A stretch of 64,000 nt of DNA from Antiquaquibacter metalliresistens (GTDB taxonomy: Bacteria > Actinomycetota > Actinomycetes > Actinomycetales > Microbacteriaceae): positions 62,001 to 126,000 of the forward strand of contig NZ_JARGEM010000002.1 of the NCBI RefSeq assembly GCF_029211225.1, read 5' to 3'. Made by a program: the position numbers and the translations under genes. The notes under the pieces are model-generated. The model worked only from the letters and a program-made list of their open reading frames with translations, did not search any database and was not told the DNA's origin. Position 1 is the stretch's first letter. Each line of letters begins with the position of its first letter. This document shows positions 1-64,000 of this stretch, piece by piece.

Positions 1-184
1 GCCCGGCGGTCGGACGGTCGAGTCCCCCGAGCAGGTTCAGCAGCGTCGTCTTGCCGGAGCCGGACGGGCCCCGCAGCACGACCAGCTCACCGGCTGCGAC
101 CTCGAGCGTGGCATCCGTGAGCGCGTGTACGGCCGTCTCGCCGGAGCCGAAGACGCGACTCAGTCCCTCCGCGCGAATGATCAC
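1..184 (-). CDS. ABC transporter ATP-binding protein, N-terminal part (runs off window)
   Basis: Minus-strand GTG start at 184 overlaps the TGA of the upstream ATPase (GTGA junction), so the two are translationally coupled. The 61 visible residues contain a Walker A loop (GPSGSGKTT, about residue 39) followed by [12 protein letters not shown], which is typical of the LolD/MacB class of ABC ATPases that pair with FtsX-type permeases. No ATG is available near the start. The gene continues beyond base 1, so the signature motif and Walker B are not visible. It is likely the second ATPase of the four-gene export or lipoprotein-handling operon; its substrate cannot be told from sequence. Confidence 0.9.
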
Positions 185-1053
185 GACTCGCTCCCTTCCG
201 TCGGGTAGACCTCGACGCGATCGTCCTCGAGCGCGAGGCGCACACGGTCCTTCATGGCCAGGCTCGTGATGTAGTCCTGCGGCAGCTGCAGGCGACCGAC
301 GCGGTCGAGCACCGCGAACTCCTCGGCCACGTGCTGCTCCCGGCCGTGCTCGTCGAGCTCGGTGCGCCGCAGCACCTCGGTGGAGGTGCGACCGTCTCGG
401 ATCTGCACGGTGCGGCGCACGTGACCGGAGACGCTCGGATCGTGGGTGACGATGAGTGTGGTGACCCCGAGCTCTTCGTTGACGGCCCGCATCACCTCGA
501 GCACGCTCGCCGAGGTCGCCTCGTCGAGCTCGCCCGTCGGCTCGTCGGCGAGCAGCACCTCCGGCTCGTTGGCGAGGGCGACCGCGATCGCGACGCGCTG
601 CTGCTCTCCCCCCGACATCGCGGCCGGCACGCGATCGCGCACGTGCGCGACGCCGAGCAGGTCGAGCAGGCCTGCGATGCGCGGGGTTCTGCCCTTGGTG
701 CCGGCAACCGACATGGCCAGCTCGAGGTTCTCGGCGGCGGTCAAGTAGGGCAGCAGGTTCCGGGTGGTCTGCTGCCACACGAATCCGACGGTGTGACGTC
801 GATAGCGGATGCGTTCGCGCCCGGTCATCGTCAGCAGATCATGCCCGGCCACCGAGGCCGCGCCCGCCGTGGGCACGTCGAGTCCGGAAAGGATGGTCAG
901 CAGCGTCGACTTGCCCGAGCCGCTCGCCCCGACGAGCGCGATGAGCTCGCCGCGGTCGACGCGCAGATCGAGTCCCTGCAGCGCTTGCACCTCGACGCCC
1001 TGCGCGACGAAGATGCGCACCAGATCGGTGCAGAGGATGTGCGGTGTCGCCAT
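181..1053 (-). CDS. ABC transporter ATP-binding protein with C-terminal AbrB-like tail
   Basis: 290 residues. Walker [10 protein letters not shown] near residue 45, signature MSGGEQQR, Walker B LLADEP and a switch histidine in IVTHD are all present, so the ATPase looks intact and belongs to the LolD/MacB group. After the ATPase domain a further ~45 residues (DRVGRLQLP ... DDRVEVYP) resemble a SpoVT/AbrB-type swapped-hairpin element, an extension I recall from some actinobacterial ABC ATPases (family knowledge). The start ATG overlaps the TGA of the permease gene (ATGA), and the stop overlaps the GTG of the next ATPase. It probably energises the FtsX-type permeases encoded immediately upstream. 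Confidence 0.92.
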
Positions 1054-3743
1054 CAGTCGGCTCCCATTCGCAAGGTGGTGGTCGGGTTGGTGCGGCGCGC
1101 GGACACGATCGCGATGGCGATGGCGGCGAGCACTGCGAGCAGCACCGCGCCGAGCACGGCGGCCACGCTGAGGGGGTCCACGGCCGGCGCGGGCTGACCC
1201 ACACCGCCGGTGAAGGGTGTCAGGTCGACGGCCGCCGTGACGATGAAGGGCAGGCCAAGTCCCAGCATCGTGCCCGCGATCCAGGCGGCGATCACCGGCG
1301 GCACGAGCTCCCACGCGACCATCGCGCCGGACTGGCGTTCGGTCACCCCGAGCGTGCGCAGCAGCCCGAGCAGGCGCTGTCGCGACGCCGCGCCGATCGC
1401 CGCCGAGAGCACCACGGCGAGCGCCGCCAGCACCGCCGCGACCACCACCGCGATCAGCAGGGCCGAACGCAGTCCGGCGGTGGCCGGCGCCGATCGGGCG
1501 TCATCGATCGCCTCCGCGAGACTCGTGACCGCGGTGGTGGGGCCGCCGAGCTCGGTCAGCGCCGTGGCGATGGCCGCGTCATCCGCCGACGGAGCCGTGT
1601 CGACGAGCAGCAGTCGCGGCTGATAGTCGGTGCCCGCAAGCCGATCCGCGAACGCGCGGTCCACGATCGCCCACGGGCCGGACACCCCGTAGCCGCTCGA
1701 GCGCGGCGCGGAGCCGACGATCACGACCGGCTCCCCCTCGATGAGCAACTCGGCGTCGGGACCGACCGTGTCGGCCACGTCGCCCGAGAGCACGATCGGC
1801 ACCGCATCGCCCTGCGCGTCGGCGAGGCCCGCGGGAAGCTCCCGGAACGCGTTCAGCGTCTCCGCGTCGACCACGAGCAGCCGCAGATCCGTGCGCACCT
1901 GGTCGACGCGCAGCGCGACCGGTGCCGAGACGTCGATGCCCGAGACCGCGTCGACGCCGTCGAGATCGGATGCCGCGGCAACCGTCGACGCGTCGAACAC
2001 CGGCCCGGAGACCCGCACATCGGCCCCGACGGTGTCGAGTGCCCCGTTGTCGATACCGCGGTCGATCGTGGAGAGCAGCACGCTCGAGAACACCCCAACG
2101 GCGACCGCGACCACGAGGGCGAGCACGGCCTCGAGGGCGAGGGAACGATCCCGCATCGCCCTGGTCGCGCCCAGGAAGCCGACGAGCCCCCGGCGCGGGC
2201 GAAGGCGCGCGGCGATCCAGCCGATGGGCACCGGGTAGAGCCGCAGCACGAGCACGCAGACCGCGAGGCACAGCAACAGCGGGGTCGCGGCGAGCAGTGG
2301 ATCGATCGTGGTCGCCGACGTCGTGAGCCCGCGTCGCAGCAGCAGCACCAGCGCGGTCGCCGCCAGCAGCACCGTGAGCGCCTCGACGATCCACCGCACC
2401 CTGCCGACGCCACCCGAACCCAGGTCGACGCGCGTGGATCGAAGGCCGCCCGGTGCGGCCGCGGCCGCGAAGATCACCGCCGGGGCGAGGCCGAGCACCG
2501 CAGGCGCGACGATCTCCGGCAGCGTCACCGGCGCGGGCAGCAGCACGGCAGCGAGCACCACCGCGACGGCCGCCGGCACGATGCCGAGCACCGCGCCCTC
2601 GAGCGCCATCGCGCCGCGCAACTGCAGCCCCGAGGCCCCACGCGCGGCGGCCAGCGACAGCACGGCACGACGGCGTTCGACCACCGTCCGCGCGCCGAGC
2701 GCCAGCACCGCGAGCACGACGCCGAGCGGCCCGGAGGCGAGCATGGCCAACAGCGCCGTCGTCGTCGCGGCGCGATCGAGCACGGCGCCGAGGGCGGGTT
2801 CGACGGCGGAATCGAATCCGAGGCTCAGTCCGGGGCGGTCGCCGAGGCCCGGGATGAGCTGCGGCTGGTCGGTGAACGAGCGCAGTTCGGGGGCGAGGGC
2901 CGCGGCATCCCCCACGTCGAGTCCGTCGACCTCGAGCGGGTACCACACGGTCGTGCGCACACCGGTGGAGCCGAGCGCCGTGAGCGGGTTGACGTAGGCG
3001 ATGCCCGTGATCTGCGGCGTGCTGTTGCCGTCGTCGAAGCGCTGCGGTTCGAGCGCGGATGGCGCGTGCCGCCAGTACGGCGCGTCCTCATCGGCGGCGA
3101 CGAAGGTGCCCGAGAGCACCACGGGCAGGCCGACGCGATCGCGCACTTCGCCGACCGCCCAGCGCAGCGCATCCGCCGTTTCGACGGAGACCATCACCTG
3201 CACGGGCCCGTCGAACCGGTCGAGGCGGGCGCGTTGCGGAAAGGCACCGTCCACCAGCTCGACGCGCTCGGCGATCCACGGGTCGGCGGCCAGCCGGGTG
3301 AGCATGATCGGTGCATCGCGTTCGGGTTCGTCCGCGTTCGTCGCGAAGGCCTCCGACCGGCTGTAGTAGTCGGCTTCACCGAGTGCGTCCCGCAGCACGG
3401 GGGCCTGGGCCTCGCGCAGCCCGGCCAGCGCCTCATCGGTCGGCGCGTAGAGCTCGTCGACGCTCAGCTCGTGCCATGCCTCGAGCTGCTCGAACTGCTG
3501 CTGCTCACCGACACCGAGCTCCCCCCAGGGCGGCGGCACCGTGACCGCGGCGCCGACCCCGACGGCGGTGAGATCCCGCGCCTCGGGCGGGATGCCGGCG
3601 AGTTGGGTGTGCAGCTCCTGGCCGGTCACCACCGTGAGCGCGCGCGGCGCGAGGGCGGCGATGAGCACGACGAACAGCACGATGACCGCGACGAGCGTCG
3701 AGGCCCGCCACGAGGCGGCGAAGTGGCGCGGCAGAAGCCTCAT
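1053..3743 (-). CDS. FtsX-family ABC transporter permease (large)
   Basis: 896 residues from the ATG at 3743, which overlaps the preceding permease stop (ATGA). One membrane segment lies at about residues 15-36, followed by a ~330-residue extracytoplasmic domain, then a block of hydrophobic segments, a second soluble domain, and a final FtsX-type group of membrane helices at the C terminus (GLLRTLGVTERQ between helices is characteristic of FtsX loops). This is the duplicated MacB/LolC-like layout of large actinobacterial permeases, which use ATP to move or release substrates at the outer face of the membrane rather than across a channel (family knowledge). Substrate unknown. Confidence 0.88.
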   Translation of the reverse strand: MRLLPRHFAASWRASTLVAVIVLFVVLIAALAPRALTVVTGQELHTQLAGIPPEARDLTAVGVGAAVTVPPPWGELGVGEQQQFEQLEAWHELSVDELYAPTDEALAGLREAQAPVLRDALGEADYYSRSEAFATNADEPERDAPIMLTRLAADPWIAERVELVDGAFPQRARLDRFDGPVQVMVSVETADALRWAVGEVRDRVGLPVVLSGTFVAADEDAPYWRHAPSALEPQRFDDGNSTPQITGIAYVNPLTALGSTGVRTTVWYPLEVDGLDVGDAAALAPELRSFTDQPQLIPGLGDRPGLSLGFDSAVEPALGAVLDRAATTTALLAMLASGPLGVVLAVLALGARTVVERRRAVLSLAAARGASGLQLRGAMALEGAVLGIVPAAVAVVLAAVLLPAPVTLPEIVAPAVLGLAPAVIFAAAAAPGGLRSTRVDLGSGGVGRVRWIVEALTVLLAATALVLLLRRGLTTSATTIDPLLAATPLLLCLAVCVLVLRLYPVPIGWIAARLRPRRGLVGFLGATRAMRDRSLALEAVLALVVAVAVGVFSSVLLSTIDRGIDNGALDTVGADVRVSGPVFDASTVAAASDLDGVDAVSGIDVSAPVALRVDQVRTDLRLLVVDAETLNAFRELPAGLADAQGDAVPIVLSGDVADTVGPDAELLIEGEPVVIVGSAPRSSGYGVSGPWAIVDRAFADRLAGTDYQPRLLLVDTAPSADDAAIATALTELGGPTTAVTSLAEAIDDARSAPATAGLRSALLIAVVVAAVLAALAVVLSAAIGAASRQRLLGLLRTLGVTERQSGAMVAWELVPPVIAAWIAGTMLGLGLPFIVTAAVDLTPFTGGVGQPAPAVDPLSVAAVLGAVLLAVLAAIAIAIVSARRTNPTTTLRMGAD

Positions 3744-6535
3744 CGTGCGTCCTCCCGCACCGAGAGCGTGCGGGCCTGCGCCGTCACCCGTGCGCCGTAG
3801 ACAACGACGAGCACCGCGAGCACGAGCGCGAAGCCCCCGAGCACGACTCCGACGATGCCCGCATCCAGGGCGAGGGTCGTCGGCAGCGCCTCCGGTGCCC
3901 CGAGCACCGCGGAACGGGCGAGCCCGGCGACGGTGAGCACGCTCACGATCGTCCCGACACCGGCGCCGCCGAGCGCCGACCAGCCGAGCACCAGCGCGAG
4001 CTCCCTGCGACGCGAGGCGGCCTGCCCCCGCGCTGTGGTGCCGATCACCCGGAGCACGACCACCTCGCCCGCTCGGTCGCGCAGCATCGCACCCGCGATC
4101 GCACTCACGGCCGCGGCGGCGAGCACGAGGGCACCGACCGCCCCGATCCAGAGGGCGCCGCGGCCGGCGGCGAGCAGCAGGTCGCCGGGACGGGAGGCGA
4201 TCGTGGTCACGAGGATGCCGGGCCCGGCGAGCGCTGCGCCGACCTCCGCCGGGTGGGCGGTCGCGATCCACACCTCGTCGGCCGCCGGCACGGATGACGC
4301 GAGTGCGAGCTGCTGCGCCGCGAAGCCCGGCAGATCGACGGCCACGGCGAACCCGTCCGGCGTGCCGGGAACCACGGCAACGACGGCCGCGATCGTGCCG
4401 ACCACGTGACGCCCGGTGCCCGCGAAGCGCAGGGTGACCTCGTCGCCGAGGTCGAGCGCACCGCGGTCGGCGAAGGACTGCGAGACGGCGATCGGCAGTT
4501 CGAGGGCGCCCGACGGTACGAGCCGCAACGGCTGCGCGTCGACGCCCGGGGCGACGACCCAGTCGTCGAGGTCGAGCGCGGCGACGCCGCCGGGAGTGAC
4601 CGCCGCGACTTCCAACGGCTGCGGCGCGCCGTCGGGGAACTCGACGCCGCCGAGACTCCAGGCGCCCTCCGGCACGGCGAACGGCGCCTCGATGCGCTGC
4701 ACCGCTCCGAGCGCGTCGACGAGCCAGAACGAGACCTCGGCGTCCGCCTCCAACGCGGTCGTGCCCTCGGGCAGTTCGAGGGCCGGGGCCGTCGCAATGG
4801 CCGCGGCGAGGGCTGCGGCGTCGACGGTGCCGCCCGCCGGTTCCACGACGGCGGGCAGCAACTCGGCGGGCAGGGCGAGCAACTGCACGGCGTCGTCGCC
4901 GACCTGGAGGGTCGCGGTGAGGGCCGGGGATGCGGCATCCACGTCCGGCAGATCGGCGATCGGCCAGGCGGTCGCGACGCGCACGGCGGCACCGTTGCCG
5001 GCCTCGCGGGCGATCGTCGTGGCGCGCTCCCAGGTGGCCGAGTAGGTGCCGGCGACCACGACCCCGCCCACGGCGAGACTGACGAGCAGCACTGGGGTGG
5101 CGAACACCGTCACACGTCGGGCGAGCTGCCACCCGGCGAGCGCCCAGCCGAGGCCGCCGCGACGGGTGAGCGCCTGCAGACCGGCGGAGGCCGGCGCGAG
5201 CGCCACCACGACGAGCAGCGCGCCCGCGACCAGGGCGAGCGTCGGCGCGAGCACGGCGATCGGGTCGACGTTCGAGCGCCCGTCCGCCCCCCGCACGATC
5301 GGCGAACCGTAGAGACGGAATTGCCAGACCGACACCGCCGCCGCAGCGAGCGCGAGCACGACAAGGCCGTAGCCGGCGACGCGACGACCGCGGCCGGAAT
5401 CCTGTGCGCTCTCGCGGCTGAGTGGGCGCCGGGCGTCGAGCAGGGCGACGGCGCAGAACACGATCACGGTGGCGAGCGCGACGGCCGCAGCGATCGCCCA
5501 CACTGCGGCGCCCGTCACGAGTTGCGCGAGCGCGGCGCCCAGGGCCGCAGCCGGAACGGCGACCACCGCGGCCTCGACCGCGCTCCCCGCCATGATGCGC
5601 GAGGGCGAGGCTCCGCGCGAGCGCAGCAGGGCGGTCTCGACGACGCGCACCCGCACGAGCAGACGCGCCAGCTCTACCAGCGCGACGAGTCCGATGGCGC
5701 CGAGCAGCACCGCGGGCACCGGCGCGACACCGGCGAGCGCGTCCACGCTGCCCGCGAGTTCGCCCGCGAACGCCTCGAGCCCCCCGCTGGTGAGCACATT
5801 GCCGGTCGCGAACGTCTCCGATTCGCTGAGCGCCTCGCGCAGCCCAGCGGCGCCGGTCGCGATCGGCCCGAGGTCACCGGCCGTGACGAGGGCCGGATCC
5901 GGGGTGATCACCCAGCGCGCGAACGGTCGCAACCGGTCATAGCCGCCCTCGGCGACCACGAGCGGGCCGAAGGCATCCCCGTCGACCCCCGCCGCCGCGA
6001 ACGGCTCGCCGAACCAGACCGGGTCGAGCGCATCCAGCGCGGACCAGGTGCCCGTGATCGTGATCGCCGCGCCGTCATCGAGCTCGACCACGTCGCCCGG
6101 GACGAGTCCCAGCAGCGTCGCCGCGGCATCCTGCAGCACGCCTTCATCCGCACCGGTCGACCACGCGCCGCTGACGAGCGCGGCGCGATCCTGCACCGGC
6201 AGGGATGCCAGCACCACCCGCACCTCGCGACCGTCGACGCTCGCGGGCACCGGCTCCGACTGCACCGTGCGGTCGATGCGCAACGGCGCACCGGCGAACC
6301 GCGCGGCCGCGGTCTCGCGCAGTTCGGCATCCTGGGTGGCGCCCGCGGAACGCACCTCCACCCGCAGCGCCGCCTCGGAGCCGGTCGCCGCGGAGAAGGC
6401 GGCACGCACGCCCGAGTCGGTATCGCTGCTCAGATACCCCGCAAGCCCTCCGGATGCGGCAGCGATGACCGCGACCACACCGAACAGCGCAGCGAACAAC
6501 GCGAGGTGTGCGCGAAGGCGTTTCGCGGCGAGCAT
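3740..6535 (-). CDS. FtsX-family ABC transporter permease (large), first gene of operon
   Basis: 931 residues starting at ATG 6535. An N-terminal membrane helix (about residues 10-33) is followed by a long Ala/Asp-rich extracytoplasmic domain, a central cluster of hydrophobic helices, a second periplasmic-type domain and C-terminal helices with an FtsX-like loop (VLRVIGTTARGQ). It is paralogous in layout to the downstream permease, so the pair would form a heterodimer driven by the two ATPases. It is the first gene of the visible operon; the 49 bases upstream separate it from a small membrane-protein gene on the same strand. Confidence 0.87.
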   Translation of the reverse strand: MLAAKRLRAHLALFAALFGVVAVIAAASGGLAGYLSSDTDSGVRAAFSAATGSEAALRVEVRSAGATQDAELRETAAARFAGAPLRIDRTVQSEPVPASVDGREVRVVLASLPVQDRAALVSGAWSTGADEGVLQDAAATLLGLVPGDVVELDDGAAITITGTWSALDALDPVWFGEPFAAAGVDGDAFGPLVVAEGGYDRLRPFARWVITPDPALVTAGDLGPIATGAAGLREALSESETFATGNVLTSGGLEAFAGELAGSVDALAGVAPVPAVLLGAIGLVALVELARLLVRVRVVETALLRSRGASPSRIMAGSAVEAAVVAVPAAALGAALAQLVTGAAVWAIAAAVALATVIVFCAVALLDARRPLSRESAQDSGRGRRVAGYGLVVLALAAAAVSVWQFRLYGSPIVRGADGRSNVDPIAVLAPTLALVAGALLVVVALAPASAGLQALTRRGGLGWALAGWQLARRVTVFATPVLLVSLAVGGVVVAGTYSATWERATTIAREAGNGAAVRVATAWPIADLPDVDAASPALTATLQVGDDAVQLLALPAELLPAVVEPAGGTVDAAALAAAIATAPALELPEGTTALEADAEVSFWLVDALGAVQRIEAPFAVPEGAWSLGGVEFPDGAPQPLEVAAVTPGGVAALDLDDWVVAPGVDAQPLRLVPSGALELPIAVSQSFADRGALDLGDEVTLRFAGTGRHVVGTIAAVVAVVPGTPDGFAVAVDLPGFAAQQLALASSVPAADEVWIATAHPAEVGAALAGPGILVTTIASRPGDLLLAAGRGALWIGAVGALVLAAAAVSAIAGAMLRDRAGEVVVLRVIGTTARGQAASRRRELALVLGWSALGGAGVGTIVSVLTVAGLARSAVLGAPEALPTTLALDAGIVGVVLGGFALVLAVLVVVYGARVTAQARTLSVREDAR

Positions 6536-6584
6536 CCCTCGATTCTAAGCCGTCTACCCCTCGCCGCTCGTTGTCCGGTGGCCC

Positions 6585-6779
6585 CTAGGCGCCGAGCACC
6601 AGCAGCACGTGGTAGACCACGTACACCGGCCAGACCGCTGCCTGCAGCAGGCCGAGCACCACCGCCCAGAAGCTGCCGTCCGAGACGGAGATGAAATAGA
6701 TCGCCGCCCCGATGTAGGCCAACAGGAACACGAAGCCCCAGGGCCCGTTGCGCTCCACGAATCTCACACGCTCGGTCAT
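6585..6779 (-). CDS. Small membrane protein, function unknown
   Basis: 64 residues with two predicted membrane segments (about residues 14-32 and 38-60) and a short charged N terminus (MTERVRFVERNGPWG). A strong ribosome-binding site, GAGGAGG, sits just upstream of the ATG at 6779, supporting it as a real gene despite its length. It lies 49 bp upstream of the FtsX-permease operon on the same strand and could be co-transcribed. I do not recognise a named family. Confidence 0.7.
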   Translation of the reverse strand: MTERVRFVERNGPWGFVFLLAYIGAAIYFISVSDGSFWAVVLGLLQAAVWPVYVVYHVLLVLGA

Positions 6780-6906
6780 GAATCCTCCTCGGTTGGTGAG
6801 GCCAGACTATGAGGTGCGGGCACTGCCGACGAGGGACGAAGGGCCCACGCAAGGGCTACACTCGCGTACCGCACCGTTTCGGTGCGCGCAACAGGGCGGG
6901 GTCGCC

Positions 6907-8109
6907 ATGCTCGCTTCACCGACGCACCTGCTGTTCGCGCCGTTGATCGCTTGGTGGCTGGCCTCCGCGACGAAGTCCTGGCGGCAGATGCCGACGCCCG
7001 GCGAACGTCCGGTGTCGTTCGCCGCCGGCTCGAACGCGGATCGTGTACTGCTCGTGGGCGGAGGCATCGCCGTCGGTTACGGCGTGAGTTCCGCCGACCT
7101 CGCTCTCGGCGGGTATCTCGCGCGAGGGCTCACGCCGCTGACCGGCCGGGGCGCGTCCGTCCACACCGTGGCGCGGGGGACGTTGCGGGCCGCCGACGTC
7201 GAAGGGGTGCTCGCGAACCTCGACTTGGGACGCTTCGATGCTCTGATGATCAACCTCGGCTCCGACGAGGCCCTGCGCCTGGTGTCACCGCGTGCGTTCG
7301 CCCAGCAGGTCTCCGGCCTGCTCGACTGGCTCCACGAACACGTGAGCTCGCGCCTGGGAGTGATCGTCGTCGGCGTGCCCGACGTCACGTCGGTGATGAG
7401 GATGCCGCGCCCGCTGGCCCGCGTCGTGCGGCACCAGTGCGCGCGATTGGATGCCGTGCTCAAGTCCCTCTGCGGCGAACGTGACTGGGTGACCTACCTG
7501 CCGTTCGAACCCGCCGTGGCCGACCTCGAACGGGACGGGGACCGCCGCCTCTACGCGGCGTGGTCGGCGCTCATCGTGCCGACCCTGGCCCGAGTGCTCG
7601 ACGCCCAGATCGCGAACCCGCGGGACCCCGCGACGATCCAAGAACTCCGACGTCAGCAGGCGCTCGACGATCTCCGCATCCTCGACACCGGCCCCGAGGA
7701 GCGCTTCGATCGCATCGTCAAGTCCGCGCGCGACCTGTTCGGCATCCGCGGCGCGTCGATCACCTTCATCGACCGGGACCGGCAATGGACGAAGGCCTCC
7801 GTCGGCGGCGATGTGCAAGACTCCCCCCGGGGAAGTGCTCTCGGCGACGCGACCGTGCACAACGGCAAGCTGCTGGTGATCGAGGATGCCAGCACCCACG
7901 AACTCTTCCGCGGTCACCCCTGGGTGGCCAACGGCGGGGTGCGCTTCTTCGCCGGGTTCCCGATCGAGGCCGCGAACGGGGAGCGGATCGGCGCACTCTG
8001 CCTGACCGATCCGAATCCGCGCGGATTCAGTGCCGCGGACGACTCCCTGCTCGGCATGCTCGCGAGGCAGGTTCAGGTGGAGTTGTGGGGTATTCCCGAA
8101 CACGGTTGA
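6907..8109 (+). CDS. Degenerate SGNH-hydrolase-like domain fused to GAF domain
   Basis: 400 residues; ATG at 6907. Residues ~1-230 follow the SGNH/GDSL hydrolase fold (LLVGGGIAVGYGV ... INLGSDEA ... VGVPDV), but block I reads GGG where the catalytic GDS serine is expected, and no C-terminal DxxH is evident, so the domain is probably non-catalytic. Residues ~245-400 form a GAF domain (DLRILDTGPEERFDRIV ... GDATVHNGKLLVIEDA ... IGALCLTD). The combination suggests a sensor or binding protein rather than an esterase. It is a single gene, divergent from the small membrane protein. Confidence 0.8.
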   Translation: MLASPTHLLFAPLIAWWLASATKSWRQMPTPGERPVSFAAGSNADRVLLVGGGIAVGYGVSSADLALGGYLARGLTPLTGRGASVHTVARGTLRAADVEGVLANLDLGRFDALMINLGSDEALRLVSPRAFAQQVSGLLDWLHEHVSSRLGVIVVGVPDVTSVMRMPRPLARVVRHQCARLDAVLKSLCGERDWVTYLPFEPAVADLERDGDRRLYAAWSALIVPTLARVLDAQIANPRDPATIQELRRQQALDDLRILDTGPEERFDRIVKSARDLFGIRGASITFIDRDRQWTKASVGGDVQDSPRGSALGDATVHNGKLLVIEDASTHELFRGHPWVANGGVRFFAGFPIEAANGERIGALCLTDPNPRGFSAADDSLLGMLARQVQVELWGIPEHG

Positions 8110-8190
8110 CGTGGGCGTTGGCTCGGGTCGTGTCGACGACGCGTCGGAACCGGCGCGATGGGGACCCCGGTGATTCAAGGTGCTGCGTGG

Positions 8191-8250
8191 GTCCACAGAC
8201 AGCAAAGAACCCCGCCCAATCCCGGGCGGGGTTCTTTGCTGTCTGTGGAC
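8191..8250. terminator. 27-bp perfect inverted repeat, tRNA-Ala terminator
   Basis: Arms 8191-8217 and 8224-8250 are perfect reverse complements with a 6-base loop; the core is AAAGAACCCCGCC and its complement, a common actinobacterial tRNA terminator form. On the minus strand it follows tRNA-Ala directly, and the stem even includes the last five bases of the tRNA (8246-8250). It could also stop the plus-strand SGNH-GAF transcript ending at 8109. Confidence 0.85.
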
Positions 8251-8318
8251 CCTAGGGGATTTGAACCCCTGACCTCCTCGATGCGAACGAGGCGCGCTAC
8301 CAACTGCGCCAAGGGCCC
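8246..8318 (-). tRNA. tRNA-Ala (anticodon CGC)
   Basis: A 73-nt cloverleaf reads directly: acceptor GGGCCCT pairs with AGGGTCC, including the G3:U70 wobble that marks alanine tRNAs; D-arm GCGC/GCGC; anticodon stem CCTCG/CGAGG with loop TTCGCAT (anticodon CGC, codon GCG); five-base variable loop; T-arm AGGGG-TTCAAAT-CCCCT; discriminator A. CCA is not fully encoded. Confidence 0.97.
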
Positions 8319-8348
8319 CAGTGCGTTGACAAGGGTATCAGACCGAGG

Positions 8349-9155
8349 TCACCCCGCGGCGCGGCGGCGGGCCAGTGCGGCGTCGAGGTCGACGGGTGCG
8401 GGCGTGTCATCCACGATTCCCATGCGCGCGAAGCGGCTGGTCCCCGGGGCCGCCGCGGCGGGACGGATCGAGGTCGCCTCGCGCTCCGCGGCGCGGCGGG
8501 CCTCTTCCGCGAGCCGTGCTGCGGCCTCGAGGTCGACATGCTGCACGACCGCCGGAGCGTTCGGCTTGTCGAGGTAGAGCGGCTTGGGCACCGCCACCGG
8601 GCTCCAGCCGCGGCTGCGCTCGGCGGCGGGGGCGGCGACCGGTGCCGCACCGAGCGTGGTGCGGCGGGCCGGGCGAGCGACGCTCGTGGTGCTCGACCTC
8701 GAGCGTTCGGCGAGACGACCGAGCAGGGCGAGCGCCGAGACGGCGGCGAGCGCCGAGACGCCGAGCACCAGCCAGGAGCCGGATGCCGCACCGGTCGACA
8801 CCATCAGCGAGACCTGCACCACCCCCAGCAGCACCGCGGAGCCCAGCACGAGGGTCGTGAGCGCGCGAGTGCGGCGGATGCGGCGCGCCGTGAGTGCGCG
8901 CGGGTCCGGCGCCGACTGCTGCGGGATCGCGGGCCGCCCGACGGCCACCGGGAACGGCGCGGAGCGAGCGGCCTTGACGACATCCGGCACCTGCGCGGTC
9001 TCCGCGAGCACCCGGATGGTCTGCTGCAGGCGCACCGCGTTGCGTTCGGTCGCGAGGTACTCGCGCCGCTTAAGCCAGTTCGGCAGCAGGTAGGCCAGCC
9101 ACAGCGCGGCGGCGATCGCGAGCATGATGCCGCCGCCGACGCCCGTGATCTCCAT
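8349..9155 (-). CDS. Conserved actinobacterial membrane protein
   Basis: 268 residues from ATG 9155. An N-terminal membrane helix (about residues 5-24, ending PNWLKRREYLATERNAVRLQQTIRVLAE) is followed by a ~70-residue basic cytoplasmic stretch, two further membrane helices (about residues 100-150) and a long Ala/Arg/Pro-rich C-terminal tail with a coiled-coil-like AARLAEEARRAAEREA segment. Such proteins recur next to galU and the GNAT gene in this group of organisms (recollection of gene order), but no function is known to me. It ends just before tRNA-Ala. Confidence 0.75.
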   Translation of the reverse strand: MEITGVGGGIMLAIAAALWLAYLLPNWLKRREYLATERNAVRLQQTIRVLAETAQVPDVVKAARSAPFPVAVGRPAIPQQSAPDPRALTARRIRRTRALTTLVLGSAVLLGVVQVSLMVSTGAASGSWLVLGVSALAAVSALALLGRLAERSRSSTTSVARPARRTTLGAAPVAAPAAERSRGWSPVAVPKPLYLDKPNAPAVVQHVDLEAAARLAEEARRAAEREATSIRPAAAAPGTSRFARMGIVDDTPAPVDLDAALARRRAAG

Positions 9156-9204
9156 GGCCTCTACGGTACGAGCGGCGCGCCCCGGAGTGCGGGAGCCGCG
9201 CCGG

Positions 9205-9849
9205 TCAGAGCAGCGGTTTGGCCGCCTTGGCTCGATCCGCGGCGGGCACGGCGGCCGCGGACTCGGGCGCCTTGCCGTCGAGCCACCGTCGCAGCACGCC
9301 CTGCGGCAGCTCATCGACCGTCAGCGCGAAACAGAAGTGGTCGCGCCAATCGCCGTTGATATGGATGTACCGCCGCCGCAGCCCCTCGTAGCGGAACCCG
9401 AGCTTCTCCACCACGCGCAGGCTCGGGCCGTTCTCGGGCCGGATGCAGATCTCCATGCGGTGCAGGCCGACGGAGAAGAAGCAGTGGTCGGTGGCGAGCG
9501 CGACCGCGGTCGGTGTGGCGCCGAGTCCGGCGAATCGCTCCGAGACCCAGTAGCCGATCGTCGCCGACGAGAGCGAGCCGTAGGCGATACCGGAGACGTT
9601 GAGCTGGCCGGCGAGCTGCCCATCCACCTCGATCACGAAGGGCATGCCCAGGCCCGCCCTGGCGTGCTGCTGCAGCGCGCGGATGCTGGAGCGCACGTCG
9701 AAGTTCATCGGGCCGTGCGGATTCGTCGCCTCCCATTTGCGCAGCCACCCGCGGTTCTCCGCAAGCTCGCGTTCGAGGGTCCGCGCGTCGCGGAGCCGGA
9801 TCGGTCGAATCGTGATCCGGCCCTCGGTGAGGGTCGGGATGGTCGCCAT
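9205..9849 (-). CDS. GNAT-family N-acetyltransferase (RimJ/RimL type)
   Basis: 214 residues. It opens with the TEGRITIRPIRLRDA segment typical of RimJ/RimL acetyltransferases. ATIGYWVSERFAGLGATPTAVAL is the acetyl-CoA binding stretch, and RPENGPSLRVVEKLGFRYEG is the conserved C-terminal signature of the group. RimJ/RimL enzymes acetylate the N termini of ribosomal proteins; related members act on small molecules, so the substrate is uncertain. The ATG lies one base from the stop of galU on the same strand, so the two are an operon. Confidence 0.88.
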   Translation of the reverse strand: MATIPTLTEGRITIRPIRLRDARTLERELAENRGWLRKWEATNPHGPMNFDVRSSIRALQQHARAGLGMPFVIEVDGQLAGQLNVSGIAYGSLSSATIGYWVSERFAGLGATPTAVALATDHCFFSVGLHRMEICIRPENGPSLRVVEKLGFRYEGLRRRYIHINGDWRDHFCFALTVDELPQGVLRRWLDGKAPESAAAVPAADRAKAAKPLL

Positions 9850-9850
9850 A

Positions 9851-10741
9851 TCAGTCCAGTGCGCTCGCGAACTGCTTCAGCCACGGACGAAGGTCCGGGC
9901 CCAGGTCGGGCCGCTCCACCGCGAGCTGCACGATCGCCTTGATGTAGTCGAGTCGGTCGCCGGTGTCGTAGCGGCGGCCGCGGAACACGACGCCGTACAC
10001 GCCGCCGGCGATGTTCTCCCGCGCCATGGTCTGCAGCGCGTCTGTAAGCTGAATTTCGTCGCCCTTGCCCGGTGCCGTGCGCTCGAGTACGCCGAAGACC
10101 TCGGGCTTGAGCACGTAGCGACCGATGACGGCATAGTTGCTCGGGGCGGTGCCGGGCGCGGGCTTCTCGACGAGGCCGGTCACGCGCACCACGTCGTCCT
10201 CCTCGGTGGCTTCGACCGTCGCGACGCCGTACATGTGCACGGATGCCGGGTCGACTTCGAGCAGGGCGATGACCGTGGCATCCCGCGCGCTCGCCTGCTC
10301 GATCATGCGGGCGAGCAGCACGTCGCGCTCGTCGATGAGGTCGTCGCCGAGCAGCACGGCGAAAGGTTCGTTGCCGACGTGCATCTTGGCGCGCAGCACC
10401 GCGTGGCCGAGTCCGCGCGGGTCCCCCTGGCGCACGTAGTGCATGTCGGCGAGGTCGTTCGAGTACTCGACCTTCTCGAGCTTGTCGACGTCGCCCTTCT
10501 CCTCGAGCGTCGCCTCCAACTCGTACATACGGTCGAAGTGGTTCTCGAGTGCGGTCTTGTTGCGCCCCGTGACCATGAGCACGTCGGTGAGCCCGGCGGC
10601 GACCGCCTCTTCCACGACGTACTGGATGGCCGGCTTGTCGACGACTGGGAGCATCTCCTTCGGCATCGCCTTCGTCGCCGGGAGGAATCGCGTGCCAAGG
10701 CCTGCAGCGGGGATGACCGCCTTGCTGATCTGATACGCCAT
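9851..10741 (-). CDS. galU: UTP-glucose-1-phosphate uridylyltransferase
   Basis: 296 residues from ATG 10741; a GTG two codons upstream (10747) is an alternative. The nucleotide-binding signature GLGTRFLPATKAMPKEMLP lies near residue 14, VDKPAIQYVVEEA follows, GDDLIDER gives the metal-binding Asp, and VTGLVEKP is the sugar-phosphate region. GalU makes UDP-glucose for cell-wall glycans, glycolipids and trehalose/glycogen routes. It is the first gene of a pair with the GNAT gene and diverges from the 5-formyl-THF cyclo-ligase gene across a 40-bp gap. Confidence 0.95.
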   Translation of the reverse strand: MAYQISKAVIPAAGLGTRFLPATKAMPKEMLPVVDKPAIQYVVEEAVAAGLTDVLMVTGRNKTALENHFDRMYELEATLEEKGDVDKLEKVEYSNDLADMHYVRQGDPRGLGHAVLRAKMHVGNEPFAVLLGDDLIDERDVLLARMIEQASARDATVIALLEVDPASVHMYGVATVEATEEDDVVRVTGLVEKPAPGTAPSNYAVIGRYVLKPEVFGVLERTAPGKGDEIQLTDALQTMARENIAGGVYGVVFRGRRYDTGDRLDYIKAIVQLAVERPDLGPDLRPWLKQFASALD

Positions 10742-10781
10742 GCTCACCAGGGTACTGGTGAGCGCGCCTTAGGATTGGCCC

Positions 10782-11360
10782 ATGGCAGATGAGGTCGCGC
10801 TGGCGAAGCGGGCTCTGCGTGCCGAGTTACGGGAGCGTCGACGCATCACGACGGCGAAGGAACGCGAGGCCGCGGATGCCGCACTCACCCAGAACCTCAT
10901 CGATCTGACCAGCGGCCTCGGGGCCAGGTCCATCTCCGCCTACCTGTCTCTGCCGGAGGAGCCGGCGACCCGCGAGTTCCTCGACTGGGCGTGCGAGCAG
11001 GGTATCCGGGTGCTCCTACCGGTGTCCCGCGCCGATGGTCTGCTCGACTGGGCCCCGTACGACGGCAGCGACGAAGCGATCGATGACTTCGGGATGCCGA
11101 TGCCGACGAGCGAGATTCTGGGCCCGATCGCGATCAACGAGGTCGACCTCATCCTCGTGCCCGCGGCATCCGTCGACCGCACCGGGATGCGCCTGGGCTG
11201 GGGTCGCGGCTACTTCGACAAGACCCTCGGATCGATGGAGAACTGCCCGCCGGTCTATGCTGTGATCTTCGACCACGAGCTCGTGGACAGCGTGCCGACC
11301 GAACGGCACGACCAGCGCGTGAACGGCGTGGTCACCCCCTCAGGCATCATCGCCTTCTAA
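10782..11360 (+). CDS. 5-formyltetrahydrofolate cyclo-ligase
   Basis: 192 residues. KRALRAELRERRR at the N terminus contributes to nucleotide/folate binding, and GMRLGWGRGYFDKTL near residue 137 is the signature of this family. It converts 5-formyl-THF to 5,10-methenyl-THF using ATP, returning stored folate to one-carbon metabolism in the cytoplasm. It is followed 19 bases later by an FmdB-like zinc-ribbon gene and then mscL, a gene order often seen in actinobacteria. Confidence 0.94.
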   Translation: MADEVALAKRALRAELRERRRITTAKEREAADAALTQNLIDLTSGLGARSISAYLSLPEEPATREFLDWACEQGIRVLLPVSRADGLLDWAPYDGSDEAIDDFGMPMPTSEILGPIAINEVDLILVPAASVDRTGMRLGWGRGYFDKTLGSMENCPPVYAVIFDHELVDSVPTERHDQRVNGVVTPSGIIAF

Positions 11361-11379
11361 GTTCTCGCAAGGATTCCAC

Positions 11380-11691
11380 GTGCCCACCTATTCGTACCGC
11401 TGCACCGAGTGCGGCACCGCGTTCGACATTCAGCAGGCCTTCACCGACGACACGCTCACCGAGTGCCCCACCTGTCACGGACCGCTGCGCAAGCTCTTCA
11501 ACACCGTCGGTGTGACCTTCAACGGCTCCGGCTTCTACCGCACCGACTCGCGCGCCAAACCGAGCGACTCGTCGTCCGCGTCGTCTTCCTCTTCGTCGTC
11601 GGAGAGGTCATCATCGAAGAAGAAGGAGTCGGCGCCCGCGCCGGCCGCATCCAGCTCCTCGAGCTCGTCGGGGAGCGCGAGCAGCAGTTAG
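11380..11691 (+). CDS. FmdB-family zinc-ribbon protein
   Basis: 103 residues starting at GTG 11380 with AAGGA upstream. The N terminus MPTYSYRCTECG ... TECPTCHGPLRKLF carries two CxxC pairs forming an FmdB-type zinc ribbon (about residues 1-41). The remainder is a low-complexity Ser/Lys/Ala tail, including a run of serines, which is probably disordered. FmdB-type proteins were proposed as regulators, but most are uncharacterised. It lies between the folate ligase and mscL on the same strand. Confidence 0.88.
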   Translation: MPTYSYRCTECGTAFDIQQAFTDDTLTECPTCHGPLRKLFNTVGVTFNGSGFYRTDSRAKPSDSSSASSSSSSSERSSSKKKESAPAPAASSSSSSSGSASSS

Positions 11692-11700
11692 GAGTCGCCG

Positions 11701-12150
11701 ATGCTCAAGGGCTTCAAGGAGTTCATCCTCCGCGGCAACGTGATCGATCTCGCGGTCGCGGTGGTGATCGGTGCGGCATTCACCGGCATCGTCAACGCGC
11801 TCGTGAACAGCGTCTTCAACCCGCTGCTCGGGGCCTTGTTCAACGCGGAGAGTCTCGCGCAGGCGCTGCCGGTCGCGATCCCGACCACCTCCGGCGGCAG
11901 CACGACCCTGTACTTCGGTGCGGTGATCGCCGCGGTCATCCAGTTCCTGCTCATCGCCGTCGTCGTCTACTTCGCGCTGATCGTGCCCATCAACTACCTC
12001 AAGCGGGTGTCGTTCCGAAAGCGCAAGCAGCCGGATGCCGCGGCCGAGCCCGCGCCGCCGACCGAGCTCGAGCTGCTCGCCGAGATCCGCGACCTGCTCG
12101 CGGCGGCGCCGGAGTCGCATCCCCGGCACGTGGACCAGCCGCCCGCCTGA
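11701..12150 (+). CDS. mscL: Large-conductance mechanosensitive channel MscL
   Basis: 149 residues. The N-terminal amphipathic helix [27 protein letters not shown] is the classic MscL start, leading into the pore-lining helix (TM1, residues ~14-40); TM2 spans about residues 68-98. The C-terminal helix contains [13 protein letters not shown], the cytoplasmic bundle that forms the pentamer stalk. It acts as an emergency release valve on hypo-osmotic shock. It is 9 bases downstream of the FmdB-like gene and convergent with the ROK regulator. Confidence 0.96.
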
Positions 12151-12161
12151 CGGCGGCGGTA

Positions 12162-13397
12162 CTAGACGGTGCGCGCCGCCCGCGGGGCGCTCATGAGTGC
12201 CTCCAGCGGCATGATCGCGGCCCCGAGCGCGACCGTGTCTCCCCCGAATCGGCACGCGAAGAGTTCGAACTGTCCGCCCGGGCGGTTCAGCGCCTCGGCG
12301 CGAATGGCGGCCTCCATGCGCTCGGCGAGCGACTCCATGAGACGCAAGCCCACCCATCCGCCGATGATCACCCGGGCGGGATTGGTGAGGTTCACCAGGC
12401 CCCCGAGCGCGGAACCGAGGGTCGCCACGAGTTCGGAGACGACGTGCGAGGCGACCGGATCGCCGTCGCGGTCGGCATCGAGCAGCTCGCCGAGCGCCCG
12501 CCAGCCGGAACCCTCGAACCGCCCGCCGGCCTCGCGCCAGGACTGAAGGATCGCGTCGGCGCCCACGTACGCCTCCACGCAGCCGTGTCCGCCGCACCGG
12601 CAACGCCGCCCGCCGCGCTCGATCTTCAGATGCCCCCACTCGCCCGCGCTGCTGGTCAACCCGTGCGCGAGCTCGCCGTTGCTCACGATCCCAAGCCCGA
12701 CGCCGCGCCCGAGCAGCACGACGAGCGCCTCCTCCACGCCGCGAGCGGCGCCGTCCCAGAGTTCGGCCATCGCCTGGGTCTTGGCGCCGTTCTCGGCGAA
12801 CACCGGGATGTCCCGCGAGATCAGATCCGCGATCGGCACCGGATCCCAGCCGAGACTCTGGGCATAGAGCACCTGCGACCCACTGGGGTCGGACTCCACG
12901 ATGCCCGGTAGCCCTAGCCCGATGCCGACGATGCGCTCCCACGCCGCCGGGTTTCGGTCCCGAAGCGCGTCCATGGCCTCGTCGAGGTCGGTGGCGATCG
13001 TCGCCGGCGTCTCGCCCTCCCGACCGCCGCGGAACTCGCGGTCGACCCGAGCCATCGACAGGTCGAACAGCTCGACGGCCACCCCGCGCTCGCCGACGTC
13101 GGCCCCGAGGAAGTAGGCGCCCGCGGGGTTCGGCGCCAGCAGCGTCACGGGCCGACCGCCGCTGGAGGCGACCGAGCCCGCCTCGATGACGAGGCCCTCG
13201 GAGATCAGCTCGGAGACGAGATTGGTGACCGAGGCGACCGACAGGCCCGACTCCCGCGCGAGCACCGCGCGCGACGTCTGCCCGGAGAGGATGATGCTGC
13301 GCAGCGCCTGCGCGCGGTTGCGCTGTCGCACCTCGCTCACGGTCGCGGGCGCGGCGGTGACCGCAGCCTTGCGACCAGGCGACGTGCGAACGGTCAT
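12162..13397 (-). CDS. ROK-family transcriptional regulator of the beta-glucoside operon
   Basis: 411 residues from ATG 13397. An N-terminal winged helix (TSRAVLARESGLSVASVTNLVSELISEGLV, about residues 42-75) is followed by a ROK sugar-kinase-like domain with GIGLGLPGIV, the ATP-binding-like glycines, and the zinc/ROK signature CRCGGHGCVEAYVG. ROK repressors release DNA on binding a sugar or glucoside. It is the last gene of the minus-strand sugar operon, 11 bp after the GH5 gene, so it likely controls that operon through the AT-rich operator upstream of the GH1 gene. I infer repression; the ligand is probably a beta-glucoside. Confidence 0.88.
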   Translation of the reverse strand: MTVRTSPGRKAAVTAAPATVSEVRQRNRAQALRSIILSGQTSRAVLARESGLSVASVTNLVSELISEGLVIEAGSVASSGGRPVTLLAPNPAGAYFLGADVGERGVAVELFDLSMARVDREFRGGREGETPATIATDLDEAMDALRDRNPAAWERIVGIGLGLPGIVESDPSGSQVLYAQSLGWDPVPIADLISRDIPVFAENGAKTQAMAELWDGAARGVEEALVVLLGRGVGLGIVSNGELAHGLTSSAGEWGHLKIERGGRRCRCGGHGCVEAYVGADAILQSWREAGGRFEGSGWRALGELLDADRDGDPVASHVVSELVATLGSALGGLVNLTNPARVIIGGWVGLRLMESLAERMEAAIRAEALNRPGGQFELFACRFGGDTVALGAAIMPLEALMSAPRAARTV

Positions 13398-13408
13398 GGC
13401 CACTGAAC

Positions 13409-14974
13409 CTACCAAGTCCCGCCCGGTCTCGTCGGAAGGATGCGCGCAACGCTCGTCGGCGCCGTCGCCGTGACGCGGATGCCGCGGGCCGACGGTTCGA
13501 CGCGCACTCCGGCATCCCTGCCCGACGCGTCGAGCACGCGCGCGGACTCGACGCCGGACATCTCGAACTCCAGCCAGTCCCCCGCTGCCAGGTCGACGAC
13601 GAGCTCCTCGTTCGGGCGGTAGGCCCGCCCGTCGGACTGCTCGAACGGGTTCGGCGGGTTATCGCCCTCGCGCGCCCAACGCAGGTGCACCGCGTCATCC
13701 ACTCGGATGCCCTCGATCGTGCCCGCGGTCGCGCTCGAGTACGACTGCCCGGCCCCGCGATAGCCGAACCCCCAGGCCGGGACGACGATGGGCCGCTCGG
13801 CCAACAGCGCGGCGACCACCTCGGGCTGCCACCGGCAGTGCTCGATGCGCATCGCCTCGAGCAGGTCGTCGAACACCCGCTGGGCCTCGCCGCGGCCGAT
13901 CGCCTCCGGATCGTCGATGGCCGCCACGACCCGGTCCCAGCCCTCGGGCGGGATGATCGACGCCGGCGAGGTGCGCGTGTCGATCTTCTTCCACGGCCAG
14001 AAGTTCCAGCCGATGTCGTGGGCCTCGTAGAGCCGGAAGGCCGTGTAGATCCACTCCAGGGTGTTCTCGCCGCCCTCCCCCATGTAGATCGGCAGGCCGA
14101 GCCGCTCGCGCGCGTCGAGGAACTGCTGGATGCTCGCGCGGTCCGGCGACGACCAGTACTTGTGGAACTGCAGCAGCGAGTTCGGGTCCCACACCTCGGT
14201 GAAGACGCTCCAGTTCGTGGCCCAGTGCGATCCCTCGTAGACGATGAGATGGTCGGCGTCGACCGCCCGGACCACCGCCGTGAGGTCGCGGTAGAGCACC
14301 GCGAGGTCGTCCGCATAGATGTGCTGCCATTCGTTCGGCAGCGGCTCGTTGAGCAGGTCGTACCCGAGTACGACCGTCTCGCCCGCGTAGCGCGTGGCGA
14401 GATCGCGCCACAGGCGCAGCGTGAGTTCCCGGTAGCGCGGCTCCATGAACAGTTCGGGCTTGCCAGCCGGCGAGTCGTCGATGTTCGTGCCGGTCTGGCC
14501 GCCGGGCGCGCCGTGCAGATCGAGCAGCACCCAGAGCTTGTGCGTGCGGCACCACTGAATGAGCCGGTCGATCATGGCGTAGCCGGTCTCGATCGGCTCG
14601 CCGTCGGCATCCTGGATGACGCGGGAGTTGATCGGCAGTCGCACGTGATCGAAACCGCTGGCCGCGATCAGCGCGATGTCCGCCTCCGTGATGAACGTCG
14701 TCGCGAAGGCCTCCCAGAATCCCTGCGCCCCCTCGGCGCCGAGCAGCCGCTCGGTGAGCCGTTCGATCTCGCGCGGGGATTCGGCGCCAGGGCCGAAGCG
14801 CCACATGTAGCCCTCGGGCAGCATCCAGTTGCCGAGTCCGACCCCGCGCAGCAGCAACTCGCGGCCGGAGCCATCGAAGAGCCGCGCGTCGCGGGCGTGC
14901 ACGAAGCCGTCGAAGCTCGCGGGGCGTCGCGCGAACACGGGGGTGGGGTGGAGGTCGGTCACAGTGGCCTTCAT
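13409..14974 (-). CDS. Glycoside hydrolase family 5 (beta-glucanase/exo-glucosidase type)
   Basis: 521 residues from ATG 14974, which overlaps the permease stop (ATGA). A (beta/alpha)8 GH5 domain covers about residues 35-400: HVRLPINSR, LLDLHGAPGGQTG, the acid/base glutamate in YDLLNEP, and the nucleophile glutamate in the IYMGEGGE stretch. The last ~100 residues form a beta-rich accessory domain. There is no signal peptide, so it works on imported oligosaccharides. The exo-1,3-glucanase-like motifs suggest laminari- or cello-oligosaccharides; the exact linkage is inferred only. Confidence 0.88.
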   Translation of the reverse strand: MKATVTDLHPTPVFARRPASFDGFVHARDARLFDGSGRELLLRGVGLGNWMLPEGYMWRFGPGAESPREIERLTERLLGAEGAQGFWEAFATTFITEADIALIAASGFDHVRLPINSRVIQDADGEPIETGYAMIDRLIQWCRTHKLWVLLDLHGAPGGQTGTNIDDSPAGKPELFMEPRYRELTLRLWRDLATRYAGETVVLGYDLLNEPLPNEWQHIYADDLAVLYRDLTAVVRAVDADHLIVYEGSHWATNWSVFTEVWDPNSLLQFHKYWSSPDRASIQQFLDARERLGLPIYMGEGGENTLEWIYTAFRLYEAHDIGWNFWPWKKIDTRTSPASIIPPEGWDRVVAAIDDPEAIGRGEAQRVFDDLLEAMRIEHCRWQPEVVAALLAERPIVVPAWGFGYRGAGQSYSSATAGTIEGIRVDDAVHLRWAREGDNPPNPFEQSDGRAYRPNEELVVDLAAGDWLEFEMSGVESARVLDASGRDAGVRVEPSARGIRVTATAPTSVARILPTRPGGTW

Positions 14975-15810
14975 TTCAGTCCGGAGAGGGCGAAGCCCTG
15001 GATGACGTAGCGCTGGAAGACGATGAACACGATGAGGATCGGCACGACCATCACCGAGGCCGCCGCCATCTGCAGCGAGGGGTTCACCGCGAGCTGCTGG
15101 TTGAGCAGCGCGAGTCCGACCGAGAGCGTGTAGAGCTTCTGGTCGCTGGCGATGATGAGCGGCCAGAGGAAGCTGTTCCAGCCGGAGATAAACGTCAGCA
15201 CGACCTGCACCGCGAGGATCGGACGCGACATCGGCAGCACGATCTGCCAGAAGGTGCGGAACTCCCCCGCGCCGTCGAGTCGCGCCGCCTCGAGCATCTC
15301 GGTGGGGATCGTGGACATGAACTGGCGGAACAGGAAGATGCTGAAGCCGCTCACGAGCGTCGGCAACGCGATGCCGATGAGGGTGTTCGTGAGCTTCATG
15401 CCGTTGAGGATCAGGTAGGTCGGGATCATGGTGACCTGGATCGGGATCATCATCGTCGCGAGCACAAGGAAGAACATCCACTTGCGCCCGCGGAACTCGA
15501 ACTTCGCGAACGCATAGCCGGCCATCGCCATGAGCAGCAGACCGATGAATCCGAACGCGACGACGATGAGGGTGTTGACCAGGTAGCGACCGAAGTCCAG
15601 CTCCATGAAGAGCCTGAGATACCACTCGAGCGTCGGCTGGGCGGGCAGGATCGTCGGCGGGTAGTCGACCGATTCGCGCTGCGGTTTGAGGGAGGTCGTC
15701 AGCATCCAGATGAAGGGGAATGCCGTGATGAGCGCGCCGACGCCGAGCGCGGCACCGATCGCGATGGTCAGCGACCGCCGCCTGCGGGCATGGGATCGAT
15801 CAGTAGTCAT
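14971..15810 (-). CDS. Sugar ABC transporter permease (MalG type, CUT1)
   Basis: 279 residues with six membrane helices and the conserved EAA loop (EAARLDGAGEFRTFWQIVLPMSRP, near residue 190) that docks the ATPase. ISGWNSFLWPLIIASD is the usual C-terminal signature of MalG-type permeases. It partners with the upstream MalF-type permease and the solute-binding lipoprotein. No ATPase gene is in the operon, so a shared MsiK-type ATPase elsewhere is expected, as in other actinobacteria (family knowledge). It overlaps the preceding gene by 11 bp. Confidence 0.93.
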   Translation of the reverse strand: MTTDRSHARRRRSLTIAIGAALGVGALITAFPFIWMLTTSLKPQRESVDYPPTILPAQPTLEWYLRLFMELDFGRYLVNTLIVVAFGFIGLLLMAMAGYAFAKFEFRGRKWMFFLVLATMMIPIQVTMIPTYLILNGMKLTNTLIGIALPTLVSGFSIFLFRQFMSTIPTEMLEAARLDGAGEFRTFWQIVLPMSRPILAVQVVLTFISGWNSFLWPLIIASDQKLYTLSVGLALLNQQLAVNPSLQMAAASVMVVPILIVFIVFQRYVIQGFALSGLK

Positions 15811-16678
15811 CGTCCGCCCTTCTGACCCGCAATTGCACGAGCGTGATCACGGCGATGATCGCGAACAGCACAATGGAACCGGCGCTCGCGTAGCCGAACT
15901 GGTTGAGCCGGAACCCCTCCTTGTACAGGAAGATCGACACCGAGGTCGTGGCCCCCAGCGGGCCGCCGTCGGTGAGCACGAACGGTTCGTCGAAGAACTG
16001 CAGCCAGGAGATCGTCGTGGTCACGGTGACGAAGAAGATGGCGAACCGCAGCAGCGGGATGGTGATCGAGAATGTCTTGCGCCACTCGCCGGCGCCATCG
16101 ATGGATGCCGCCTCGAGGTACTCCTTCGGCACACCCTGCAGCGCCGCGAGGAAGATGATGATGTTCAAGCCCGTGCCGCGCCAGATCGCGACGAGCGCAA
16201 CGGAGAATTTGGCGACCACCGGGTCGGAGAGCCACTGCACGGGTGGCAGTCCCCCGAGCGAGAACAGATAGTTGAGCAGGCCGAACTGCGTGTTGTAGAG
16301 GTATCCCCATACGAGTGAGATCGCGACGATCGCGGTGATCGCGGGGATGAAGTAGAAGGCCCGCAGCGAGCGGAAGAACCAGCTCTGGCTGCGGTTGAGC
16401 AGCAGCGCGACGCCGAGAGAGAGGAAGACGATCGCGGGCACACCGACGATCGCGAACAGGCCGGTGTTGCCGAGTGCCTGCCAGAAGGACGGGTCGGCGA
16501 AGAGCGCCGTGTAGTTGTCGATGCCGATGAAGTTGACGTTGCCCCAGTTGGCGAACGCCGAGATGTTCATGTCGGTCGTGCTGATGACGGCCGCGACGAG
16601 GATCGGGAAGATGCCGAAGGTGACCAGCAGCAGCATCGCCGGCGACACGAAGAGGTACGGCGTGAGGCGATTTCGCAC
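15800..16678 (-). CDS. Sugar ABC transporter permease (MalF type, CUT1)
   Basis: 292 residues if started at GTG 16678, which has a GAAAGG ribosome-binding site six bases upstream; an ATG at 16705 lacks one. Six membrane helices and the EAA loop (EAASIDGAGEWRKTFSITIPLL) identify a CUT1 sugar permease; FFDEPFVLTDGGPLGAT is characteristic of the MalF-type partner. It follows the solute-binding protein gene by about 77 bp and overlaps the MalG-type gene. Expected to import an oligosaccharide, probably a beta-glucoside given the flanking GH1 and GH5 enzymes. Confidence 0.93.
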   Translation of the reverse strand: MRNRLTPYLFVSPAMLLLVTFGIFPILVAAVISTTDMNISAFANWGNVNFIGIDNYTALFADPSFWQALGNTGLFAIVGVPAIVFLSLGVALLLNRSQSWFFRSLRAFYFIPAITAIVAISLVWGYLYNTQFGLLNYLFSLGGLPPVQWLSDPVVAKFSVALVAIWRGTGLNIIIFLAALQGVPKEYLEAASIDGAGEWRKTFSITIPLLRFAIFFVTVTTTISWLQFFDEPFVLTDGGPLGATTSVSIFLYKEGFRLNQFGYASAGSIVLFAIIAVITLVQLRVRRADDDY

Positions 16679-16755
16679 CGGGTGACCTTTCGTGTCGGCT
16701 GGCATCGAAGCGATGGGATGCGGGGGCCGCCGCACGGCGGCCCCCGCGGGTACTA

Positions 16756-17988
16756 CTACTGAACCTTGAGGCCGTCGACCGCAGCGTAGAACGTTGCGAG
16801 GGACTCGTCGCGGTCCGCGCCGGTGAGCACGATCGCGTTGAGCGCGTCGAGCAGCCCGGTGCCCACGATGCCGTCCCAGCCCGCCACGATCGGCAGCACC
16901 TTCGCGGTCGCGAGCTGATCGGTGTAGACCTTCACGTTCGGGTCGGCGTTGAGACCCTCGTCTTCGAGCGCCGAGGTCACGGTCGGCAGTTCGCCGGTGA
17001 GCCCGTACCAGGCGAGCTGCTGCTCGGGCTGGGACACGTACTCGAGCAGCTTGAGCGACTGCTCCTGCTGGTCGGTGTTGAACCACACTCCGAGGTTCGA
17101 GCCCGCGAAGAGCGAGATCGAGCCGCCGTCGCCTGCCGGCAGGGGGCTCGCCTGCCACTTGCCGTCGAGCTCGGGGGCGGCATCCTGGATGCCCTTGCCA
17201 AGGTACGGGCCGCTGACGAGCATCGGCGCGATCCCGGAGATGAAGCCCTGGGTCTGGTCGAAGTCGCTGTTGGTCGGCACGCTGCCATCGGCGTAGAGGC
17301 CGGTGTAGACGTCGACCGCGGCGTTGAACTCGGGGGTGTCGAAGTTCACGTTGCCGTCGGCATCGACGACCTCGCCACCCATGCTCCAGGTCATCTCGAT
17401 CGGCAGCGGCGCATCCCACTGCGGGATGTAGTAGCCGTACTGTCCCTCGCCGCGTGCCGCGAGCACCTTGGCATCGGCACGGAGTTCATCCCAGGTCGCG
17501 GGCGGAGCGTCGATGCCGTTCTCGGCGAGGATGTCGGTGCGGGTGAAGAGCACGCGCGTGTCACTGACCCACGGGATGCTCACCATCTGACCGCCGACCG
17601 CGGTCGCGTTGCCCGCGACACCGGCCGGGAAGTTCTCGGGCGCGAGCCCCGGGTAGTCGGCGATGAGGTCGTCGAGCGGCAGCAGCGCTCCGGCCTCGGC
17701 GAAGGTGGCGAGCTTCGAGAGACCGATCTGCAGCACGTCCGGGCCCGAGCCCGAGGCGACCGCGGTGGTGAGCTTCTCGTCGATAGCGTCCCACGGGATC
17801 GCGACAACCTCGACCTCGATGCCGCTGTCGGCGACGAGGGTCTCGAAGTTGGCGCCCGAGTCGCCCATCACCCAGACGGTGAGGGGTCCGTCGGCCTCGG
17901 ACGGGGCCGACGGCGAACACGCGCTGACGCCGAACGTGACGCCGGCGACCGCGATCGCGGCCAGCACGGTCTTTGCTGTTCTCTTCAT
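16756..17988 (-). CDS. Extracellular sugar-binding lipoprotein of ABC transporter
   Basis: 410 residues. A lipoprotein signal peptide ends in VSAC (Cys about residue 24), so it is membrane-anchored outside the cell. The rest is a type-1 solute-binding fold of the CUT1 family: DVLQIGLSKLATFAEAGALLPLDD, PWVSDTRVLFTRTDIL and WDELRADAKVLA are typical. It captures the sugar for the two downstream permeases. A good AAGGAA ribosome-binding site precedes the ATG. The 71 bp upstream separate it from the GH1 gene, and no strong terminator is visible there. Confidence 0.94.
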   Translation of the reverse strand: MKRTAKTVLAAIAVAGVTFGVSACSPSAPSEADGPLTVWVMGDSGANFETLVADSGIEVEVVAIPWDAIDEKLTTAVASGSGPDVLQIGLSKLATFAEAGALLPLDDLIADYPGLAPENFPAGVAGNATAVGGQMVSIPWVSDTRVLFTRTDILAENGIDAPPATWDELRADAKVLAARGEGQYGYYIPQWDAPLPIEMTWSMGGEVVDADGNVNFDTPEFNAAVDVYTGLYADGSVPTNSDFDQTQGFISGIAPMLVSGPYLGKGIQDAAPELDGKWQASPLPAGDGGSISLFAGSNLGVWFNTDQQEQSLKLLEYVSQPEQQLAWYGLTGELPTVTSALEDEGLNADPNVKVYTDQLATAKVLPIVAGWDGIVGTGLLDALNAIVLTGADRDESLATFYAAVDGLKVQ

Positions 17989-18059
17989 TGAGGTTCCTTC
18001 TCTCGATACTGCGGTTGCGGGGGTGCGTCGGCGCGAGACCTACAGCCTCGCACCGTGGG

Positions 18060-19460
18060 TCAGGACGGCGCGCTGGCACCAGCCTGATGTTCTGCGATGA
18101 GCCGGCGGTACCACCGCGCGCTCAGTTTGGGGATCCGCTCCTGGGTGCGGTAGTCCACATAGACGAGACCGAAGCGCTTGCTGTAGCCCTCGGCCCACTC
18201 GAAGTTGTCGAGGAACGACCAGGCGTAGTACCCGCGAAGATCGACGCCCTGCTCGATCGCGTCGGCCGCGGCCGACAGGTAGCCGTCGAGGTACTCGACG
18301 CGCTCGGTGTCGACGACCTCGCCGTTCGGGTCCACGTAGTCGTGGAAGCTCGCCCCGTTCTCGGTGACGTAGAGCGGCAGCGCGGTGAACTCGCGCGCAA
18401 CCCTGGTGAGCACCGCCGTGAGCGAGGCCGGGATGACCGACCAGCCGAACGATGTCGTCGCGGGCTCCGCGGGTCGTTCGCCGACCTGGAACGCTCCCGC
18501 GCCCTCGTCGTGCCAGGCGATCACGCGCTGATAGTGGTTGATGCCGGCGAAGTCCGTCGGCGCCGCGATGATCGCCTCATCGCCGGGCTGCACGACCTGG
18601 CGCAGCCCGAACTCCCCGAGCGTCTCCCACACCGACTCCGAGTAGGCGCCGAGGTAGACGGGGTCGAGGAAGAGCCGGTTGCTGGTGGCGTCGAGCCGAG
18701 CGGCGGCTGCGGCATCCGCCGCCGAATCCGATGCCGCGCGGATGTCGGTGACGATGTTCGTGATGCCCACGCGAACCTCGGGACGCTCGGCACGGATCGC
18801 GGCGACGGCGAGCCCGTGTGCGAGGTTCAGGTGGTGGGCGGCGGCCACGGCATCCCGCGTGTTCGAGCGACCGGGCGCGTGCGCCCCGCTGCCGTAGCCG
18901 AGGAAGGAGCTGCACCAGGGCTCGTTGAGCGTGATCCAGTCCTCGGCCAGGTCACCGAGGGCCGCCACGACCAGGCGGGCGTAGTCGGCGAAGCGGTACG
19001 CGGTCTCCCGTGCCGGCCAGCCGCCGGCATCCTCGAGCGGCTGCGGCAAGTCCCAGTGGTAGAGCGTGACGAGCGGGCGGATGCCGCGGGCCGTCAGCCC
19101 GGCGAGCAGGTCGCGGTAGAACGCCACGGCCTCACCATTGAGCTCGCCGGCGCCGCTCGGCTGCAGCCGCGACCACGACACCGAGAGCCGATAGTCGGTT
19201 GCCCCGAGGTTCGCGAGCAGGTCGAGGTCGGCCTCCCAGCGGTGGAAGTGGTCGCACGCGATGTCACCGGTGTCGCCGTGGTGGCTGAGGCCCGGGGTGT
19301 GCGAAAAGGTGTCCCAGATGCTGGGGCCGCGGCCCCCTTCACGAGCGCCGCCCTCGATCTGGTAGGCGGCGGTGGCCAGGCCCCAGCGGAAGTCGGCGGG
19401 AAAGCGCCGAGCGTCGGTCGCGGTGGAGTCCCACGCTGCGGCAAGGCGGAGGTCGGTCAT
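18060..19460 (-). CDS. Beta-glucosidase, glycoside hydrolase family 1
   Basis: 466 residues, full length for bacterial GH1. FRWGLATAAYQIEGGAREGGRG is the GH1 N-terminal signature, the acid/base glutamate is in TLNEPW (about residue 165), the nucleophile in YVTENGA (about residue 365), and FLDNFEWAEGYSKRFGLVYVDY is the conserved C-terminal sugar-binding stretch. It hydrolyses imported beta-glucosides such as cellobiose in the cytoplasm. It is the first gene of the operon, with the consensus promoter and AT-rich operator region directly upstream. Confidence 0.95.
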   Translation of the reverse strand: MTDLRLAAAWDSTATDARRFPADFRWGLATAAYQIEGGAREGGRGPSIWDTFSHTPGLSHHGDTGDIACDHFHRWEADLDLLANLGATDYRLSVSWSRLQPSGAGELNGEAVAFYRDLLAGLTARGIRPLVTLYHWDLPQPLEDAGGWPARETAYRFADYARLVVAALGDLAEDWITLNEPWCSSFLGYGSGAHAPGRSNTRDAVAAAHHLNLAHGLAVAAIRAERPEVRVGITNIVTDIRAASDSAADAAAAARLDATSNRLFLDPVYLGAYSESVWETLGEFGLRQVVQPGDEAIIAAPTDFAGINHYQRVIAWHDEGAGAFQVGERPAEPATTSFGWSVIPASLTAVLTRVAREFTALPLYVTENGASFHDYVDPNGEVVDTERVEYLDGYLSAAADAIEQGVDLRGYYAWSFLDNFEWAEGYSKRFGLVYVDYRTQERIPKLSARWYRRLIAEHQAGASAPS

Positions 19461-19488
19461 CGTTGATCGTGTGCTCTCGTTCGAATGG

Positions 19489-19531
19489 CTTATTTCAAGT
19501 TTTATAATAACCATTGGCGAAAGCGTGTCAA
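19489..19531 (-). promoter_or_regulatory. Promoter and putative ROK operator of the beta-glucoside operon
   Basis: On the minus strand a perfect TTGACA (19526-19531) is followed 16-18 bases later by an AT-rich -10 box within 19502-19509. The box lies in an AT-rich patch (about 19489-19512), unusual for this genome, in which TTATT at one side mirrors AATAA at the other. ROK repressors of the XylR/NagC type bind AT-rich imperfect palindromes overlapping promoters (family knowledge), so this is the likely control point. It lies 29 bp upstream of the GH1 start. Confidence 0.7.
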
Positions 19532-19703
19532 GCCGGGACCACCGCCGCGAGCGCGTGGGCGAGACTCGTCGGCCGCGCGTTATCGAGACTCGTTTACCCG
19601 CGCGTTCGGGAGCCTCAGTCTGGCGCAGCCTCCCGCCGCCACGCCGGCCGAGTGCGAGCTCCGTGCAGGTGCGGCGCTCCGGGACGTGCCTCGCGGCTCG
19701 CGC

Positions 19704-19907
19704 TCAATAATGCGGCGGCTTGTCGCCCTTGAGCCGTTCGTCGTTCTCGGTGGAGCTGTGGCGAGGCGGCTCGGGCTGCGGCGTCGGGTCCGAGCCCTCG
19801 GGCGGCGTCGTGCGCACGCGTCGACCGCGGCGGCGACCGTCGTCCCGGTGCACGGGCTCGGTCGGCGCGCCCGACGGTCCGTCGGCGTGGCGAGGCGCCT
19901 CAGCCAC
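19704..19907 (-). CDS. Small hydrophilic protein, unknown function
   Basis: 67 residues from a GTG at 19907 that overlaps the last codons of the DUF4011-like gene (8-bp overlap, same strand). It is rich in Arg, Pro, Asp and Glu with no membrane segment and ends in the stretch NDERLKGDKPPHY; a similar DKPPH(W/Y) tail occurs in other small actinobacterial proteins as far as I recall. Overlap with the larger gene suggests coupled translation. Could be spurious, but the composition and ending argue for a real gene. Confidence 0.55.
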   Translation of the reverse strand: MAEAPRHADGPSGAPTEPVHRDDGRRRGRRVRTTPPEGSDPTPQPEPPRHSSTENDERLKGDKPPHY

Positions 19908-22900
19908 GGGGCAGCGCGTCGGCGGGGGTCTGCACGACCGCGATCGGTTCCGTCACCGCCTGCGGCTCGACTCCGAGCATGAGCGCGACCTTGGCGGCGA
20001 CGGCTTCGGGATCGCTGAACAGTTCGAAAGCGTGTACGCGCAGGTAGTGCCATCCGAGTCGCCGCAGCAGTTCGGGCCGCAGGCGCAGCGACTCGCGCAG
20101 GCTCGCGCGGTGCAGCACCGTGTCGGTCTCGATCGCCACGCAGATGCCGCCCCGGGATGCCACCAGCCCGAGCTTGCCGCGATGCCCGAGCGCGACGTGC
20201 ACGCCGCGCAGCTCGAGGCGACGCGCCAGGTCCACGAGCATCGGCTCGCTGTCGTCCGGCACGGGCTCCATCGTCTGGCGGGCATCGACCTCGGCCAGGA
20301 TCTCGGCGAGCGCGACGGCGCCGTGCTGCATGCGACCGTCGTCGAGGTCGGCCGGCTCGAACGAGGTGACGATCACCATGGAGCGGCGCGCCCGCGTCAT
20401 GGCCACCGCGAGCAGACGCTCGCCGCCGGGCTCCCCCAGCGCGCCGAAGTCGGAGAGCACCCGGCCGTGCGGGGTGCGGCCGTAGCCGACCGAGAAGATC
20501 ACGCGGTCGCGGCTCTGGGCCACCGCCTCGTCGATGGTCGAGACGGCGAACGGCTCGGGTGAGTCGCGGATCACGAAGTCGGCGAGCTCCGGGCGGGCGG
20601 CGGCGAGATCGAGCACGGCCTGCATCACGCGGACCGCGTGCTTCGGGCTCGCCGTGATGACCATCAGCGACTCCTGCGGACGGCGCGTGACGTGGTCGAG
20701 CACGAGATCGACCACGCGCTCGACCTCGGCGTCGGGGCTCTCGACCGCGCCGGAGTCTGGGTCGGGCATCCCGGTGCCGTCGGCGACGGTGGAGATCGCG
20801 AGGCTGCCGTGCCCGAGGAAGGTGCCCGCCCAGGGCAGCGACACGATGCGGCCGCCGTAGAAGCGTCGGTTCACGAGCTCCGCGAGGTCCTCGCCGCCGG
20901 GCCGGTAGCTGCGGGTGAGCGTGAGCGTCGGCAGGATCTCGCCGAGCTTGGTGAGCGCCGAGTTCTCGTGCAGTTCGTCCGGGTCGACCGGGGGCTCGGC
21001 GTGATCCGTGCCAGGTTCGGTCGCCGCGATCGTGAACGGTGTCGGCGTCTGCGTCACCGGGTCGCCGACGGCGATGACCTGCTTGGCGCGCCGGATGGCG
21101 CCGATGCTCTCGGCGACGGTCAACGCTCCCGCATCGACGAGCACCACCGTGTCGAAGGGCATGGTGTCCACTATCGCGGGCACCTCGTAGGGCGAGGCCA
21201 GCCACACCGGGGCGACGGTGCGGGAGAGGTGGGGTGCCGCCGACTGCAGGTCCTGGGCGGTGAGCGTCTCGGCAAGCAGGGCGCGCTTGAGGGCGGTCGC
21301 CTCATCCGGCCAGTCGACCAGGCCGATCTTCCAGTTCTCGGCGAGCTGCCAGGTGAGCAACTGCGCGTTGCCCGCGGCGTGCGCCTCGTCGACGAGGCGG
21401 AAGTCGGCCTCGAGGCGATCGAGCACGGAGGTGTTCGCGGCCAGCAGCGCGCGATCGGCTTCGAGCAGCGACTCGAGGGCGGACGTCCACCACGCCTGCT
21501 CGAGCTCCACGGCGACGACCTGCTCGGGCGCGTGGCGTCGCGCGAGGTCTTCGATGAGCGGGTCGAGCTGCAGTTCGCGCAGCGACGAGGTGAGCGCGGT
21601 GCGCTCCTGCAGGTTGTGCAGCACGTCGGATTCGGCGGCGAGCGCGGCGATGCGCTCGACGAGCGCCGGCACGGGCATGCCTGCGAGCTGCTGCTCACGG
21701 GTGACCAGGCCGAGCGGGCCGTCGAGCGCCGCGAGATCCTGCACGAGCGGCTGGAAGAGACGCTCGACCTCGCCGAGACCGACCGGAACCTGGGGGGTCG
21801 CGCCCTCGGCGACATAGCGGTGCCAGAGCACGCGCTGCTGCTGGATGCGCACGAGCGCGCCGTGCAGGTCGCCGACCCGCACACCGGGACGTACGTACTC
21901 CAGCGCGAGCTTCTTCAGACGCCGGCGGTTGCCGCCGGTCATCTCGGGGAAGTCCTTGCGCGGCGCCGTGGCGGCGATCAGCTCGGTGATGGAGCGATCG
22001 AAGACCATGGGCAGGAACTTGTCCAGGCTGTCGCGCAGGTCGACGAGCAGCCGCAGGTAGACGCCGAGCTCGTTGATGGTCTGGAAGCCCCGCATGTGCG
22101 TGCCCGAGATCAGGCGGTTCGCGGCATCCAGCAGCGCGGGCAGCGTGGCGTGCACGCGCTTGGCGAGATCGTGCGCGCGCAGGGCCTCGTCGCCGCCCGA
22201 GAACTGCGCCCCGTACCAGGGCGAGTCGCCCGGGCCGTACTTGAACTCGCCGAGTTCGGCGGCGGCGACCATGAGCTCGGCCGCACGGCTGCGGTCCTGC
22301 GCCAGCCGCTCCACCGAGGCACGGCTCAGCCGCGCCGTCGTCGCGGGCGGGGTGGGCAGCAGGGCGAGCCGACTGAGCTCGGTGACGCAGTCCAGCACCG
22401 AGACGCCGAGCGCCGGGTCTTTGCGTGAGAGCGCACCGCGGTAGTCGAGCAGCACCTTGCGCAGACGCAGGAGCGCGTCATCCACCTCGCCGACATTCGG
22501 CTGCTTGGCCTTCTCGCTTCTCGAGATCGACCGGATCACGTCGCGGCGCAGCGAACGCGGCGAGACCGCGAGCCCCGGCAGGCCGATGTCGGCGAGCCGG
22601 TCGGCGATCGAGAGCAGGGATGCCCGCCGCGGCGAGACGACGAGCACCCGCTTGTTCTGCGAGACCAGGGTGCCGATCGCGTTGACTATCGTCTGCGTGC
22701 CGCCGGTTCCCGGCAGGGTCTTGACCACGAGCGAGTTGCCGGCGGTCACCTGCGCGATCACGTTCTCCTGCTCCGCGTCGGCGTCGAGCAGCAAGCTGTC
22801 GGTCTGCGGGGTGCGCTCGTCGGAGGGCACCGGGTGCACGGGAGCGTAGGACTCCTCCACGGTCCACTTCGCGGAGGCGTTGCCCGCGAGGGCGTCGAGC

Positions 22901-23682
22901 ACGGGGTGGTCGAGCGAGGTCGCGTCCGCGACGAGGGCGGGCGCGACATCCGCGAAGCTCGAGACGACCAGGCGCGGGCTCACGCTGAACCACTCCAGAT
23001 GACTGGTGAGGCCACGGAGGCGGTCGATGACCGGATTGGGCTTGAACGTGCCGTCGTCGTCGGTCAGCGCGACGAACGCCTCGGCGTCGAGCCCGATGCC
23101 GAACTGCTGCCACAGGGCGCTGGCGAACGCGGGGTTGAGGAACGCGGAGCCGCGCAGCTTCACCTCGAAGTCGCGGCCGTGTCGGCGGATCGCCAGCGGT
23201 CGCAGCAACACCGGCGCGCGATACTCGGTGATGCCGTCGCGCCACTGGGCGATGCCGATGCCGAGGTGGATGGCGTCGATGCCGCGGGCGGTCGCGAGCT
23301 CGAGCCCCTTCTGGGCGACCGCACCGGCGGCGACCTTGGCCGCCCGGAGCGCGACGTCGTCGCGGATGAGGTTCGAGAGCAGGGTCGGCTGCCCGGTGAT
23401 GAACTGCGCGAGTCCCCCGGGATGCGTCGTGGAGAGCTCGATGCGGGTGCGGGGCGAATCGACGAAGTGCAGCAGCGGCGAACGGCCGCCGACCGTCTCC
23501 AGTTCCGCGCGCCAGCGGTCGCGCTCCGGCTCGGCCGCATTGCCCGCGGCGACCCCGGGCTCGCCGAGGCTGAGGTCGTGCGGGGCGGTCACCTGGACGT
23601 GGGTCGGCACCGGGGGCTCCTCGAGCTCCTGGTCCTCCGGATCGACCGTGAAGTCGTCGGACGGTCTACTGGCACGCCACAC
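19900..23682 (-). CDS. DUF4011-like SF1 helicase-related protein with altered P-loop
   Basis: 1,260 residues from GTG 23682; the reading frame extends further upstream, but that region is antisense to the divergent gene. An N-terminal DUF4011-type segment (RSPLLHFVDSPRTRIELS, about residue 68) precedes an SF1 (DNA2/UPF1-like) helicase core. Motif I reads PGTGGTQT (about residues 324-331) without the catalytic lysine, motif II reads VLVDAGAL instead of DEA/DES, and motif III reads GDPVTQTP. Motif VI (AMTRARRSMVIVTS) is well preserved. The last ~130 residues resemble a restriction-endonuclease-like fold. Probably a non-hydrolysing or unusual ATPase with a nucleic-acid role; relatives have been linked to defence, but this is inference. 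Confidence 0.8.
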   Translation of the reverse strand: MWRASRPSDDFTVDPEDQELEEPPVPTHVQVTAPHDLSLGEPGVAAGNAAEPERDRWRAELETVGGRSPLLHFVDSPRTRIELSTTHPGGLAQFITGQPTLLSNLIRDDVALRAAKVAAGAVAQKGLELATARGIDAIHLGIGIAQWRDGITEYRAPVLLRPLAIRRHGRDFEVKLRGSAFLNPAFASALWQQFGIGLDAEAFVALTDDDGTFKPNPVIDRLRGLTSHLEWFSVSPRLVVSSFADVAPALVADATSLDHPVLDALAGNASAKWTVEESYAPVHPVPSDERTPQTDSLLLDADAEQENVIAQVTAGNSLVVKTLPGTGGTQTIVNAIGTLVSQNKRVLVVSPRRASLLSIADRLADIGLPGLAVSPRSLRRDVIRSISRSEKAKQPNVGEVDDALLRLRKVLLDYRGALSRKDPALGVSVLDCVTELSRLALLPTPPATTARLSRASVERLAQDRSRAAELMVAAAELGEFKYGPGDSPWYGAQFSGGDEALRAHDLAKRVHATLPALLDAANRLISGTHMRGFQTINELGVYLRLLVDLRDSLDKFLPMVFDRSITELIAATAPRKDFPEMTGGNRRRLKKLALEYVRPGVRVGDLHGALVRIQQQRVLWHRYVAEGATPQVPVGLGEVERLFQPLVQDLAALDGPLGLVTREQQLAGMPVPALVERIAALAAESDVLHNLQERTALTSSLRELQLDPLIEDLARRHAPEQVVAVELEQAWWTSALESLLEADRALLAANTSVLDRLEADFRLVDEAHAAGNAQLLTWQLAENWKIGLVDWPDEATALKRALLAETLTAQDLQSAAPHLSRTVAPVWLASPYEVPAIVDTMPFDTVVLVDAGALTVAESIGAIRRAKQVIAVGDPVTQTPTPFTIAATEPGTDHAEPPVDPDELHENSALTKLGEILPTLTLTRSYRPGGEDLAELVNRRFYGGRIVSLPWAGTFLGHGSLAISTVADGTGMPDPDSGAVESPDAEVERVVDLVLDHVTRRPQESLMVITASPKHAVRVMQAVLDLAAARPELADFVIRDSPEPFAVSTIDEAVAQSRDRVIFSVGYGRTPHGRVLSDFGALGEPGGERLLAVAMTRARRSMVIVTSFEPADLDDGRMQHGAVALAEILAEVDARQTMEPVPDDSEPMLVDLARRLELRGVHVALGHRGKLGLVASRGGICVAIETDTVLHRASLRESLRLRPELLRRLGWHYLRVHAFELFSDPEAVAAKVALMLGVEPQAVTEPIAVVQTPADALPRG

Positions 23683-23758
23683 ACGGCAACTGTAGGTCGC
23701 GCGGGTGTGGAATCCGGGGAGATACTGCGGGTTTTCGCATCCTCGTAGAATTGCCGCC

Positions 23759-25018
23759 ATGGATGGCGCCGAACTGCTGCGCGGCGGTGCCGTCGCGATC
23801 ACGACGCTCGTGGTGCTCGTCGCGGTGCTCGTGATCGGCGGCTTCGTGGTGCTCTTCCGGCGGCGGGGGGATCGCGGCATCCGTGCGTCCGGACCGGCCG
23901 GCATCGAGGCCCTCACCACCCGCGCCGGGGTGCTGCTGGTGCGTCTCGACGACCAACTGCGCGAGGCCGACGAGGAGCTGGGCTTCGCGATCGCGCAGTT
24001 CGGCCCCGATCGCGCCAGGGCGTTCGGCGCGACGCTGTCGCGAGCCCGGGCCGATGTGGCCGAGGCGTTCCGGCTGAAGCAGCGGCTCGACGATGCCTAT
24101 CCCGACAGCGACCGCGAACGGCGCGAATGGACGAACCAGATCATCGTGCTGTGCGAGCGTGCCCAGACCGAGCTCGCGACCCAGGATGCGACGTTCGCCG
24201 CCCTGCGCCGCGATGAGGTCAACGCCAGCACGACCCTGGGCGAACTGCGCTCCGGCATCGCCGCGACACAGGCGCGACTGGAGTCCGCACGCGCGACGCT
24301 CGCCGCCCTGGGCGAGGACTACGCCACCGAGCAGCTGACCGCGGTCGCCGGCAACCCGGACGCTGCCGCCACCGCGCTGACCGAGGCGACCGCCATCGCC
24401 GAAGCCGCAGCGCCGGCGATCTCGGCGACCGGCGTGAACAGCGTCGCCGACGACCTCCACGCGGCGGCACAGGCGGTGCACCGCGCCGACCGACTGCTCG
24501 ATGACGTGGACGCGATGGCACAGGAGCTGCGTGCCGCGAGCGACGCCCTCGCGACGCGACGCGCTGCCGCGCGCACCGACCTCACCGAGGCGAAGGCGCA
24601 GCGCGACGCCGCCCCCGACCCGGAGTCCGCGCGCGCGGTCATCGAGGCGATCGCCGGCGTCGAGGCCGTGCTGAGGAGCGAACGAGCCCGCGACCCGATC
24701 GCGGCGCTCGACGAACTGGGGCGTGCCACCGATGCCCTCGACCTCGCCCTCGCGAGCGCCCGCAACCAGACCCAACGCCTGGCGCACGCGCGCGCCGCCT
24801 ACGAGGGCACGCTCGTGCTCGCCAACAGCCAGATCGCCGCGGCGCGCGCGGTGATCGGCGGTGCCAGCGTCACAGCCCGCACGCGTCTCGCCGAGGCGGA
24901 GCGGCAGCTCGCGCTCGCGCAGGCGGCGACCGACCCCGTCGAGGCGCTCGACACGGTGCGCCGCGCGGTCACCCACGCCCGCGACGCGGAAGACCTCGCG
25001 CGCTACGACGCGCGATAG
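23759..25018 (+). CDS. Membrane-anchored coiled-coil protein (TPM-protein C-terminal type)
   Basis: 419 residues from ATG 23759. A single N-terminal membrane helix (about residues 12-33) is followed by an Arg-rich stop-transfer RRRGDRG and ~380 residues of Ala/Glu/Arg-rich helix with strong coiled-coil character. The stretch TRAGVLLVRLDDQLREADEELGFAIAQFG matches what I recall of the C-terminal half of actinobacterial TPM-domain proteins, but no TPM domain is present here. It diverges from the DUF4011-like gene across 76 bp and its 3' end overlaps the convergent ribokinase gene by 16 bp. Function unknown. Confidence 0.8.
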   Translation: MDGAELLRGGAVAITTLVVLVAVLVIGGFVVLFRRRGDRGIRASGPAGIEALTTRAGVLLVRLDDQLREADEELGFAIAQFGPDRARAFGATLSRARADVAEAFRLKQRLDDAYPDSDRERREWTNQIIVLCERAQTELATQDATFAALRRDEVNASTTLGELRSGIAATQARLESARATLAALGEDYATEQLTAVAGNPDAAATALTEATAIAEAAAPAISATGVNSVADDLHAAAQAVHRADRLLDDVDAMAQELRAASDALATRRAAARTDLTEAKAQRDAAPDPESARAVIEAIAGVEAVLRSERARDPIAALDELGRATDALDLALASARNQTQRLAHARAAYEGTLVLANSQIAAARAVIGGASVTARTRLAEAERQLALAQAATDPVEALDTVRRAVTHARDAEDLARYDAR

Positions 25019-25878
25019 ACCGCGTCGACCTCGGCCGCGCTCGGAATCGAGCTCGTCGCTCCGACCCGTGACACGGTGATGGATGCCGCGGCCACCGCCC
25101 AGGCGATCGCCCCCTCGAGCGCCGCCCCCGCCGCGAGCCTCGCCACGAGGGCGCCGACGAAGGTGTCCCCCGCCGCGGTCGTGTCGACGACGTCGACGCG
25201 ACGCGCCGGCAGGCTGCCGGCGAGCACGCCGTCGATCGCCCACCGCACGCCGTCGCCGCCGAGGGTCTCGATCACCAGCGGCACCCCGATGGCCTCGAAC
25301 CCGCCGAGCTCGGCGATCTCGAGCTCGTTGCCGACGAGCATGGACACCCCGTCGGGCACCGTGCCGCCCAGGGCTGCGACCGGTGCCGGCGTCAGCACCG
25401 CGTAGGCGCCCTCGGCGATCGCCGCCGCGATGAGTTCCAGCGGCACCTCGCACTGCAGCACCAGATACGCGGACTCCCGAACCGCTGCCGCTCGCTGCGG
25501 CGACAGGCTCGTGGCCGAGGCGTTCGCTCCCGGCACCACCACGATCGTGTTCTCGCCGTCGTCGGCGACCTGGATGTGGGCGGTGCCGGTCGGTACGGTC
25601 GCGGTCGCGAGGTGCTCGGTGCCGATGCCCTCCGCGGTGGCAAGCGCTCGCAGCTGGGAGCCGAAGGCGTCGTCGCCGACCACGCCGATCATCCGCACCC
25701 GCGCGCCCGCCCGCGCGGCGGCGACCGCCTGATTGAGGCCCTTGCCCCCCGGGATCGTCTCGAAGCTGCGCCCGGCGATCGTCTCGCCGGGTCGCGGAAA
25801 GCGCTCGACGGCGACGACGAGGTCCATGTTGAGGCTGCCGAGCACGGTGACGGCGCCGGTGGGGAACGCGGGAGGCAT
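25003..25878 (-). CDS. rbsK: Ribokinase (PfkB family)
   Basis: 291 residues. GSLNMDLVVAVERFPRPGETI and GGKGLNQAVAAARAGARVRMIGVVGDDAFG are the N-terminal PfkB/ribokinase signature; VVDTTAAGDTFVGALVARLA is the C-terminal signature with the catalytic base Asp. It phosphorylates ribose (or a related sugar or nucleoside) with ATP in the cytoplasm. No ribose transporter gene is adjacent, so it may serve nucleoside salvage; substrate specificity is inferred. Its 3' end overlaps the convergent coiled-coil gene by 16 bp. Confidence 0.92.
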   Translation of the reverse strand: MPPAFPTGAVTVLGSLNMDLVVAVERFPRPGETIAGRSFETIPGGKGLNQAVAAARAGARVRMIGVVGDDAFGSQLRALATAEGIGTEHLATATVPTGTAHIQVADDGENTIVVVPGANASATSLSPQRAAAVRESAYLVLQCEVPLELIAAAIAEGAYAVLTPAPVAALGGTVPDGVSMLVGNELEIAELGGFEAIGVPLVIETLGGDGVRWAIDGVLAGSLPARRVDVVDTTAAGDTFVGALVARLAAGAALEGAIAWAVAAASITVSRVGATSSIPSAAEVDAVYRAS

Positions 25879-25925
25879 GACGCCCAGCGTAAGGGCGCTC
25901 AGACCGTGCCGGACATCCCTTTCGT

Positions 25926-27254
25926 TCAGGCGGAGTGACGCCCGCGACGTGCTCGCACGGCGATCACGAGGCACAGCGCGCCCACGGCGAGCGCGCCGAG
26001 GCCGAGGCCGAGGTACGGGCCGACGTCGACACCCGTCGCGGCCAGCGCGCGGATCGTGATCGCCGAGGTCGCGACGTTGCCGGAGGAGACTCCGGTCGCC
26101 ACGATCGTGTGCGCACCGAGCGCGAGGCTCGCGGGGGGCGTGAAGCTCAGCGTCGCCACGCCGCTGCCGTCCGCCACCGCATAGCCGAGGAAGGTGGGCG
26201 TCGAGTAGGCGGTGAAGCCGACGAGCTCGCCCGGCTCCATACCGGTCGCGACCGCCTCGACGGTGCTGCTCGGGCTCACGCTGGCCGCGCTGAGATCCAG
26301 CGCGGTGCCGGTGCTGGGTGCCGGCGGCGTGGCGGGCGTCTGCGGCGGGGTCGCGGGGATCTGGTTGTAGGTCTTGTAGCTCACGTCGGTGATCAGGAAG
26401 CCCTTCCCCTTCAGCGCCGCGAGCTGCGGGCCGGTGGGGTCGGTGCCGTTGATGAGTCCCGCGTAGGAACCCGGCGCCATCGCCGTGGCCCGGTTGGCGC
26501 GGAACAGCAGAGCCGCGCTCCAGTAGCTGCCGGCGGGCGAGGAGACCGCGTCGTGATATCCCTCGTAGGTGGCGCCGGTCAGCGCGGGCGTCGTGGCGCC
26601 ATCCACGTAGAGGTCGATGACATCCGGGCCGTCGGTGACATAGGTGGTGACGATGCGCACGGTGTGCGGAACCGTCAGATCGAAGTACTCGGAGTATTGG
26701 GTGGTCCAGTCCGCGTCCCCGGGCGCAATGCCCGCCATGAGGAACTGCAGCCCGTCCGGCGTGTGCAGGAAGCCGACCGGGCCGCCGCCGCGGCCTCCGT
26801 CGCCGTTGTCGAGCGCGACCGAGACCGAGAGCCGCTCCTGATATGCACCGGTTGCTGAGGCGAGCCGGAACGTGGTCTCGAAGGTGTTGTTGACCGGGTT
26901 GCCGGTCGCGCCCGCGATCGGCTCCCCCGCCGGCTCGATCACCGGACTGATGAGCTGCTTGATGTTGCCGTACTGACCGAGCACGGAGACCCAGTTGCTG
27001 AAGCGCAGACTCGTGCCCGCCGAGTCGAGACCAGAGGTGAAGGCCGAGTTGTCGACGATGCCCCAGTCGTAGCTCGTCGTGCTGAAGCCCGCCCAGCCGT
27101 GCTGGCCGGCCGGTGCATAGGCCTGCGTCGCGTCGTAGTCCGCGAAGTCGATGGTCGTGGCATCCTCGGCGTGCACCGCCGAACTGGTGACGACCACGCC
27201 GGCCAGGGCGAGCACCGCGAGCGCGGCGAGTCGAACGGGGGTTGTTGCGGGCAT
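25926..27254 (-). CDS. Secreted surface protein with LAATG sorting signal
   Basis: 442 residues. A signal peptide (about residues 1-29) leads to a ~270-residue beta-rich, Gly/Ser/Thr-rich domain that looks lectin/concanavalin-like in composition, a Pro/Thr linker (TPPQTPATPPAPST) and an Ig-like repeat. The C terminus LAATGVDVGPY followed by a membrane helix and RARRGRHSA is a sorting signal; LAxTG is the class E sortase preference of high-GC actinobacteria. It should be anchored to the cell wall. Ligand unknown. It is a single gene on the minus strand. Confidence 0.82.
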   Translation of the reverse strand: MPATTPVRLAALAVLALAGVVVTSSAVHAEDATTIDFADYDATQAYAPAGQHGWAGFSTTSYDWGIVDNSAFTSGLDSAGTSLRFSNWVSVLGQYGNIKQLISPVIEPAGEPIAGATGNPVNNTFETTFRLASATGAYQERLSVSVALDNGDGGRGGGPVGFLHTPDGLQFLMAGIAPGDADWTTQYSEYFDLTVPHTVRIVTTYVTDGPDVIDLYVDGATTPALTGATYEGYHDAVSSPAGSYWSAALLFRANRATAMAPGSYAGLINGTDPTGPQLAALKGKGFLITDVSYKTYNQIPATPPQTPATPPAPSTGTALDLSAASVSPSSTVEAVATGMEPGELVGFTAYSTPTFLGYAVADGSGVATLSFTPPASLALGAHTIVATGVSSGNVATSAITIRALAATGVDVGPYLGLGLGALAVGALCLVIAVRARRGRHSA

Positions 27255-27493
27255 GCGGGCACCTCGGGTTCAGTCGGGCGGCGGTGGAGGGACCACCGTC
27301 GCCTCACCGTACGGACGCATCATCCCCAGGTCACCGTGAACGAGTGATTCTCACCCGCACGTTCACCCGTGCGCCGCCGCGGCCGCACGACGGAGCCCGA
27401 CGGACCAAGGTCCCATGCCAGCGAATACCCACATGGGTATGTTGAAGGCGATCGATGGCGTCCGGCTCCCGCTCCCACGCGATTGGACCCAGC

Positions 27494-27637
27494 ATGGACA
27501 CCGGTCAGACCCTCATCGACGCCGCACCGCTGCCCAATGCGCGCGAGCTGCGCCGTCGCCGCAACCTCGTCGTGCAGTTCTTCCACTTCCTGTCACTGAA
27601 CTGGAACATGTACCGGCTGGCGAAGCGGCACCACTAG
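27494..27637 (+). CDS. Small basic protein, unknown function
   Basis: 47 residues from ATG 27494. The C-terminal part RRRRNLVVQFFHFLSLNWNMYRLAKRHH combines a basic cluster with an amphipathic, aromatic-rich helix, suggesting membrane-surface association; similar short proteins ending in RLAKRHH occur in related genomes as far as I recall. It lies alone in the ~440-bp gap between the surface protein and the AraC regulator genes. No clear ribosome-binding site. Confidence 0.5.
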   Translation: MDTGQTLIDAAPLPNARELRRRRNLVVQFFHFLSLNWNMYRLAKRHH

Positions 27638-27698
27638 GGGTCACTTGACCGCGCCGAGCGCTCACCCTGCAGGTGCGCTGGAGCGTACCCTGAGGCCC

Positions 27699-28604
27699 TC
27701 AGCCGTGCACGCGCCCGACGGTCTCGAGCAGTTGCGCGACATCGCGTGTGGGCGGGGCGCCGAACTGGCGGCGATACTCGCGACTGAACTGGGACGCGCT
27801 CTCGTAGCCGACGGCGAACGCGGTCGATGCGACATCGCTCGGGTTCGCCAGCAGCCGCAGGCGCGCCTCCTGCAGCCGGATGTTCTTCTGGTACTGGATC
27901 GGACTCATCGCGGTCACGGCCTGAAAGGCGCGATGGAAGGCCGACGGGCTCATCCGTGCGAGCTGCGCGAGCTCGTCGACCCGCATGGGTTCGGCGTACC
28001 GCTCGCGCATCCAGTGCACCACGTGCCGCACCCGGCTGAGGCTGCTGTCGGCCAGTCCCAGTTGCCGCACGGTGGCCCCCTGCTCGCCGGACATGATCAG
28101 CCAGAGGATCTCGCGCTCGATGAGCGGGGCGAGCACCGGGATGTCGCGCGGGTGATCCAGCAGGCGCAGCATCCGAACCGTCGCATCGAGCAAGCGAGCG
28201 GATGTCTGCCCCACCGCGATCGCCGGCGGCGACGCGTCGCCGCGGGTCGGGCGCGTGAACTCGGCGGCGGCCGGGTTCAGCATGAGCTCGGCGACGACCT
28301 CGGGCCGCAGCTCGAGACCGAAGCCGAGCGCGGGTTGCTCGGGCGAGGCATCCAGGAACTGGCCCGTCACCGGGAGATCGACCGAGGCGACCAGGTACTG
28401 GCCGGGCCCGTAGTCGTGCACTGTGCCGCCGACCGAGAGTCGCTTCGTGCCCTGCGCGATGACGGCGAGCACCGTTCCGGTGGTGGACTCCTGCTGGGGT
28501 CCGACCCGATCCGCGCGGGCGAGCATGACGCCAGGGATCGGGGTGCGGATGACTCCCGCCCCCGCGTGACGCTCGATGAGGGTGCCGAGCTCGCTGCTGT
28601 CCAT
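27699..28604 (-). CDS. AraC-family transcriptional regulator
   Basis: 301 residues from ATG 28604. An N-terminal AraC_N-type cupin-like effector domain (residues ~10-165, GTKRLSVGGTVHDYGPGQYLVASVDLPV is typical) precedes a two-part AraC helix-turn-helix (about residues 195-290: MRVDELAQLARMSPSAFHRAFQAVTAMSPIQYQKNIRLQEAR). Regulators of this subgroup usually sit divergent from a short-chain dehydrogenase gene and activate it in response to small molecules. Here it diverges from three SDR genes across 123 bp, so that operon is the probable target. Confidence 0.9.
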   Translation of the reverse strand: MDSSELGTLIERHAGAGVIRTPIPGVMLARADRVGPQQESTTGTVLAVIAQGTKRLSVGGTVHDYGPGQYLVASVDLPVTGQFLDASPEQPALGFGLELRPEVVAELMLNPAAAEFTRPTRGDASPPAIAVGQTSARLLDATVRMLRLLDHPRDIPVLAPLIEREILWLIMSGEQGATVRQLGLADSSLSRVRHVVHWMRERYAEPMRVDELAQLARMSPSAFHRAFQAVTAMSPIQYQKNIRLQEARLRLLANPSDVASTAFAVGYESASQFSREYRRQFGAPPTRDVAQLLETVGRVHG

Positions 28605-28727
28605 GCGCCGATTCAAGCAGTCGGCACCGCGCCGCGCTACCGGATCCTGCCGAATCGAGCAGGATCGGGCAAGAGACGCGGCGGATTCCCCTACCCCCAT
28701 GCGGGCGCATCCGGCTTGTCTTGAATC

Positions 28728-29510
28728 ATGAACACTCAGCAGACCCACCAGCATCCCGTCGCCGTCGTCACGGGGGCGAGCGCCGGCATCGGCCGCAGCG
28801 CCGCCATCGAGATCGCCCGGCGCGGAACGGGCGTCGTCGCCACCTACCGATCGCGTCCCGAGGAGGCGGAGGAGACCGTGGCCTTGGTCCGCGAGGGCGG
28901 CGGACGGGCGCGCGCGCTGCGCCTCGATGTCGGACTGAGCTCGACCTTCCCCGACTTCCGGGCCGAACTGGCCGACGTGCTCGAAGCCGAATGGGGCACC
29001 GACCACATCACCGCCCTCGTCAACAACGCGGGATTCGGCGGCGGTCGCGCGTTCGAGGAGATGACCGAGGAGGACTTCGATCGGTACTTCCGGGTGCTGC
29101 TGCACGGACCGTACTTTCTGGCGCAGAGCCTGCTGCCGATGATCGCCGACGGCGGCTCCGTGGTGAGCGTGTCGAGCAGCTCGGTGCGCTCCGGCGAGAC
29201 GGAAGCCGGATACTCGGGCTACGCCGGCATGAAGGCCGGGCTCATCGTGGCGAGCCGGTATCTCGCCAAGGAGCTGAGCCCACGCGGCATCCGGGTGAAC
29301 ACCATCGCACCGGGGCCGACGCGCACCCGGATCAGCGACGACGCGTTCGAGAAGTACCCCGAGATCATCGACGGCATCGCCGCGAAGACGGCGCTCGGCC
29401 GCATCGGCGAGCCCGACGACATCGGCAAGGTGATCGCGTTCCTCACCTCCGACGATGCCGCCTGGATCACCGGGCAGGACATCCAGGTCGCCGGCGGGTA
29501 CGCGCTGTGA
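28728..29510 (+). CDS. Short-chain dehydrogenase/reductase (FabG-like), first of three
   Basis: 260 residues. The nucleotide-binding motif TGASAGIG (residues ~16-23), NNAG, and the catalytic Ser/Tyr/Lys with YAGMK are intact; PGPTRTRI and WITGQDIQVAGGYAL complete the classical SDR pattern close to 3-oxoacyl-ACP reductases. An Arg in YRSRPEE at the end of beta-2 favours NADPH. Substrate unknown. It is the lead gene of a tightly coupled operon with two more SDRs and nhaA, divergent from the AraC regulator. Confidence 0.9.
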   Translation: MNTQQTHQHPVAVVTGASAGIGRSAAIEIARRGTGVVATYRSRPEEAEETVALVREGGGRARALRLDVGLSSTFPDFRAELADVLEAEWGTDHITALVNNAGFGGGRAFEEMTEEDFDRYFRVLLHGPYFLAQSLLPMIADGGSVVSVSSSSVRSGETEAGYSGYAGMKAGLIVASRYLAKELSPRGIRVNTIAPGPTRTRISDDAFEKYPEIIDGIAAKTALGRIGEPDDIGKVIAFLTSDDAAWITGQDIQVAGGYAL

Positions 29511-30340
29511 GCGCCGCGGCCGCGGGGTTCGGCACCGTCGTGCTCACCGGTGCGACGAGCGGCATCGGCGAGGCGACCGCGCGTCGACTCGCCGACCGCA
29601 CGCGCACGCTGATCCTGCACGGGCCAGAACAGTCCGACGCCGTCGAGCCCCTGCTGCGCGAGCTGCGCAGCGCAGGCACGGCGGCGGTGCACTACGTGTC
29701 CGCCGACTTCGCCCGGCTGAACGAGGTCGCGGCGGCGGCACGAGCGATCCGCACGCACGCCCCGCACGGCATCGACCTGCTCATCAACGACGCTGGCGTT
29801 CCCGGGGCGCCGCGACGCATCCTCACCGCCGACGGGTTCGAACGCACCCTGCAGGTGAACGCGCTCGCCCCCGCCCTGCTCACCCGTCTGTTGGTGCCGT
29901 CCCTGGCGACGCCGGCGAGGATCGTGAACGTCGCGTCATCCGCGCACCGTGTGGAGCGCTTCCACTTCGTCGATGTCGATCTCGATCACGGCTACACCCC
30001 CGTCGCGGCCTACGCGCGGGCGAAGCTCGCCATGCTCACGTGGTCCACCCTGCTGGCGGAGGAGGAGGCCGGGATGCCCACCACGGTGGTCGCGCTCTGC
30101 CCGGGCCTCAACGACACCCCGCTGAGCGCGGCGATGATGGGACGCATCGGCGGCCCGCCGACGAACGGCGCCGCCCGCGTGCTGCACGCCGCGGTCGCCG
30201 ACGTACCCTCCGGCGCGTACCTCGAAGAGGATGCCGTGGTCGCCCCGAGCCCCGAGGTCACCGACCCCGAGAACCGGCGGCGTCTGACCGAGCTCTTCCG
30301 GCATCGGCTGAGCCCCGTCGCGATCGGCGCCGGGGCATGA
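29507..30340 (+). CDS. Short-chain dehydrogenase/reductase, second of three
   Basis: 277 residues from GTG 29507, overlapping the preceding stop (GTGA). TGATSGIG, the NNAG position reading NDAG, and YARAK give an intact nucleotide site and catalytic pair. It resembles the retinol-dehydrogenase/WW-oxidoreductase-like SDR subgroup (GFERTLQVNALAPALLTRLLVPSL). It is probably NADP-dependent with an unidentified carbonyl substrate. Coupled translation with both neighbours suggests a shared pathway or stress response. Confidence 0.88.
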   Translation: MSAAAAGFGTVVLTGATSGIGEATARRLADRTRTLILHGPEQSDAVEPLLRELRSAGTAAVHYVSADFARLNEVAAAARAIRTHAPHGIDLLINDAGVPGAPRRILTADGFERTLQVNALAPALLTRLLVPSLATPARIVNVASSAHRVERFHFVDVDLDHGYTPVAAYARAKLAMLTWSTLLAEEEAGMPTTVVALCPGLNDTPLSAAMMGRIGGPPTNGAARVLHAAVADVPSGAYLEEDAVVAPSPEVTDPENRRRLTELFRHRLSPVAIGAGA

Positions 30341-31062
30341 GCGCCTCGGGTGCGCTGCACGGCCGCGTCGCGGTCGTCGTGGGTGCGACCGGGTGGATGG
30401 GCCGCGCGATCTGCCGCGAGTTCGTCGAGTCCGGTGCGAGTCTCGTGATGGTCGCTCGTGACGAGCAGCGCCTCGACGATCTGGAACGCGAGCTCGCGGC
30501 CGGAGATCGGGTGCTCGCGGTAGCGGCCGACGTCACCTCCCAGCTCGCCATCGACGACGTGCGAGTCGCCGCCATCGCCAGATTCGGGCACATCGACCTG
30601 GTCGCGGTGCTCTCGGGGGTGATCACCGGGTCCGCGTTCGACGACGGCATCCCCGCCGACTGGGCGCAGATGATCGACGTCAACCTGCGGGGCTTGCTGC
30701 ACGCATCCCAGACCTTCGCCGACCCGCTGTTGCAGTCGGCTCGGCGCGGGCTGCCCGCCGACCTGTTCCTGCTCGGGTCGGTCAGCAAAGAGACCCACAC
30801 GCCGCGATTCGCCGTGTTCAATGCGATCTCCTCGGCGATCAAACAGCTCTCCCAGACATTGCGCTACGAGTACGGGCCGCAGGGCCTTCGCGTGCACCTG
30901 CTGCAACCCGGCTTTCCCCAGCCGGCCGAGGATCCCCGTGGCGGCCGGTCGGATTCGCCACTGCAACCGGAGGCGATCGCCGCCGTCGTGGGCCTCGCCG
31001 CCGCCCTGCCGCGCAGCGCGAACCTCGCTGAGTTGCTCATCATCCCCACCGTCACGGAGTGA
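30337..31062 (+). CDS. SDR-like protein lacking the catalytic Tyr-Lys pair
   Basis: 241 residues from ATG 30337 (ATGA overlap). The nucleotide-binding loop is present as VGATGWMG and the fold pattern continues to the end, but the YxxxK active-site segment reads FNAIS, so both the tyrosine and the lysine are replaced. Catalysis by the usual mechanism is unlikely. It may be a structural partner of the adjacent SDRs or use a different chemistry. It overlaps the nhaA reading frame (GTGA) at its stop. Confidence 0.82.
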   Translation: MSASGALHGRVAVVVGATGWMGRAICREFVESGASLVMVARDEQRLDDLERELAAGDRVLAVAADVTSQLAIDDVRVAAIARFGHIDLVAVLSGVITGSAFDDGIPADWAQMIDVNLRGLLHASQTFADPLLQSARRGLPADLFLLGSVSKETHTPRFAVFNAISSAIKQLSQTLRYEYGPQGLRVHLLQPGFPQPAEDPRGGRSDSPLQPEAIAAVVGLAAALPRSANLAELLIIPTVTE

Positions 31063-31064
31063 CC

Positions 31065-32927
31065 ATGCCCTCGTTGACTCGCGCGCTCGACCGAGTGCGC
31101 CGCACCCCCGAGGCACTGCGCGGCGCCGTCGTGCTCATCGCGGGCACGATCGCCGCACTGGTCTGGGCGAACCTCCCCGGCGAGAGCTATACCGCCTTCT
31201 GGCACCTGCCGCTCGGGTTCGGACTCGGTGACCTGCGGTTCGAACTCGATCTGCGCCACTGGGTCAACGATGCACTGATGGCGCTGTTCTTCGCGCACGT
31301 CACGCTGGAGGTGCGCCGCGAGCTCGAGCTCGGCGAACTGCGCGACTGGCGACGGGCGAGCGCACCGCTGATCGCCGCGGCGGCCGGACTCATCATCCCG
31401 GCCCTGATCTTCGTCGCGATCACCTGGGGCACTGACGTGGTCGGCGGATGGGGCATCGTCGTCTCCACGGACACCGCGTTCGTGCTCGGCATGCTGGCCC
31501 TGGTCGGTCGCGCGATGCCACCGCAGTTGCGGGTCTTCCTCGTGACACTGGCGGTCGCCGATGACGTGGGCGCCCTCGGGGTCATCGCCTTCGCCTACGC
31601 CGATGACTTCGATCCCCTGCCCCTGCTGATCGCTGGCGCGGGGCTCGCCGCGATCGTGGGGATGCGCGTGCTCGGCGTGTGGCGCGGCACGCTCTATCTG
31701 GCGCCGTCCGTCGTCGTCTGGGTCGGCTTCCTGCTCTCCGGGGTGCACGCGACCCTCGCCGGGGTGGCGATCGCCCTGCTGCTGCCGATCTTCCGCACGC
31801 GACGCACCGACCTGGATCGCGCCCAGGAGCACGTGCGCGCGTTCCAGATGTCGCCGAGCGCCGACTACGCCCGCAGCGCCGAGGACTCGCTGGCGCGCGC
31901 GGTGTCGGTCAACGAACGCGCCTACCGCACGCTCAGCCCCTACATCACCTGGCTGATCCTGCCGATCTTCGCGCTGGCCAACGCGGGCGTGCGTGTGACC
32001 GGCGACTCGCTCGCGGATGCGTTCTCGTCGCGTCTGACCTGGGGCATCATCGCAGGGCTCGTGATCGGCAAGATCGTCGCCATCACGGCATCGACATGGA
32101 TCGTCGCGCGGGTTCGGCCGGGCGCCATCAGCCCGGCGGTGCGCATGTCGCACGTTCTCGGGCTCAGCATGCTCGCCGGCATGGGATTCACCATCTCGCT
32201 CTTCGTGGCCGAGCTCGCGTTCGACGATCCGCTCGACATCGGTCGGGCCCAGATCGGGGTCATCAGCGCGTCCGCGATCGCGGCTCTGCTCGGCGCGATC
32301 GCGTTCGCGGTGCTGAGCGCACGGGAACGGCGGAACGCGCCGGACCGACGGCGGCTCGTGCGCCCGCTGGACGCCGGTCGCGATCCCGTGATCGGGGATG
32401 CCGACCGGGCATTCGTCACCGTGGTCGAGTACGGCGACTTCTCCTCCCCGTTCGCCCCGAGCGCCGCCGAGATGGGCAGCGAGATGGCTGGTCGGTTCGG
32501 GCACGATGTCGTCTACACCTTCCGGCATCTGCCGCTCGAGACGCCGCTCGGTCGCACGGTGGCGGCGGCCACCGAGGCGGCAGCAGCACAGGGCCGATTC
32601 TGGGAGATGCGCGACCAGCTGCTGCTGGATGCGCCCATCGAGACCGAGCGTCAGATCCGTCGCGCCGCGGCGGCGGCCGGACTCAACCTGCGACGCTTCG
32701 AGCACGACCTCGCGAACGGCGTGGGACTCCAGCGGGTGGATGACGACGTGATCGACGCCGAGTCGATGCACCTCGATCGGGCACCGACGTTCTTCATCGA
32801 CGGCATGCGCTACGACGGACCGATCGATGCGGCATCCGTGAACGCGGCCGTGGGCGTCGTGCGCGACGCCAGGTCGGCGGGTCTGGGCGAACGACCGAGT
32901 GTCGCGTCGCGGGACTTCCAGCCCTAG
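31065..32927 (+). CDS. nhaA: Na+/H+ antiporter NhaA fused to a thioredoxin/DsbA-like domain
   Basis: 620 residues from ATG 31065 (GGAG five bases upstream); a GTG at 31059 overlapping the SDR stop is the alternative. Residues ~1-425 are NhaA, with the ion-binding aspartates in VSTDTAFVLG and LAVADDVGALG. Residues ~440-600 are a DsbA-like domain (TVVEYGDFSSPFAPS ... PTFFIDGMRYDG). The CxxC redox motif expected after GDF is absent (SSPFA), so the domain cannot do thiol exchange. NhaA exports Na+ or Li+ in exchange for protons. NhaA-thioredoxin fusions are known in actinobacteria. It is the fourth gene of the SDR operon. Confidence 0.93.
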   Translation: MPSLTRALDRVRRTPEALRGAVVLIAGTIAALVWANLPGESYTAFWHLPLGFGLGDLRFELDLRHWVNDALMALFFAHVTLEVRRELELGELRDWRRASAPLIAAAAGLIIPALIFVAITWGTDVVGGWGIVVSTDTAFVLGMLALVGRAMPPQLRVFLVTLAVADDVGALGVIAFAYADDFDPLPLLIAGAGLAAIVGMRVLGVWRGTLYLAPSVVVWVGFLLSGVHATLAGVAIALLLPIFRTRRTDLDRAQEHVRAFQMSPSADYARSAEDSLARAVSVNERAYRTLSPYITWLILPIFALANAGVRVTGDSLADAFSSRLTWGIIAGLVIGKIVAITASTWIVARVRPGAISPAVRMSHVLGLSMLAGMGFTISLFVAELAFDDPLDIGRAQIGVISASAIAALLGAIAFAVLSARERRNAPDRRRLVRPLDAGRDPVIGDADRAFVTVVEYGDFSSPFAPSAAEMGSEMAGRFGHDVVYTFRHLPLETPLGRTVAAATEAAAAQGRFWEMRDQLLLDAPIETERQIRRAAAAAGLNLRRFEHDLANGVGLQRVDDDVIDAESMHLDRAPTFFIDGMRYDGPIDAASVNAAVGVVRDARSAGLGERPSVASRDFQP

Positions 32928-32959
32928 CCGCCGGTCGCCGACGCGCGTAGCGTCGCAGC

Positions 32960-33316
32960 ATGACGACCCTCATCGAGAAACTGGCCCAGTCCGTGCCCTC
33001 CTGGGGCGCGAAGCTGGCATACGGCGACAAGAGCAGCGTGAACGGGCAGGATGTCATCCCGGTCGCGTTCGTGATCTTCGGTTTCGGCGGCGGCGAAGGC
33101 TCCGGCGAGATGCCGGAGGGGCAGAACGGCCCGGCGGGCAAGGGCGAAGGCAGCGGAGGCGGCGGTGGCGGCTATGCGCTGCCGATCGGCGCCTACGTCG
33201 GCACCTCCGAGGGGCTGAGGTTCCAGCCCAACCCGGTGGCGCTCGCCGTCGTCGCGGTGCCGCTCGTGTCGGCGATCGGCTGGGCGTTGTCGCGCATCAT
33301 CCGCGCCAGCCACTGA
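32960..33316 (+). CDS. GerW/YtfJ-family protein
   Basis: 118 residues. The pattern IPVAFVIFGFGGG, a long Gly/Glu/Ser-rich loop and GGGGGGYALPIGAYV is the GerW (sporulation protein YtfJ) family signature; a C-terminal hydrophobic helix (about residues 93-113) may anchor it. The family is widespread in non-sporulating actinobacteria, where its role is unknown. It follows nhaA by 32 bp and may be the last gene of that operon. Confidence 0.85.
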   Translation: MTTLIEKLAQSVPSWGAKLAYGDKSSVNGQDVIPVAFVIFGFGGGEGSGEMPEGQNGPAGKGEGSGGGGGGYALPIGAYVGTSEGLRFQPNPVALAVVAVPLVSAIGWALSRIIRASH

Positions 33317-33326
33317 GCCGCCACTT

Positions 33327-33340
33327 AACGATGTATCGTT
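33327..33340. promoter_or_regulatory. Palindromic operator upstream of PadR gene
   Basis: A perfect palindrome AACGAT-GT-ATCGTT lies 54 bp upstream of the PadR start, followed by a partial repeat (TATCG at 33345). PadR regulators commonly repress their own operon from AT-rich palindromes of this kind, so autoregulation is inferred. Confidence 0.6.
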
Positions 33341-33393
33341 GACTATCGCTGACAGTCGCCAGCGAGAGTCACATCGTCCGAGGAGGACACGCC

Positions 33394-33918
33394 ATGCGCA
33401 CCTCATCATCCGCCGGCTTCGACCTGTGGGAGGCCGTCGACGGCCTCCGCGAAGCGTTCGCCCCCCGCGCCGCGGGCCGCATGGGACGCGGCGACATCCG
33501 CGCCGCCATCCTCGTCGCGCTCACCGAGAAGCCGATGCACGGCTACCAGATCATCCAGTCCATCGAGGCGAGCACGCACGGTAGCTGGAAGCCGAGCCCC
33601 GGCTCGATCTACCCCACGCTGCAGCTGCTCTCCGACGAGGGCCTCGTCACCGCCGAGCAGGTCGGCGAACGCAAGGTCTACTCGCTCACCGAGGCGGGCC
33701 GCGAGGCCGCAGCCGAGTTCGCGAGCGGACCCGAACCGTGGGAGCCGCGCCGCTCCTGGCGCGCCGAGCACAACACCGCCCTGCCGAAGGCCGGCGCGAA
33801 GCTCGCCCAGGCCGTTGCCCAGGTCGCGCACAGCGGCAGCCCCGAGCAGACCGAACGCGCCGTCGCCGTGATCGACGAGGCGCGCCGCAAGCTCTACGCC
33901 ATCCTCGCCGAGGACTGA
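33394..33918 (+). CDS. PadR-family transcriptional regulator
   Basis: 174 residues. A PadR winged helix occupies about residues 30-115 (DIRAAILVALTEKPMHGYQIIQSIEAST ... PSPGSIYPTLQLLSDEGLV ... RKVYSLTEAGREAA), followed by a helical dimerisation tail. A consensus-like GGAGGA ribosome-binding site precedes the ATG. It sits four bases upstream of the AarF kinase gene and probably controls it together with itself through the palindrome at 33327. Confidence 0.92.
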   Translation: MRTSSSAGFDLWEAVDGLREAFAPRAAGRMGRGDIRAAILVALTEKPMHGYQIIQSIEASTHGSWKPSPGSIYPTLQLLSDEGLVTAEQVGERKVYSLTEAGREAAAEFASGPEPWEPRRSWRAEHNTALPKAGAKLAQAVAQVAHSGSPEQTERAVAVIDEARRKLYAILAED

Positions 33919-33922
33919 GGGG

Positions 33923-35611
33923 ATGCCGCCCGCCCGCGGCGCACTCACCGCACCGCCCACGGGCCGCGTGTTCCAGGCGCGCTACCGACGCATCATGCGC
34001 TTCGCCGCCCGGGCGATGCTGCAGGCCTGGTGGTACGAGCTCGTGCTGCCGCGCATCGGCCTCGGCCGGCTCTCCGCGCACGGACGGGTGGCACGCCTGC
34101 GCAAACTCGCCCGCCGCTTCCATGACCTCGCCGTCGACCTCGGCGGGCTGATGATCAAGGTCGGGCAGTTCATGTCCTCGCGCCTCGACGTGCTGCCGCC
34201 CGAGATCACCAGCGAGCTCGAGGGGCTGCAAGACGAGGTGGCGGCGGAGAGCTTCGAGTCCATCCGCGCCCAGACCGAGACCGAGCTGGGGATGCCGCTG
34301 GAGGCCGCCTATGCGGCGTTCGAGCCGGTGGCGATCGCCGCGGCATCCCTCGGCCAGGCCCACCGCGCGCGGCTCTCCCCCGCGATCGCCGCGGACCTCG
34401 GGTTCGAGCACGTGGTGGTGAAGGTGCAGCGACCCGGCATCGAGTCGGTGGTCGCCGTGGACCTCGCCGCGCTGCGGCGGGTGGCCGGCTGGCTGTCGCG
34501 GGTGCGGCTCGTGTCGTCGCGCGTGGACGCGCCCGCCCTCGTCGAGGAGTTCGCCACCACGAGCCTCGAGGAGATCGACTACCTGCACGAGGCCGGCAAC
34601 GCGGAGCGGTTCGCCGACGACTTCGCGGGCGACGACACCGTCGCCGCCCCGGTGGTCGTGTGGGATCGCACCAGCCTGCGCGTGCTGACGCTCTCCGACG
34701 TCACCGCGATCAAGATCACCGACGTCGAGGCGCTCACCGCGGCGGGCATCGACCCGGCCGCGGTCGCGCAGGCGCTCGCGCGCGCCACCTTCCAGCAGAT
34801 CTTCGTCGCCGGGTTCTTCCACGCCGACCCGCACCCCGGCAACATCTTCGTCACCCCCACCGACGGGGGCTGGCGGCTCACCTACATCGACTTCGGCATG
34901 ATGGGCGAGATCACCGACAGCCTGCGCTCGGGGCTGCGCGACTTCATCCTCGCCGCCCTCGCCCGCGACGGGCGCGCCCTGATCCACTCGATGGAGCGGC
35001 TCGGCGTGCTGCTGAAGTCCGCCGACACCGAGGAACTCGAACGCGCGATGACCGCCCTCTTCGACCGCTTCGGCGGCATGGGCGTCGCCGAGCTGCAGCA
35101 GGTGGACCCGCGTGAGCTGCGCACGTTCGCCCTGCAGTTCGGCGAGACCGTCCGCTCGCTGCCGTTCCAGCTGCCGGAGAGCTTCCTGCTACTGATCCGC
35201 ACCATCTCGCTGATCTCGGGCGTCACGAGCGCCCTCGACCGCGACTTCAACATGTGGGATGCCGTCGACCCCTTCGCGCGCACCGTGCTCACCCCCACGA
35301 GCGGCACGCTGCGCGACCTCGGCCAGCGCGCCCTCGGCTACGCCGGCACGCTCGCCCGGCTTCCGGGCCGCCTCGACGAGCTCGCTGCCCGCATCGACCG
35401 CGGCCAGGTGGCCGTGCGCACCCCCGACCTCGAGCGCCGCATCCGCTCGCTCGAACGCACCGTCGGCCGCGCGGTCTCCGCGATCGTCTTCGCCGCCCTG
35501 CTCTTCGCCGGGGTGTTGCTGCGGCCCACGGATGAGGTGCTCGGCTGGGTGCTCATGGGTGCGTCCGCGGTGCCACTGCTGCACGTGGTCGTGACGTGGC
35601 GGGGGCGGTAG
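33923..35611 (+). CDS. AarF/ABC1/UbiB-family kinase-like protein
   Basis: 562 residues. The ABC1 hallmarks are present in order: the KxGQ motif in IKVGQFMSSR (about residue 80), the Ala-rich loop in AAASLGQAHRA, VVVKVQRPG with the VAIK-type lysine, the EID...E motif, HADPHPGNIF and the metal-binding IDFGMMG. Two membrane helices end the protein (about residues 512-555), anchoring it. ABC1 proteins are atypical kinase/ATPases linked to isoprenoid-quinone lipid metabolism; the actinobacterial role is not established. It is co-transcribed with PadR. Confidence 0.92.
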   Translation: MPPARGALTAPPTGRVFQARYRRIMRFAARAMLQAWWYELVLPRIGLGRLSAHGRVARLRKLARRFHDLAVDLGGLMIKVGQFMSSRLDVLPPEITSELEGLQDEVAAESFESIRAQTETELGMPLEAAYAAFEPVAIAAASLGQAHRARLSPAIAADLGFEHVVVKVQRPGIESVVAVDLAALRRVAGWLSRVRLVSSRVDAPALVEEFATTSLEEIDYLHEAGNAERFADDFAGDDTVAAPVVVWDRTSLRVLTLSDVTAIKITDVEALTAAGIDPAAVAQALARATFQQIFVAGFFHADPHPGNIFVTPTDGGWRLTYIDFGMMGEITDSLRSGLRDFILAALARDGRALIHSMERLGVLLKSADTEELERAMTALFDRFGGMGVAELQQVDPRELRTFALQFGETVRSLPFQLPESFLLLIRTISLISGVTSALDRDFNMWDAVDPFARTVLTPTSGTLRDLGQRALGYAGTLARLPGRLDELAARIDRGQVAVRTPDLERRIRSLERTVGRAVSAIVFAALLFAGVLLRPTDEVLGWVLMGASAVPLLHVVVTWRGR

Positions 35612-35617
35612 GGGCCT

Positions 35618-36412
35618 CTACGACCGGCGAACGCGGGCGGCGAGGAACTCCTCGATCTCCTCGCCGGCGTCGAGATCGGCGTGCGACGGCCCGACGAACC
35701 GCGGCGCGGTGACGCGGTTCGGGATGACGTGCCCGACGCCGAACTGCGTCACCAGTCGCACGGTCCCCCAGTCCACCCGCTCGATGTCACCGTCGGCCGT
35801 GACGCGAGGAGCGCCACCCGTCGCGTAGCGCTCGGCGGTCTCCCGCGCCGACAGCACGCTGCCGAGCGGGCGACCGAGCAGGCGAGTCGGGCCGCCCGCG
35901 TAGGGGACAACCGGGTCGGCGGTGCCGTGCAGCAACAACACGGGCACCCGATCCGGCGCGAGCTCGGACAGCGAGTAGTCGGCGTCGACGGGGAGCCCCG
36001 CCGCGATCACCACGGCACCGTCGAGCAAGCCGTGGGCCTCGCGGAGCAGCCGATGCACCAGCTGTCCGCCGTTGGAGTACCCGACGGCGATGGTCGGCCG
36101 ACCATGGCGGGCCACGACCGCGCGAACGAAGCCGACATCGTCCACGTTCCTCTTCTGTGCCGCCGAGACCGCCCGGCGGCGGCCGTCGTTCCAGGCGCGA
36201 CCGTGGCCGTTGAGGTAGACCAGCGGCGCGCCGAGTCGGTCGGCGAGGGCATCCAGCGTGCGACCGCTGAATGACCGCATGACGCGAGCGTTCTGCGTTC
36301 GGCCGTGCAACGCGACGATCAGCGGGGCACTCTCGCGCGGCGTGCGCGGCTCGACCAGGAGGTAGCTGCGTCGGCGGTCGCCGACCATGATCGTCTCTCT
36401 CGTGCTGCTCAT
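35618..36412 (-). CDS. Alpha/beta-hydrolase esterase (PHB-depolymerase/LpqC type)
   Basis: 264 residues from ATG 36412. PLIVALHGRTQNA gives the oxyanion region, GYSNGGQ the nucleophile serine, LLHGTADPVVPYAG the acid Asp, and GVGHVIP the histidine, in the order of the LpqC/feruloyl-esterase/PHB-depolymerase branch. No signal peptide is evident from this start. It is divergent from the TetR regulator with a palindromic operator between, so it is probably the regulated target gene. Substrate unknown. Confidence 0.85.
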   Translation of the reverse strand: MSSTRETIMVGDRRRSYLLVEPRTPRESAPLIVALHGRTQNARVMRSFSGRTLDALADRLGAPLVYLNGHGRAWNDGRRRAVSAAQKRNVDDVGFVRAVVARHGRPTIAVGYSNGGQLVHRLLREAHGLLDGAVVIAAGLPVDADYSLSELAPDRVPVLLLHGTADPVVPYAGGPTRLLGRPLGSVLSARETAERYATGGAPRVTADGDIERVDWGTVRLVTQFGVGHVIPNRVTAPRFVGPSHADLDAGEEIEEFLAARVRRS

Positions 36413-36432
36413 GTCGCCGACAGTACCATAAA

Positions 36433-36464
36433 CGGATAGTTCATCCGAATTGATGAACCATCCG
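36433..36464. promoter_or_regulatory. Palindromic TetR operator between esterase and regulator
   Basis: Two 13-bp arms (36433-36445 CGGATAGTTCATC and 36452-36464 GATGAACCATCCG) match as an inverted repeat at 12 of 13 positions around a 6-bp spacer. The site lies 21 bp from the esterase start and 23 bp from the TetR start, an ideal position to repress both. Confidence 0.75.
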
Positions 36465-36486
36465 CTTGAGCGCCTACCATGGAGCC

Positions 36487-37044
36487 ATGTCGACCCTTCG
36501 CCGTGATGCCGCGAAGAATCGCGAACGCATCCTGAACGCCGCGCGAGCACTCGTCGTGGCCGGCGAACCGCTGCAATTGAACGCCGTCGCGCGGTACGCC
36601 GAGGTCGGCATCGGCACCGTCTACCGGCACTTCGGCTCCCCCGAGGCACTCGCCGAAGGGCTCGTCGACGACCGCTTCGTCGAGCTCATCGCCATCGCCC
36701 GCTCGGCAGAGGCGCGCACGGATGCCGTGCCGGCCCTGCGGGAGTTCCTCACCCAGGCCGTGCGCGCCTTCGCGGCCGACCCGGAGTTCGCTGCCGCATC
36801 CGTGAACACGAACCTCGTGAGGGATGAGACCCGGGCGCTGCGCGCGGAGCTCATCGGCGTGTTCGCCGCGCTCGTGCGCCGCTCGGAGGATCACCTGCGA
36901 CCGGGGCTGGATGCGCTCGACCTCATGATCCTCGCCTGCGGTCTCGGATACTCCATCCGGCTTCGCCCCGAGAAGGCGCCGCTCTACCTGCAGGCCCTGC
37001 TCGACCACATCGAGCCGGGGTCGGGCGGCCGCAGCTCGGGCTAG
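36487..37044 (+). CDS. TetR-family transcriptional regulator
   Basis: 185 residues from ATG 36487. The N-terminal helix-turn-helix (RRDAAKNRERILNAARALVVAGEPLQLNAVARYAEVGIGTVYRHFGSPEALAEGL, residues ~5-60) is a clear TetR domain; the rest is a helical ligand-binding domain without a recognised effector class. Divergent to the esterase across a palindromic operator, so it likely represses that gene and itself until an effector binds. Confidence 0.92.
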   Translation: MSTLRRDAAKNRERILNAARALVVAGEPLQLNAVARYAEVGIGTVYRHFGSPEALAEGLVDDRFVELIAIARSAEARTDAVPALREFLTQAVRAFAADPEFAAASVNTNLVRDETRALRAELIGVFAALVRRSEDHLRPGLDALDLMILACGLGYSIRLRPEKAPLYLQALLDHIEPGSGGRSSG

Positions 37045-37151
37045 GTTCGCGTCATCCGGCGATCGTGAAGCGGACTCACGAAAGTCTTGCGATCGGCGCA
37101 CCGGCGTGCCAAGGTGTGCTCACCCATCGATCGAACCCCAGGAGAACGCAC

Positions 37152-37436
37152 ATGGACCCGAAAACCATTGCCTCATGGTTGATCATCGCCGGCCTCGTCT
37201 TGGTGCTGGCCCAGATCGTCGTGTCGCTCGTCACCGCCCTCAAAGCCAAGCGAGAGAAGGACAACCCCTCCACCCGCGGCCTTGGAGACGTGCTCTCCGA
37301 GATCCTCAAAGCCCTCGCCACCGCCGTGCCCCTCGGCGTGCTGGGCGTGGTGCTCATCATCGTGGGCGCCTTCATCGGCGGGTACATCGACGTGGGTGCG
37401 CTGTTCCCAGCGCCGGCCTCGACGTCGGGCGGGTAG
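37152..37436 (+). CDS. Small membrane protein
   Basis: 94 residues from ATG 37152 with an AGGAG ribosome-binding site. Two membrane helices (about residues 6-30 and 56-84) flank a basic, Ser/Thr-containing cytoplasmic loop (KAKREKDNPSTRG). No family recognised. It is the last backbone-type gene before the accessory region. Confidence 0.75.
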   Translation: MDPKTIASWLIIAGLVLVLAQIVVSLVTALKAKREKDNPSTRGLGDVLSEILKALATAVPLGVLGVVLIIVGAFIGGYIDVGALFPAPASTSGG

Positions 37437-37458
37437 GACGCTGCAAGTAGGCGACGAC

Positions 37459-37478
37459 CTCGGAGGGACTCGAACCCG
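37459..37478 (-). other. Possible tRNA 3'-end scar (T-arm remnant)
   Basis: The minus strand reads GGGTTCGAGTCCCTCC, which has the T-arm loop and part of the T-stem of a tRNA but no acceptor or anticodon arm around it. Together with a second scar at 39162-39187 it flanks the Fic region and suggests an earlier integration at a tRNA gene. Weak by itself, as the T-arm is short. Confidence 0.4.
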
Positions 37479-37637
37479 ATATGCGGCCTTGTACTAGTGT
37501 GGCTGCAGCCAAAGTCCCTGTGACTTTCTGGGATCTGTGAGTGCTCGGCATCACTGTGATCAAGTGGGTTCCGACTCAAGCGCTGTCAAGATGCCGTGAA
37601 AAATGATCTCAGCGAAGCATTAATAGCGAATCGCAGT

Positions 37638-37665
37638 ATTTACACTTAGCCTGTTAAGTGTAAAT
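37638..37665. promoter_or_regulatory. Palindromic operator upstream of fic
   Basis: Arms ATTTACACTTA (37638-37648) and TAAGTGTAAAT (37655-37665) are a perfect 11-bp inverted repeat with a 6-bp spacer, in an unusually AT-rich stretch 40 bp before the fic start. The Fic protein ends in a winged helix, so autoregulation at this site is a direct inference. Confidence 0.7.
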
Positions 37666-37705
37666 AACCACCAGCGGCGATTGCGCTGAGAAGGCGAGGC
37701 GCGGT

Positions 37706-38923
37706 ATGTCCGACTCTACGTCGAACACGTCAGAATCACTGAGCTGGCCAGCCCTCGGGAGCGAACAGCATCAGTGGGCCTCGCGAATCAACAGCGACCA
37801 TCTCACCCGTGCCCAACGCGAGCGCATTCGCCAGCCCTACTCGTCGGCCATCGTTCCGCCGATCGCCAACCTCTCCATCGACATCCCGGGCGACCTCGCC
37901 GCAGAGATCGACGAAGCCACCCAACTCCTTACGCGATTCGATGCGGAAGTCGGACCGGGCGGGCTGCCGTTCGCCTCGATCCTCCTACGCACCGAGTCGG
38001 CCTCCTCATCTGAGATCGAGAACCTCACCAGCGGGGCGCGAGCGATCGCCGAGGCCGAGCTCGGCGAACGCGAGACCGGCAACGCCGCCCTGATCGTGCG
38101 CAACGTCCGGACGATGGAGGCGGCGCTCGCGCTTGCCGACAAGATCGACGGCGAGAGCATCATCGCGATGCAAACCGCCCTACTCGGTTCGCACGCACCC
38201 GACCTCACGGGCCGTTGGCGCGATGAGCAGGTGTGGGTTGGCGGGGACTCGCTCAGCCCGCACCTAGCCGACTTCGTTCCTCCCCACCACAACCGCGTGC
38301 CCGCAGCAATAGATGACCTGGTCGCATTCATCGATCGGACCGACATCCCCGCATTGGCCCAAGTCGCGATCGCCCACGCGCAGTTCGAGACCATTCACCC
38401 CTTCCCGGACGGCAACGGCAGGACGGGCCGTGCGATTGTTCAGGCGATGCTGCGCCAGGCGCGGGTCACGACGAACATCACAGTTCCTGTTTCCGCGGGA
38501 CTCCTCCACGACGTGAAGGACTACTACAACGCCCTCAGTGCCTATCGTCGCGGTGAGCTTCGACCCATCGTCACGGCTTTCACCCGCGCGACAGGGTACG
38601 CGGTCGTCAACGGCCGTCAACTCGTTGGCGACATCAAGGCCATCGAGGCCGAGTGGGAAGTCAAGATGAGCGGCCTCCGCTCCGACGCGACCGCACGTCG
38701 AGTCGGCGCCCTCGCCATCGCTCACCCCGTGCTCAACTCAGACATCGTCGTTCGCGAACTTGGTGTCGCGCCGCCTACAGCCTTCCGCGCCCTGGATGCT
38801 CTCATTGAGCGAGGCCTACTTGCATCAGCGAACTCACAACGACGCAACCGGATCTGGCTCGCAGAGTCCGTGCTACGCACGCTCGATGATTTTGCCTCGC
38901 GAGCTGGACGGCGAGGCAGATAG
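37706..38923 (+). CDS. Fic-family protein with N-terminal inhibitory motif and C-terminal winged helix
   Basis: 405 residues. The Fic motif HPFPDGNGRTGR (His 231) is complete, so AMP transfer (or another nucleotidyl transfer) to target hydroxyls is expected. Residues 101-106 (SSEIEN) fit the (S/T)xxxE(G/N) inhibitory motif, which makes it a class II Fic enzyme with an intramolecular brake. Residues ~345-400 form a winged helix (NSDIVVRELGVAPPTAFRALDALIERGLL), allowing DNA binding. It lies between tRNA scars in the accessory region. Targets unknown; roles in toxin-like growth control or regulation are both possible. Confidence 0.9.
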   Translation: MSDSTSNTSESLSWPALGSEQHQWASRINSDHLTRAQRERIRQPYSSAIVPPIANLSIDIPGDLAAEIDEATQLLTRFDAEVGPGGLPFASILLRTESASSSEIENLTSGARAIAEAELGERETGNAALIVRNVRTMEAALALADKIDGESIIAMQTALLGSHAPDLTGRWRDEQVWVGGDSLSPHLADFVPPHHNRVPAAIDDLVAFIDRTDIPALAQVAIAHAQFETIHPFPDGNGRTGRAIVQAMLRQARVTTNITVPVSAGLLHDVKDYYNALSAYRRGELRPIVTAFTRATGYAVVNGRQLVGDIKAIEAEWEVKMSGLRSDATARRVGALAIAHPVLNSDIVVRELGVAPPTAFRALDALIERGLLASANSQRRNRIWLAESVLRTLDDFASRAGRRGR

Positions 38924-39161
38924 TAGTGATCTGCCACTGAACCGCGCAACGAACCACTCGATGCGGCCTTGAAACCCCCCTCTTGTCCAGGCCCACGGAG
39001 CGGCCTGTACTTGGCGAAAAGTCCAGATAGTCAAGGGGATCATCTTCAACGGGGTCGATCAGCGCGCGCTTCGCAGTCAAGTTACAGTCGAATCCTCCTG
39101 CCGGGGAGGTCCCGAGGCCCAACCTCCGCCTATTCACCGGGGAATTTGGCACTGATCGAGG

Positions 39162-39187
39162 GTGCCCCTGGAGGGACTCGACGCCCC
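39162..39187 (-). other. Degenerate copy of tRNA-Arg(CCT) 3' end
   Basis: The sequence aligns with the 3' half of the disrupted tRNA-Arg at 39354-39379: GTGCCCCTGG, GGGACTCGA and CCCC match in register with about four differences over 26 bases, and similarity stops beyond the T-arm. It looks like an old attachment scar from an earlier integration at the same tRNA gene. Confidence 0.6.
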
Positions 39188-39307
39188 ACCGGCACGGCCG
39201 CCAAGCCGCGCGGTCACCACCCTGCCGGAAGAGCACCTCGGGGTGCGCAGCTCGTCGGAACCGGCGCGGCGGGGACCCCCGCGGTGCGAGTCCGCATCTA
39301 GGGGCCG

Positions 39308-39352
39308 GTATGCGAGAAGTCCCGCAGCGATGCCGCGGGACTTCTCGCATAC
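39308..39352. terminator. 18-bp perfect inverted repeat, terminator of disrupted tRNA-Arg
   Basis: Arms 39308-39325 and 39335-39352 pair perfectly around a 9-base loop; the core AGAAGTCCCGC and its complement match the tRNA-terminator style seen after tRNA-Ala. It starts two bases after the discriminator base of the tRNA 3' half (39354), on the minus strand. Confidence 0.75.
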
Positions 39353-39353
39353 G

Positions 39354-39398
39354 TGCCCCTGGCGGGACTCGAACCCCCAACCCTTTCCTTAGGACGGA
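39354..39398 (-). pseudogene. 3' half of disrupted host tRNA-Arg(CCT); left attachment site
   Basis: The minus strand reads from the anticodon stem (TCCGTCCTAAGG, the 12-bp core) through variable loop, T-arm (loop TTCGAGT) and acceptor CAGGGGC plus discriminator A. Its acceptor pairs perfectly with GCCTCTG of the 5' half 17 kb away (56827-56833). Upstream of the core the sequence is not tRNA-like, so no functional tRNA forms here. One T-stem mismatch (G-G) suggests decay after disruption. Confidence 0.85.
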
Positions 39399-39453
39399 GA
39401 GGAGACGATGTCCAAGATCATCCTACCGCCCAATGAAACACTAGGAAGTTGGC

Positions 39454-39462
39454 TGTGGATAA
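39454..39462 (-). other. Perfect DnaA box-like 9-mer near left end
   Basis: The minus strand reads TTATCCACA, the consensus DnaA box, just inside the left end of the element and next to the arm repeats. A single box may be chance; no cluster is seen. Confidence 0.3.
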
Positions 39463-39470
39463 CCGCTCGC

Positions 39471-39490
39471 GTATCAACACTTGTATCAAC
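39471..39490 (+). other. Left arm-type integrase repeats
   Basis: Two GTATCAAC copies 12 bases apart (39471-39478 and 39483-39490). The surrounding 24 bases match the right-end copy at 56644-56667 in all but three positions. Position and symmetry with the integrase-proximal end suggest integrase arm-binding sites. Confidence 0.7.
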
Positions 39491-39494
39491 TAGG

Positions 39495-39566
39495 TGCCCC
39501 CGATAGGACTCGAACCTACAACCGACCGCTTAGGACGCGGGCGCTCTTCCATTGAGCTACGGAGGC
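39495..39566 (-). tRNA. tRNA-Arg (anticodon CCT), element-borne
   Basis: A complete 72-nt cloverleaf: acceptor GCCTCCG/CGGGGGC (one G-U), D-arm GCTC-AATGGAA-GAGC, anticodon stem CCCGC/GCGGT with loop GTCCTAA (anticodon CCT, codon AGG), T-arm GTAGG-TTCGAGT-CCTAT, discriminator A. Pair 27:43 is a C-T mismatch, as the reconstructed host copy also mismatches there. The D-arm matches the disrupted host tRNA exactly, but the acceptor, anticodon stem and T-stem differ, so it is a separate gene brought by the element rather than a recent duplicate. Confidence 0.95.
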
Positions 39567-39784
39567 TGGCGTCTCCAAGCTTAGTTCCCGCGCCCCGACG
39601 CCCGCCCCGGGGTGGACTCGGCGCGCCCACCGCTCGCGGATCGTTAGCCGGCGCGGGTGATTCACCCGAGCCGGCGCGGCGCGCCCATCACCTATCCCCT
39701 GTCAAAGGTCTCTGACGCCGAGTCCTCGCGCGCACCTCTCCTCCTGGCGGCATGTGGCCGCCCTCACACACAGGAGGAGACTCA

Positions 39785-41482
39785 ATGTCGTCTGCAATCT
39801 TGCCCACTCCCCCGGAGGTCGGGGATCCGCCGAGAAGGGGCCGACTCCGGGGAGCCCTGTCGCTGGCCGTCGCACTGCTGCTCGCCTTCGGCGGGCTGTT
39901 CGTCGCCGCCGGTCCCGCGTACGCCGGCGGCCACGGCGTCGGCTACGACATCGGCCAGGGCTGGCTGGGCGCCTACCGCGCCGACGACGGGCGTCAGGCG
40001 TACTGCATCGACCTCGGTGCCGCGGTCCCGTTCTCTCCGACGTCGGGTCCGAACACGGTCACCTCTCTGGACGGCCTGTCGCGGCCGCAGCTAGCGCAGC
40101 TGAACTACGTGCTGGCGAAGTGGGGGCAGTCGGGTGATCCGAACCTCACGTCGGCCGTCGCGATGTTCGTCTGGTCCATCGCCGACCCTGGCATCTACAA
40201 CGGCAACGGCGGCGACAGCTACTACATCGCCCGCGCGCCGAGCGGGGCAAGGCCTTCGATCCTCGCCAACCTCGCTTCCATGCGGGCCGAGGCTTCCGCG
40301 TTCGCGGTGACCGACCCGTCGCTGTCGCTGTCGATCGAGATGGCCGACCAGTATGCGGGCACCCTGACCGTGACGGCCAACCCGGCGCACCTGCAGGGCA
40401 CCGCGAACCTGTCCAGGGCGGTGTTCAGCAACGGCGCCACCTCGCGCGTGCTGGGCGCCGGCCAGTTCGGGATCACCGGCACCCCGGCCGACGGCGCCCC
40501 CTGGTACGAGATCGGCGCGTCGATGTCGGTGGCGGCCGAGGGCTACGGGGCCAAACTCGACCTGTACACGGCTGGGGCCGGCGAGCAGCGAATCATCGCC
40601 TCGGTCGCCGGGGCACCCGGCAACCTGTCCGCATCTGCCCAGACGCCTCGGATCGATCTGGACTTCCAGCCGGTGATCGGCACCCAGGTCGCATCCCGCT
40701 ACGTCCAGGAGGGCGATGCGTTCGTCGACCAGCTGGCCGTGTCGGTGACCAAGGGCACCTGGACGATCCTCGACGGGGAGCGCATCCCGATCACCGCGAC
40801 CGGGACGTTGTACGGCCCGTTCGACCAGCAGCCGGTCGAGGCGGACTCCCCGCCGATCGGCGCGCCGATCGCGGGGGTCGAGGAGCTTACTCTTGCCGGT
40901 GCCGGCGACTACTCGTCGGCCGGTTCGATCAGCGCGCCCTCGTCGGGGTTCTACACCTGGGTGTGGGCGATCGACAAGGACGCCCAAGGCGAGCTCGGCC
41001 GCTACCTCATCGGCGGCTACACCGACCGGTTCGGGCAGGTGACCGAGACCAGCGTGGTGCCGTTCCAGCCCCGCGCCATCTCGACGGCGATGCAGCACCT
41101 CGTGGTCCCCGGCGACCCGCTGACCGACCGGCTCGTGGTCTCGAGCACGAACGGCCCGTGGCTGAAGGTCGACGGGCAGCCGATCCCGGTGATCTTCGAG
41201 GGCACGCTGTACCAGGTGCCGGGCACCCGCCCGCCCGCCGGCGCCGGTCCTCTCCCGACGCTCGAGGCCGCCACGGTTCAGGCGGTCGGCGCTGCGGTGG
41301 ATCCGCATGCGGTGCCGGTCGGGACGGTGACGATCACGGCCATGCGCCCGCGCGATGAGCGACTGCGTGCCCGCATCCGCGACAGCCCAGATCGTGGACA
41401 GCGACTTGGGGATCGAGAAGGTGTGGTCATAGCCGGCGACCGCCCGCCGCCGAGGGGAACCGTCGAGGCGCGGAGCGAATGA
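39785..41482 (+). pseudogene. Secreted thioester-domain-like surface protein, 3' end lost
   Basis: 565 codons from ATG 39785, with a strong AGGAGGAGA ribosome-binding site. A signal peptide (about residues 22-47, cleaved after AYA) is followed by a domain with YCIDLG (Cys 74), the pattern of the reactive cysteine in Gram-positive thioester adhesin domains; the partner glutamine is not certain. Beta-rich repeats (DPLTDRLVVSS, IPVIFEGTLYQVPG) follow. After VGTVTITA (base ~41341) the frame runs into sequence antisense to a relaxase fragment, so the last ~46 residues are not original, and the expected wall-anchor is missing. It may still be secreted but unanchored. Confidence 0.7.
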
Positions 41483-41761
41483 ATGGTGCGTGCGGCCAAG
41501 CGGCATCCCCGTGTCCGGGTCGCGACCTTCTCCCAGCAACCGGCGCAGCTGCGTTTCGGTCACTTCCTCGCCGTCATGGATACGACCGGCGGCGAGCCCC
41601 TCCACCCCCGAGCCGAACCAGCGGCCCGGGGGTGCGCCCTTCTCGGTGTAGTAGCGGATCAGCGGGGCTGTCATATCGCGGCTGCCGTCGCCGACCACGA
41701 CTGACTTCAGCAGGTACCGGTAGGCCGCCCCAGCCGACATCACCCGCATCGCCACCGTCAT
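41341..41761 (-). pseudogene. MobF (TrwC/TraI) relaxase, N-terminal fragment
   Basis: About 140 codons from ATG 41761 with GGAGG upstream. VMSAGAAYRYLLKSV with the catalytic-type tyrosines, YYTEKGAPPGRWFGSG, and GYDHTFSIPKSLSTIWAVAD match the start of actinobacterial TrwC relaxases. Similarity ends abruptly at IARAH (about 41341), exactly where the plus-strand surface gene loses its own reading, so the histidine triad and helicase parts are gone. It shows that the element descends from, or recombined with, a conjugative element. Confidence 0.85.
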
Positions 41762-41871
41762 GGTGCACCTCCAATTGGGGAGGTGTCCACGCCATCCCGA
41801 GGCCGAAGCCACCGAGGTCACGTCTCGTCGTGGTGGTCAGCGGCGAGACGCTGACGCCAAGACCCGGGCCG

Positions 41872-42411
41872 CTACGTGTCAACGTTCACGGCGTGCGCGG
41901 CAACAGTTGCTACCGGCAGCAATCCGACCGCGACGGTTGCGGCTTGCAGGGCGTCCTCCCGGTTGGAGTAGGGCTCGGGTGAGAAGACGACTGGTAACCC
42001 GGCCCGCTCGCCGAACCAGGCGACACCGCCGGTATGGGCATCAGAGACGATGTGGAGCATGAGCTGATCGACGAACTCCTGAATGGTTCGGGCGTCGCGC
42101 TCAGCCATCAAGATCGCGGGAAACGCCCAAGCACTCACTGCCGTCTGTGTCCCGACATGGTCGTGCAGCGCCCAGGTGAACACGGTTGGTCGGGATGCGC
42201 GTCCGAACCATTTGGTCGCGTCGGATGTAGTTGCGAAGCGAATGTCCGGTGGGCCGGCCTGCGATGCGGCTCTGCGTGGCCCCTCCGGTTCCGTGCCGGG
42301 CTCGATCGTAAGACGCCGTCTGACCGCCCAGGAGGCCAGCACCGGCGACTCCCCCACCTGATGGACGAGAATTGAAACGTGCGGCCCGCTTCGGCGAACA
42401 TTCGGGGTCAT
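41872..42411 (-). CDS. Hypothetical protein upstream of relaxase fragment
   Basis: 179 residues, same strand as and 110 bp upstream of the relaxase fragment. It has no signal peptide or membrane helix. WFGERAGLPVVFSPEPYSNREDALQAA near the C terminus resembles the short beta-strand/helix repeat of DUF1508-type proteins, but only loosely. Likely a gene of the original conjugative operon. No strong ribosome-binding site at the ATG, so the start may be later. Confidence 0.5.
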   Translation of the reverse strand: MTPNVRRSGPHVSILVHQVGESPVLASWAVRRRLTIEPGTEPEGPRRAASQAGPPDIRFATTSDATKWFGRASRPTVFTWALHDHVGTQTAVSAWAFPAILMAERDARTIQEFVDQLMLHIVSDAHTGGVAWFGERAGLPVVFSPEPYSNREDALQAATVAVGLLPVATVAAHAVNVDT

Positions 42412-42588
42412 GGCTCGTTTGAATTCGGGATAAGGGGATTCAGGCGGTCAATCCCCAAGAGGGAGTCGTCGACATGGTCTCCGTCAGATGTGTGAGGCAC
42501 GTCATTCACCTCGAGACCTGCTCAAAACCTGGCCCTCGCACAACGTGAAGCTGCTCGCCTGCAACAGGGTGATCGCGTCGATGATCAG

Positions 42589-42621
42589 GGCGGACCGGGG
42601 GCGGCGCGACCGGGGTCCGCC
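42589..42621. terminator. Possible terminator of the giant surface-protein gene
   Basis: Arms GGCGGACC (42589-42596) and GGTCCGCC (42614-42621) form an inverted repeat 22 bp beyond the stop of the DUF11-repeat gene on the minus strand. No U-tract follows, so this is tentative. The rest of 42412-42643 holds no gene. Confidence 0.4.
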
Positions 42622-42643
42622 ACCCCCGTGCTGTTCCGGTCCA

Positions 42644-45600
42644 CTACTGCCGGTCGCCGGTGCGGACCCGCTCCGCTCGGCGCCTGCGGATCAGCACCAG
42701 AATGGCGCCCCCAAGGAGCAGCAGGACGGCGGCGAGCAGGGGGAGCAAGCTCGTCGTGCGCCCGGTGTACGCCAACGGCGACATTAGGACGCTGACGACG
42801 CAGTGCGTCTGGGCGTTGTCCACCGGCGCGGGCGAGCATTGCGGGAACGAGGCTGGCGCTGCGGCGGTCCCGTTGATTCCGATCACGTTATCCAGGCGGC
42901 CGTCTCCCGTGGCGCTGTTGCGGACCGTGACCGTGTAGCGAATAGTCACCGTCTGTCCCGCGTCGATCGGCCCGGTCCAGGCCAACTCGGAGCCGATGTA
43001 GTTGACGGTGCCGGCGGATGCCGACGCATCGCCGTTGTAGGCGGCGTCATCGAGCACGCCGGACAGCGTGTCGACCACTGTCGCCGGGTCACCACTTGTG
43101 TAGTCCGCACCTCCGATGTTCATGACGGTCGCGGTGTAGGCGATCGTCTGGCCGTAGGTAGTCAGCCTCACGTCTGCGACCTTCGAGAAGGCGAGGGAGC
43201 GCACGCCGGTCTCGGCGATGGCGACGCGGTCAGGTGGCGCACACGGCCCGGGAGCCGTCGGGCAGACTCCTCCCGGCCAGCGGGTCGCGAAGTCCGCGTC
43301 CGCTGTCGCCTCGTTGACGAGGAGGTTGTCACCGGCGAGTGGTGAGTTGACGACCGCCGTGTAGCTGACGGTGACCGACGCGCCCGCGGCGAGCGAGCCC
43401 TGCCAGGTGAAGCCGTCGGCTGTCGGTGTCACCGTTCCCGTGGTCGCGGAGATCGCACCATCTAGAGCGGCATCGTCCAGCACGTCGCGCAGGTCGTCGG
43501 TGAAAGTCGCATCCGGTACGTCGACGAAACCCGTGTTGGTGTACACGATCTGGTAGTCCACCGCACCCCCGGCCGTGACGACGCCGGTGCTCGCGGTCTT
43601 CTCGAGCAGGAAGCCAGGCAGAGGCGTGGATGTCGCCGAGCAGCCGTCGCCTGCGCACGGGTCGGGGACGGGAGGTGTCGTGCCCGGGATGCCGGCGAAG
43701 GCGACGTTGTCGAGTAACTGGTCGCCGGCGGCGGTCACCACGGCCGAGTACACCAGCTGGATCGACTGTCCGGACGCGAGCGCACCCGACCAGTGGATCC
43801 GATTCGCCGGTGTGGTCAGGGCGCCGGTCGACGGCGTGACGGTCACGCTGCCGAGGGTAGCGTCGTCGAGGAGGCCGGAGAGGTCGTCCCAGACCTCGGC
43901 CGGGTAGGTCGAGGTGAAGTCTCCCGCTCCGGTGTTCTCGACCAGGACGGTGTACCCGACGGTGTCGCCGATGCGGATGACCCCGGTGGCGCCGGTCGTC
44001 TTGACGATCCGTAGCTCGGGCAGCTCGATGTCGGCCTCCGCGGTGGCCTCCGACTCGATCACGCCCCCGGTTCCCGAGGACACCGTTGCGGCGTTAGCCC
44101 AGCCGTCCGCGACGGATGCTTGCCCGTTCGGGAGGGTCGCCGTCACCACGACGTCGAAGACGTGGCTCGCTCCGGCCGGGAGGGCGGTTCCCGCCGCGAC
44201 CACGATCGGATCAGCCGTCCCGTCCCAGCTTCCGGAAGTCGCCGGTCCCCCGACGCGGGCGGTCACGGTCGCCACGTCGATCGTCGTACCTGTCGGGAAG
44301 TCCAGCTCGTCCGACATCCCGTAGGTCAGGTCGACGGTCGCGGACGGGTTGGTCACGGTGATGACGTACCGGACCGTCCAGGAGCCGTCGGCGTTCAGCA
44401 CAGGGGTGCCATCGACGGTCTTGGCGATGGCAGGATCGTGCGCGGTCGCGCAAGCGGTCGCGTCGCGCGTAGCGCCGCCGGTGCCGATGCTCGCGGTGTT
44501 GCGGAACCCGGTGCCGGTCTCGCCGCCGCCGAGGACGCAATCACCCGCGGGATCCGTCCCGCGTACCGAGCCGGCGTCGATCACGGCGCTCACGGTGTAG
44601 CGGTGCGTTGCACCGCCGCCGAGCAGGACGTCCTCGGTGAGCGTGGTGTTCGCCTGCCCGTCCCAGGCCGGGTCGATGGTCGCCTCGATCGGCCGGGCAA
44701 CGATCGTCGGCGTGCCGACCAGCGAGACGCCGGCGCCCAGCTCGAAGCCGTCCTCGACGTCGTAGCGTCCGGCGATCGTCGGGCTCGGGTTGGCGACCGT
44801 GACCCGGTAGAGCACCGACCAGGTGCCGTCGGGCAGCTGCTCCTGCGACAGGATCTCCTTGGCCACCCCGAACACCGGAGCCTCCGGTGCTTCGACGCAG
44901 GCGATGTCCGCGGTGGCGCGGCCGCCGACGGTGATCTCCGCTTCGTTGAGCAACCCGCCCGGACCCTGGGCGGGGTCGCACGCCCGCGCCCCGGCCGAGA
45001 GAGCCGCAGCCGCGTCGAAGACGACGGTGACCGTGTAGACGTGCCGGGCCGGGGTGTCCTCGTCGGCGGCTGCCCCGATGGAGCCGGTCGCGAGGGCCGT
45101 CTGAGTCGAGCCGTCGAATCCGGGGTTGAGGGTGCCGGGTCCGGTGATGTCGACCGAGTCGATCGTCGTTCCGGCCGGGAACCCGAAGGTGTCGCTCAAG
45201 GTGTACGGGATGCCGCCGGGGACGGTCGTCGTGGAACGGTTGGTGACCGTGATCTGGTATTCGACCTCCCACAGCCCGGTGAGCGGATCCTGCACCGGAG
45301 GCTGCGTCGTCGTCTTGACGACGCTCGGGTCGGTCGCGGACTCGCAGCCGGCGGCGACGGCGCTCAGCGCACCGCTGGTCAGCGTCGCGACATTGCGGAA
45401 TCCGGTGCCGGTCTCGCCCAGATCAACCCGGCAGTCCATGTCGGCCCAGTTGTCGTCGTCGATGACGGACGGCGGGGTCGCCACCACGGTCACCTGGTAG
45501 GTGTGGGTCGCGCCGCCCGCGAGCTCGATGCCGCTTGCGACCACGGGATCGGCGTCGCCGTCCCAGGTGCCCGAGACGGTGGCGTCGGACGAGGCGATCT

Positions 45601-48600
45601 GCGCGTCGACGATGGCGATCCCGTCACCGAATCCGAGCTCGTCGCTCAGGTCGTACGCGGTGGCGTGCGCCGGGTCGGGGTTCGTGACCGTGATCTCGTA
45701 ACCGATCGTCCAGTCGCCGGTCGTGCCGTCGATGGCGCTACTCGTCACCGTCTTCGTGATCTGCGGCATCGGCTGCGCGACGATCGCCGTGCACGCCGCG
45801 GCCTCGCCGATCGCGACGGAGCTCTCCCCCGAGAGCAGGGTCACGGCGTTGACGTAGCCTCCGGTGCCGGCGGGCGCGCAGGCCAGGGCGGATCCGGTCA
45901 CGGCTCCCGCCGGGACGTCGGTCACCAGGGTCACGGTGTACGACCGCGTCGCGCCTGCGCCCACGCGATCCGCGGCGGTCAGCAGCGCGGTCTGAGCGGC
46001 ACCGTCGAACGAGGGATCGACCACCGCACCGCCCGGACCGGCGACCGTCACCTGCTGCACGGTCACGCCCGCGGGCAGGCCGAAGGCATCCTCGAGGGTG
46101 TAGGCCAAGCCGCCGGCCGGCGCCCCGGCCGGCGCCGAGACGCCGATCGTGTAGACCGTCGTCCAGCTGCGGTCGGGGTTCTGGGTCGTCGCCACGACTG
46201 CCTTCGTCACGGTCGGCTCGACCGGTTCGGCACAGCTCTCCGAGTCCATCAGGCGGCCACTCGGCAGTTCGATCGAAGCGCGGTTGGCGAAGCCCCCGCC
46301 CACGCCGTCGACGCACTCCGCGGCGGCCGTGCCCGCGAGGTCGCCCGCGTCGGCGACAACGGTCACGAGGTACTCGTGGGTCGCCCCGGCGGGGAGGGTC
46401 ACCGTGCCGGTGACCGCTCCGGACCCTGTCCAGGGCTCGAGCGCGACCCCTGCCGGGCCGCTGGTCACGGTCGCGGAGTCCGCGTCGATCCCCGCTCCGA
46501 ACCGGAGTTCGTCGGAGAGGGCGTAGTCGACGGGTGCGTCGTCGTTCCGGTTCGTCACGTCGATCCCGTACACGATGGTCCAGGTGCCGTCGTCGTTCTG
46601 CTCCAGCGATTGCACGTTCTTCGACACCAGCGGCCCGAGGCGGGTCGTGGTGGTCGCGCAGGGGGCGTCGTCGTCAGCGATCCCGGTCGCGGGGTCGCAG
46701 GTATCGGCAGCCGAGGTGAAGGCGGTGTTCGTCAGGTCACCGTCGCCTCCGGAGCCGACGGTGACCCGATAGCTCAGCACGACGGTCCCGCTGTCCGGCA
46801 GCGTCCCGCTCCAGCTCAGCTCCCCGCCCGACGGGTCGGCGAGCGGGGACGGGCTTCCGCCGCCGATGGCGACCGTGCCTGAACCGGGGATGTAGGCCGC
46901 GTCATCGAGCAGGTCGTCGAGCACGTCGCGGACGGCGGCGCCGGGGAAAGGGGCCGTGCCGTCGTTGCTGAGGGTGATCGTGTACGTGAGCTCATCGCCG
47001 TCGTAGACGCCCTCGGCGGGTGCGTTCACCGTCTTCTCGATCGAGTAGAGCAGCAGATCATCGGTGTCGGTCGCCTCGCCGGTGAGCGTCCGGCCCGGAT
47101 CGGCCGGGTCGATCGCCGTCGCCTCCGCCGTGTTCTCGATCGTGCCGGTCGCGCCGGTTGCGACGCGCACCGTGACCGTGCGGGTCACCGAAGAACCGGC
47201 TGCGCCGCTCGGGTCGTCGCCGTCCGGGCCGGGTTCGCCCGCCGCGGCGAGGTCGATGCCGGTCCAGGTGACGACTCCGGACGCGAAGGCGCCGCCGTCC
47301 GAGGCGGACACGAACTCGAGTCCGGGCGGCAGGGTGTCGGTGATCGTCGCGCCGGTGATCGGCTCGCCGACCAGCCCGTTGGCGACCGTGATGGTGTAGC
47401 CGTACTCGTCACCACGGAGCACGGTGGTGCGGCCGTCGTCCTTGGTCACCAGCAGCTCGGGCACGCCGGGGGCGATGACGAAACAGGCTTCGGCGTCGTT
47501 GTTGCCCGGCACCGGATCCGACATGGCGCCGTGCACCAGACCCTCGACGCAGACGGTCGAGCCGCTCGTCGGGACGACCGTGATGTCGAGCGCGTCCGGC
47601 ACGTCGGCGACGAGCAGGCGCGGGCCGCCGACGCTCGTCACGGCGGTGCAGGTCAGCACGAGCGGGCCGGTCTGAGTGCCGCCGTCGATCGAGCACGACC
47701 AGCCCGCGGGGGCGAGGTCCGCGACGCGCAATCCGGCCGGGATCTGCACGTCCACGGTCGCGGGGGCGAGTGCGGAGCCGCCGTTGTTGGTCACGGTAAA
47801 CGGCAGGATGCCGGGGCGCCCGGTCTGCAACGGCAGCCGGTCGGGGACCTCGAGCTCGAGGTCGGCCTCCTGCGTCGTCGCGCAGACCGGGAGCGGCTCT
47901 GCCGGCACACCCATCTGGTCGGCCTTCGCGGCGACCGAGTTGCAGGCGATCGCGTCCGCCGCGGCGCCGGGCACGACCTCGGCGTCGTACTGGAACGAGA
48001 CCTCGGCGCCGGGGGCGAGCGAGCCGGTCGAGGTGGCGCGGATCGCCTGTGCACCCGCCTCCGCCGCCGATCCGGTCGCCCAGTCCCCGACGCAGCCCGC
48101 CGGGCCACCGGGGTAGACCTCGGCGCGACACGGGTTGACGCTGTCCGAGAAAGCCAGGGTCACACCGCTTGAGGCCGCGATCCCGCTGAGCAGCTCCTGG
48201 AAGGTGGAGCCGCGCGGCGTGGAGGCGAGTGACGAGCTCGTGCCCACGTCGCCCAGGTAGGGCAGCACGTCGTAGGCGACGATGTTCGTGAGCGCGGTGT
48301 TGCCGCTGTTGACGATGCGCACCCGGTAGGAGATGTCGGTCGCGTCGGGGTTGACGCCGACGAGGGCGCCGGGTTCGGAGATCCAGTCGCAGCCGTCCGG
48401 CGCCCCGGTGTCGGGGAAGCAGATCTCCTTGATGACGGTCATCCCCGCCGTCGCGCCGACCCCGACGGCTGCGGCGTTGAGGGTCGCGAAGCCCTCGGTG
48501 GTCACGCCGTCGGCGTCGATGTCAGTGGTGTCGGTGACCGGACCGGTGTAGACGGCCTGAGTGGTATCCCAGTCGTGGCTGGCCTCGCCCGCCCAGGCGA

Positions 48601-51214
48601 CGGCGACGCCGCTGCTGCCCGCGGCTGCGGCGAAAGTCGGCTGGGCCGCGACCGTCATCGTCGGCCAGGTCGCGTTGGCGCCGAAGCTGGTGCCGATCGG
48701 CCAGTTCGCGACGACGACGCTCCGCGGCACGCCGGCGATCGTCACCGTCCGGTAGGAGAACTCGACGCCCGGCGGCACCGTGCCCGCGACGAACGACGCC
48801 GAGCCGGGCCCGACGACCCAGTTCACCGGTGCGACGAACACGTACTGCGGAGTGAAGGTCTCCCCGGTCGGGATGAACGAGCTGGTCCCGCGCACCGAAT
48901 AGGTCACATCGCGGCCCGGGACGGCGAGTCCGCCGCCCTCGACGACCGGGCTGCCCACGAACTGCGCCGCGATGCGCGGACGGGTGTCGGCCGAGCCGAA
49001 CGAGACGCTGCCGGTCGCCGACAGCGCCACGTCAGCGACGCCCATCCCAGGGTAGGTCAGCATCACGTCGGCGGTGTTGGTCCACAGCCCGGACTCGGTG
49101 TCCGGGGGCACCGCGAAGACGAGCCGCAGCTCGTAATAGGAGGTCGTCGTGTTCTGGCTCGTCACCGCGTTGACGGGCTGGATGACCGAGGAGGTGACGT
49201 GCGCGGCGGTGATCCAGGTACCGGCCGGAGCGGTGAACGGGACCGCAGCGGTACCCGTCGCCCCCGTGTTGAGGGTGTACTGCACGGTCGCGCCGGTGGC
49301 CGTGTTGTTGGTGCTCACGGTATGGGTGATCTGGGTGACCCGGGCCTGATGGCCGCCGAGGTCGGGTTCGTCGATCACCGCGACGGCGGGCACGTTGCCG
49401 GTATTGCGCGCGACGATGCTCCAGTAGTGGGTCGCCGACCCGGTCGACGGAGGCACGATGACCCCGGCCGTGCCGCTGTTGGTGCTGCTCTTGGTCACGG
49501 TTCCGCGGCCGAACGGGGCGACGAAGTTGATGCTGTGGGTGCGGTCGCCCAGCAGGACCGGGGCCAGTCCCGGGCTGTCCGGGTAGGTCATCGTGGCCGT
49601 CGCCGTGTTGCTGCGGTTCTGCCCGACCGGAGCGTCGGCCGTCACCGCGTAGAAGGCGCGCACGGTGAAGGTCGTCTGTGCGGTGCCCGTGCTCAGCTGA
49701 TTGGGTCCAGGCATCGAGCCGGAGGTCACCCGCATGTTCGTGAACCAGTGGCCGGCGGGTGCCGTGGCGATGCCCATCGACATCCCGGTGCTGCCATCGT
49801 CGAGTGTCCATTCGATCGTCGCCTCGGCCCACGGCGTCGATGTGCCCGACGCGTAGGCGATGATCTGGTCGGTGCGGGTGCCCTGCACGTCGAGGTCGTC
49901 CTCGATCACTGCCACTCCTGGCACGTTGGCCTGGTTGCCGACCGAGATATCCCAGTTGTGGCGGTTGAGGTCGGGCGCCGGCTGAACCGCGACCGGGGAC
50001 ACCCCGCCGATCCGCGCCGGACCGTCAAAGGTCGAGGTCTTGCCGTTGTAGATCGCCTTCGCGAACGGTTCGATGCAGGCGATGTTGTGCGTCCGGGGGG
50101 CCGAGATCGTGCGCACGTTGCTGTCGTCGGGCATCCCGCCCGCGCCGAGGTAGATCATCGTCATGCTCACCGTGGTCGTGACCGCCTGCGTGAAATTGCA
50201 GTAGTCCGGGTCATCGCCACCGGGCGAGAACGCCTCGGCCGGGTAGTTGACCACCACAGTGCGCGGGATCTGGGTGTTCGAGTTGCCCGCGCGGTACCAG
50301 CCGATCGCCGGCTCGCCGACACCGGCACCGGGGGCCGCCGTCCAGGTGACGGTATGCGCGCCCGAGTCGTAGACCCCGCCGTTACTGGCGCTTACGAACA
50401 CCGCGCGCGGGTCCAGCTGCTGGGTGACGACATAGCTCTTGGCGCAGGTGAAGCGTGCATCGCCCTTCGGGGCGGTATCCCGGATCGGGAGGCATCCGCT
50501 GTTCATGTTGATCGAATAGGTGACGTTGGTATCGGAGTCCTGGGATCCCGGGTTGGAGATCGCGAGCGCGGGGTCGCGGATCGTGGAGCGCCACTCCACC
50601 GCCGCGGCGGTCGCAGCGGGCACGTTCGAGATCGTGCTCGACTCGCCGGTGACCGACATGACGATCGGGAACCCGTTCGGGAAGAACTGCGCCGCCCGCA
50701 CGGTCGTGGTCGACGCGTTGCCGATCATCGACCAGGTGTAGTTGACCTGGAAACTGCCGACCGATCCGGCGGCGAGGTCGCCGAGGTTGATCGTGAGCCC
50801 GCTGGGGCCATCGCCGGAGATCGTCGCGCCGAGGAACGGCGCCGTCCAGTTCTGGTAGGTCAGGTGCTGCCAGACCCCGTACGTCGGGTCGAACGGGGCA
50901 GGTGACACGCGCACGACGGAGCCAGCGCAGTCGGCGTTGCTGCACGAGTAGCTGATCCGGTAGCCGAGATTCGTGCCGACACCGGCCGCGGTGCTACCCG
51001 CCCACGTCTGCGGGGCGCCGGTCGCGACGTCGACCGGCTCGATCGAGATGGTCAGCACACCATCGCCGGCGGCGGATGCGGCTGCCGGCGTCAGCAGCGG
51101 AACGATGAGCGCCAGAAGCGCGGCGAACGCCGCGGCAACGATCCGGCCTCGCCGGCTTCCCCGACCAGACTCCCCGCTGACCAACCGGACACGAAACTTC
51201 CGACGCGTGTTCAC
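42644..51214 (-). CDS. Giant DUF11-repeat surface protein with LAYTG sorting signal
   Basis: 2,856 residues from GTG 51214, preceded by GAGGGGGAA. A signal peptide lies at about residues 18-50 (hydrophobic AAAFAALLALIVPLLTPAAA). The first ~1,150 residues are large beta-rich domains; then about a dozen DUF11/SpaA-like modules follow, each opening with a pattern such as VTKxVxx..NxDxSWTVxYxIxVTNP. The C terminus is LAYTG, a membrane helix and RRRRAERVR, a class E sortase-type signal. It should be a long wall-anchored stalk or adhesin. It is transcribed from an ECF-like promoter at 51281-51307 shared with the RCC1 gene. It is 8.6 kb, half of the element. Confidence 0.9.
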   Translation of the reverse strand: MNTRRKFRVRLVSGESGRGSRRGRIVAAAFAALLALIVPLLTPAAASAAGDGVLTISIEPVDVATGAPQTWAGSTAAGVGTNLGYRISYSCSNADCAGSVVRVSPAPFDPTYGVWQHLTYQNWTAPFLGATISGDGPSGLTINLGDLAAGSVGSFQVNYTWSMIGNASTTTVRAAQFFPNGFPIVMSVTGESSTISNVPAATAAAVEWRSTIRDPALAISNPGSQDSDTNVTYSINMNSGCLPIRDTAPKGDARFTCAKSYVVTQQLDPRAVFVSASNGGVYDSGAHTVTWTAAPGAGVGEPAIGWYRAGNSNTQIPRTVVVNYPAEAFSPGGDDPDYCNFTQAVTTTVSMTMIYLGAGGMPDDSNVRTISAPRTHNIACIEPFAKAIYNGKTSTFDGPARIGGVSPVAVQPAPDLNRHNWDISVGNQANVPGVAVIEDDLDVQGTRTDQIIAYASGTSTPWAEATIEWTLDDGSTGMSMGIATAPAGHWFTNMRVTSGSMPGPNQLSTGTAQTTFTVRAFYAVTADAPVGQNRSNTATATMTYPDSPGLAPVLLGDRTHSINFVAPFGRGTVTKSSTNSGTAGVIVPPSTGSATHYWSIVARNTGNVPAVAVIDEPDLGGHQARVTQITHTVSTNNTATGATVQYTLNTGATGTAAVPFTAPAGTWITAAHVTSSVIQPVNAVTSQNTTTSYYELRLVFAVPPDTESGLWTNTADVMLTYPGMGVADVALSATGSVSFGSADTRPRIAAQFVGSPVVEGGGLAVPGRDVTYSVRGTSSFIPTGETFTPQYVFVAPVNWVVGPGSASFVAGTVPPGVEFSYRTVTIAGVPRSVVVANWPIGTSFGANATWPTMTVAAQPTFAAAAGSSGVAVAWAGEASHDWDTTQAVYTGPVTDTTDIDADGVTTEGFATLNAAAVGVGATAGMTVIKEICFPDTGAPDGCDWISEPGALVGVNPDATDISYRVRIVNSGNTALTNIVAYDVLPYLGDVGTSSSLASTPRGSTFQELLSGIAASSGVTLAFSDSVNPCRAEVYPGGPAGCVGDWATGSAAEAGAQAIRATSTGSLAPGAEVSFQYDAEVVPGAAADAIACNSVAAKADQMGVPAEPLPVCATTQEADLELEVPDRLPLQTGRPGILPFTVTNNGGSALAPATVDVQIPAGLRVADLAPAGWSCSIDGGTQTGPLVLTCTAVTSVGGPRLLVADVPDALDITVVPTSGSTVCVEGLVHGAMSDPVPGNNDAEACFVIAPGVPELLVTKDDGRTTVLRGDEYGYTITVANGLVGEPITGATITDTLPPGLEFVSASDGGAFASGVVTWTGIDLAAAGEPGPDGDDPSGAAGSSVTRTVTVRVATGATGTIENTAEATAIDPADPGRTLTGEATDTDDLLLYSIEKTVNAPAEGVYDGDELTYTITLSNDGTAPFPGAAVRDVLDDLLDDAAYIPGSGTVAIGGGSPSPLADPSGGELSWSGTLPDSGTVVLSYRVTVGSGGDGDLTNTAFTSAADTCDPATGIADDDAPCATTTTRLGPLVSKNVQSLEQNDDGTWTIVYGIDVTNRNDDAPVDYALSDELRFGAGIDADSATVTSGPAGVALEPWTGSGAVTGTVTLPAGATHEYLVTVVADAGDLAGTAAAECVDGVGGGFANRASIELPSGRLMDSESCAEPVEPTVTKAVVATTQNPDRSWTTVYTIGVSAPAGAPAGGLAYTLEDAFGLPAGVTVQQVTVAGPGGAVVDPSFDGAAQTALLTAADRVGAGATRSYTVTLVTDVPAGAVTGSALACAPAGTGGYVNAVTLLSGESSVAIGEAAACTAIVAQPMPQITKTVTSSAIDGTTGDWTIGYEITVTNPDPAHATAYDLSDELGFGDGIAIVDAQIASSDATVSGTWDGDADPVVASGIELAGGATHTYQVTVVATPPSVIDDDNWADMDCRVDLGETGTGFRNVATLTSGALSAVAAGCESATDPSVVKTTTQPPVQDPLTGLWEVEYQITVTNRSTTTVPGGIPYTLSDTFGFPAGTTIDSVDITGPGTLNPGFDGSTQTALATGSIGAAADEDTPARHVYTVTVVFDAAAALSAGARACDPAQGPGGLLNEAEITVGGRATADIACVEAPEAPVFGVAKEILSQEQLPDGTWSVLYRVTVANPSPTIAGRYDVEDGFELGAGVSLVGTPTIVARPIEATIDPAWDGQANTTLTEDVLLGGGATHRYTVSAVIDAGSVRGTDPAGDCVLGGGETGTGFRNTASIGTGGATRDATACATAHDPAIAKTVDGTPVLNADGSWTVRYVITVTNPSATVDLTYGMSDELDFPTGTTIDVATVTARVGGPATSGSWDGTADPIVVAAGTALPAGASHVFDVVVTATLPNGQASVADGWANAATVSSGTGGVIESEATAEADIELPELRIVKTTGATGVIRIGDTVGYTVLVENTGAGDFTSTYPAEVWDDLSGLLDDATLGSVTVTPSTGALTTPANRIHWSGALASGQSIQLVYSAVVTAAGDQLLDNVAFAGIPGTTPPVPDPCAGDGCSATSTPLPGFLLEKTASTGVVTAGGAVDYQIVYTNTGFVDVPDATFTDDLRDVLDDAALDGAISATTGTVTPTADGFTWQGSLAAGASVTVSYTAVVNSPLAGDNLLVNEATADADFATRWPGGVCPTAPGPCAPPDRVAIAETGVRSLAFSKVADVRLTTYGQTIAYTATVMNIGGADYTSGDPATVVDTLSGVLDDAAYNGDASASAGTVNYIGSELAWTGPIDAGQTVTIRYTVTVRNSATGDGRLDNVIGINGTAAAPASFPQCSPAPVDNAQTHCVVSVLMSPLAYTGRTTSLLPLLAAVLLLLGGAILVLIRRRRAERVRTGDRQ

Positions 51215-51280
51215 GTTACTTCCCCCTCGTCCGCTCCCCTGATCGGAGCCGCCCGAATCGCGCACCAGTGCGCTTAAGGG

Positions 51281-51307
51281 AATAGACGAGAAGCCGACCG
51301 GATCCTT
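51281..51307 (-). promoter_or_regulatory. ECF-like promoter of the DUF11 surface gene
   Basis: The minus strand reads AAGGATC, 12 bases, CGTCTATT. The same two boxes with identical spacing occur before the RCC1 surface gene (53317-53343). CGTC is the common -10 core of ECF promoters, and GGATC is close to the GGAAC -35. The boxes lie 67 bp before the GTG. Confidence 0.7.
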
Positions 51308-51397
51308 ACATGCCGGCCGTCGGGCGTACGGCGACACCCGGGCGGGTCTACGAGACGAGGGGGGGTCGACCCGCTCCCGCCCGGGTGCGCGTCCCCC

Positions 51398-53296
51398 TTA
51401 GCCCGTCCGCTTCCGCAGCACGGACCGGAGGGTCCAGAAACCGGCGCCGAACGCCGCGAGGGCACCGCCGAGCAGCGCCGCCAGTGGTGCACTGCTCGAC
51501 ATGCCCGAGTAGGCGAGGGTCGTCTCGCCGGAGATGCTGCGCGGGCCCGGAGCACCGGGCGTGGGGCCCGCCGAGGCAGCCAAGATGCTGATCGTGTAGA
51601 CGCCCGAAGCCTCTCCCGCCGAGTTGGTCGCCGTTATGGTCGCAAGGTAGTTCCCGACCGCGGTGGGCGTTCCCGAGAGAGTTCCCGACGTCGGGTCGAA
51701 CGACAGGCCAGGCGGCAGCACACCAGCGACCGTCAGCGCGATCGGACCGGTCCCCGTGGTCGTGACAGTGTGGGTGTACGGCTCCCCGACCTGCCCGTCC
51801 GGGGGGTCACCCGAGGTGATGACCGGGGGCACGGCAGGGGTGAGATACGTGAAGCCGTCGACCTCGAAGTGCGTCGGTCCCGCGCCACCTGTCCTGGTCT
51901 GCGTCAAGACCGTCACGCCCACCGGACCCGCCGGGTGAGCGGGTGTCGTCGCTTCGACGGTCGTGCCGAAGTCCGCGAATGCGGTCGCCAGGATGCCGTC
52001 GAAGGTCACGCCGGTCGCCACGAGGGGCGAGAGCACCGACACGAATGACGTTCGCTGAATCGCCGTGCCGTCGCCGAGCTCGCCTTGGAAGTTCCTCCCC
52101 GCCGCGAGCAGTGAACCGTCGGAAAGTCGGATCGCCGTCGCGTACTGCCCGGCCGACAGCTGCACGACGCGGCGGCCCGTCGGCACGGGGACCGTCAACG
52201 AACCCGGCACCGATCTGGGGTCCGTCGTGCCGTCACCGAACTGGCCGTAGCCGTTCTGCCCCCAGGCGAACGCGGTGCCGTCCGAGGAGAGGAAGTAGGA
52301 GCTGTCGTTGTACGCCACGATCGACGCCGCCGACACCCCGGGAGGCATGCTCACCGGAACGGCGAGCGCGGATGAGCCCGATGTCGTGCCGATGCCGAGC
52401 CGCCCGAGCGCGTTGTTCCCCCAGCTGTAGAGCAGCCCATCGGTGCCCAGAGCGAGCCCGTGCTGCCGTCCGGCAGCCACGGCCGTGAACGTGACGCCGA
52501 CCGGGACGCTCGTCGTCACGACGGATGCCCAGGACTGCGCGGTGCCGCCCCGACCGAGGATGCCGAGGACGGTGGTCGCACCCGCGCTGTAGACCATGCC
52601 GTCGGCCCCGAGCACGTACCCGCCGGTCTGACTCGTGGCCGCATCCAGCGCGGCTACGCCACCTGGCAGCGTGAGCAGCACAGGGGTGGGACTCGCCGCC
52701 GTCGTTCCGTTGCCGAACTTGCCGTTGTTGTAGCCCCAGCCGTAGAGTCCCCCCGTCGTGGTGATCGCGAATACGGTCGCCGTGAGCACGATATCCTGGT
52801 CGTAGTCGGCGTGCACCGAGCTGACCGTTGCGCCGCTCGGCAACGCGACCGGCACCGGCAGCGACCTGCCGATCGTCGTTCCATCGCCGAGCTCTCCGAC
52901 GGCGTTGCCTCCCCAGGAGTACACCGCGCCGGTGCTCGTGACCGCGTAGGAGGAATGCGCACCACCTTCGATCTGCGTGACGACGGTTCCCGCAGGAAGC
53001 TGCACCCGCACCGGGACCAGGCTGTCGGTCATCGTTCCATCGCCAAGCTGGCCGTAGTCGTTGTCCCCCCAGGCCCAGACGGCGCCGTCCTCGGTCAACC
53101 CGAGGGTGTGGTAGTTGCCCTCCGTCACCTGCACAAACCGGTTGGGCGGGAGATCGATCGTCACGCTCGTGCCGCCCGCGGTCGGGCCGGACGGCGGCGT
53201 GACCGTCGCCCAAGCTCCGGCCGCCCCTGTGACAAGCACGGCAACCCCCGCGGCCGCAATCGCCATCAGAACCCGGAACCGTCTCCGTGCGCTCAT
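51398..53296 (-). CDS. RCC1-repeat beta-propeller surface protein with LAYSG sorting signal
   Basis: 632 residues from ATG 53296 (GAGGGGG, 8 bases spacing). After a signal peptide (about residues 10-30), seven or so RCC1 repeats follow, each with the GLTEDGAVWAWGDNDYGQLGDGT-type pattern, forming a beta-propeller. An Ig-like putative domain (PPDGQVGEPYTHTVTTTGTGPIALTVAG) comes next, then LAYSG, a membrane helix and RKRTG, a variant LAxTG sorting signal. It should be displayed on the cell wall. Its promoter is shared in motif with the giant gene; it lies 48 bp after the sigma-fusion gene on the same strand. Confidence 0.9.
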   Translation of the reverse strand: MSARRRFRVLMAIAAAGVAVLVTGAAGAWATVTPPSGPTAGGTSVTIDLPPNRFVQVTEGNYHTLGLTEDGAVWAWGDNDYGQLGDGTMTDSLVPVRVQLPAGTVVTQIEGGAHSSYAVTSTGAVYSWGGNAVGELGDGTTIGRSLPVPVALPSGATVSSVHADYDQDIVLTATVFAITTTGGLYGWGYNNGKFGNGTTAASPTPVLLTLPGGVAALDAATSQTGGYVLGADGMVYSAGATTVLGILGRGGTAQSWASVVTTSVPVGVTFTAVAAGRQHGLALGTDGLLYSWGNNALGRLGIGTTSGSSALAVPVSMPPGVSAASIVAYNDSSYFLSSDGTAFAWGQNGYGQFGDGTTDPRSVPGSLTVPVPTGRRVVQLSAGQYATAIRLSDGSLLAAGRNFQGELGDGTAIQRTSFVSVLSPLVATGVTFDGILATAFADFGTTVEATTPAHPAGPVGVTVLTQTRTGGAGPTHFEVDGFTYLTPAVPPVITSGDPPDGQVGEPYTHTVTTTGTGPIALTVAGVLPPGLSFDPTSGTLSGTPTAVGNYLATITATNSAGEASGVYTISILAASAGPTPGAPGPRSISGETTLAYSGMSSSAPLAALLGGALAAFGAGFWTLRSVLRKRTG

Positions 53297-53316
53297 CCCC
53301 AATGCCCCCTCGTCCG

Positions 53317-53343
53317 AATAGACGAGATAGGGCGCCGATCCTT
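53317..53343 (-). promoter_or_regulatory. ECF-like promoter of the RCC1 surface gene
   Basis: AAGGATC, 12 bases, CGTCTATT on the minus strand, identical in both boxes and spacing to the site before the DUF11 gene. It occupies the short gap after the sigma gene, starting at that gene's stop codon, so the RCC1 gene has its own promoter rather than relying on read-through. A GGACGAGGGGG ribosome-binding region downstream is also shared by the two genes. Confidence 0.72.
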
Positions 53344-54822
53344 TCACGGCGTCGGCGCGGGGGTCGGGGTCTGCTCTGGTGTCGGGAGCGGACCCCAGCT
53401 GAAGCCCGTCGTAGTAACCCCCTCCGCGAGCGCCTCGACTTGCACGAGATACTCCCCGTCGTCGGGCATCCCCCCAGCGGCGACGAGCGTGAACCGCGAG
53501 CTGCCGGGAACCTTGCCATCGAACGTGCACCTGGCCCCGCCGTCGTCCATGGGACAACTCCAGCCGGTGGACGCAGCTACGATCCGCACCGTGTCCGGCA
53601 ATGCGATCGAGAACGAGACCAGCGACCACTCGTCGGCCTCAATGTCGAAGTCGACCTCGAGTCCCACCGACCCACCCCGGTACGGCGTCACCGTCGTCCC
53701 CAGGTGTGCGGCCGGCGCGTCGAACGCGGCGATCGGGACCACCGAGCTGCCGGGCAGATCCAACACACCCGACGCGCCCAACCACGCCGCCATCAGAAGC
53801 CCCGCGCCCGCGATCAGAGTCACAACGGCGACGACGACTCCGGCGGGCCCAACCACCACTGCCCGTGCCACCGCACCGGCACGGGCCAAGATCGCTCCCG
53901 CGCCGGATACGCCGATCGTTCCCAGAGGGCTACCGTTGCCGGGGCGCCCGACCGCCCAGGCGACGCTCGGTGCCGGGGCGGTCTTGGAACTGGAAATCGA
54001 CGAAACCCGTGCTCCCTCGTCCGACACGGAACCGGCGGTAGCTGCGGCCGTCGCCGCGGGTGCCGGTGAGCCGACCACGAGGCCCACGCTCAACAGCGGC
54101 AGGATGCCGAGCGCGCTGGTCAGCGTCGCGTATCGATTCCAGACTGTGCGGCAATCCACGCAGCCGAGCACGTGCAGAACCCCAGCCGCGCCAGCCGGAT
54201 GCGCCTCGGGCGCATCGAATACTTGCGACGGCAAGGCCTCGGCGTTCACCGCGCATTCCTCGCGGCCCTCGCCGAGCATCACTACGAGCAGCTCTCGCCG
54301 AAGTGCCGTCTTCGACCGTGTGACCAGTGTGGAGACCGCGCCTGCCGAGCGACCCAGCTCCGACGCCACCTCACGTGGTGGTCGCCCGTTCACGACCACC
54401 TCGCGAAGAGCTCGCTGGGAATCGGCGCTAAGCCGGTCGAACGCCCGTCGCACCAGATCGAACTCGGAGTGCAGCTCCACGCTCTGAAGAGATTCGGGTA
54501 TCGACGGCAGGCTGGATTCCGGCAGCTCTTCGACCCACGCTTCGCGTGCCCGCGGAGAACGATGCTCATCGATCTGCCGATTCCGCATTGCGGCTACCAG
54601 ATAGGTCAGCACGTTCTCGGCAGGCCCTTCGCCGCGCTTCCACAGTTCCAGCAGCCGCGCCATCGCCCCGGCCAGCAGATCTTCGGCGCGATCAGGCGAT
54701 GTTGCCACACGCCGCGCCATTAGCCGCAGATAGGGGAAGTGGCGTGCGAAGAACTCGCCTGCCGCCGCGCTATCACCCGCCATCGCCTTGGCTATCAGCT
54801 CCGCCTCGGGGATGGCCTTCAC
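53344..54822 (-). CDS. ECF sigma factor fused to zinc-finger, membrane and DUF11-like domains
   Basis: 492 residues from GTG 54822 (GGGGAGGG seven bases upstream; GTG/ATG codons at 54885-54879 are alternatives). Residues ~22-90 are sigma region 2, ~118-180 region 4 (VASELGRSAGAVSTLVTRSK). H217-x3-C221-x2-C224 fits the zinc anti-sigma (ZAS) motif. Hydrophobic segments follow at ~232-251 and ~320-349, then a beta domain with WSC...RC (residues 421-432) resembling DUF11 modules, and a Pro/Thr tail. If both segments cross the membrane, the C-terminal domain would be inside, so topology is open. ECF groups with C-terminal membrane extensions are known in actinobacteria. It is the likely activator of the two neighbouring surface genes. 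Confidence 0.85.
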   Translation of the reverse strand: MKAIPEAELIAKAMAGDSAAAGEFFARHFPYLRLMARRVATSPDRAEDLLAGAMARLLELWKRGEGPAENVLTYLVAAMRNRQIDEHRSPRAREAWVEELPESSLPSIPESLQSVELHSEFDLVRRAFDRLSADSQRALREVVVNGRPPREVASELGRSAGAVSTLVTRSKTALRRELLVVMLGEGREECAVNAEALPSQVFDAPEAHPAGAAGVLHVLGCVDCRTVWNRYATLTSALGILPLLSVGLVVGSPAPAATAAATAGSVSDEGARVSSISSSKTAPAPSVAWAVGRPGNGSPLGTIGVSGAGAILARAGAVARAVVVGPAGVVVAVVTLIAGAGLLMAAWLGASGVLDLPGSSVVPIAAFDAPAAHLGTTVTPYRGGSVGLEVDFDIEADEWSLVSFSIALPDTVRIVAASTGWSCPMDDGGARCTFDGKVPGSSRFTLVAAGGMPDDGEYLVQVEALAEGVTTTGFSWGPLPTPEQTPTPAPTP

Positions 54823-54990
54823 TTCTGGACCCTCCCCTCTCCGACTCGGACGCTCAGATACGATTTTACCGGGGCTCATGGGCACACTCGACCTGACCCA
54901 GGCTCGCGCTGCGCATGTCCCGGGACTCTTGTCTTGATCTCAAGTTGACAGGAGCTGTGTGCGTCGGCAATTGAGTCTGGACCCTTCCGC

Positions 54991-55299
54991 TTATATCGCG
55001 GTGAACGTGGGCGCCCGACCTGCCCAGCCGCCGGTGCACTGCTGCTGTCGGCCCAGGAAGAAGCCCTTCGTCCAGGCCAGCAGACCGGCGGTGTACGGCG
55101 AGTCGTCTGGGGCCGCCGACAGGTGCTCCCTGCCCTCGTACTCCCTGGCCCGCCCCGCAGCGATCGGCCACTGCTCGTGCACCGTCAGCAAGATGAGCTG
55201 GTCGGCCGCGCTCCACAGTGTTACGATGATCCGTCCGGGCGGCTTGTTCTCGCCGAGCCTCTCGCGGCGCGCCCCGGTCAAGTACGTCGAGCCAGACAT
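54991..55299 (-). CDS. Hypothetical protein between sigma fusion and integrase
   Basis: 102 residues from ATG 55299 (a GTG three codons upstream is possible). Soluble, no signal peptide; IIVTLWSAADQLILLTVHEQWP and LLAWTKGFFLGRQQQCTGGW are protein-like stretches that do not match a family I know. It lies downstream of the integrase gene on the same strand, a position often taken by recombination-directionality or control genes, but it has no visible helix-turn-helix. Uncertain. Confidence 0.4.
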   Translation of the reverse strand: MSGSTYLTGARRERLGENKPPGRIIVTLWSAADQLILLTVHEQWPIAAGRAREYEGREHLSAAPDDSPYTAGLLAWTKGFFLGRQQQCTGGWAGRAPTFTAI

Positions 55300-55361
55300 G
55301 GCGGCCACCGTGAGAAGTGTCGCAGGCGTTGTTGAACCAGCGAGACTTTCGCCCGAGTCTG

Positions 55362-56630
55362 CTAGACGTTCGCAAGGTAGCGGATCATTTTAGCTGCGTC
55401 TGCCTGCCACATGCGCGCGATGACCGAGTCCGGGACGCCGAGTTGCATCAGCAGAGTAACCATCGTGTGCCGTGCGAAGTGCGTAGTCGGCGTCTCGGGA
55501 GTGCCGGGCGGGCGATCCTTGAGATCCTTCGCTTGTTCGGCCGTGATGACCCCGGCCGCGTGCAGGACCGACCTCCACTCGGCCTGGTCCTCCCAGTCGG
55601 CCCAGGGAGAACCATCCGACCGGTGCCAGATCAGGTTGTGCGGATTTGGATCAGCCTCGGTGCGGTCTAGGTACGCGACGATCCGATGGAACTCCGGCTC
55701 GATCAGGGGGAACCGGCGAACCTTGCCAGACTTGGGGCGAACGAGATACTGACGCCCCTTGATGTGCCGGTACTCGAGGCCGGGACGCAGCATCGGTCGC
55801 GCCTGTGGGCAATTGCCCCCGCGCTTTCGACCGCAAGTCCCGCCGCAACCGTGGTCGTGCGGAACGTCGGTCATCGACCACTGCACGATGAACTCCCGAG
55901 TCTCGCGATCTACGCTGTCGCGGGTCGCGCCGAGCCGCTCGCCCTGGCGGATCCCCCCGAGGAGAGAGACCCACCATCGCGTGCCGTCGGGCCTGCGGTC
56001 GGCCTCATCGAGCACGGCGATCGCGTGATCCACCGCGAGCGCTCCCCGCTTCTTGCCTGAGGCGTTCGGTGCATCGACGTCGCGAATCACGCTCGGAATG
56101 CGGAACTCCTTGCGGGCGTCCTCAAAGAAACGAGACAACGTCCAGTGCAGCTTGAGCGCCGTCGTCGACGCGCGCCCGCCGCGATGGATCGCCGAGTAGA
56201 TATCGAGGATGTGAGAGGGCCGCAGGTCGGCAATGCGCTTAGTCCCGATTCGCGGCAGCACCCACACGTTGAACTGCGATCTGACCGTCCCATACTGGGA
56301 TGGCTTGTAGGACGCCAGGGCGATGTTCTCGAGCCACTTCGCGTAGTAGGCGGCTACCGTGACGGTGCGGTTCGCTACGCCGCCGCTGGTGCGGATCTCG
56401 GTCTTCGCCTCCTCGAGCTTCTCTACGACTTCCGCGACCGTGCGCCCCCAGTAGGTCTTCTGATTCCGCTTGCCTGGCACCTCTGGCGGCAGCTCGAGCG
56501 TTGCCCGATAGCGACCGAGCTTGTCCGGCCCCGATATGCCGCCCTCGCCCTGGCGTCGCCTCGGGCGCTGCTTCTTCGCCTTTCTCGTGGTCCCCGTCGA
56601 GGTTGTTTGACTGGTTGATTGTGCAGCCAA
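55362..56630 (-). CDS. Tyrosine recombinase (integrase) of the element
   Basis: 422 residues. An N-terminal basic/arm-binding region (residues ~15-65), a SAM-like core-binding domain (~90-175) and the catalytic domain follow the phage-integrase plan. Catalytic residues: Arg 228 (GGIRQGERLG), His 384 and Arg 387 (HFARHT), Tyr 418 (MIRYLANV). A Cys-rich insertion (CGGTCGRKRGGNC, ~262-274) is typical of actinobacterial integrases. The usual Gly-His pair before the tyrosine reads WQ, and the protein ends four residues after Tyr 418, so activity may be reduced. It lies 165 bp from the right core, so it is the enzyme that made the insertion. Confidence 0.9.
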   Translation of the reverse strand: MAAQSTSQTTSTGTTRKAKKQRPRRRQGEGGISGPDKLGRYRATLELPPEVPGKRNQKTYWGRTVAEVVEKLEEAKTEIRTSGGVANRTVTVAAYYAKWLENIALASYKPSQYGTVRSQFNVWVLPRIGTKRIADLRPSHILDIYSAIHRGGRASTTALKLHWTLSRFFEDARKEFRIPSVIRDVDAPNASGKKRGALAVDHAIAVLDEADRRPDGTRWWVSLLGGIRQGERLGATRDSVDRETREFIVQWSMTDVPHDHGCGGTCGRKRGGNCPQARPMLRPGLEYRHIKGRQYLVRPKSGKVRRFPLIEPEFHRIVAYLDRTEADPNPHNLIWHRSDGSPWADWEDQAEWRSVLHAAGVITAEQAKDLKDRPPGTPETPTTHFARHTMVTLLMQLGVPDSVIARMWQADAAKMIRYLANV

Positions 56631-56645
56631 TTTCGTGCTCCGTCC

Positions 56646-56665
56646 GTATCAACATTCGTATCAAC
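56646..56665 (+). other. Right arm-type integrase repeats
   Basis: Two GTATCAAC copies 12 bases apart (56646-56653 and 56658-56665), matching the left-end pair in sequence, spacing and orientation. They lie just upstream of the integrase start, so binding could also control its transcription. A 9-bp inverted repeat CGGCATGTG/CACATGCCG (56668-56697) adjoins them. Confidence 0.7.
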
Positions 56666-56794
56666 TACGGCATGTGAATCCATGACGGCACATGCCGGCA
56701 CCGGAGAGGCCGACAGAGCCCGACTTCCCTTTGTTTATGGGCAGATCGGCTGATTTCCGGGGGACGATGTCTCTTCCCGGAAGTAAGGTGTTCG

Positions 56795-56833
56795 CCTTAG
56801 GACGGAACTGCTCTTCCATTGAGCTACAGAGGC
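56795..56833 (-). pseudogene. 5' half of disrupted host tRNA-Arg(CCT); right attachment site
   Basis: The minus strand reads acceptor GCCTCTG, TA, D-arm GCTC-AATGGAA-GAGC, base 26, anticodon stem GTTCC and loop GTCCTAA (anticodon CCT), then GG, where the 12-bp core ends. The following sequence into the element does not form the other half of an anticodon stem, a T-arm or an acceptor. The native 3' half is at 39354-39398. Confidence 0.85.
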
Positions 56834-56873
56834 CGGCGCATCCCAGTCTAGAGAGAGTGTGGAGGGGCGGAGG

Positions 56874-57548
56874 CTATCCGGGTGGGTAGAGGTAGGCGAC
56901 GACGGCGCCGGCCTGGATGACGCGGGTGGAGTAGGTGTTGTCCCAGTTGCGGTTGTACTCCTCGAGGAGCACGGTGCCGTCGCCGTAGACGGCGGCGACG
57001 TAGGCGACGTGGTTGTAGTTGGTCATCGCGACCGCGCCGGGGATCGGGGTCATGCTCGTGGTCCAGCCGTTGGCCTGCCAGCCGGAGAGCCAGGAGCCGG
57101 CGCTGCCGACGCCCATCGAGCCGCCGGTCCAGCGGAAGGGGGCCGAGGTGAAGCCCTGGTCGCGGTTCAGGCGCCAGGCGACGAAGTCGACGCACTCGCT
57201 GCCGTAGAAGCCGAGGGGGGTGAGGCCGTACTGGCCGAGGTAGGGGTAGTCGTCGCCGGACTGGCGCGCGGAGGCGCGCAGCGAGGCGAGCGCGGCGCGG
57301 GCTTCGGCCTCGCGCAGCTGGGCGAGCTCCTCGGGAGTGGTCGCCGAGAAGGCGTCGCGCTGCGAGATGTTGGGTGCGGCATCCGCGGCGACGCGCAGCG
57401 ACTGGGAGTCTGCGACGGCGTAGCTGGTGTCCGATTTCTCGGTCTCCTGAAACGCGTACGCCGGAAGGGCGGCGACCCCGAACAAGCCGCCGACGGCGGA
57501 CATCGTCAGCAGGACGAACGCTGGATTTCTGGTGGAACGGTTTGACAC
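56874..57548 (-). CDS. Secreted CHAP-domain protein (peptidoglycan amidase/endopeptidase type)
   Basis: 224 residues from GTG 57548. A signal peptide (about residues 8-33, ending AYA) precedes a helical linker and a CHAP domain with the catalytic cysteine in GSECVDFVAWRLNRDQG and histidine in NYNHVAYVAAV, plus EEYN as the third site. It probably cleaves peptidoglycan outside the cell. It is a paralogue of the next gene upstream on the same strand (same ECVDFVAWRLNRDQG block), so a tandem duplication. Confidence 0.9.
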   Translation of the reverse strand: MSNRSTRNPAFVLLTMSAVGGLFGVAALPAYAFQETEKSDTSYAVADSQSLRVAADAAPNISQRDAFSATTPEELAQLREAEARAALASLRASARQSGDDYPYLGQYGLTPLGFYGSECVDFVAWRLNRDQGFTSAPFRWTGGSMGVGSAGSWLSGWQANGWTTSMTPIPGAVAMTNYNHVAYVAAVYGDGTVLLEEYNRNWDNTYSTRVIQAGAVVAYLYPPG

Positions 57549-57637
57549 GATTTCGGAACTCCCCTTGCGGATCCCTTCGAGGCTAACCCGGGAATGGCAG
57601 GAAGTCGAACCGACACGGCGCGTCGTTGTACCCCGAA

Positions 57638-58597
57638 TCAGGTCGGCGGGTAGAGGAACTGCGTCACGGCGGAGGCCGGCAGCACGCGCTGTCCGTAGAC
57701 ATGGGAGTAGTTGTGGTTGTACTCCTCGATGAGCACGGAGCCGTCGGCGAGCACCGATTTCACGTACGCGACGTGGTTGTTCGGGAACCACGCGACCGCC
57801 CCCACGACGGGGGTCTTCGAGACCGTCCAGCCGTGCGATTCCCAGGCGTAGAGCCACTGCGAGGCGTTGCCGCCGGTGGGGGTCAGCGTGGACCACACCC
57901 ACTTGTAGGGGGCCGCGTAGTAGCCCTGATCGCGGTTGAGGCGCCAGGCCACGAAGTCCACGCACTCGCGGTAGAAGTAGTTCAGCGGCGACAGCCCGCC
58001 GCCCTGCGACGAAGTGAGTTCGTAGGCCCAGGGATAATCGTCCCCCAGTTCGCGCGCACCCGACGCCAGGTACTCGGCGTTGTTGGACGCGCGCAGGGCA
58101 TCCTTCGACATCTCCGCGAGCTGCTCGGGGGTCGTCGCGCGGTATCCGTCGCGGATCGCGCCGAGGGCCGTGGCCTGGTCGCTGATCACGAGCGACTGCA
58201 CGTCGAGGTCCTTCGCCTGCGGCGCGGCCGGGGTGCTCAGCGCGTAGGCGGGCAGGCCCGCGACCGCGAACATGCCGCCGACGATGCCCATGGTCAGCAG
58301 CACGCTGAACGGGTTCTTGCGAGACGCCTTCGGGGTGGATGCCCGCATCGAACGCACGACCGCCCGGCGGTCCTTCGGCGCCCGAGCGCTGCGCCGCCGC
58401 TCCTCGGCCGAGCGGGCCGCACCCTTGGCGACCCGGGGTGGAACCGCGGAGCCGCCACGCGAGGCGCGCATGTCGCGCCGCGAGGGATAGGCGGCCGAGG
58501 CACGCCCCTCGGTCGAGGCGGCGGCCTGAGACGGGGCCGGGGCCGCACCCCCGAAGAGGTCGCTCAACGCGTCGTGAGACGGCTGCTGATCGACCAA
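57638..58597 (-). CDS. CHAP-domain protein with long cytoplasmic N terminus
   Basis: 319 residues from a TTG at 58597 with GAAGGA upstream; no ATG is available nearby. About 95 Ala/Arg/Ser-rich residues precede a membrane/signal segment (~98-122), so it may be a type II membrane protein rather than simply secreted. The CHAP domain carries Cys in YRECVDFVAWRLNRDQG and His in PNNHVAYVKSV. Paralogue of the downstream gene; both probably remodel the wall, the longer one tethered to the membrane. Confidence 0.88.
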   Translation of the reverse strand: MVDQQPSHDALSDLFGGAAPAPSQAAASTEGRASAAYPSRRDMRASRGGSAVPPRVAKGAARSAEERRRSARAPKDRRAVVRSMRASTPKASRKNPFSVLLTMGIVGGMFAVAGLPAYALSTPAAPQAKDLDVQSLVISDQATALGAIRDGYRATTPEQLAEMSKDALRASNNAEYLASGARELGDDYPWAYELTSSQGGGLSPLNYFYRECVDFVAWRLNRDQGYYAAPYKWVWSTLTPTGGNASQWLYAWESHGWTVSKTPVVGAVAWFPNNHVAYVKSVLADGSVLIEEYNHNYSHVYGQRVLPASAVTQFLYPPT

Positions 58598-58682
58598 AGC
58601 GTGGATTCCTTCTCGGGTTTCGGACTCAACGAGGCTACGGGAGCGAGCATGCCGTGGCGAATTGTCACAGCAAGGTAACAGT

Positions 58683-59180
58683 CTACGCCGCCGGAGCCAG
58701 GTACTCCTCCCAATCCGGCATGGCGCGCTCGACGCCGCGCACGAGCCACGTCGTGCCGCGGGGCGGGCGGGGGTTCACCCGCAGGCTCCAGTTCATCTCG
58801 GCCGGCGTGCGGTCGCCCTTGAGGTTGTTGCACTTCAGACAGCAGGCGACCAGGTTCTCCCAGCTGTCCTTGCCGCCGCGGGAGCGCGGCTGCACGTGAT
58901 CGATCGTGTTGGCGCTCGCGCCGCAGTAGCCGCAGCGGTGGTTGTCTCGCCGCAGCACGCCGCGCCGCGAGACGGGCACGTGCCGTCCGGAGGGGATGCG
59001 CACGTAATTGCGCAGGATGATCACCGACGGGCGCTCATAGGAGCCTGCCGCCGCCCACACCGGATGCTCGGCATCCGCCGCGATGACGGTCGCCTTCTGA
59101 TTTATCACGAGCACGATCGCTCGCTTGAAGGACACCACGGCCAGGGGCTCATAGCCCGCGTTCAGCACCAGCGTGCGCAT
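58683..59180 (-). CDS. HNH endonuclease
   Basis: 165 residues from ATG 59180. The actinobacterial HNH pattern is complete: CGYCG, IDHVQPRSRGG, WENLVACCLKCNNLKGDRTP, with two CxxC pairs for zinc and His/Asn for metal and catalysis. The N-terminal VLNAGYEPLAVVSFKRAIVLV is conserved in this ubiquitous actinobacterial family, whose role is unknown. Single gene, preceded by a terminator hairpin. Confidence 0.92.
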   Translation of the reverse strand: MRTLVLNAGYEPLAVVSFKRAIVLVINQKATVIAADAEHPVWAAAGSYERPSVIILRNYVRIPSGRHVPVSRRGVLRRDNHRCGYCGASANTIDHVQPRSRGGKDSWENLVACCLKCNNLKGDRTPAEMNWSLRVNPRPPRGTTWLVRGVERAMPDWEEYLAPAA

Positions 59181-59504
59181 TCGCACTCCTCTCGAAAGAG
59201 CCTGCACGGCTTGCAGGCGTTCGACTCCCCTGGATTCCAGCGGATGGGAGGGTGCAGAAACGCGAAAGGCACCGTCTGTCGACGGTGCCTTCAGTGTCTG
59301 GACGCGCGCGCGAGCACGCATCCTCGACTGCTGCGACGTATGCGGAATTGGGCGCGCGCATCCACGGTTTGGATGCTGCACCTGCCCGACATCGTCACTC
59401 CCCGGTCCACTCGTGGATTCCAAGGGCTTCAGGCTAACCCACAATGCCGGTGTACACCCGTGACGGCGCGCAAAGGTTCACGCGCCGTTAACGCGGCGCG
59501 TGAA
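59181..59504. other. Gene-free stretch with terminator hairpin
   Basis: This 324-bp gap holds no gene. It contains a perfect 11-bp inverted repeat (59266-59276 and 59281-59291, 4-base loop) followed on the minus strand by TTTCGCGTTT, an intrinsic terminator for the redox operon ending at 59505. A 7-bp inverted repeat lies at 59200-59218. Confidence 0.6.
59266..59291 (-). terminator. Intrinsic terminator of the ApbE/flavo-oxidoreductase operon
   Basis: Stem AAGGCACCGTC and its perfect complement around a 4-base loop, with a T-rich tract just downstream on the minus strand. Confidence 0.75.
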
Positions 59505-61040
59505 CTAGAAGTCGAGCACCAGCTCGGCGCTGCGGGCGCGGGAGACGCACGGGTACATCACGCCGAGCGCGTCCTTCTCCGCGTCGTCCATCACGGAGTC
59601 GAGGTGCTCCGGCGTGCCCGACAGTACGCGCACCTCGCAGGCGCCGCACACGCCCTTGCGGCAGGAGCCGGTCACGGGCACGCCGCCGCGCTCGAGTGCG
59701 TCGAGCACGCTCTCCCCCGCGCTCACGGTGAGTTCGAGGGGGTTTCGGCTGAACCGCAACCGCAGGTCGCGATCCGGCATGCTCGCCGCGCGCACCACGG
59801 GCACGAACCGCTCCAGGTGCAGCCGGTCCGTCGGCACGGCCGCCGCCACCGCGGCCATCAGCGGCTCCGGGCCGCAGCAGTACACCTGCGTGGTCTCCGG
59901 CGTCGAGAGCTGCGAGAAGTCGAGCGGGCCCGCGGTCTCGTCGCCGGCGTGGATGCGCACCCGCCCCGGGTAGCGCTCCTCGAGTTCGTGCGCGAAGGCC
60001 ATCGCCTTCCGGCTGCGCCCCACGTGGATGAGTCGCCACTCGCGCGGCGCCGGCAGCGACTCGATCATCGCCTTGATGGGAGTGATGCCGATGCCGCCGG
60101 CGATGAACAGGTACTCCCTGGCCGGTTCGAGCTCGAAGTGGTTGAGCGGGCCGGAGACCTCGATCGTCGTGCCCGGCATGACGTTCTCGTGCACCCACCG
60201 ACTGCCGCCGGCCGAGTCCAGGGTGCGCAGCACCGCGAGGTCGTAGTGGTGCCGCTCCCCCGGGTCCCCGCACAGCGAGTACTGCCGTTCGAGGCCGCCC
60301 GGAAGGTGCAGGGTCACGTGCGCTCCGGGGTACCAGATCGGCAGCATCCCGCCGCCGAGGGCGACCAGCCGGATGCCCATCACCCGCTCCGCGATGAGAC
60401 CCGCCTCCGCGACGACCATCGTGCGTGTCTCGATGCGGGGCGGCGAGAGGCGCGGAGCCGAGTCGTGCGGCGGCACCCAGACCTCCGCCCGGGCCGCCGC
60501 TCGGGTGCGGTTGCCGACCGCGATGCGCACGACCGTCGCGAGCGCGGTGAGACCGATGAGGCCGTAGGCGAGGATCATGTAGCCGATCGAGCCCACGTCG
60601 GTGCCGGAGAGTCCCGCGTGGAATGACACGAGCAGCACGGTCGCGTAGCTCGCGTAGTGCACCGCCTTCCAGAGTCTGCGGGGCAGGCGGTGCATGATCA
60701 TCGACGTGCCCTGCACCGCGATCAGCAGGTAGAAGGCGATCACGCCGAGCGCGACGGCGAAGGGCCGGAAGTCGGTCGCGAACGGCACCAGCACCTCGAC
60801 CGGCGAGAACTGCAGCCAGCCGTCGAGCATGAGCGTGACCATGTGCAGCAGCACCATGGCCACACCGAGACCCCCGAGGTAGCGGTGCAGGTCTTGCAGC
60901 CAGCCCGGGTTGTCGATGCGGCGCAGGATGCGGGTGGAGAGCAGGATGCCCCACACCACCGAGAGCGTCATCAACGCCCAGGCGAGCATCGCGCTCGCCC
61001 TGGTCAGATACCACCACAGGTGAGGGTCGTTGAGAATCAC
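59505..61040 (-). CDS. Membrane ferric-reductase-like flavo-oxidoreductase with 2Fe-2S domain
   Basis: 511 residues from GTG 61040 (GGAGA six bases upstream), overlapping the ApbE stop (GTGA). Residues ~10-185 form a ferric-reductase-like haem-binding membrane domain with several His in helices (LHRYLGG, LLHMVTL, HYASYA, FHAGLSG). Residues ~205-420 are an FAD/NAD(P)-binding reductase (RQYSLCGDPG, GGIGITPIKAMIE, YCCGPEPLM). The C-terminal ferredoxin domain has CRKGVCGAC and a distant Cys. It moves electrons from cytosolic NAD(P)H to a target outside or in the membrane. The partner ApbE suggests a flavinylated extracytoplasmic carrier. Confidence 0.9.
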   Translation of the reverse strand: MILNDPHLWWYLTRASAMLAWALMTLSVVWGILLSTRILRRIDNPGWLQDLHRYLGGLGVAMVLLHMVTLMLDGWLQFSPVEVLVPFATDFRPFAVALGVIAFYLLIAVQGTSMIMHRLPRRLWKAVHYASYATVLLVSFHAGLSGTDVGSIGYMILAYGLIGLTALATVVRIAVGNRTRAAARAEVWVPPHDSAPRLSPPRIETRTMVVAEAGLIAERVMGIRLVALGGGMLPIWYPGAHVTLHLPGGLERQYSLCGDPGERHHYDLAVLRTLDSAGGSRWVHENVMPGTTIEVSGPLNHFELEPAREYLFIAGGIGITPIKAMIESLPAPREWRLIHVGRSRKAMAFAHELEERYPGRVRIHAGDETAGPLDFSQLSTPETTQVYCCGPEPLMAAVAAAVPTDRLHLERFVPVVRAASMPDRDLRLRFSRNPLELTVSAGESVLDALERGGVPVTGSCRKGVCGACEVRVLSGTPEHLDSVMDDAEKDALGVMYPCVSRARSAELVLDF

Positions 61041-62002
61041 GCGTATCTCCCCCAGTTCGCGGATGCCTGCTGCCGCCCGTCGGCGTCGACCAGCAGGGCC
61101 GCCGCACCGACCTCCGGCAGCCAGGCGAGGTAGTCCGCGGCCGGCCTCAGGAACCCGGACTTGGCGAGGGCCTCGGCGCGAGCACCGGTCGCCGCGATGA
61201 CCGTCGCGGTGGCGGTGACCGTCGCCGCGCTCGCTCCTTCGCGCGGGTCGATCAGGTGGTGACGTTCGCCCTGCGGGGTCGCGAATCGCCGCTTCAGTCT
61301 GCTGGAGGTGACGATCGCGCCCCGCGCGATGCGCACCGTGGTGAGGTGGCGCGCGGTGTCGAACGGGTTCTCGACGCCGAGCAGCCATGCCACCCCGTCG
61401 GGCGCGCGCCCGGCGACGACCACGTCGCCGGCGAGCTCGACCATCGCACCGAGGGCGCCCTCCGCGAGCGCGAACTCGCTCACCAGGTCGGCGGCGAGGC
61501 CCTTGCCGATGCCGCCGGCATCCAGCGTGGTGCCGAGCGGCATCGTCACGAGGGTGCCGTCGATGTCGATGCCGTCGAGCCGTCCGGGTGCGCGGGCGCT
61601 GTGCGGCAGTTCGGTCACGATGTCCGGCGCGACCGCCGAGGCGGCGTAGCCGGCTTCGATGACCAGGGGCAACAGGGTGGGGTCGAAATCGCCGTCGGTG
61701 AGCGCGGCGCCGTCGCGCATCGCCTCGATCAGGCGCACGGTGAGCGGATCCACCTCGGTCGGGCGACCCTCCGCCCAGTTCAGCCGCCAGACGTCGCTGA
61801 CGGGCAGGAACCGGCTCCATTTCTCCTCGCAGCGATCCGCGAGCCGGAAGGCCGCATCCAGCAGTGCCTCGGATGCCCCGACCAGGCTGATCGTCGCGTG
61901 CCCGCCCATGAGCGGCCGACGCTGCGAGATCACCTCGGGCTGCGAACCGGCGGCGAGGTGGAACGCCGTGATCGCGTCGCGCGCGATCGGGTCGTACGGC
62001 AC
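61037..62002 (-). CDS. apbE: FAD:protein FMN transferase (ApbE family)
   Basis: 321 residues from ATG 62002. MGGHATISL, GDFDPTL, LDAGGIGKGLAADLV and the HHLIDPREG stretch with late ATVTATATVIAATGARAEALAK are ApbE hallmarks. It transfers FMN from FAD to threonine or serine in target proteins outside the membrane in many bacteria; no signal peptide is evident here. It is co-translated with the oxidoreductase. No FMN-binding-domain target is encoded in the visible operon. Confidence 0.92.
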   Translation of the reverse strand: MPYDPIARDAITAFHLAAGSQPEVISQRRPLMGGHATISLVGASEALLDAAFRLADRCEEKWSRFLPVSDVWRLNWAEGRPTEVDPLTVRLIEAMRDGAALTDGDFDPTLLPLVIEAGYAASAVAPDIVTELPHSARAPGRLDGIDIDGTLVTMPLGTTLDAGGIGKGLAADLVSEFALAEGALGAMVELAGDVVVAGRAPDGVAWLLGVENPFDTARHLTTVRIARGAIVTSSRLKRRFATPQGERHHLIDPREGASAATVTATATVIAATGARAEALAKSGFLRPAADYLAWLPEVGAAALLVDADGRQQASANWGRYA

Positions 62003-62341
62003 TCAGCCACCCGACCCGCCCGTGGTGCCGCTCGGCTGCGCCGGGGCGGGGGCGGGTTGGGGCTCGACGACCGGGGCTGGTGCGGGGGCAGGGGCCGGGG
62101 CCTCCACGACGGGGGCCTCCACCGCCGGGGCTTCGACCACCGGCGCGGGTGCCGGCACCGCCTCCGGCGGCACCTCGGCCGCCGGGGCGTCGGAGGTGCC
62201 GACACCGCGCGGCGCGACATCCGTGGCCGTCTCCTGCGCCGTCGCCGCGTTCTGGAACCCGACCACACCGCCGACGAGCGCGAACGTGGAGAGCAGCCCC
62301 ACCAGGGTGCGGCTGCCTCCCGCCGGTCGCGACTTAGTCAT
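62003..62341 (-). CDS. Small Pro/Ala-rich secreted or membrane-anchored protein
   Basis: 112 residues from ATG 62341, which overlaps the stop of the preceding small-protein gene by 8 bp. An N-terminal membrane segment (about residues 12-35) is followed by a low-complexity tail of Val-Glu-Ala-Pro repeats (PVVEAPAVEAPVVEAP) ending in a Gly-rich stretch. Probably extracytoplasmic and disordered. It is encoded directly before apbE. Confidence 0.7.
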   Translation of the reverse strand: MTKSRPAGGSRTLVGLLSTFALVGGVVGFQNAATAQETATDVAPRGVGTSDAPAAEVPPEAVPAPAPVVEAPAVEAPVVEAPAPAPAPAPVVEPQPAPAPAQPSGTTGGSGG

Positions 62342-62711
62342 CGTCCCCGGACTCGTCCTCGTGCTCGGCGCTGTCGTCGTGGCCGTCGTCGTCGTAGCTG
62401 TCGTCGTCACCGTCGTCGTCGCTCGTGTTGCTCTGCGAAGGCGACGGCACACCGCCGGTCGAATCGCCGTCGTCGTCGACGCTGCCGTCACCGCGCAGCC
62501 CGTTGTCGTCGTCGGCACCGGGGGTGGGGGTCGAGCTCGGTGTGGGGCTCGTGGTCGGGCTCGGGGTCGACGTGGGCACGAGCACGTCCGTGGCCTGCCC
62601 GATGGTGCCCTGATTGAAGGCGGCGAGCGTCGCCCCGTTCACGGCCATGGCGGCGCCCGTCGTGGCGAGCACACCGATGATGGAGAGAGCGATGATGGCT
62701 GGAGTCTTCAT
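62334..62711 (-). CDS. Small acidic secreted protein, first gene of redox operon
   Basis: 125 residues. A signal/membrane segment (residues ~5-25) is followed by VNGATLAAFNQGTIGQAT, a Thr/Pro/Ser linker and a very acidic tail (about 40 Asp/Glu). The NGAT motif just outside the membrane vaguely resembles the (S/T)GAT sites flavinylated by ApbE, but no FMN_bind domain surrounds it, so this is speculative. The acidic tail could bind cations. It is divergent from the response regulator with direct-repeat sites between. Confidence 0.7.
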   Translation of the reverse strand: MKTPAIIALSIIGVLATTGAAMAVNGATLAAFNQGTIGQATDVLVPTSTPSPTTSPTPSSTPTPGADDDNGLRGDGSVDDDGDSTGGVPSPSQSNTSDDDGDDDSYDDDGHDDSAEHEDESGDDD

Positions 62712-62739
62712 GCCTCCACGCTAGAAGTGCGTCGTCGAA

Positions 62740-62778
62740 GACGAATCTGGCGAACATCCAAGATTCGTCCAAGATCCG
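62740..62778. promoter_or_regulatory. Probable response-regulator binding repeats
   Basis: Direct repeats TCCAAGATTCG (62757-62767) and TCCAAGATCCG (62768-62778) have the 11-bp period expected for OmpR-family dimers, and a perfect 9-bp inverted repeat GACGAATCT/AGATTCGTC (62740-62769) overlaps them. They lie between the divergent redox operon and the response-regulator gene. Confidence 0.65.
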
Positions 62779-62821
62779 CGGCCTGCTCCGAGAACCGGCG
62801 CCTCGCGACCACAATTGACCC

Positions 62822-63493
62822 ATGCGGGTACTGGTCGTGGAGGATGACGCTTCCGTCGCCGACGGCATCCTCGACGGTCTCGCCCAGGCCAGCATCGAAG
62901 CACGCCACGTGAGCACCGGTGCCGCGGGACTCGAGTCGCTGACCGACTACGCCCCGGACCTGGTGCTGCTCGACCTCGGACTGCCCGACATGGATGGCAC
63001 CGAGGTGTGCCGCAGCATGCGTGCCCGCTCACAGACGCCGATCATCGTCGTGAGCGCGCGCGACGACGAGATCGACCGGGTGCTCGCGCTCGAGATGGGT
63101 GCGGACGACTACGTCGTCAAGCCGTTCGGCATGCGCGAACTGGTGGCGCGCATCCGTGCCGTCTCGAGGCGCACGGCCGCGCCCGCGCCGGATGCCACGC
63201 CGCAACGGGTCTTCGGACCGCTCGTCATCGACTCCCGCACCCAGAAGGTGACCCTGGATGGCGCGCCGATCCACCTCACCGCCAAGGAGTTCGAGTTGCT
63301 GCTGTACCTCAGCGACGACCCCGGCGCGGTGTTCCGACGCACCGAGATACTGCACGACGTGTGGTCGACCAACTGGTACGGCACGACGAAGACGCTCGAC
63401 GCGCACATCGCGGCGATTCGCAAGAAGCTCGGTCACCCGGGATGGATCGAGTCGGTGCGCGGGGTCGGCTTCCGCTTCGGTGAGCCGACGTGA
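62822..63493 (+). CDS. OmpR/PhoB-family response regulator
   Basis: 223 residues. The receiver domain has the acidic pocket VEDD, phospho-acceptor Asp in LVLLDLGLPD, conserved Ser in VVSARD and Lys in VVKPFG. The C-terminal winged helix (HLTAKEFELLLYLSDDPGAVFRRTEIL ... TLDAHIAAIRKKLG) is OmpR-type. It is coupled to the following kinase gene by a GTGA overlap and probably controls the divergent ApbE operon through the repeats at 62740-62778. Confidence 0.95.
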   Translation: MRVLVVEDDASVADGILDGLAQASIEARHVSTGAAGLESLTDYAPDLVLLDLGLPDMDGTEVCRSMRARSQTPIIVVSARDDEIDRVLALEMGADDYVVKPFGMRELVARIRAVSRRTAAPAPDATPQRVFGPLVIDSRTQKVTLDGAPIHLTAKEFELLLYLSDDPGAVFRRTEILHDVWSTNWYGTTKTLDAHIAAIRKKLGHPGWIESVRGVGFRFGEPT

Positions 63494-64000
63494 AGTGGCG
63501 CCTCGTCGCGGCCCTGATCGCCACGACCCTGCTCGTGATCCTGGTGCAGGACGTGCCGCTGAGCTTCACCCTGCGCGACGTGCAGCACGACAACATCATC
63601 ACCGGACTCGAGCGCGACGCCTTCGTGCTCGCGGGGCGCAGCGAGGAGGCGCTCGAGGAGCCCAGCGCCGAGTCGAACGCGCTCATCACCGAGATCGCCC
63701 AGCGCTACCGGGAGAAGAGCGGTGCACGGGTGATCCTCGTCGACGCCGAGGGCATCGCGATCGTCACGAGCGACGCCGACGACTCGAGGCTGGGCGCCTC
63801 GTATCTGTCGCGGCCGGAGATCGAAGCGGCACTCGGCGGTGAGATCGCCACCGGCACGCGGTATTCCACGACGCTGCAGCAGGAGCTGCTCTACGTGACC
63901 GTGCCCGTGCTGAGCGGGGAGCGCGTGCTCGGCGCGGTTCGGCTGACCTACCCGGCGCAGGTCGTCGAGGATGCCGTGGCGCGGCAGCTCGGACAGCTCT
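63490..64000 (+). CDS. Sensor histidine kinase, N-terminal part (runs off window)
   Basis: GTG 63490 overlaps the regulator stop (GTGA). The visible 170 residues have an N-terminal membrane helix (about residues 5-20), then an extracytoplasmic sensor domain of the CitA/DcuS-PAS-like type (RYREKSGARVILVDAEGIAIVTSDAD ... YSTTLQQELLYVTVPVLSGERVLGAVRLTYP). The second membrane helix, HAMP and catalytic domains lie beyond the window. Partner of the OmpR-type regulator. Confidence 0.9.
   Translation, partial: MKWRLVAALIATTLLVILVQDVPLSFTLRDVQHDNIITGLERDAFVLAGRSEEALEEPSAESNALITEIAQRYREKSGARVILVDAEGIAIVTSDADDSRLGASYLSRPEIEAALGGEIATGTRYSTTLQQELLYVTVPVLSGERVLGAVRLTYPAQVVEDAVARQLGQL

Follow-up and report, generated by a model that had tools for sequence, protein, structure and literature searches.

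The locus considered here raises the question of how a bacterium can go on reading AGG codons when its tRNA-Arg(CCT) gene is broken by a mobile element, and of what kind of element would do this. In the window (the whole 64-kb stretch of Antiquaquibacter metalliresistens DNA that was analysed), a 17.4-kb element has split tRNA-Arg(CCT) and carries a complete tRNA-Arg(CCT) of its own, here interpreted, with a probability of about 85%, as a tRNA-dependent integration the carrier of which is not a phage, with signs that such a tRNA replacement can last. The two halves of the host gene, identified by ARAGORN at the junctions and by comparison within the genus, are the following:

39354..39398, minus strand: 3' half of the host gene tRNA-Arg(CCT), displaced; 12-bp core at 39387-39398
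56795..56833, minus strand: 5' half of the host gene tRNA-Arg(CCT); 12-bp core at 56795-56806

The core covers the anticodon loop and is common to both halves, and 17.4 kb separates its two copies, which confirms the coordinates of the preliminary description, in which the halves lay at opposite ends of an element and shared a 12-bp anticodon-loop core. When joined by script, the halves were called by ARAGORN as tRNA-Arg(cct). The 72-nt cloverleaf with a perfect acceptor that had been proposed holds as far as the acceptor, which closes with one G-T pair included; the T stem is imperfect because of a single mismatch, the sole difference between the joined 72-mer and the uninterrupted genes of the five same-genus genomes to which it is 99% identical. 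The displaced 3' half differs at one T-stem position from all 13 native genes read, out of 20 native loci given, and this may be a first sign of relaxed selection and no more, as weak evidence of decay. At the right junction (400 bp) ARAGORN found no tRNA, and at the left junction (700 bp) it found a complete inner tRNA-Arg(cct) and a false 93-nt tRNA-Pro(tgg) that uses the displaced half, in agreement with the earlier claim that neither junction re-forms the tRNA. The assembly is a draft of 34 contigs, 97.7% complete, and an assembly or annotation artefact might for this reason be suspected; however, both junctions are internal to one 529-kb contig, so that no contig join is involved, and an independent single-contig genome (G002, below) has a like arrangement, which makes an artefact hardly credible.

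Twenty-seven genomes of the genus, one of them that of the window (G000), were searched for the joined tRNA gene, and all 27 had a match. An intact full-length gene (72 or 73 nt, 89-99% identity, five at 99%) is present in 25 of them, the two genomes without it being G000 and G002. The fullest synteny check among the intact-gene genomes was that of G016, a clear empty site where both flanks of the window enclose an intact gene; the left flank is 79% identical over 1451 bp and includes a fic gene (86% at the amino acid level), and the right flank carries CHAP and HNH genes. The same two halves without an element were seen in none of the 27 genomes, the other split, in G002, having an insert with its own tRNA. 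The proposal that the host gene was split by an integrated element, which brought a divergent tRNA-Arg(CCT) of its own, is thus supported by the empty sites in relatives, and also by the lack of any further tRNA-Arg(CCT) among the tRNA matches of the assembly (below).

The tRNA carried by the element, and its putative promoter, are located as follows:

39495..39566 (39493-39566 in ARAGORN), minus strand: complete element-borne tRNA-Arg(CCT) (ARAGORN; RF00005, 60.4 bits, cut-off 29)
39578..39583, minus strand: -10-like box TAAGCT, in the same place as the native boxes

This inner tRNA sits 96 bp inside the core, close to the 100 bp or so from the left end given earlier, and is 76% identical to the host gene. 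The D arm is common to both, whereas the acceptor, anticodon stem and T stem differ, as the preliminary description had it. On either side of the loop its anticodon stem departs from the attB core, and the same integrase would therefore be expected to recognise the inner tRNA poorly. Upstream of it is CTAAGCT, and the 13 native genes read, again from 20 loci given, all have a TAAACT, TAGGCT or TAAGCT box. The identity of the tRNAs rests on ARAGORN and RF00005, energy folding of the tRNAs alone having given no cloverleaf. In the phage collection, 579 records match the replacement tRNA, the best 40 of the 579 at 84.8% at most; no donor was found among these records, none of which reaches 90%, and the viral contigs gave no match to the replacement-tRNA pattern.

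The assembly has 46 tRNA matches, 45 of them with an ARAGORN anticodon; the other, a decayed proline-type copy (C23:495217, 30.1 bits), has no ARAGORN anticodon and no CCT triplet, and a repeat scan of 401 bases at this place lists only its intact neighbour. The arginine tRNAs are ACG, CCG, TCT and the element's CCT, so the proposed search for another tRNA-Arg(CCT) in the genome returned the element copy as the only one among the 46 matches in this 97.7%-complete assembly. A second gene could be missing from the sequence, since this assembly is 97.7% and that of G201, discussed below, 88% complete. It could also be argued that the inner tRNA is carried along passively, or is an old gene of the host that lies there by chance, and that the split tRNA is dispensable with tRNA-Arg(TCT) reading AGG. 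The genome does have tRNA-Arg(TCT), which by wobble might also read AGG, and AGG codons are rare (21 in 12,298 residues from 21 long window ORFs, not all of them necessarily genuine); both points are counted against the preferred reading. However, in both split genomes of the genus an inner tRNA with exactly the lost anticodon lies near one end of the insert, no split without an inner tRNA was seen in the 27 genomes, the native gene is kept in 25 of them, and in two genomes of the wider family (G148 and G201) BLAST finds no tRNA-Arg(CCT) other than the replacement type. Passive cargo is therefore quite improbable, and retention of the element, or of its tRNA part, is probably necessary or at least useful to the host.

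The candidate attachment-site repeats and the integrase gene are these:

39470..39490, plus strand: left pair of putative integrase arm-type sites (CGTATCAAC..GTATCAAC; repeat search)
56645..56665, plus strand: right pair of putative integrase arm-type sites (repeat search)
55362..56630, minus strand: tyrosine integrase gene (PF14659, 8.7e-6; phrog_1, 9e-30; 45% with its counterpart in Microbacterium phage vB_MoxS-R1)

The repeat GTATCAAC occurs four times in the 64-kb window on either strand, all within the two pairs, which are equally spaced (39471/39483 and 56646/56658). The first pair is between the core and the inner tRNA, and the second between the core and the integrase gene, the start codon of which is 164 bp from the core. 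In a lambda-type attP, arm-type sites flank the core, and by analogy the GTATCAAC pairs would flank the core in the circular form of the element; the inner tRNA would therefore lie just outside attP and be part of the element.

Relatives of the integrase were found in 490 phage records, with the best match (45%) in two records of Microbacterium phage vB_MoxS-R1 and the other phage matches listed at 31.4% or less, phage LeBron having 26%. The plasmid collection has three records with relatives, and the viral contigs had no integrase match. Matches occur in 17 of the 398 genomes of the family (E 1e-20) and in 9 of the 396 of the order (E 1e-40), the window's own genome being counted in both. Related integrases gave 26 loci, and their 1.5-kb flanks, in part truncated by contig ends, were compared with the tRNAs of the window genome at E limits of 0.001 and 0.05. 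Eight loci have a 3' half of at least 40 nt, five a shorter 3' piece (20-38 nt), three only a complete tRNA and one (G115) a 5' half; the remaining nine lack any piece of 20 nt, and in one of them ARAGORN makes an odd 100-nt call. As a 3' piece is found in 13 of the 26 loci and a 5' half in one, the layout of the window, with the 5' half beside the integrase, is an exception, which is also counted against the preferred reading. In G115 the complete tRNA lies on a different contig, between a foreign upstream flank and the native downstream flank, and the element of G115 therefore seems to bring a 5' half. G174 looks like a canonical 46-kb case at the same tRNA.

These counts bear on the alternative that the element is a canonical one in which the 3' half at the integrase side has decayed and the inner tRNA arrived later. 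The 13 loci with a 3' piece beside the integrase are in its favour, as is phage vB_MoxS-R1 (NC_070775), which has the nearest integrase in the phage collection and, unlike the window element, 50-bp end repeats with a tRNA 3' half (Thr by eye) of the rebuilding type. However, the integrase is on the 5'-half side in both the window and G115, and by eye no T arm is seen after the core, so this origin is considered unlikely; as an evolutionary route it may still have been taken, and it would leave the present state unchanged.

The remaining genes of the element bear on its nature:

39785..41482, plus strand: secreted-protein-like ORF without a family match in Pfam or PHROG (start codon chosen by hand; the ORF list starts at 39752)
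41339..41734, minus strand: TrwC/MobF relaxase remnant, first third (PF08751, 3.7e-26, profile 1-106 of 286)
42644..51337, minus strand: 2897-aa repetitive surface protein (DUF7927/DUF11) with a tail of LAYTG and a membrane segment (sorting signal by eye)
51398..53629, minus strand: surface protein with RCC1 repeats and Ig-like domains (family and PHROG matches), with a tail of LAYSG and a membrane segment (by eye)
53344..54885, minus strand: sigma-70-family factor with a long C-terminal extension (family and PHROG matches)

Two further small ORFs of the element have no family. Among eight element proteins, PHROG matches were obtained for the integrase (which also matched a second, endonuclease-labelled family), the sigma factor and the RCC1 protein, the last including an RCC1-based match to one tail-protein family, and there was one further weak match of unknown function. 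Terminase, portal and capsid were not found among these eight proteins in PHROGs. A complete relaxase, as a conjugative or mobilizable element would have, was not found either, the TrwC match covering positions 1-106 of the 286 of the profile, and the element is read, on its gene content, as a decayed conjugative or mobilizable element. Alternatively, it might be the remnant of a temperate phage with ordinary tRNA-dependent lysogeny, in which the virion genes have been lost and replaced. The integrase has relatives in far more phage than plasmid records (490 and 3, the best being the 45% phage match), and the sigma-factor and RCC1 matches, one of them to a tail-protein family, are in line with such an origin; against it are the missing matches to terminase, portal and capsid and the MobF remnant, which favours a conjugative or mobilizable ancestor, and a phage remnant is thus regarded as rather unlikely.

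Also new is a second split within the same genus, in G002, the single-contig genome mentioned above, where the insert again has a tRNA of its own and, in addition, a gene of restriction type. The tRNA halves are 3.6 kb apart, with a 15-bp common core (by eye), and a complete inner tRNA-Arg(CCT), 81% identical to the host gene, is located about 100 bp after the 5' half, thus near the 5' half in G002 and near the 3' half in the window. As cargo there are a restriction protein of the GmrSD type and a 459-aa ORF without a family. A search of G002 for relatives of the window integrase gave none, so it is the core that suggests a like enzyme for this insertion, and no arm repeats are seen in the insert, since its ends share no 8-mer apart from the core; both points, and the different place of the inner tRNA, are counted against the preferred reading.

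Signs that a supplied tRNA can outlast its element come from the wider family. Among 398 genomes, searched with two candidates scored per genome, at least 390 match the window's replacement tRNA to some degree, and the best of the matches listed are those of G148 (92%) and G201 (90%), the two genomes with the replacement type as their lone tRNA-Arg(CCT). The G148 tRNA is 100% identical over 73 nt to the replacement tRNA of G002, although the genera differ, and that of G201 is 97% identical to this G002/G148 type. Four genomes represent the genus of G148: G079 and G248, which have the native gene, and G148 and G201, with the replacement type. Aligned to G248, the replacement tRNA of G148 is at the orthologous site; the upstream flank stops 5.4 kb before it, and about 170 bp beyond it there is a decayed 3' half, which matches positions 39-72 at 91% and has lost the core; the downstream flank shared with G248 comes next. 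The 5' half was undetectable in G148, with a best score of 9 and a shuffle mean of 9.1. From this arrangement, G148 is read as an old insertion, the tRNA of which would have become the host gene. G201 is a weaker case for lasting replacement, as no tRNA half was found in the 40 kb read, and a 29-nt 3' fragment is on another contig.

The preliminary description regarded a whole divergent substitute as unusual. The arrangement itself is supported, yet it has a precedent in the tRNA-dependent lysogeny described for the temperate actinobacteriophages Fionnbharth, LeBron, Gaia and others (Guerrero-Bustamante & Hatfull 2024, PMC10865867). Similarly to the systems of that account, a tyrosine-family integrase adjoins the attachment site, putative arm-type sites are in pairs about the core, the core is short (about 10 bp there, 12 bp here) with neither junction rebuilding the tRNA, and the split tRNA is otherwise unique in the host (46 matches, 97.7%-complete assembly). 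The carrier differs, being a temperate phage there and an element with a relaxase remnant and surface proteins here. The targets in Table 2 of PMC10865867, which includes phage LeBron, are tRNA-Lys-TTT, Ile2-CAT and Leu-CAA and no arginine tRNA, whereas here it is tRNA-Arg(CCT). Here there are also relatives where the replacement seems to outlive the element. The window element works like tRNA-dependent lysogeny and is filed as a variant of it, not as a phage lysogen. The use of this device outside actinobacteriophages is left open in PMC10865867, which names prophage Lj965, and a limited literature search found no published case with a conjugative-type carrier; new here are the tRNA-Arg(CCT) target and a carrier in which a relaxase remnant and surface-protein genes, and no phage module, were detected.

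The general idea of tRNA replacement is not new, because PMC11476347 already reports host tRNA substitution: in Sinorhizobium meliloti an inactivated host tRNA-Leu(UAG) is replaced by a divergent prophage tRNA, and tRNA-Thr(GGU) genes are reported from three genomic islands with phage sequence; its authors write of substitution of host tRNA genes and of tRNA gene diversification. In contrast to the present case, those are Alphaproteobacteria with phage-related carriers, and no decayed locus with a lone replacement figures in the account used here; the decayed G148 locus and the relaxase-bearing carrier are thus added to the literature. Like the tRNA-gene islands of Islander (PMC4383910), the window element has a tyrosine integrase and an anticodon-centred crossover, a common sublocation there (2083 islands). 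Those islands carry a gene-restoring fragment, a 5' fragment in 159 islands vs a 3' fragment in 3760; the window element restores nothing and brings a whole gene, and the tRNA restored at one junction that defines a canonical island was found by ARAGORN at neither.

Here it is proposed that a short attP core recombined with the anticodon loop of tRNA-Arg(CCT), so that the 17.4-kb element entered the chromosome, its own tyrosine integrase presumably catalysing the integration. The core is too short for rebuilding the tRNA at either end, and the element instead carries a complete tRNA-Arg(CCT), probably expressed from its own promoter, just outside one arm of its putative attP. This tRNA would take over the reading of AGG and may escape the same integrase through its altered anticodon stem. 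In relatives, the supplied tRNA seems to outlast the element and to become the only gene of the host, in the order of decay suggested by these genomes.

With this, a mechanism known from phages would be extended to an element without detected virion genes, in which the tRNA that it brings may stabilise cargo, for example surface proteins or a restriction enzyme, in the manner of an addiction module. More broadly, and tentatively, with chances somewhat short of even, tRNA-dependent integration could be a general device of actinobacterial mobile elements, conjugative and defence-carrying ones included, which drives a one-way turnover of tRNA genes: the host gene is split, a target-resistant tRNA is supplied and spread between genera, loss of the element becomes costly, and decay leaves the element tRNA as the only gene. 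What looks like a turnover series would run from the window (element with integrase) through G002 (stripped) and G148 (decayed half) to G201 (no half nearby). As the relatives look like a series from a fresh split to a lone replacement, the exchange of 'conserved' tRNA genes by mobile elements becomes testable.

Additionally, weak integrase matches (E 4e-11 to 5e-8) were found within about 1 kb of the intact gene in three of the 27 genus genomes (G007, G019 and G026), and the tRNA-Arg(CCT) gene is, judged from these sequence comparisons, an integration hot spot.

The same host tRNA-Arg(CCT) gene that is split by the element in the window is also interrupted in G002, a genome of the same genus, by a 3.6-kb insert. 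The genes carried by the two are as follows:

Window 41339-41734: MobF/TrwC relaxase fragment (its first third), adjoining a secreted-protein-like ORF on the opposite strand
Window 42644-53629: two large surface-protein genes, one of the DUF11 type (2897 aa) and one of the RCC1/Ig type
L075 (stretch of G002) 5753-9049: cargo carried by the 3.6-kb insert, comprising a 459-aa ORF and a restriction gene of the GmrSD type

Both surface proteins have, by eye, sorting-signal-like tails, and a sigma-factor gene adjoins their genes.

A degenerate second 3' fragment of the split tRNA-Arg(CCT) gene is present at window 39157-39186, about 170 bp past the displaced half, and was probably left behind as a scar by a different element; fragments like it lie at G020:C39:331104 and G026:C2:382305. 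The tRNA-Pro(tgg) called by ARAGORN at window 39355-39447 is an artefact: the call makes use of the displaced half of the split tRNA gene.

In G115, whose element (L146, L142) has a related integrase, the tRNA seems to be restored by an imported 5' half, rather than by the usual 3' half. In G148, which belongs to another genus, a 5.4-kb insert adjoins the replacement tRNA (L113 with L114), and contains, as judged by eye, a 473-aa ORF resembling a polymorphic-toxin carrier, as well as a PadR-like ORF.

Additionally, the genome of the window has a tRNA-Pro copy at G000:C23:495217-495287 (L045 118-188), with a 5' half like that of the intact neighbouring tRNA-Pro(GGG) and an unlike 3' part, making it another broken or copied tRNA.
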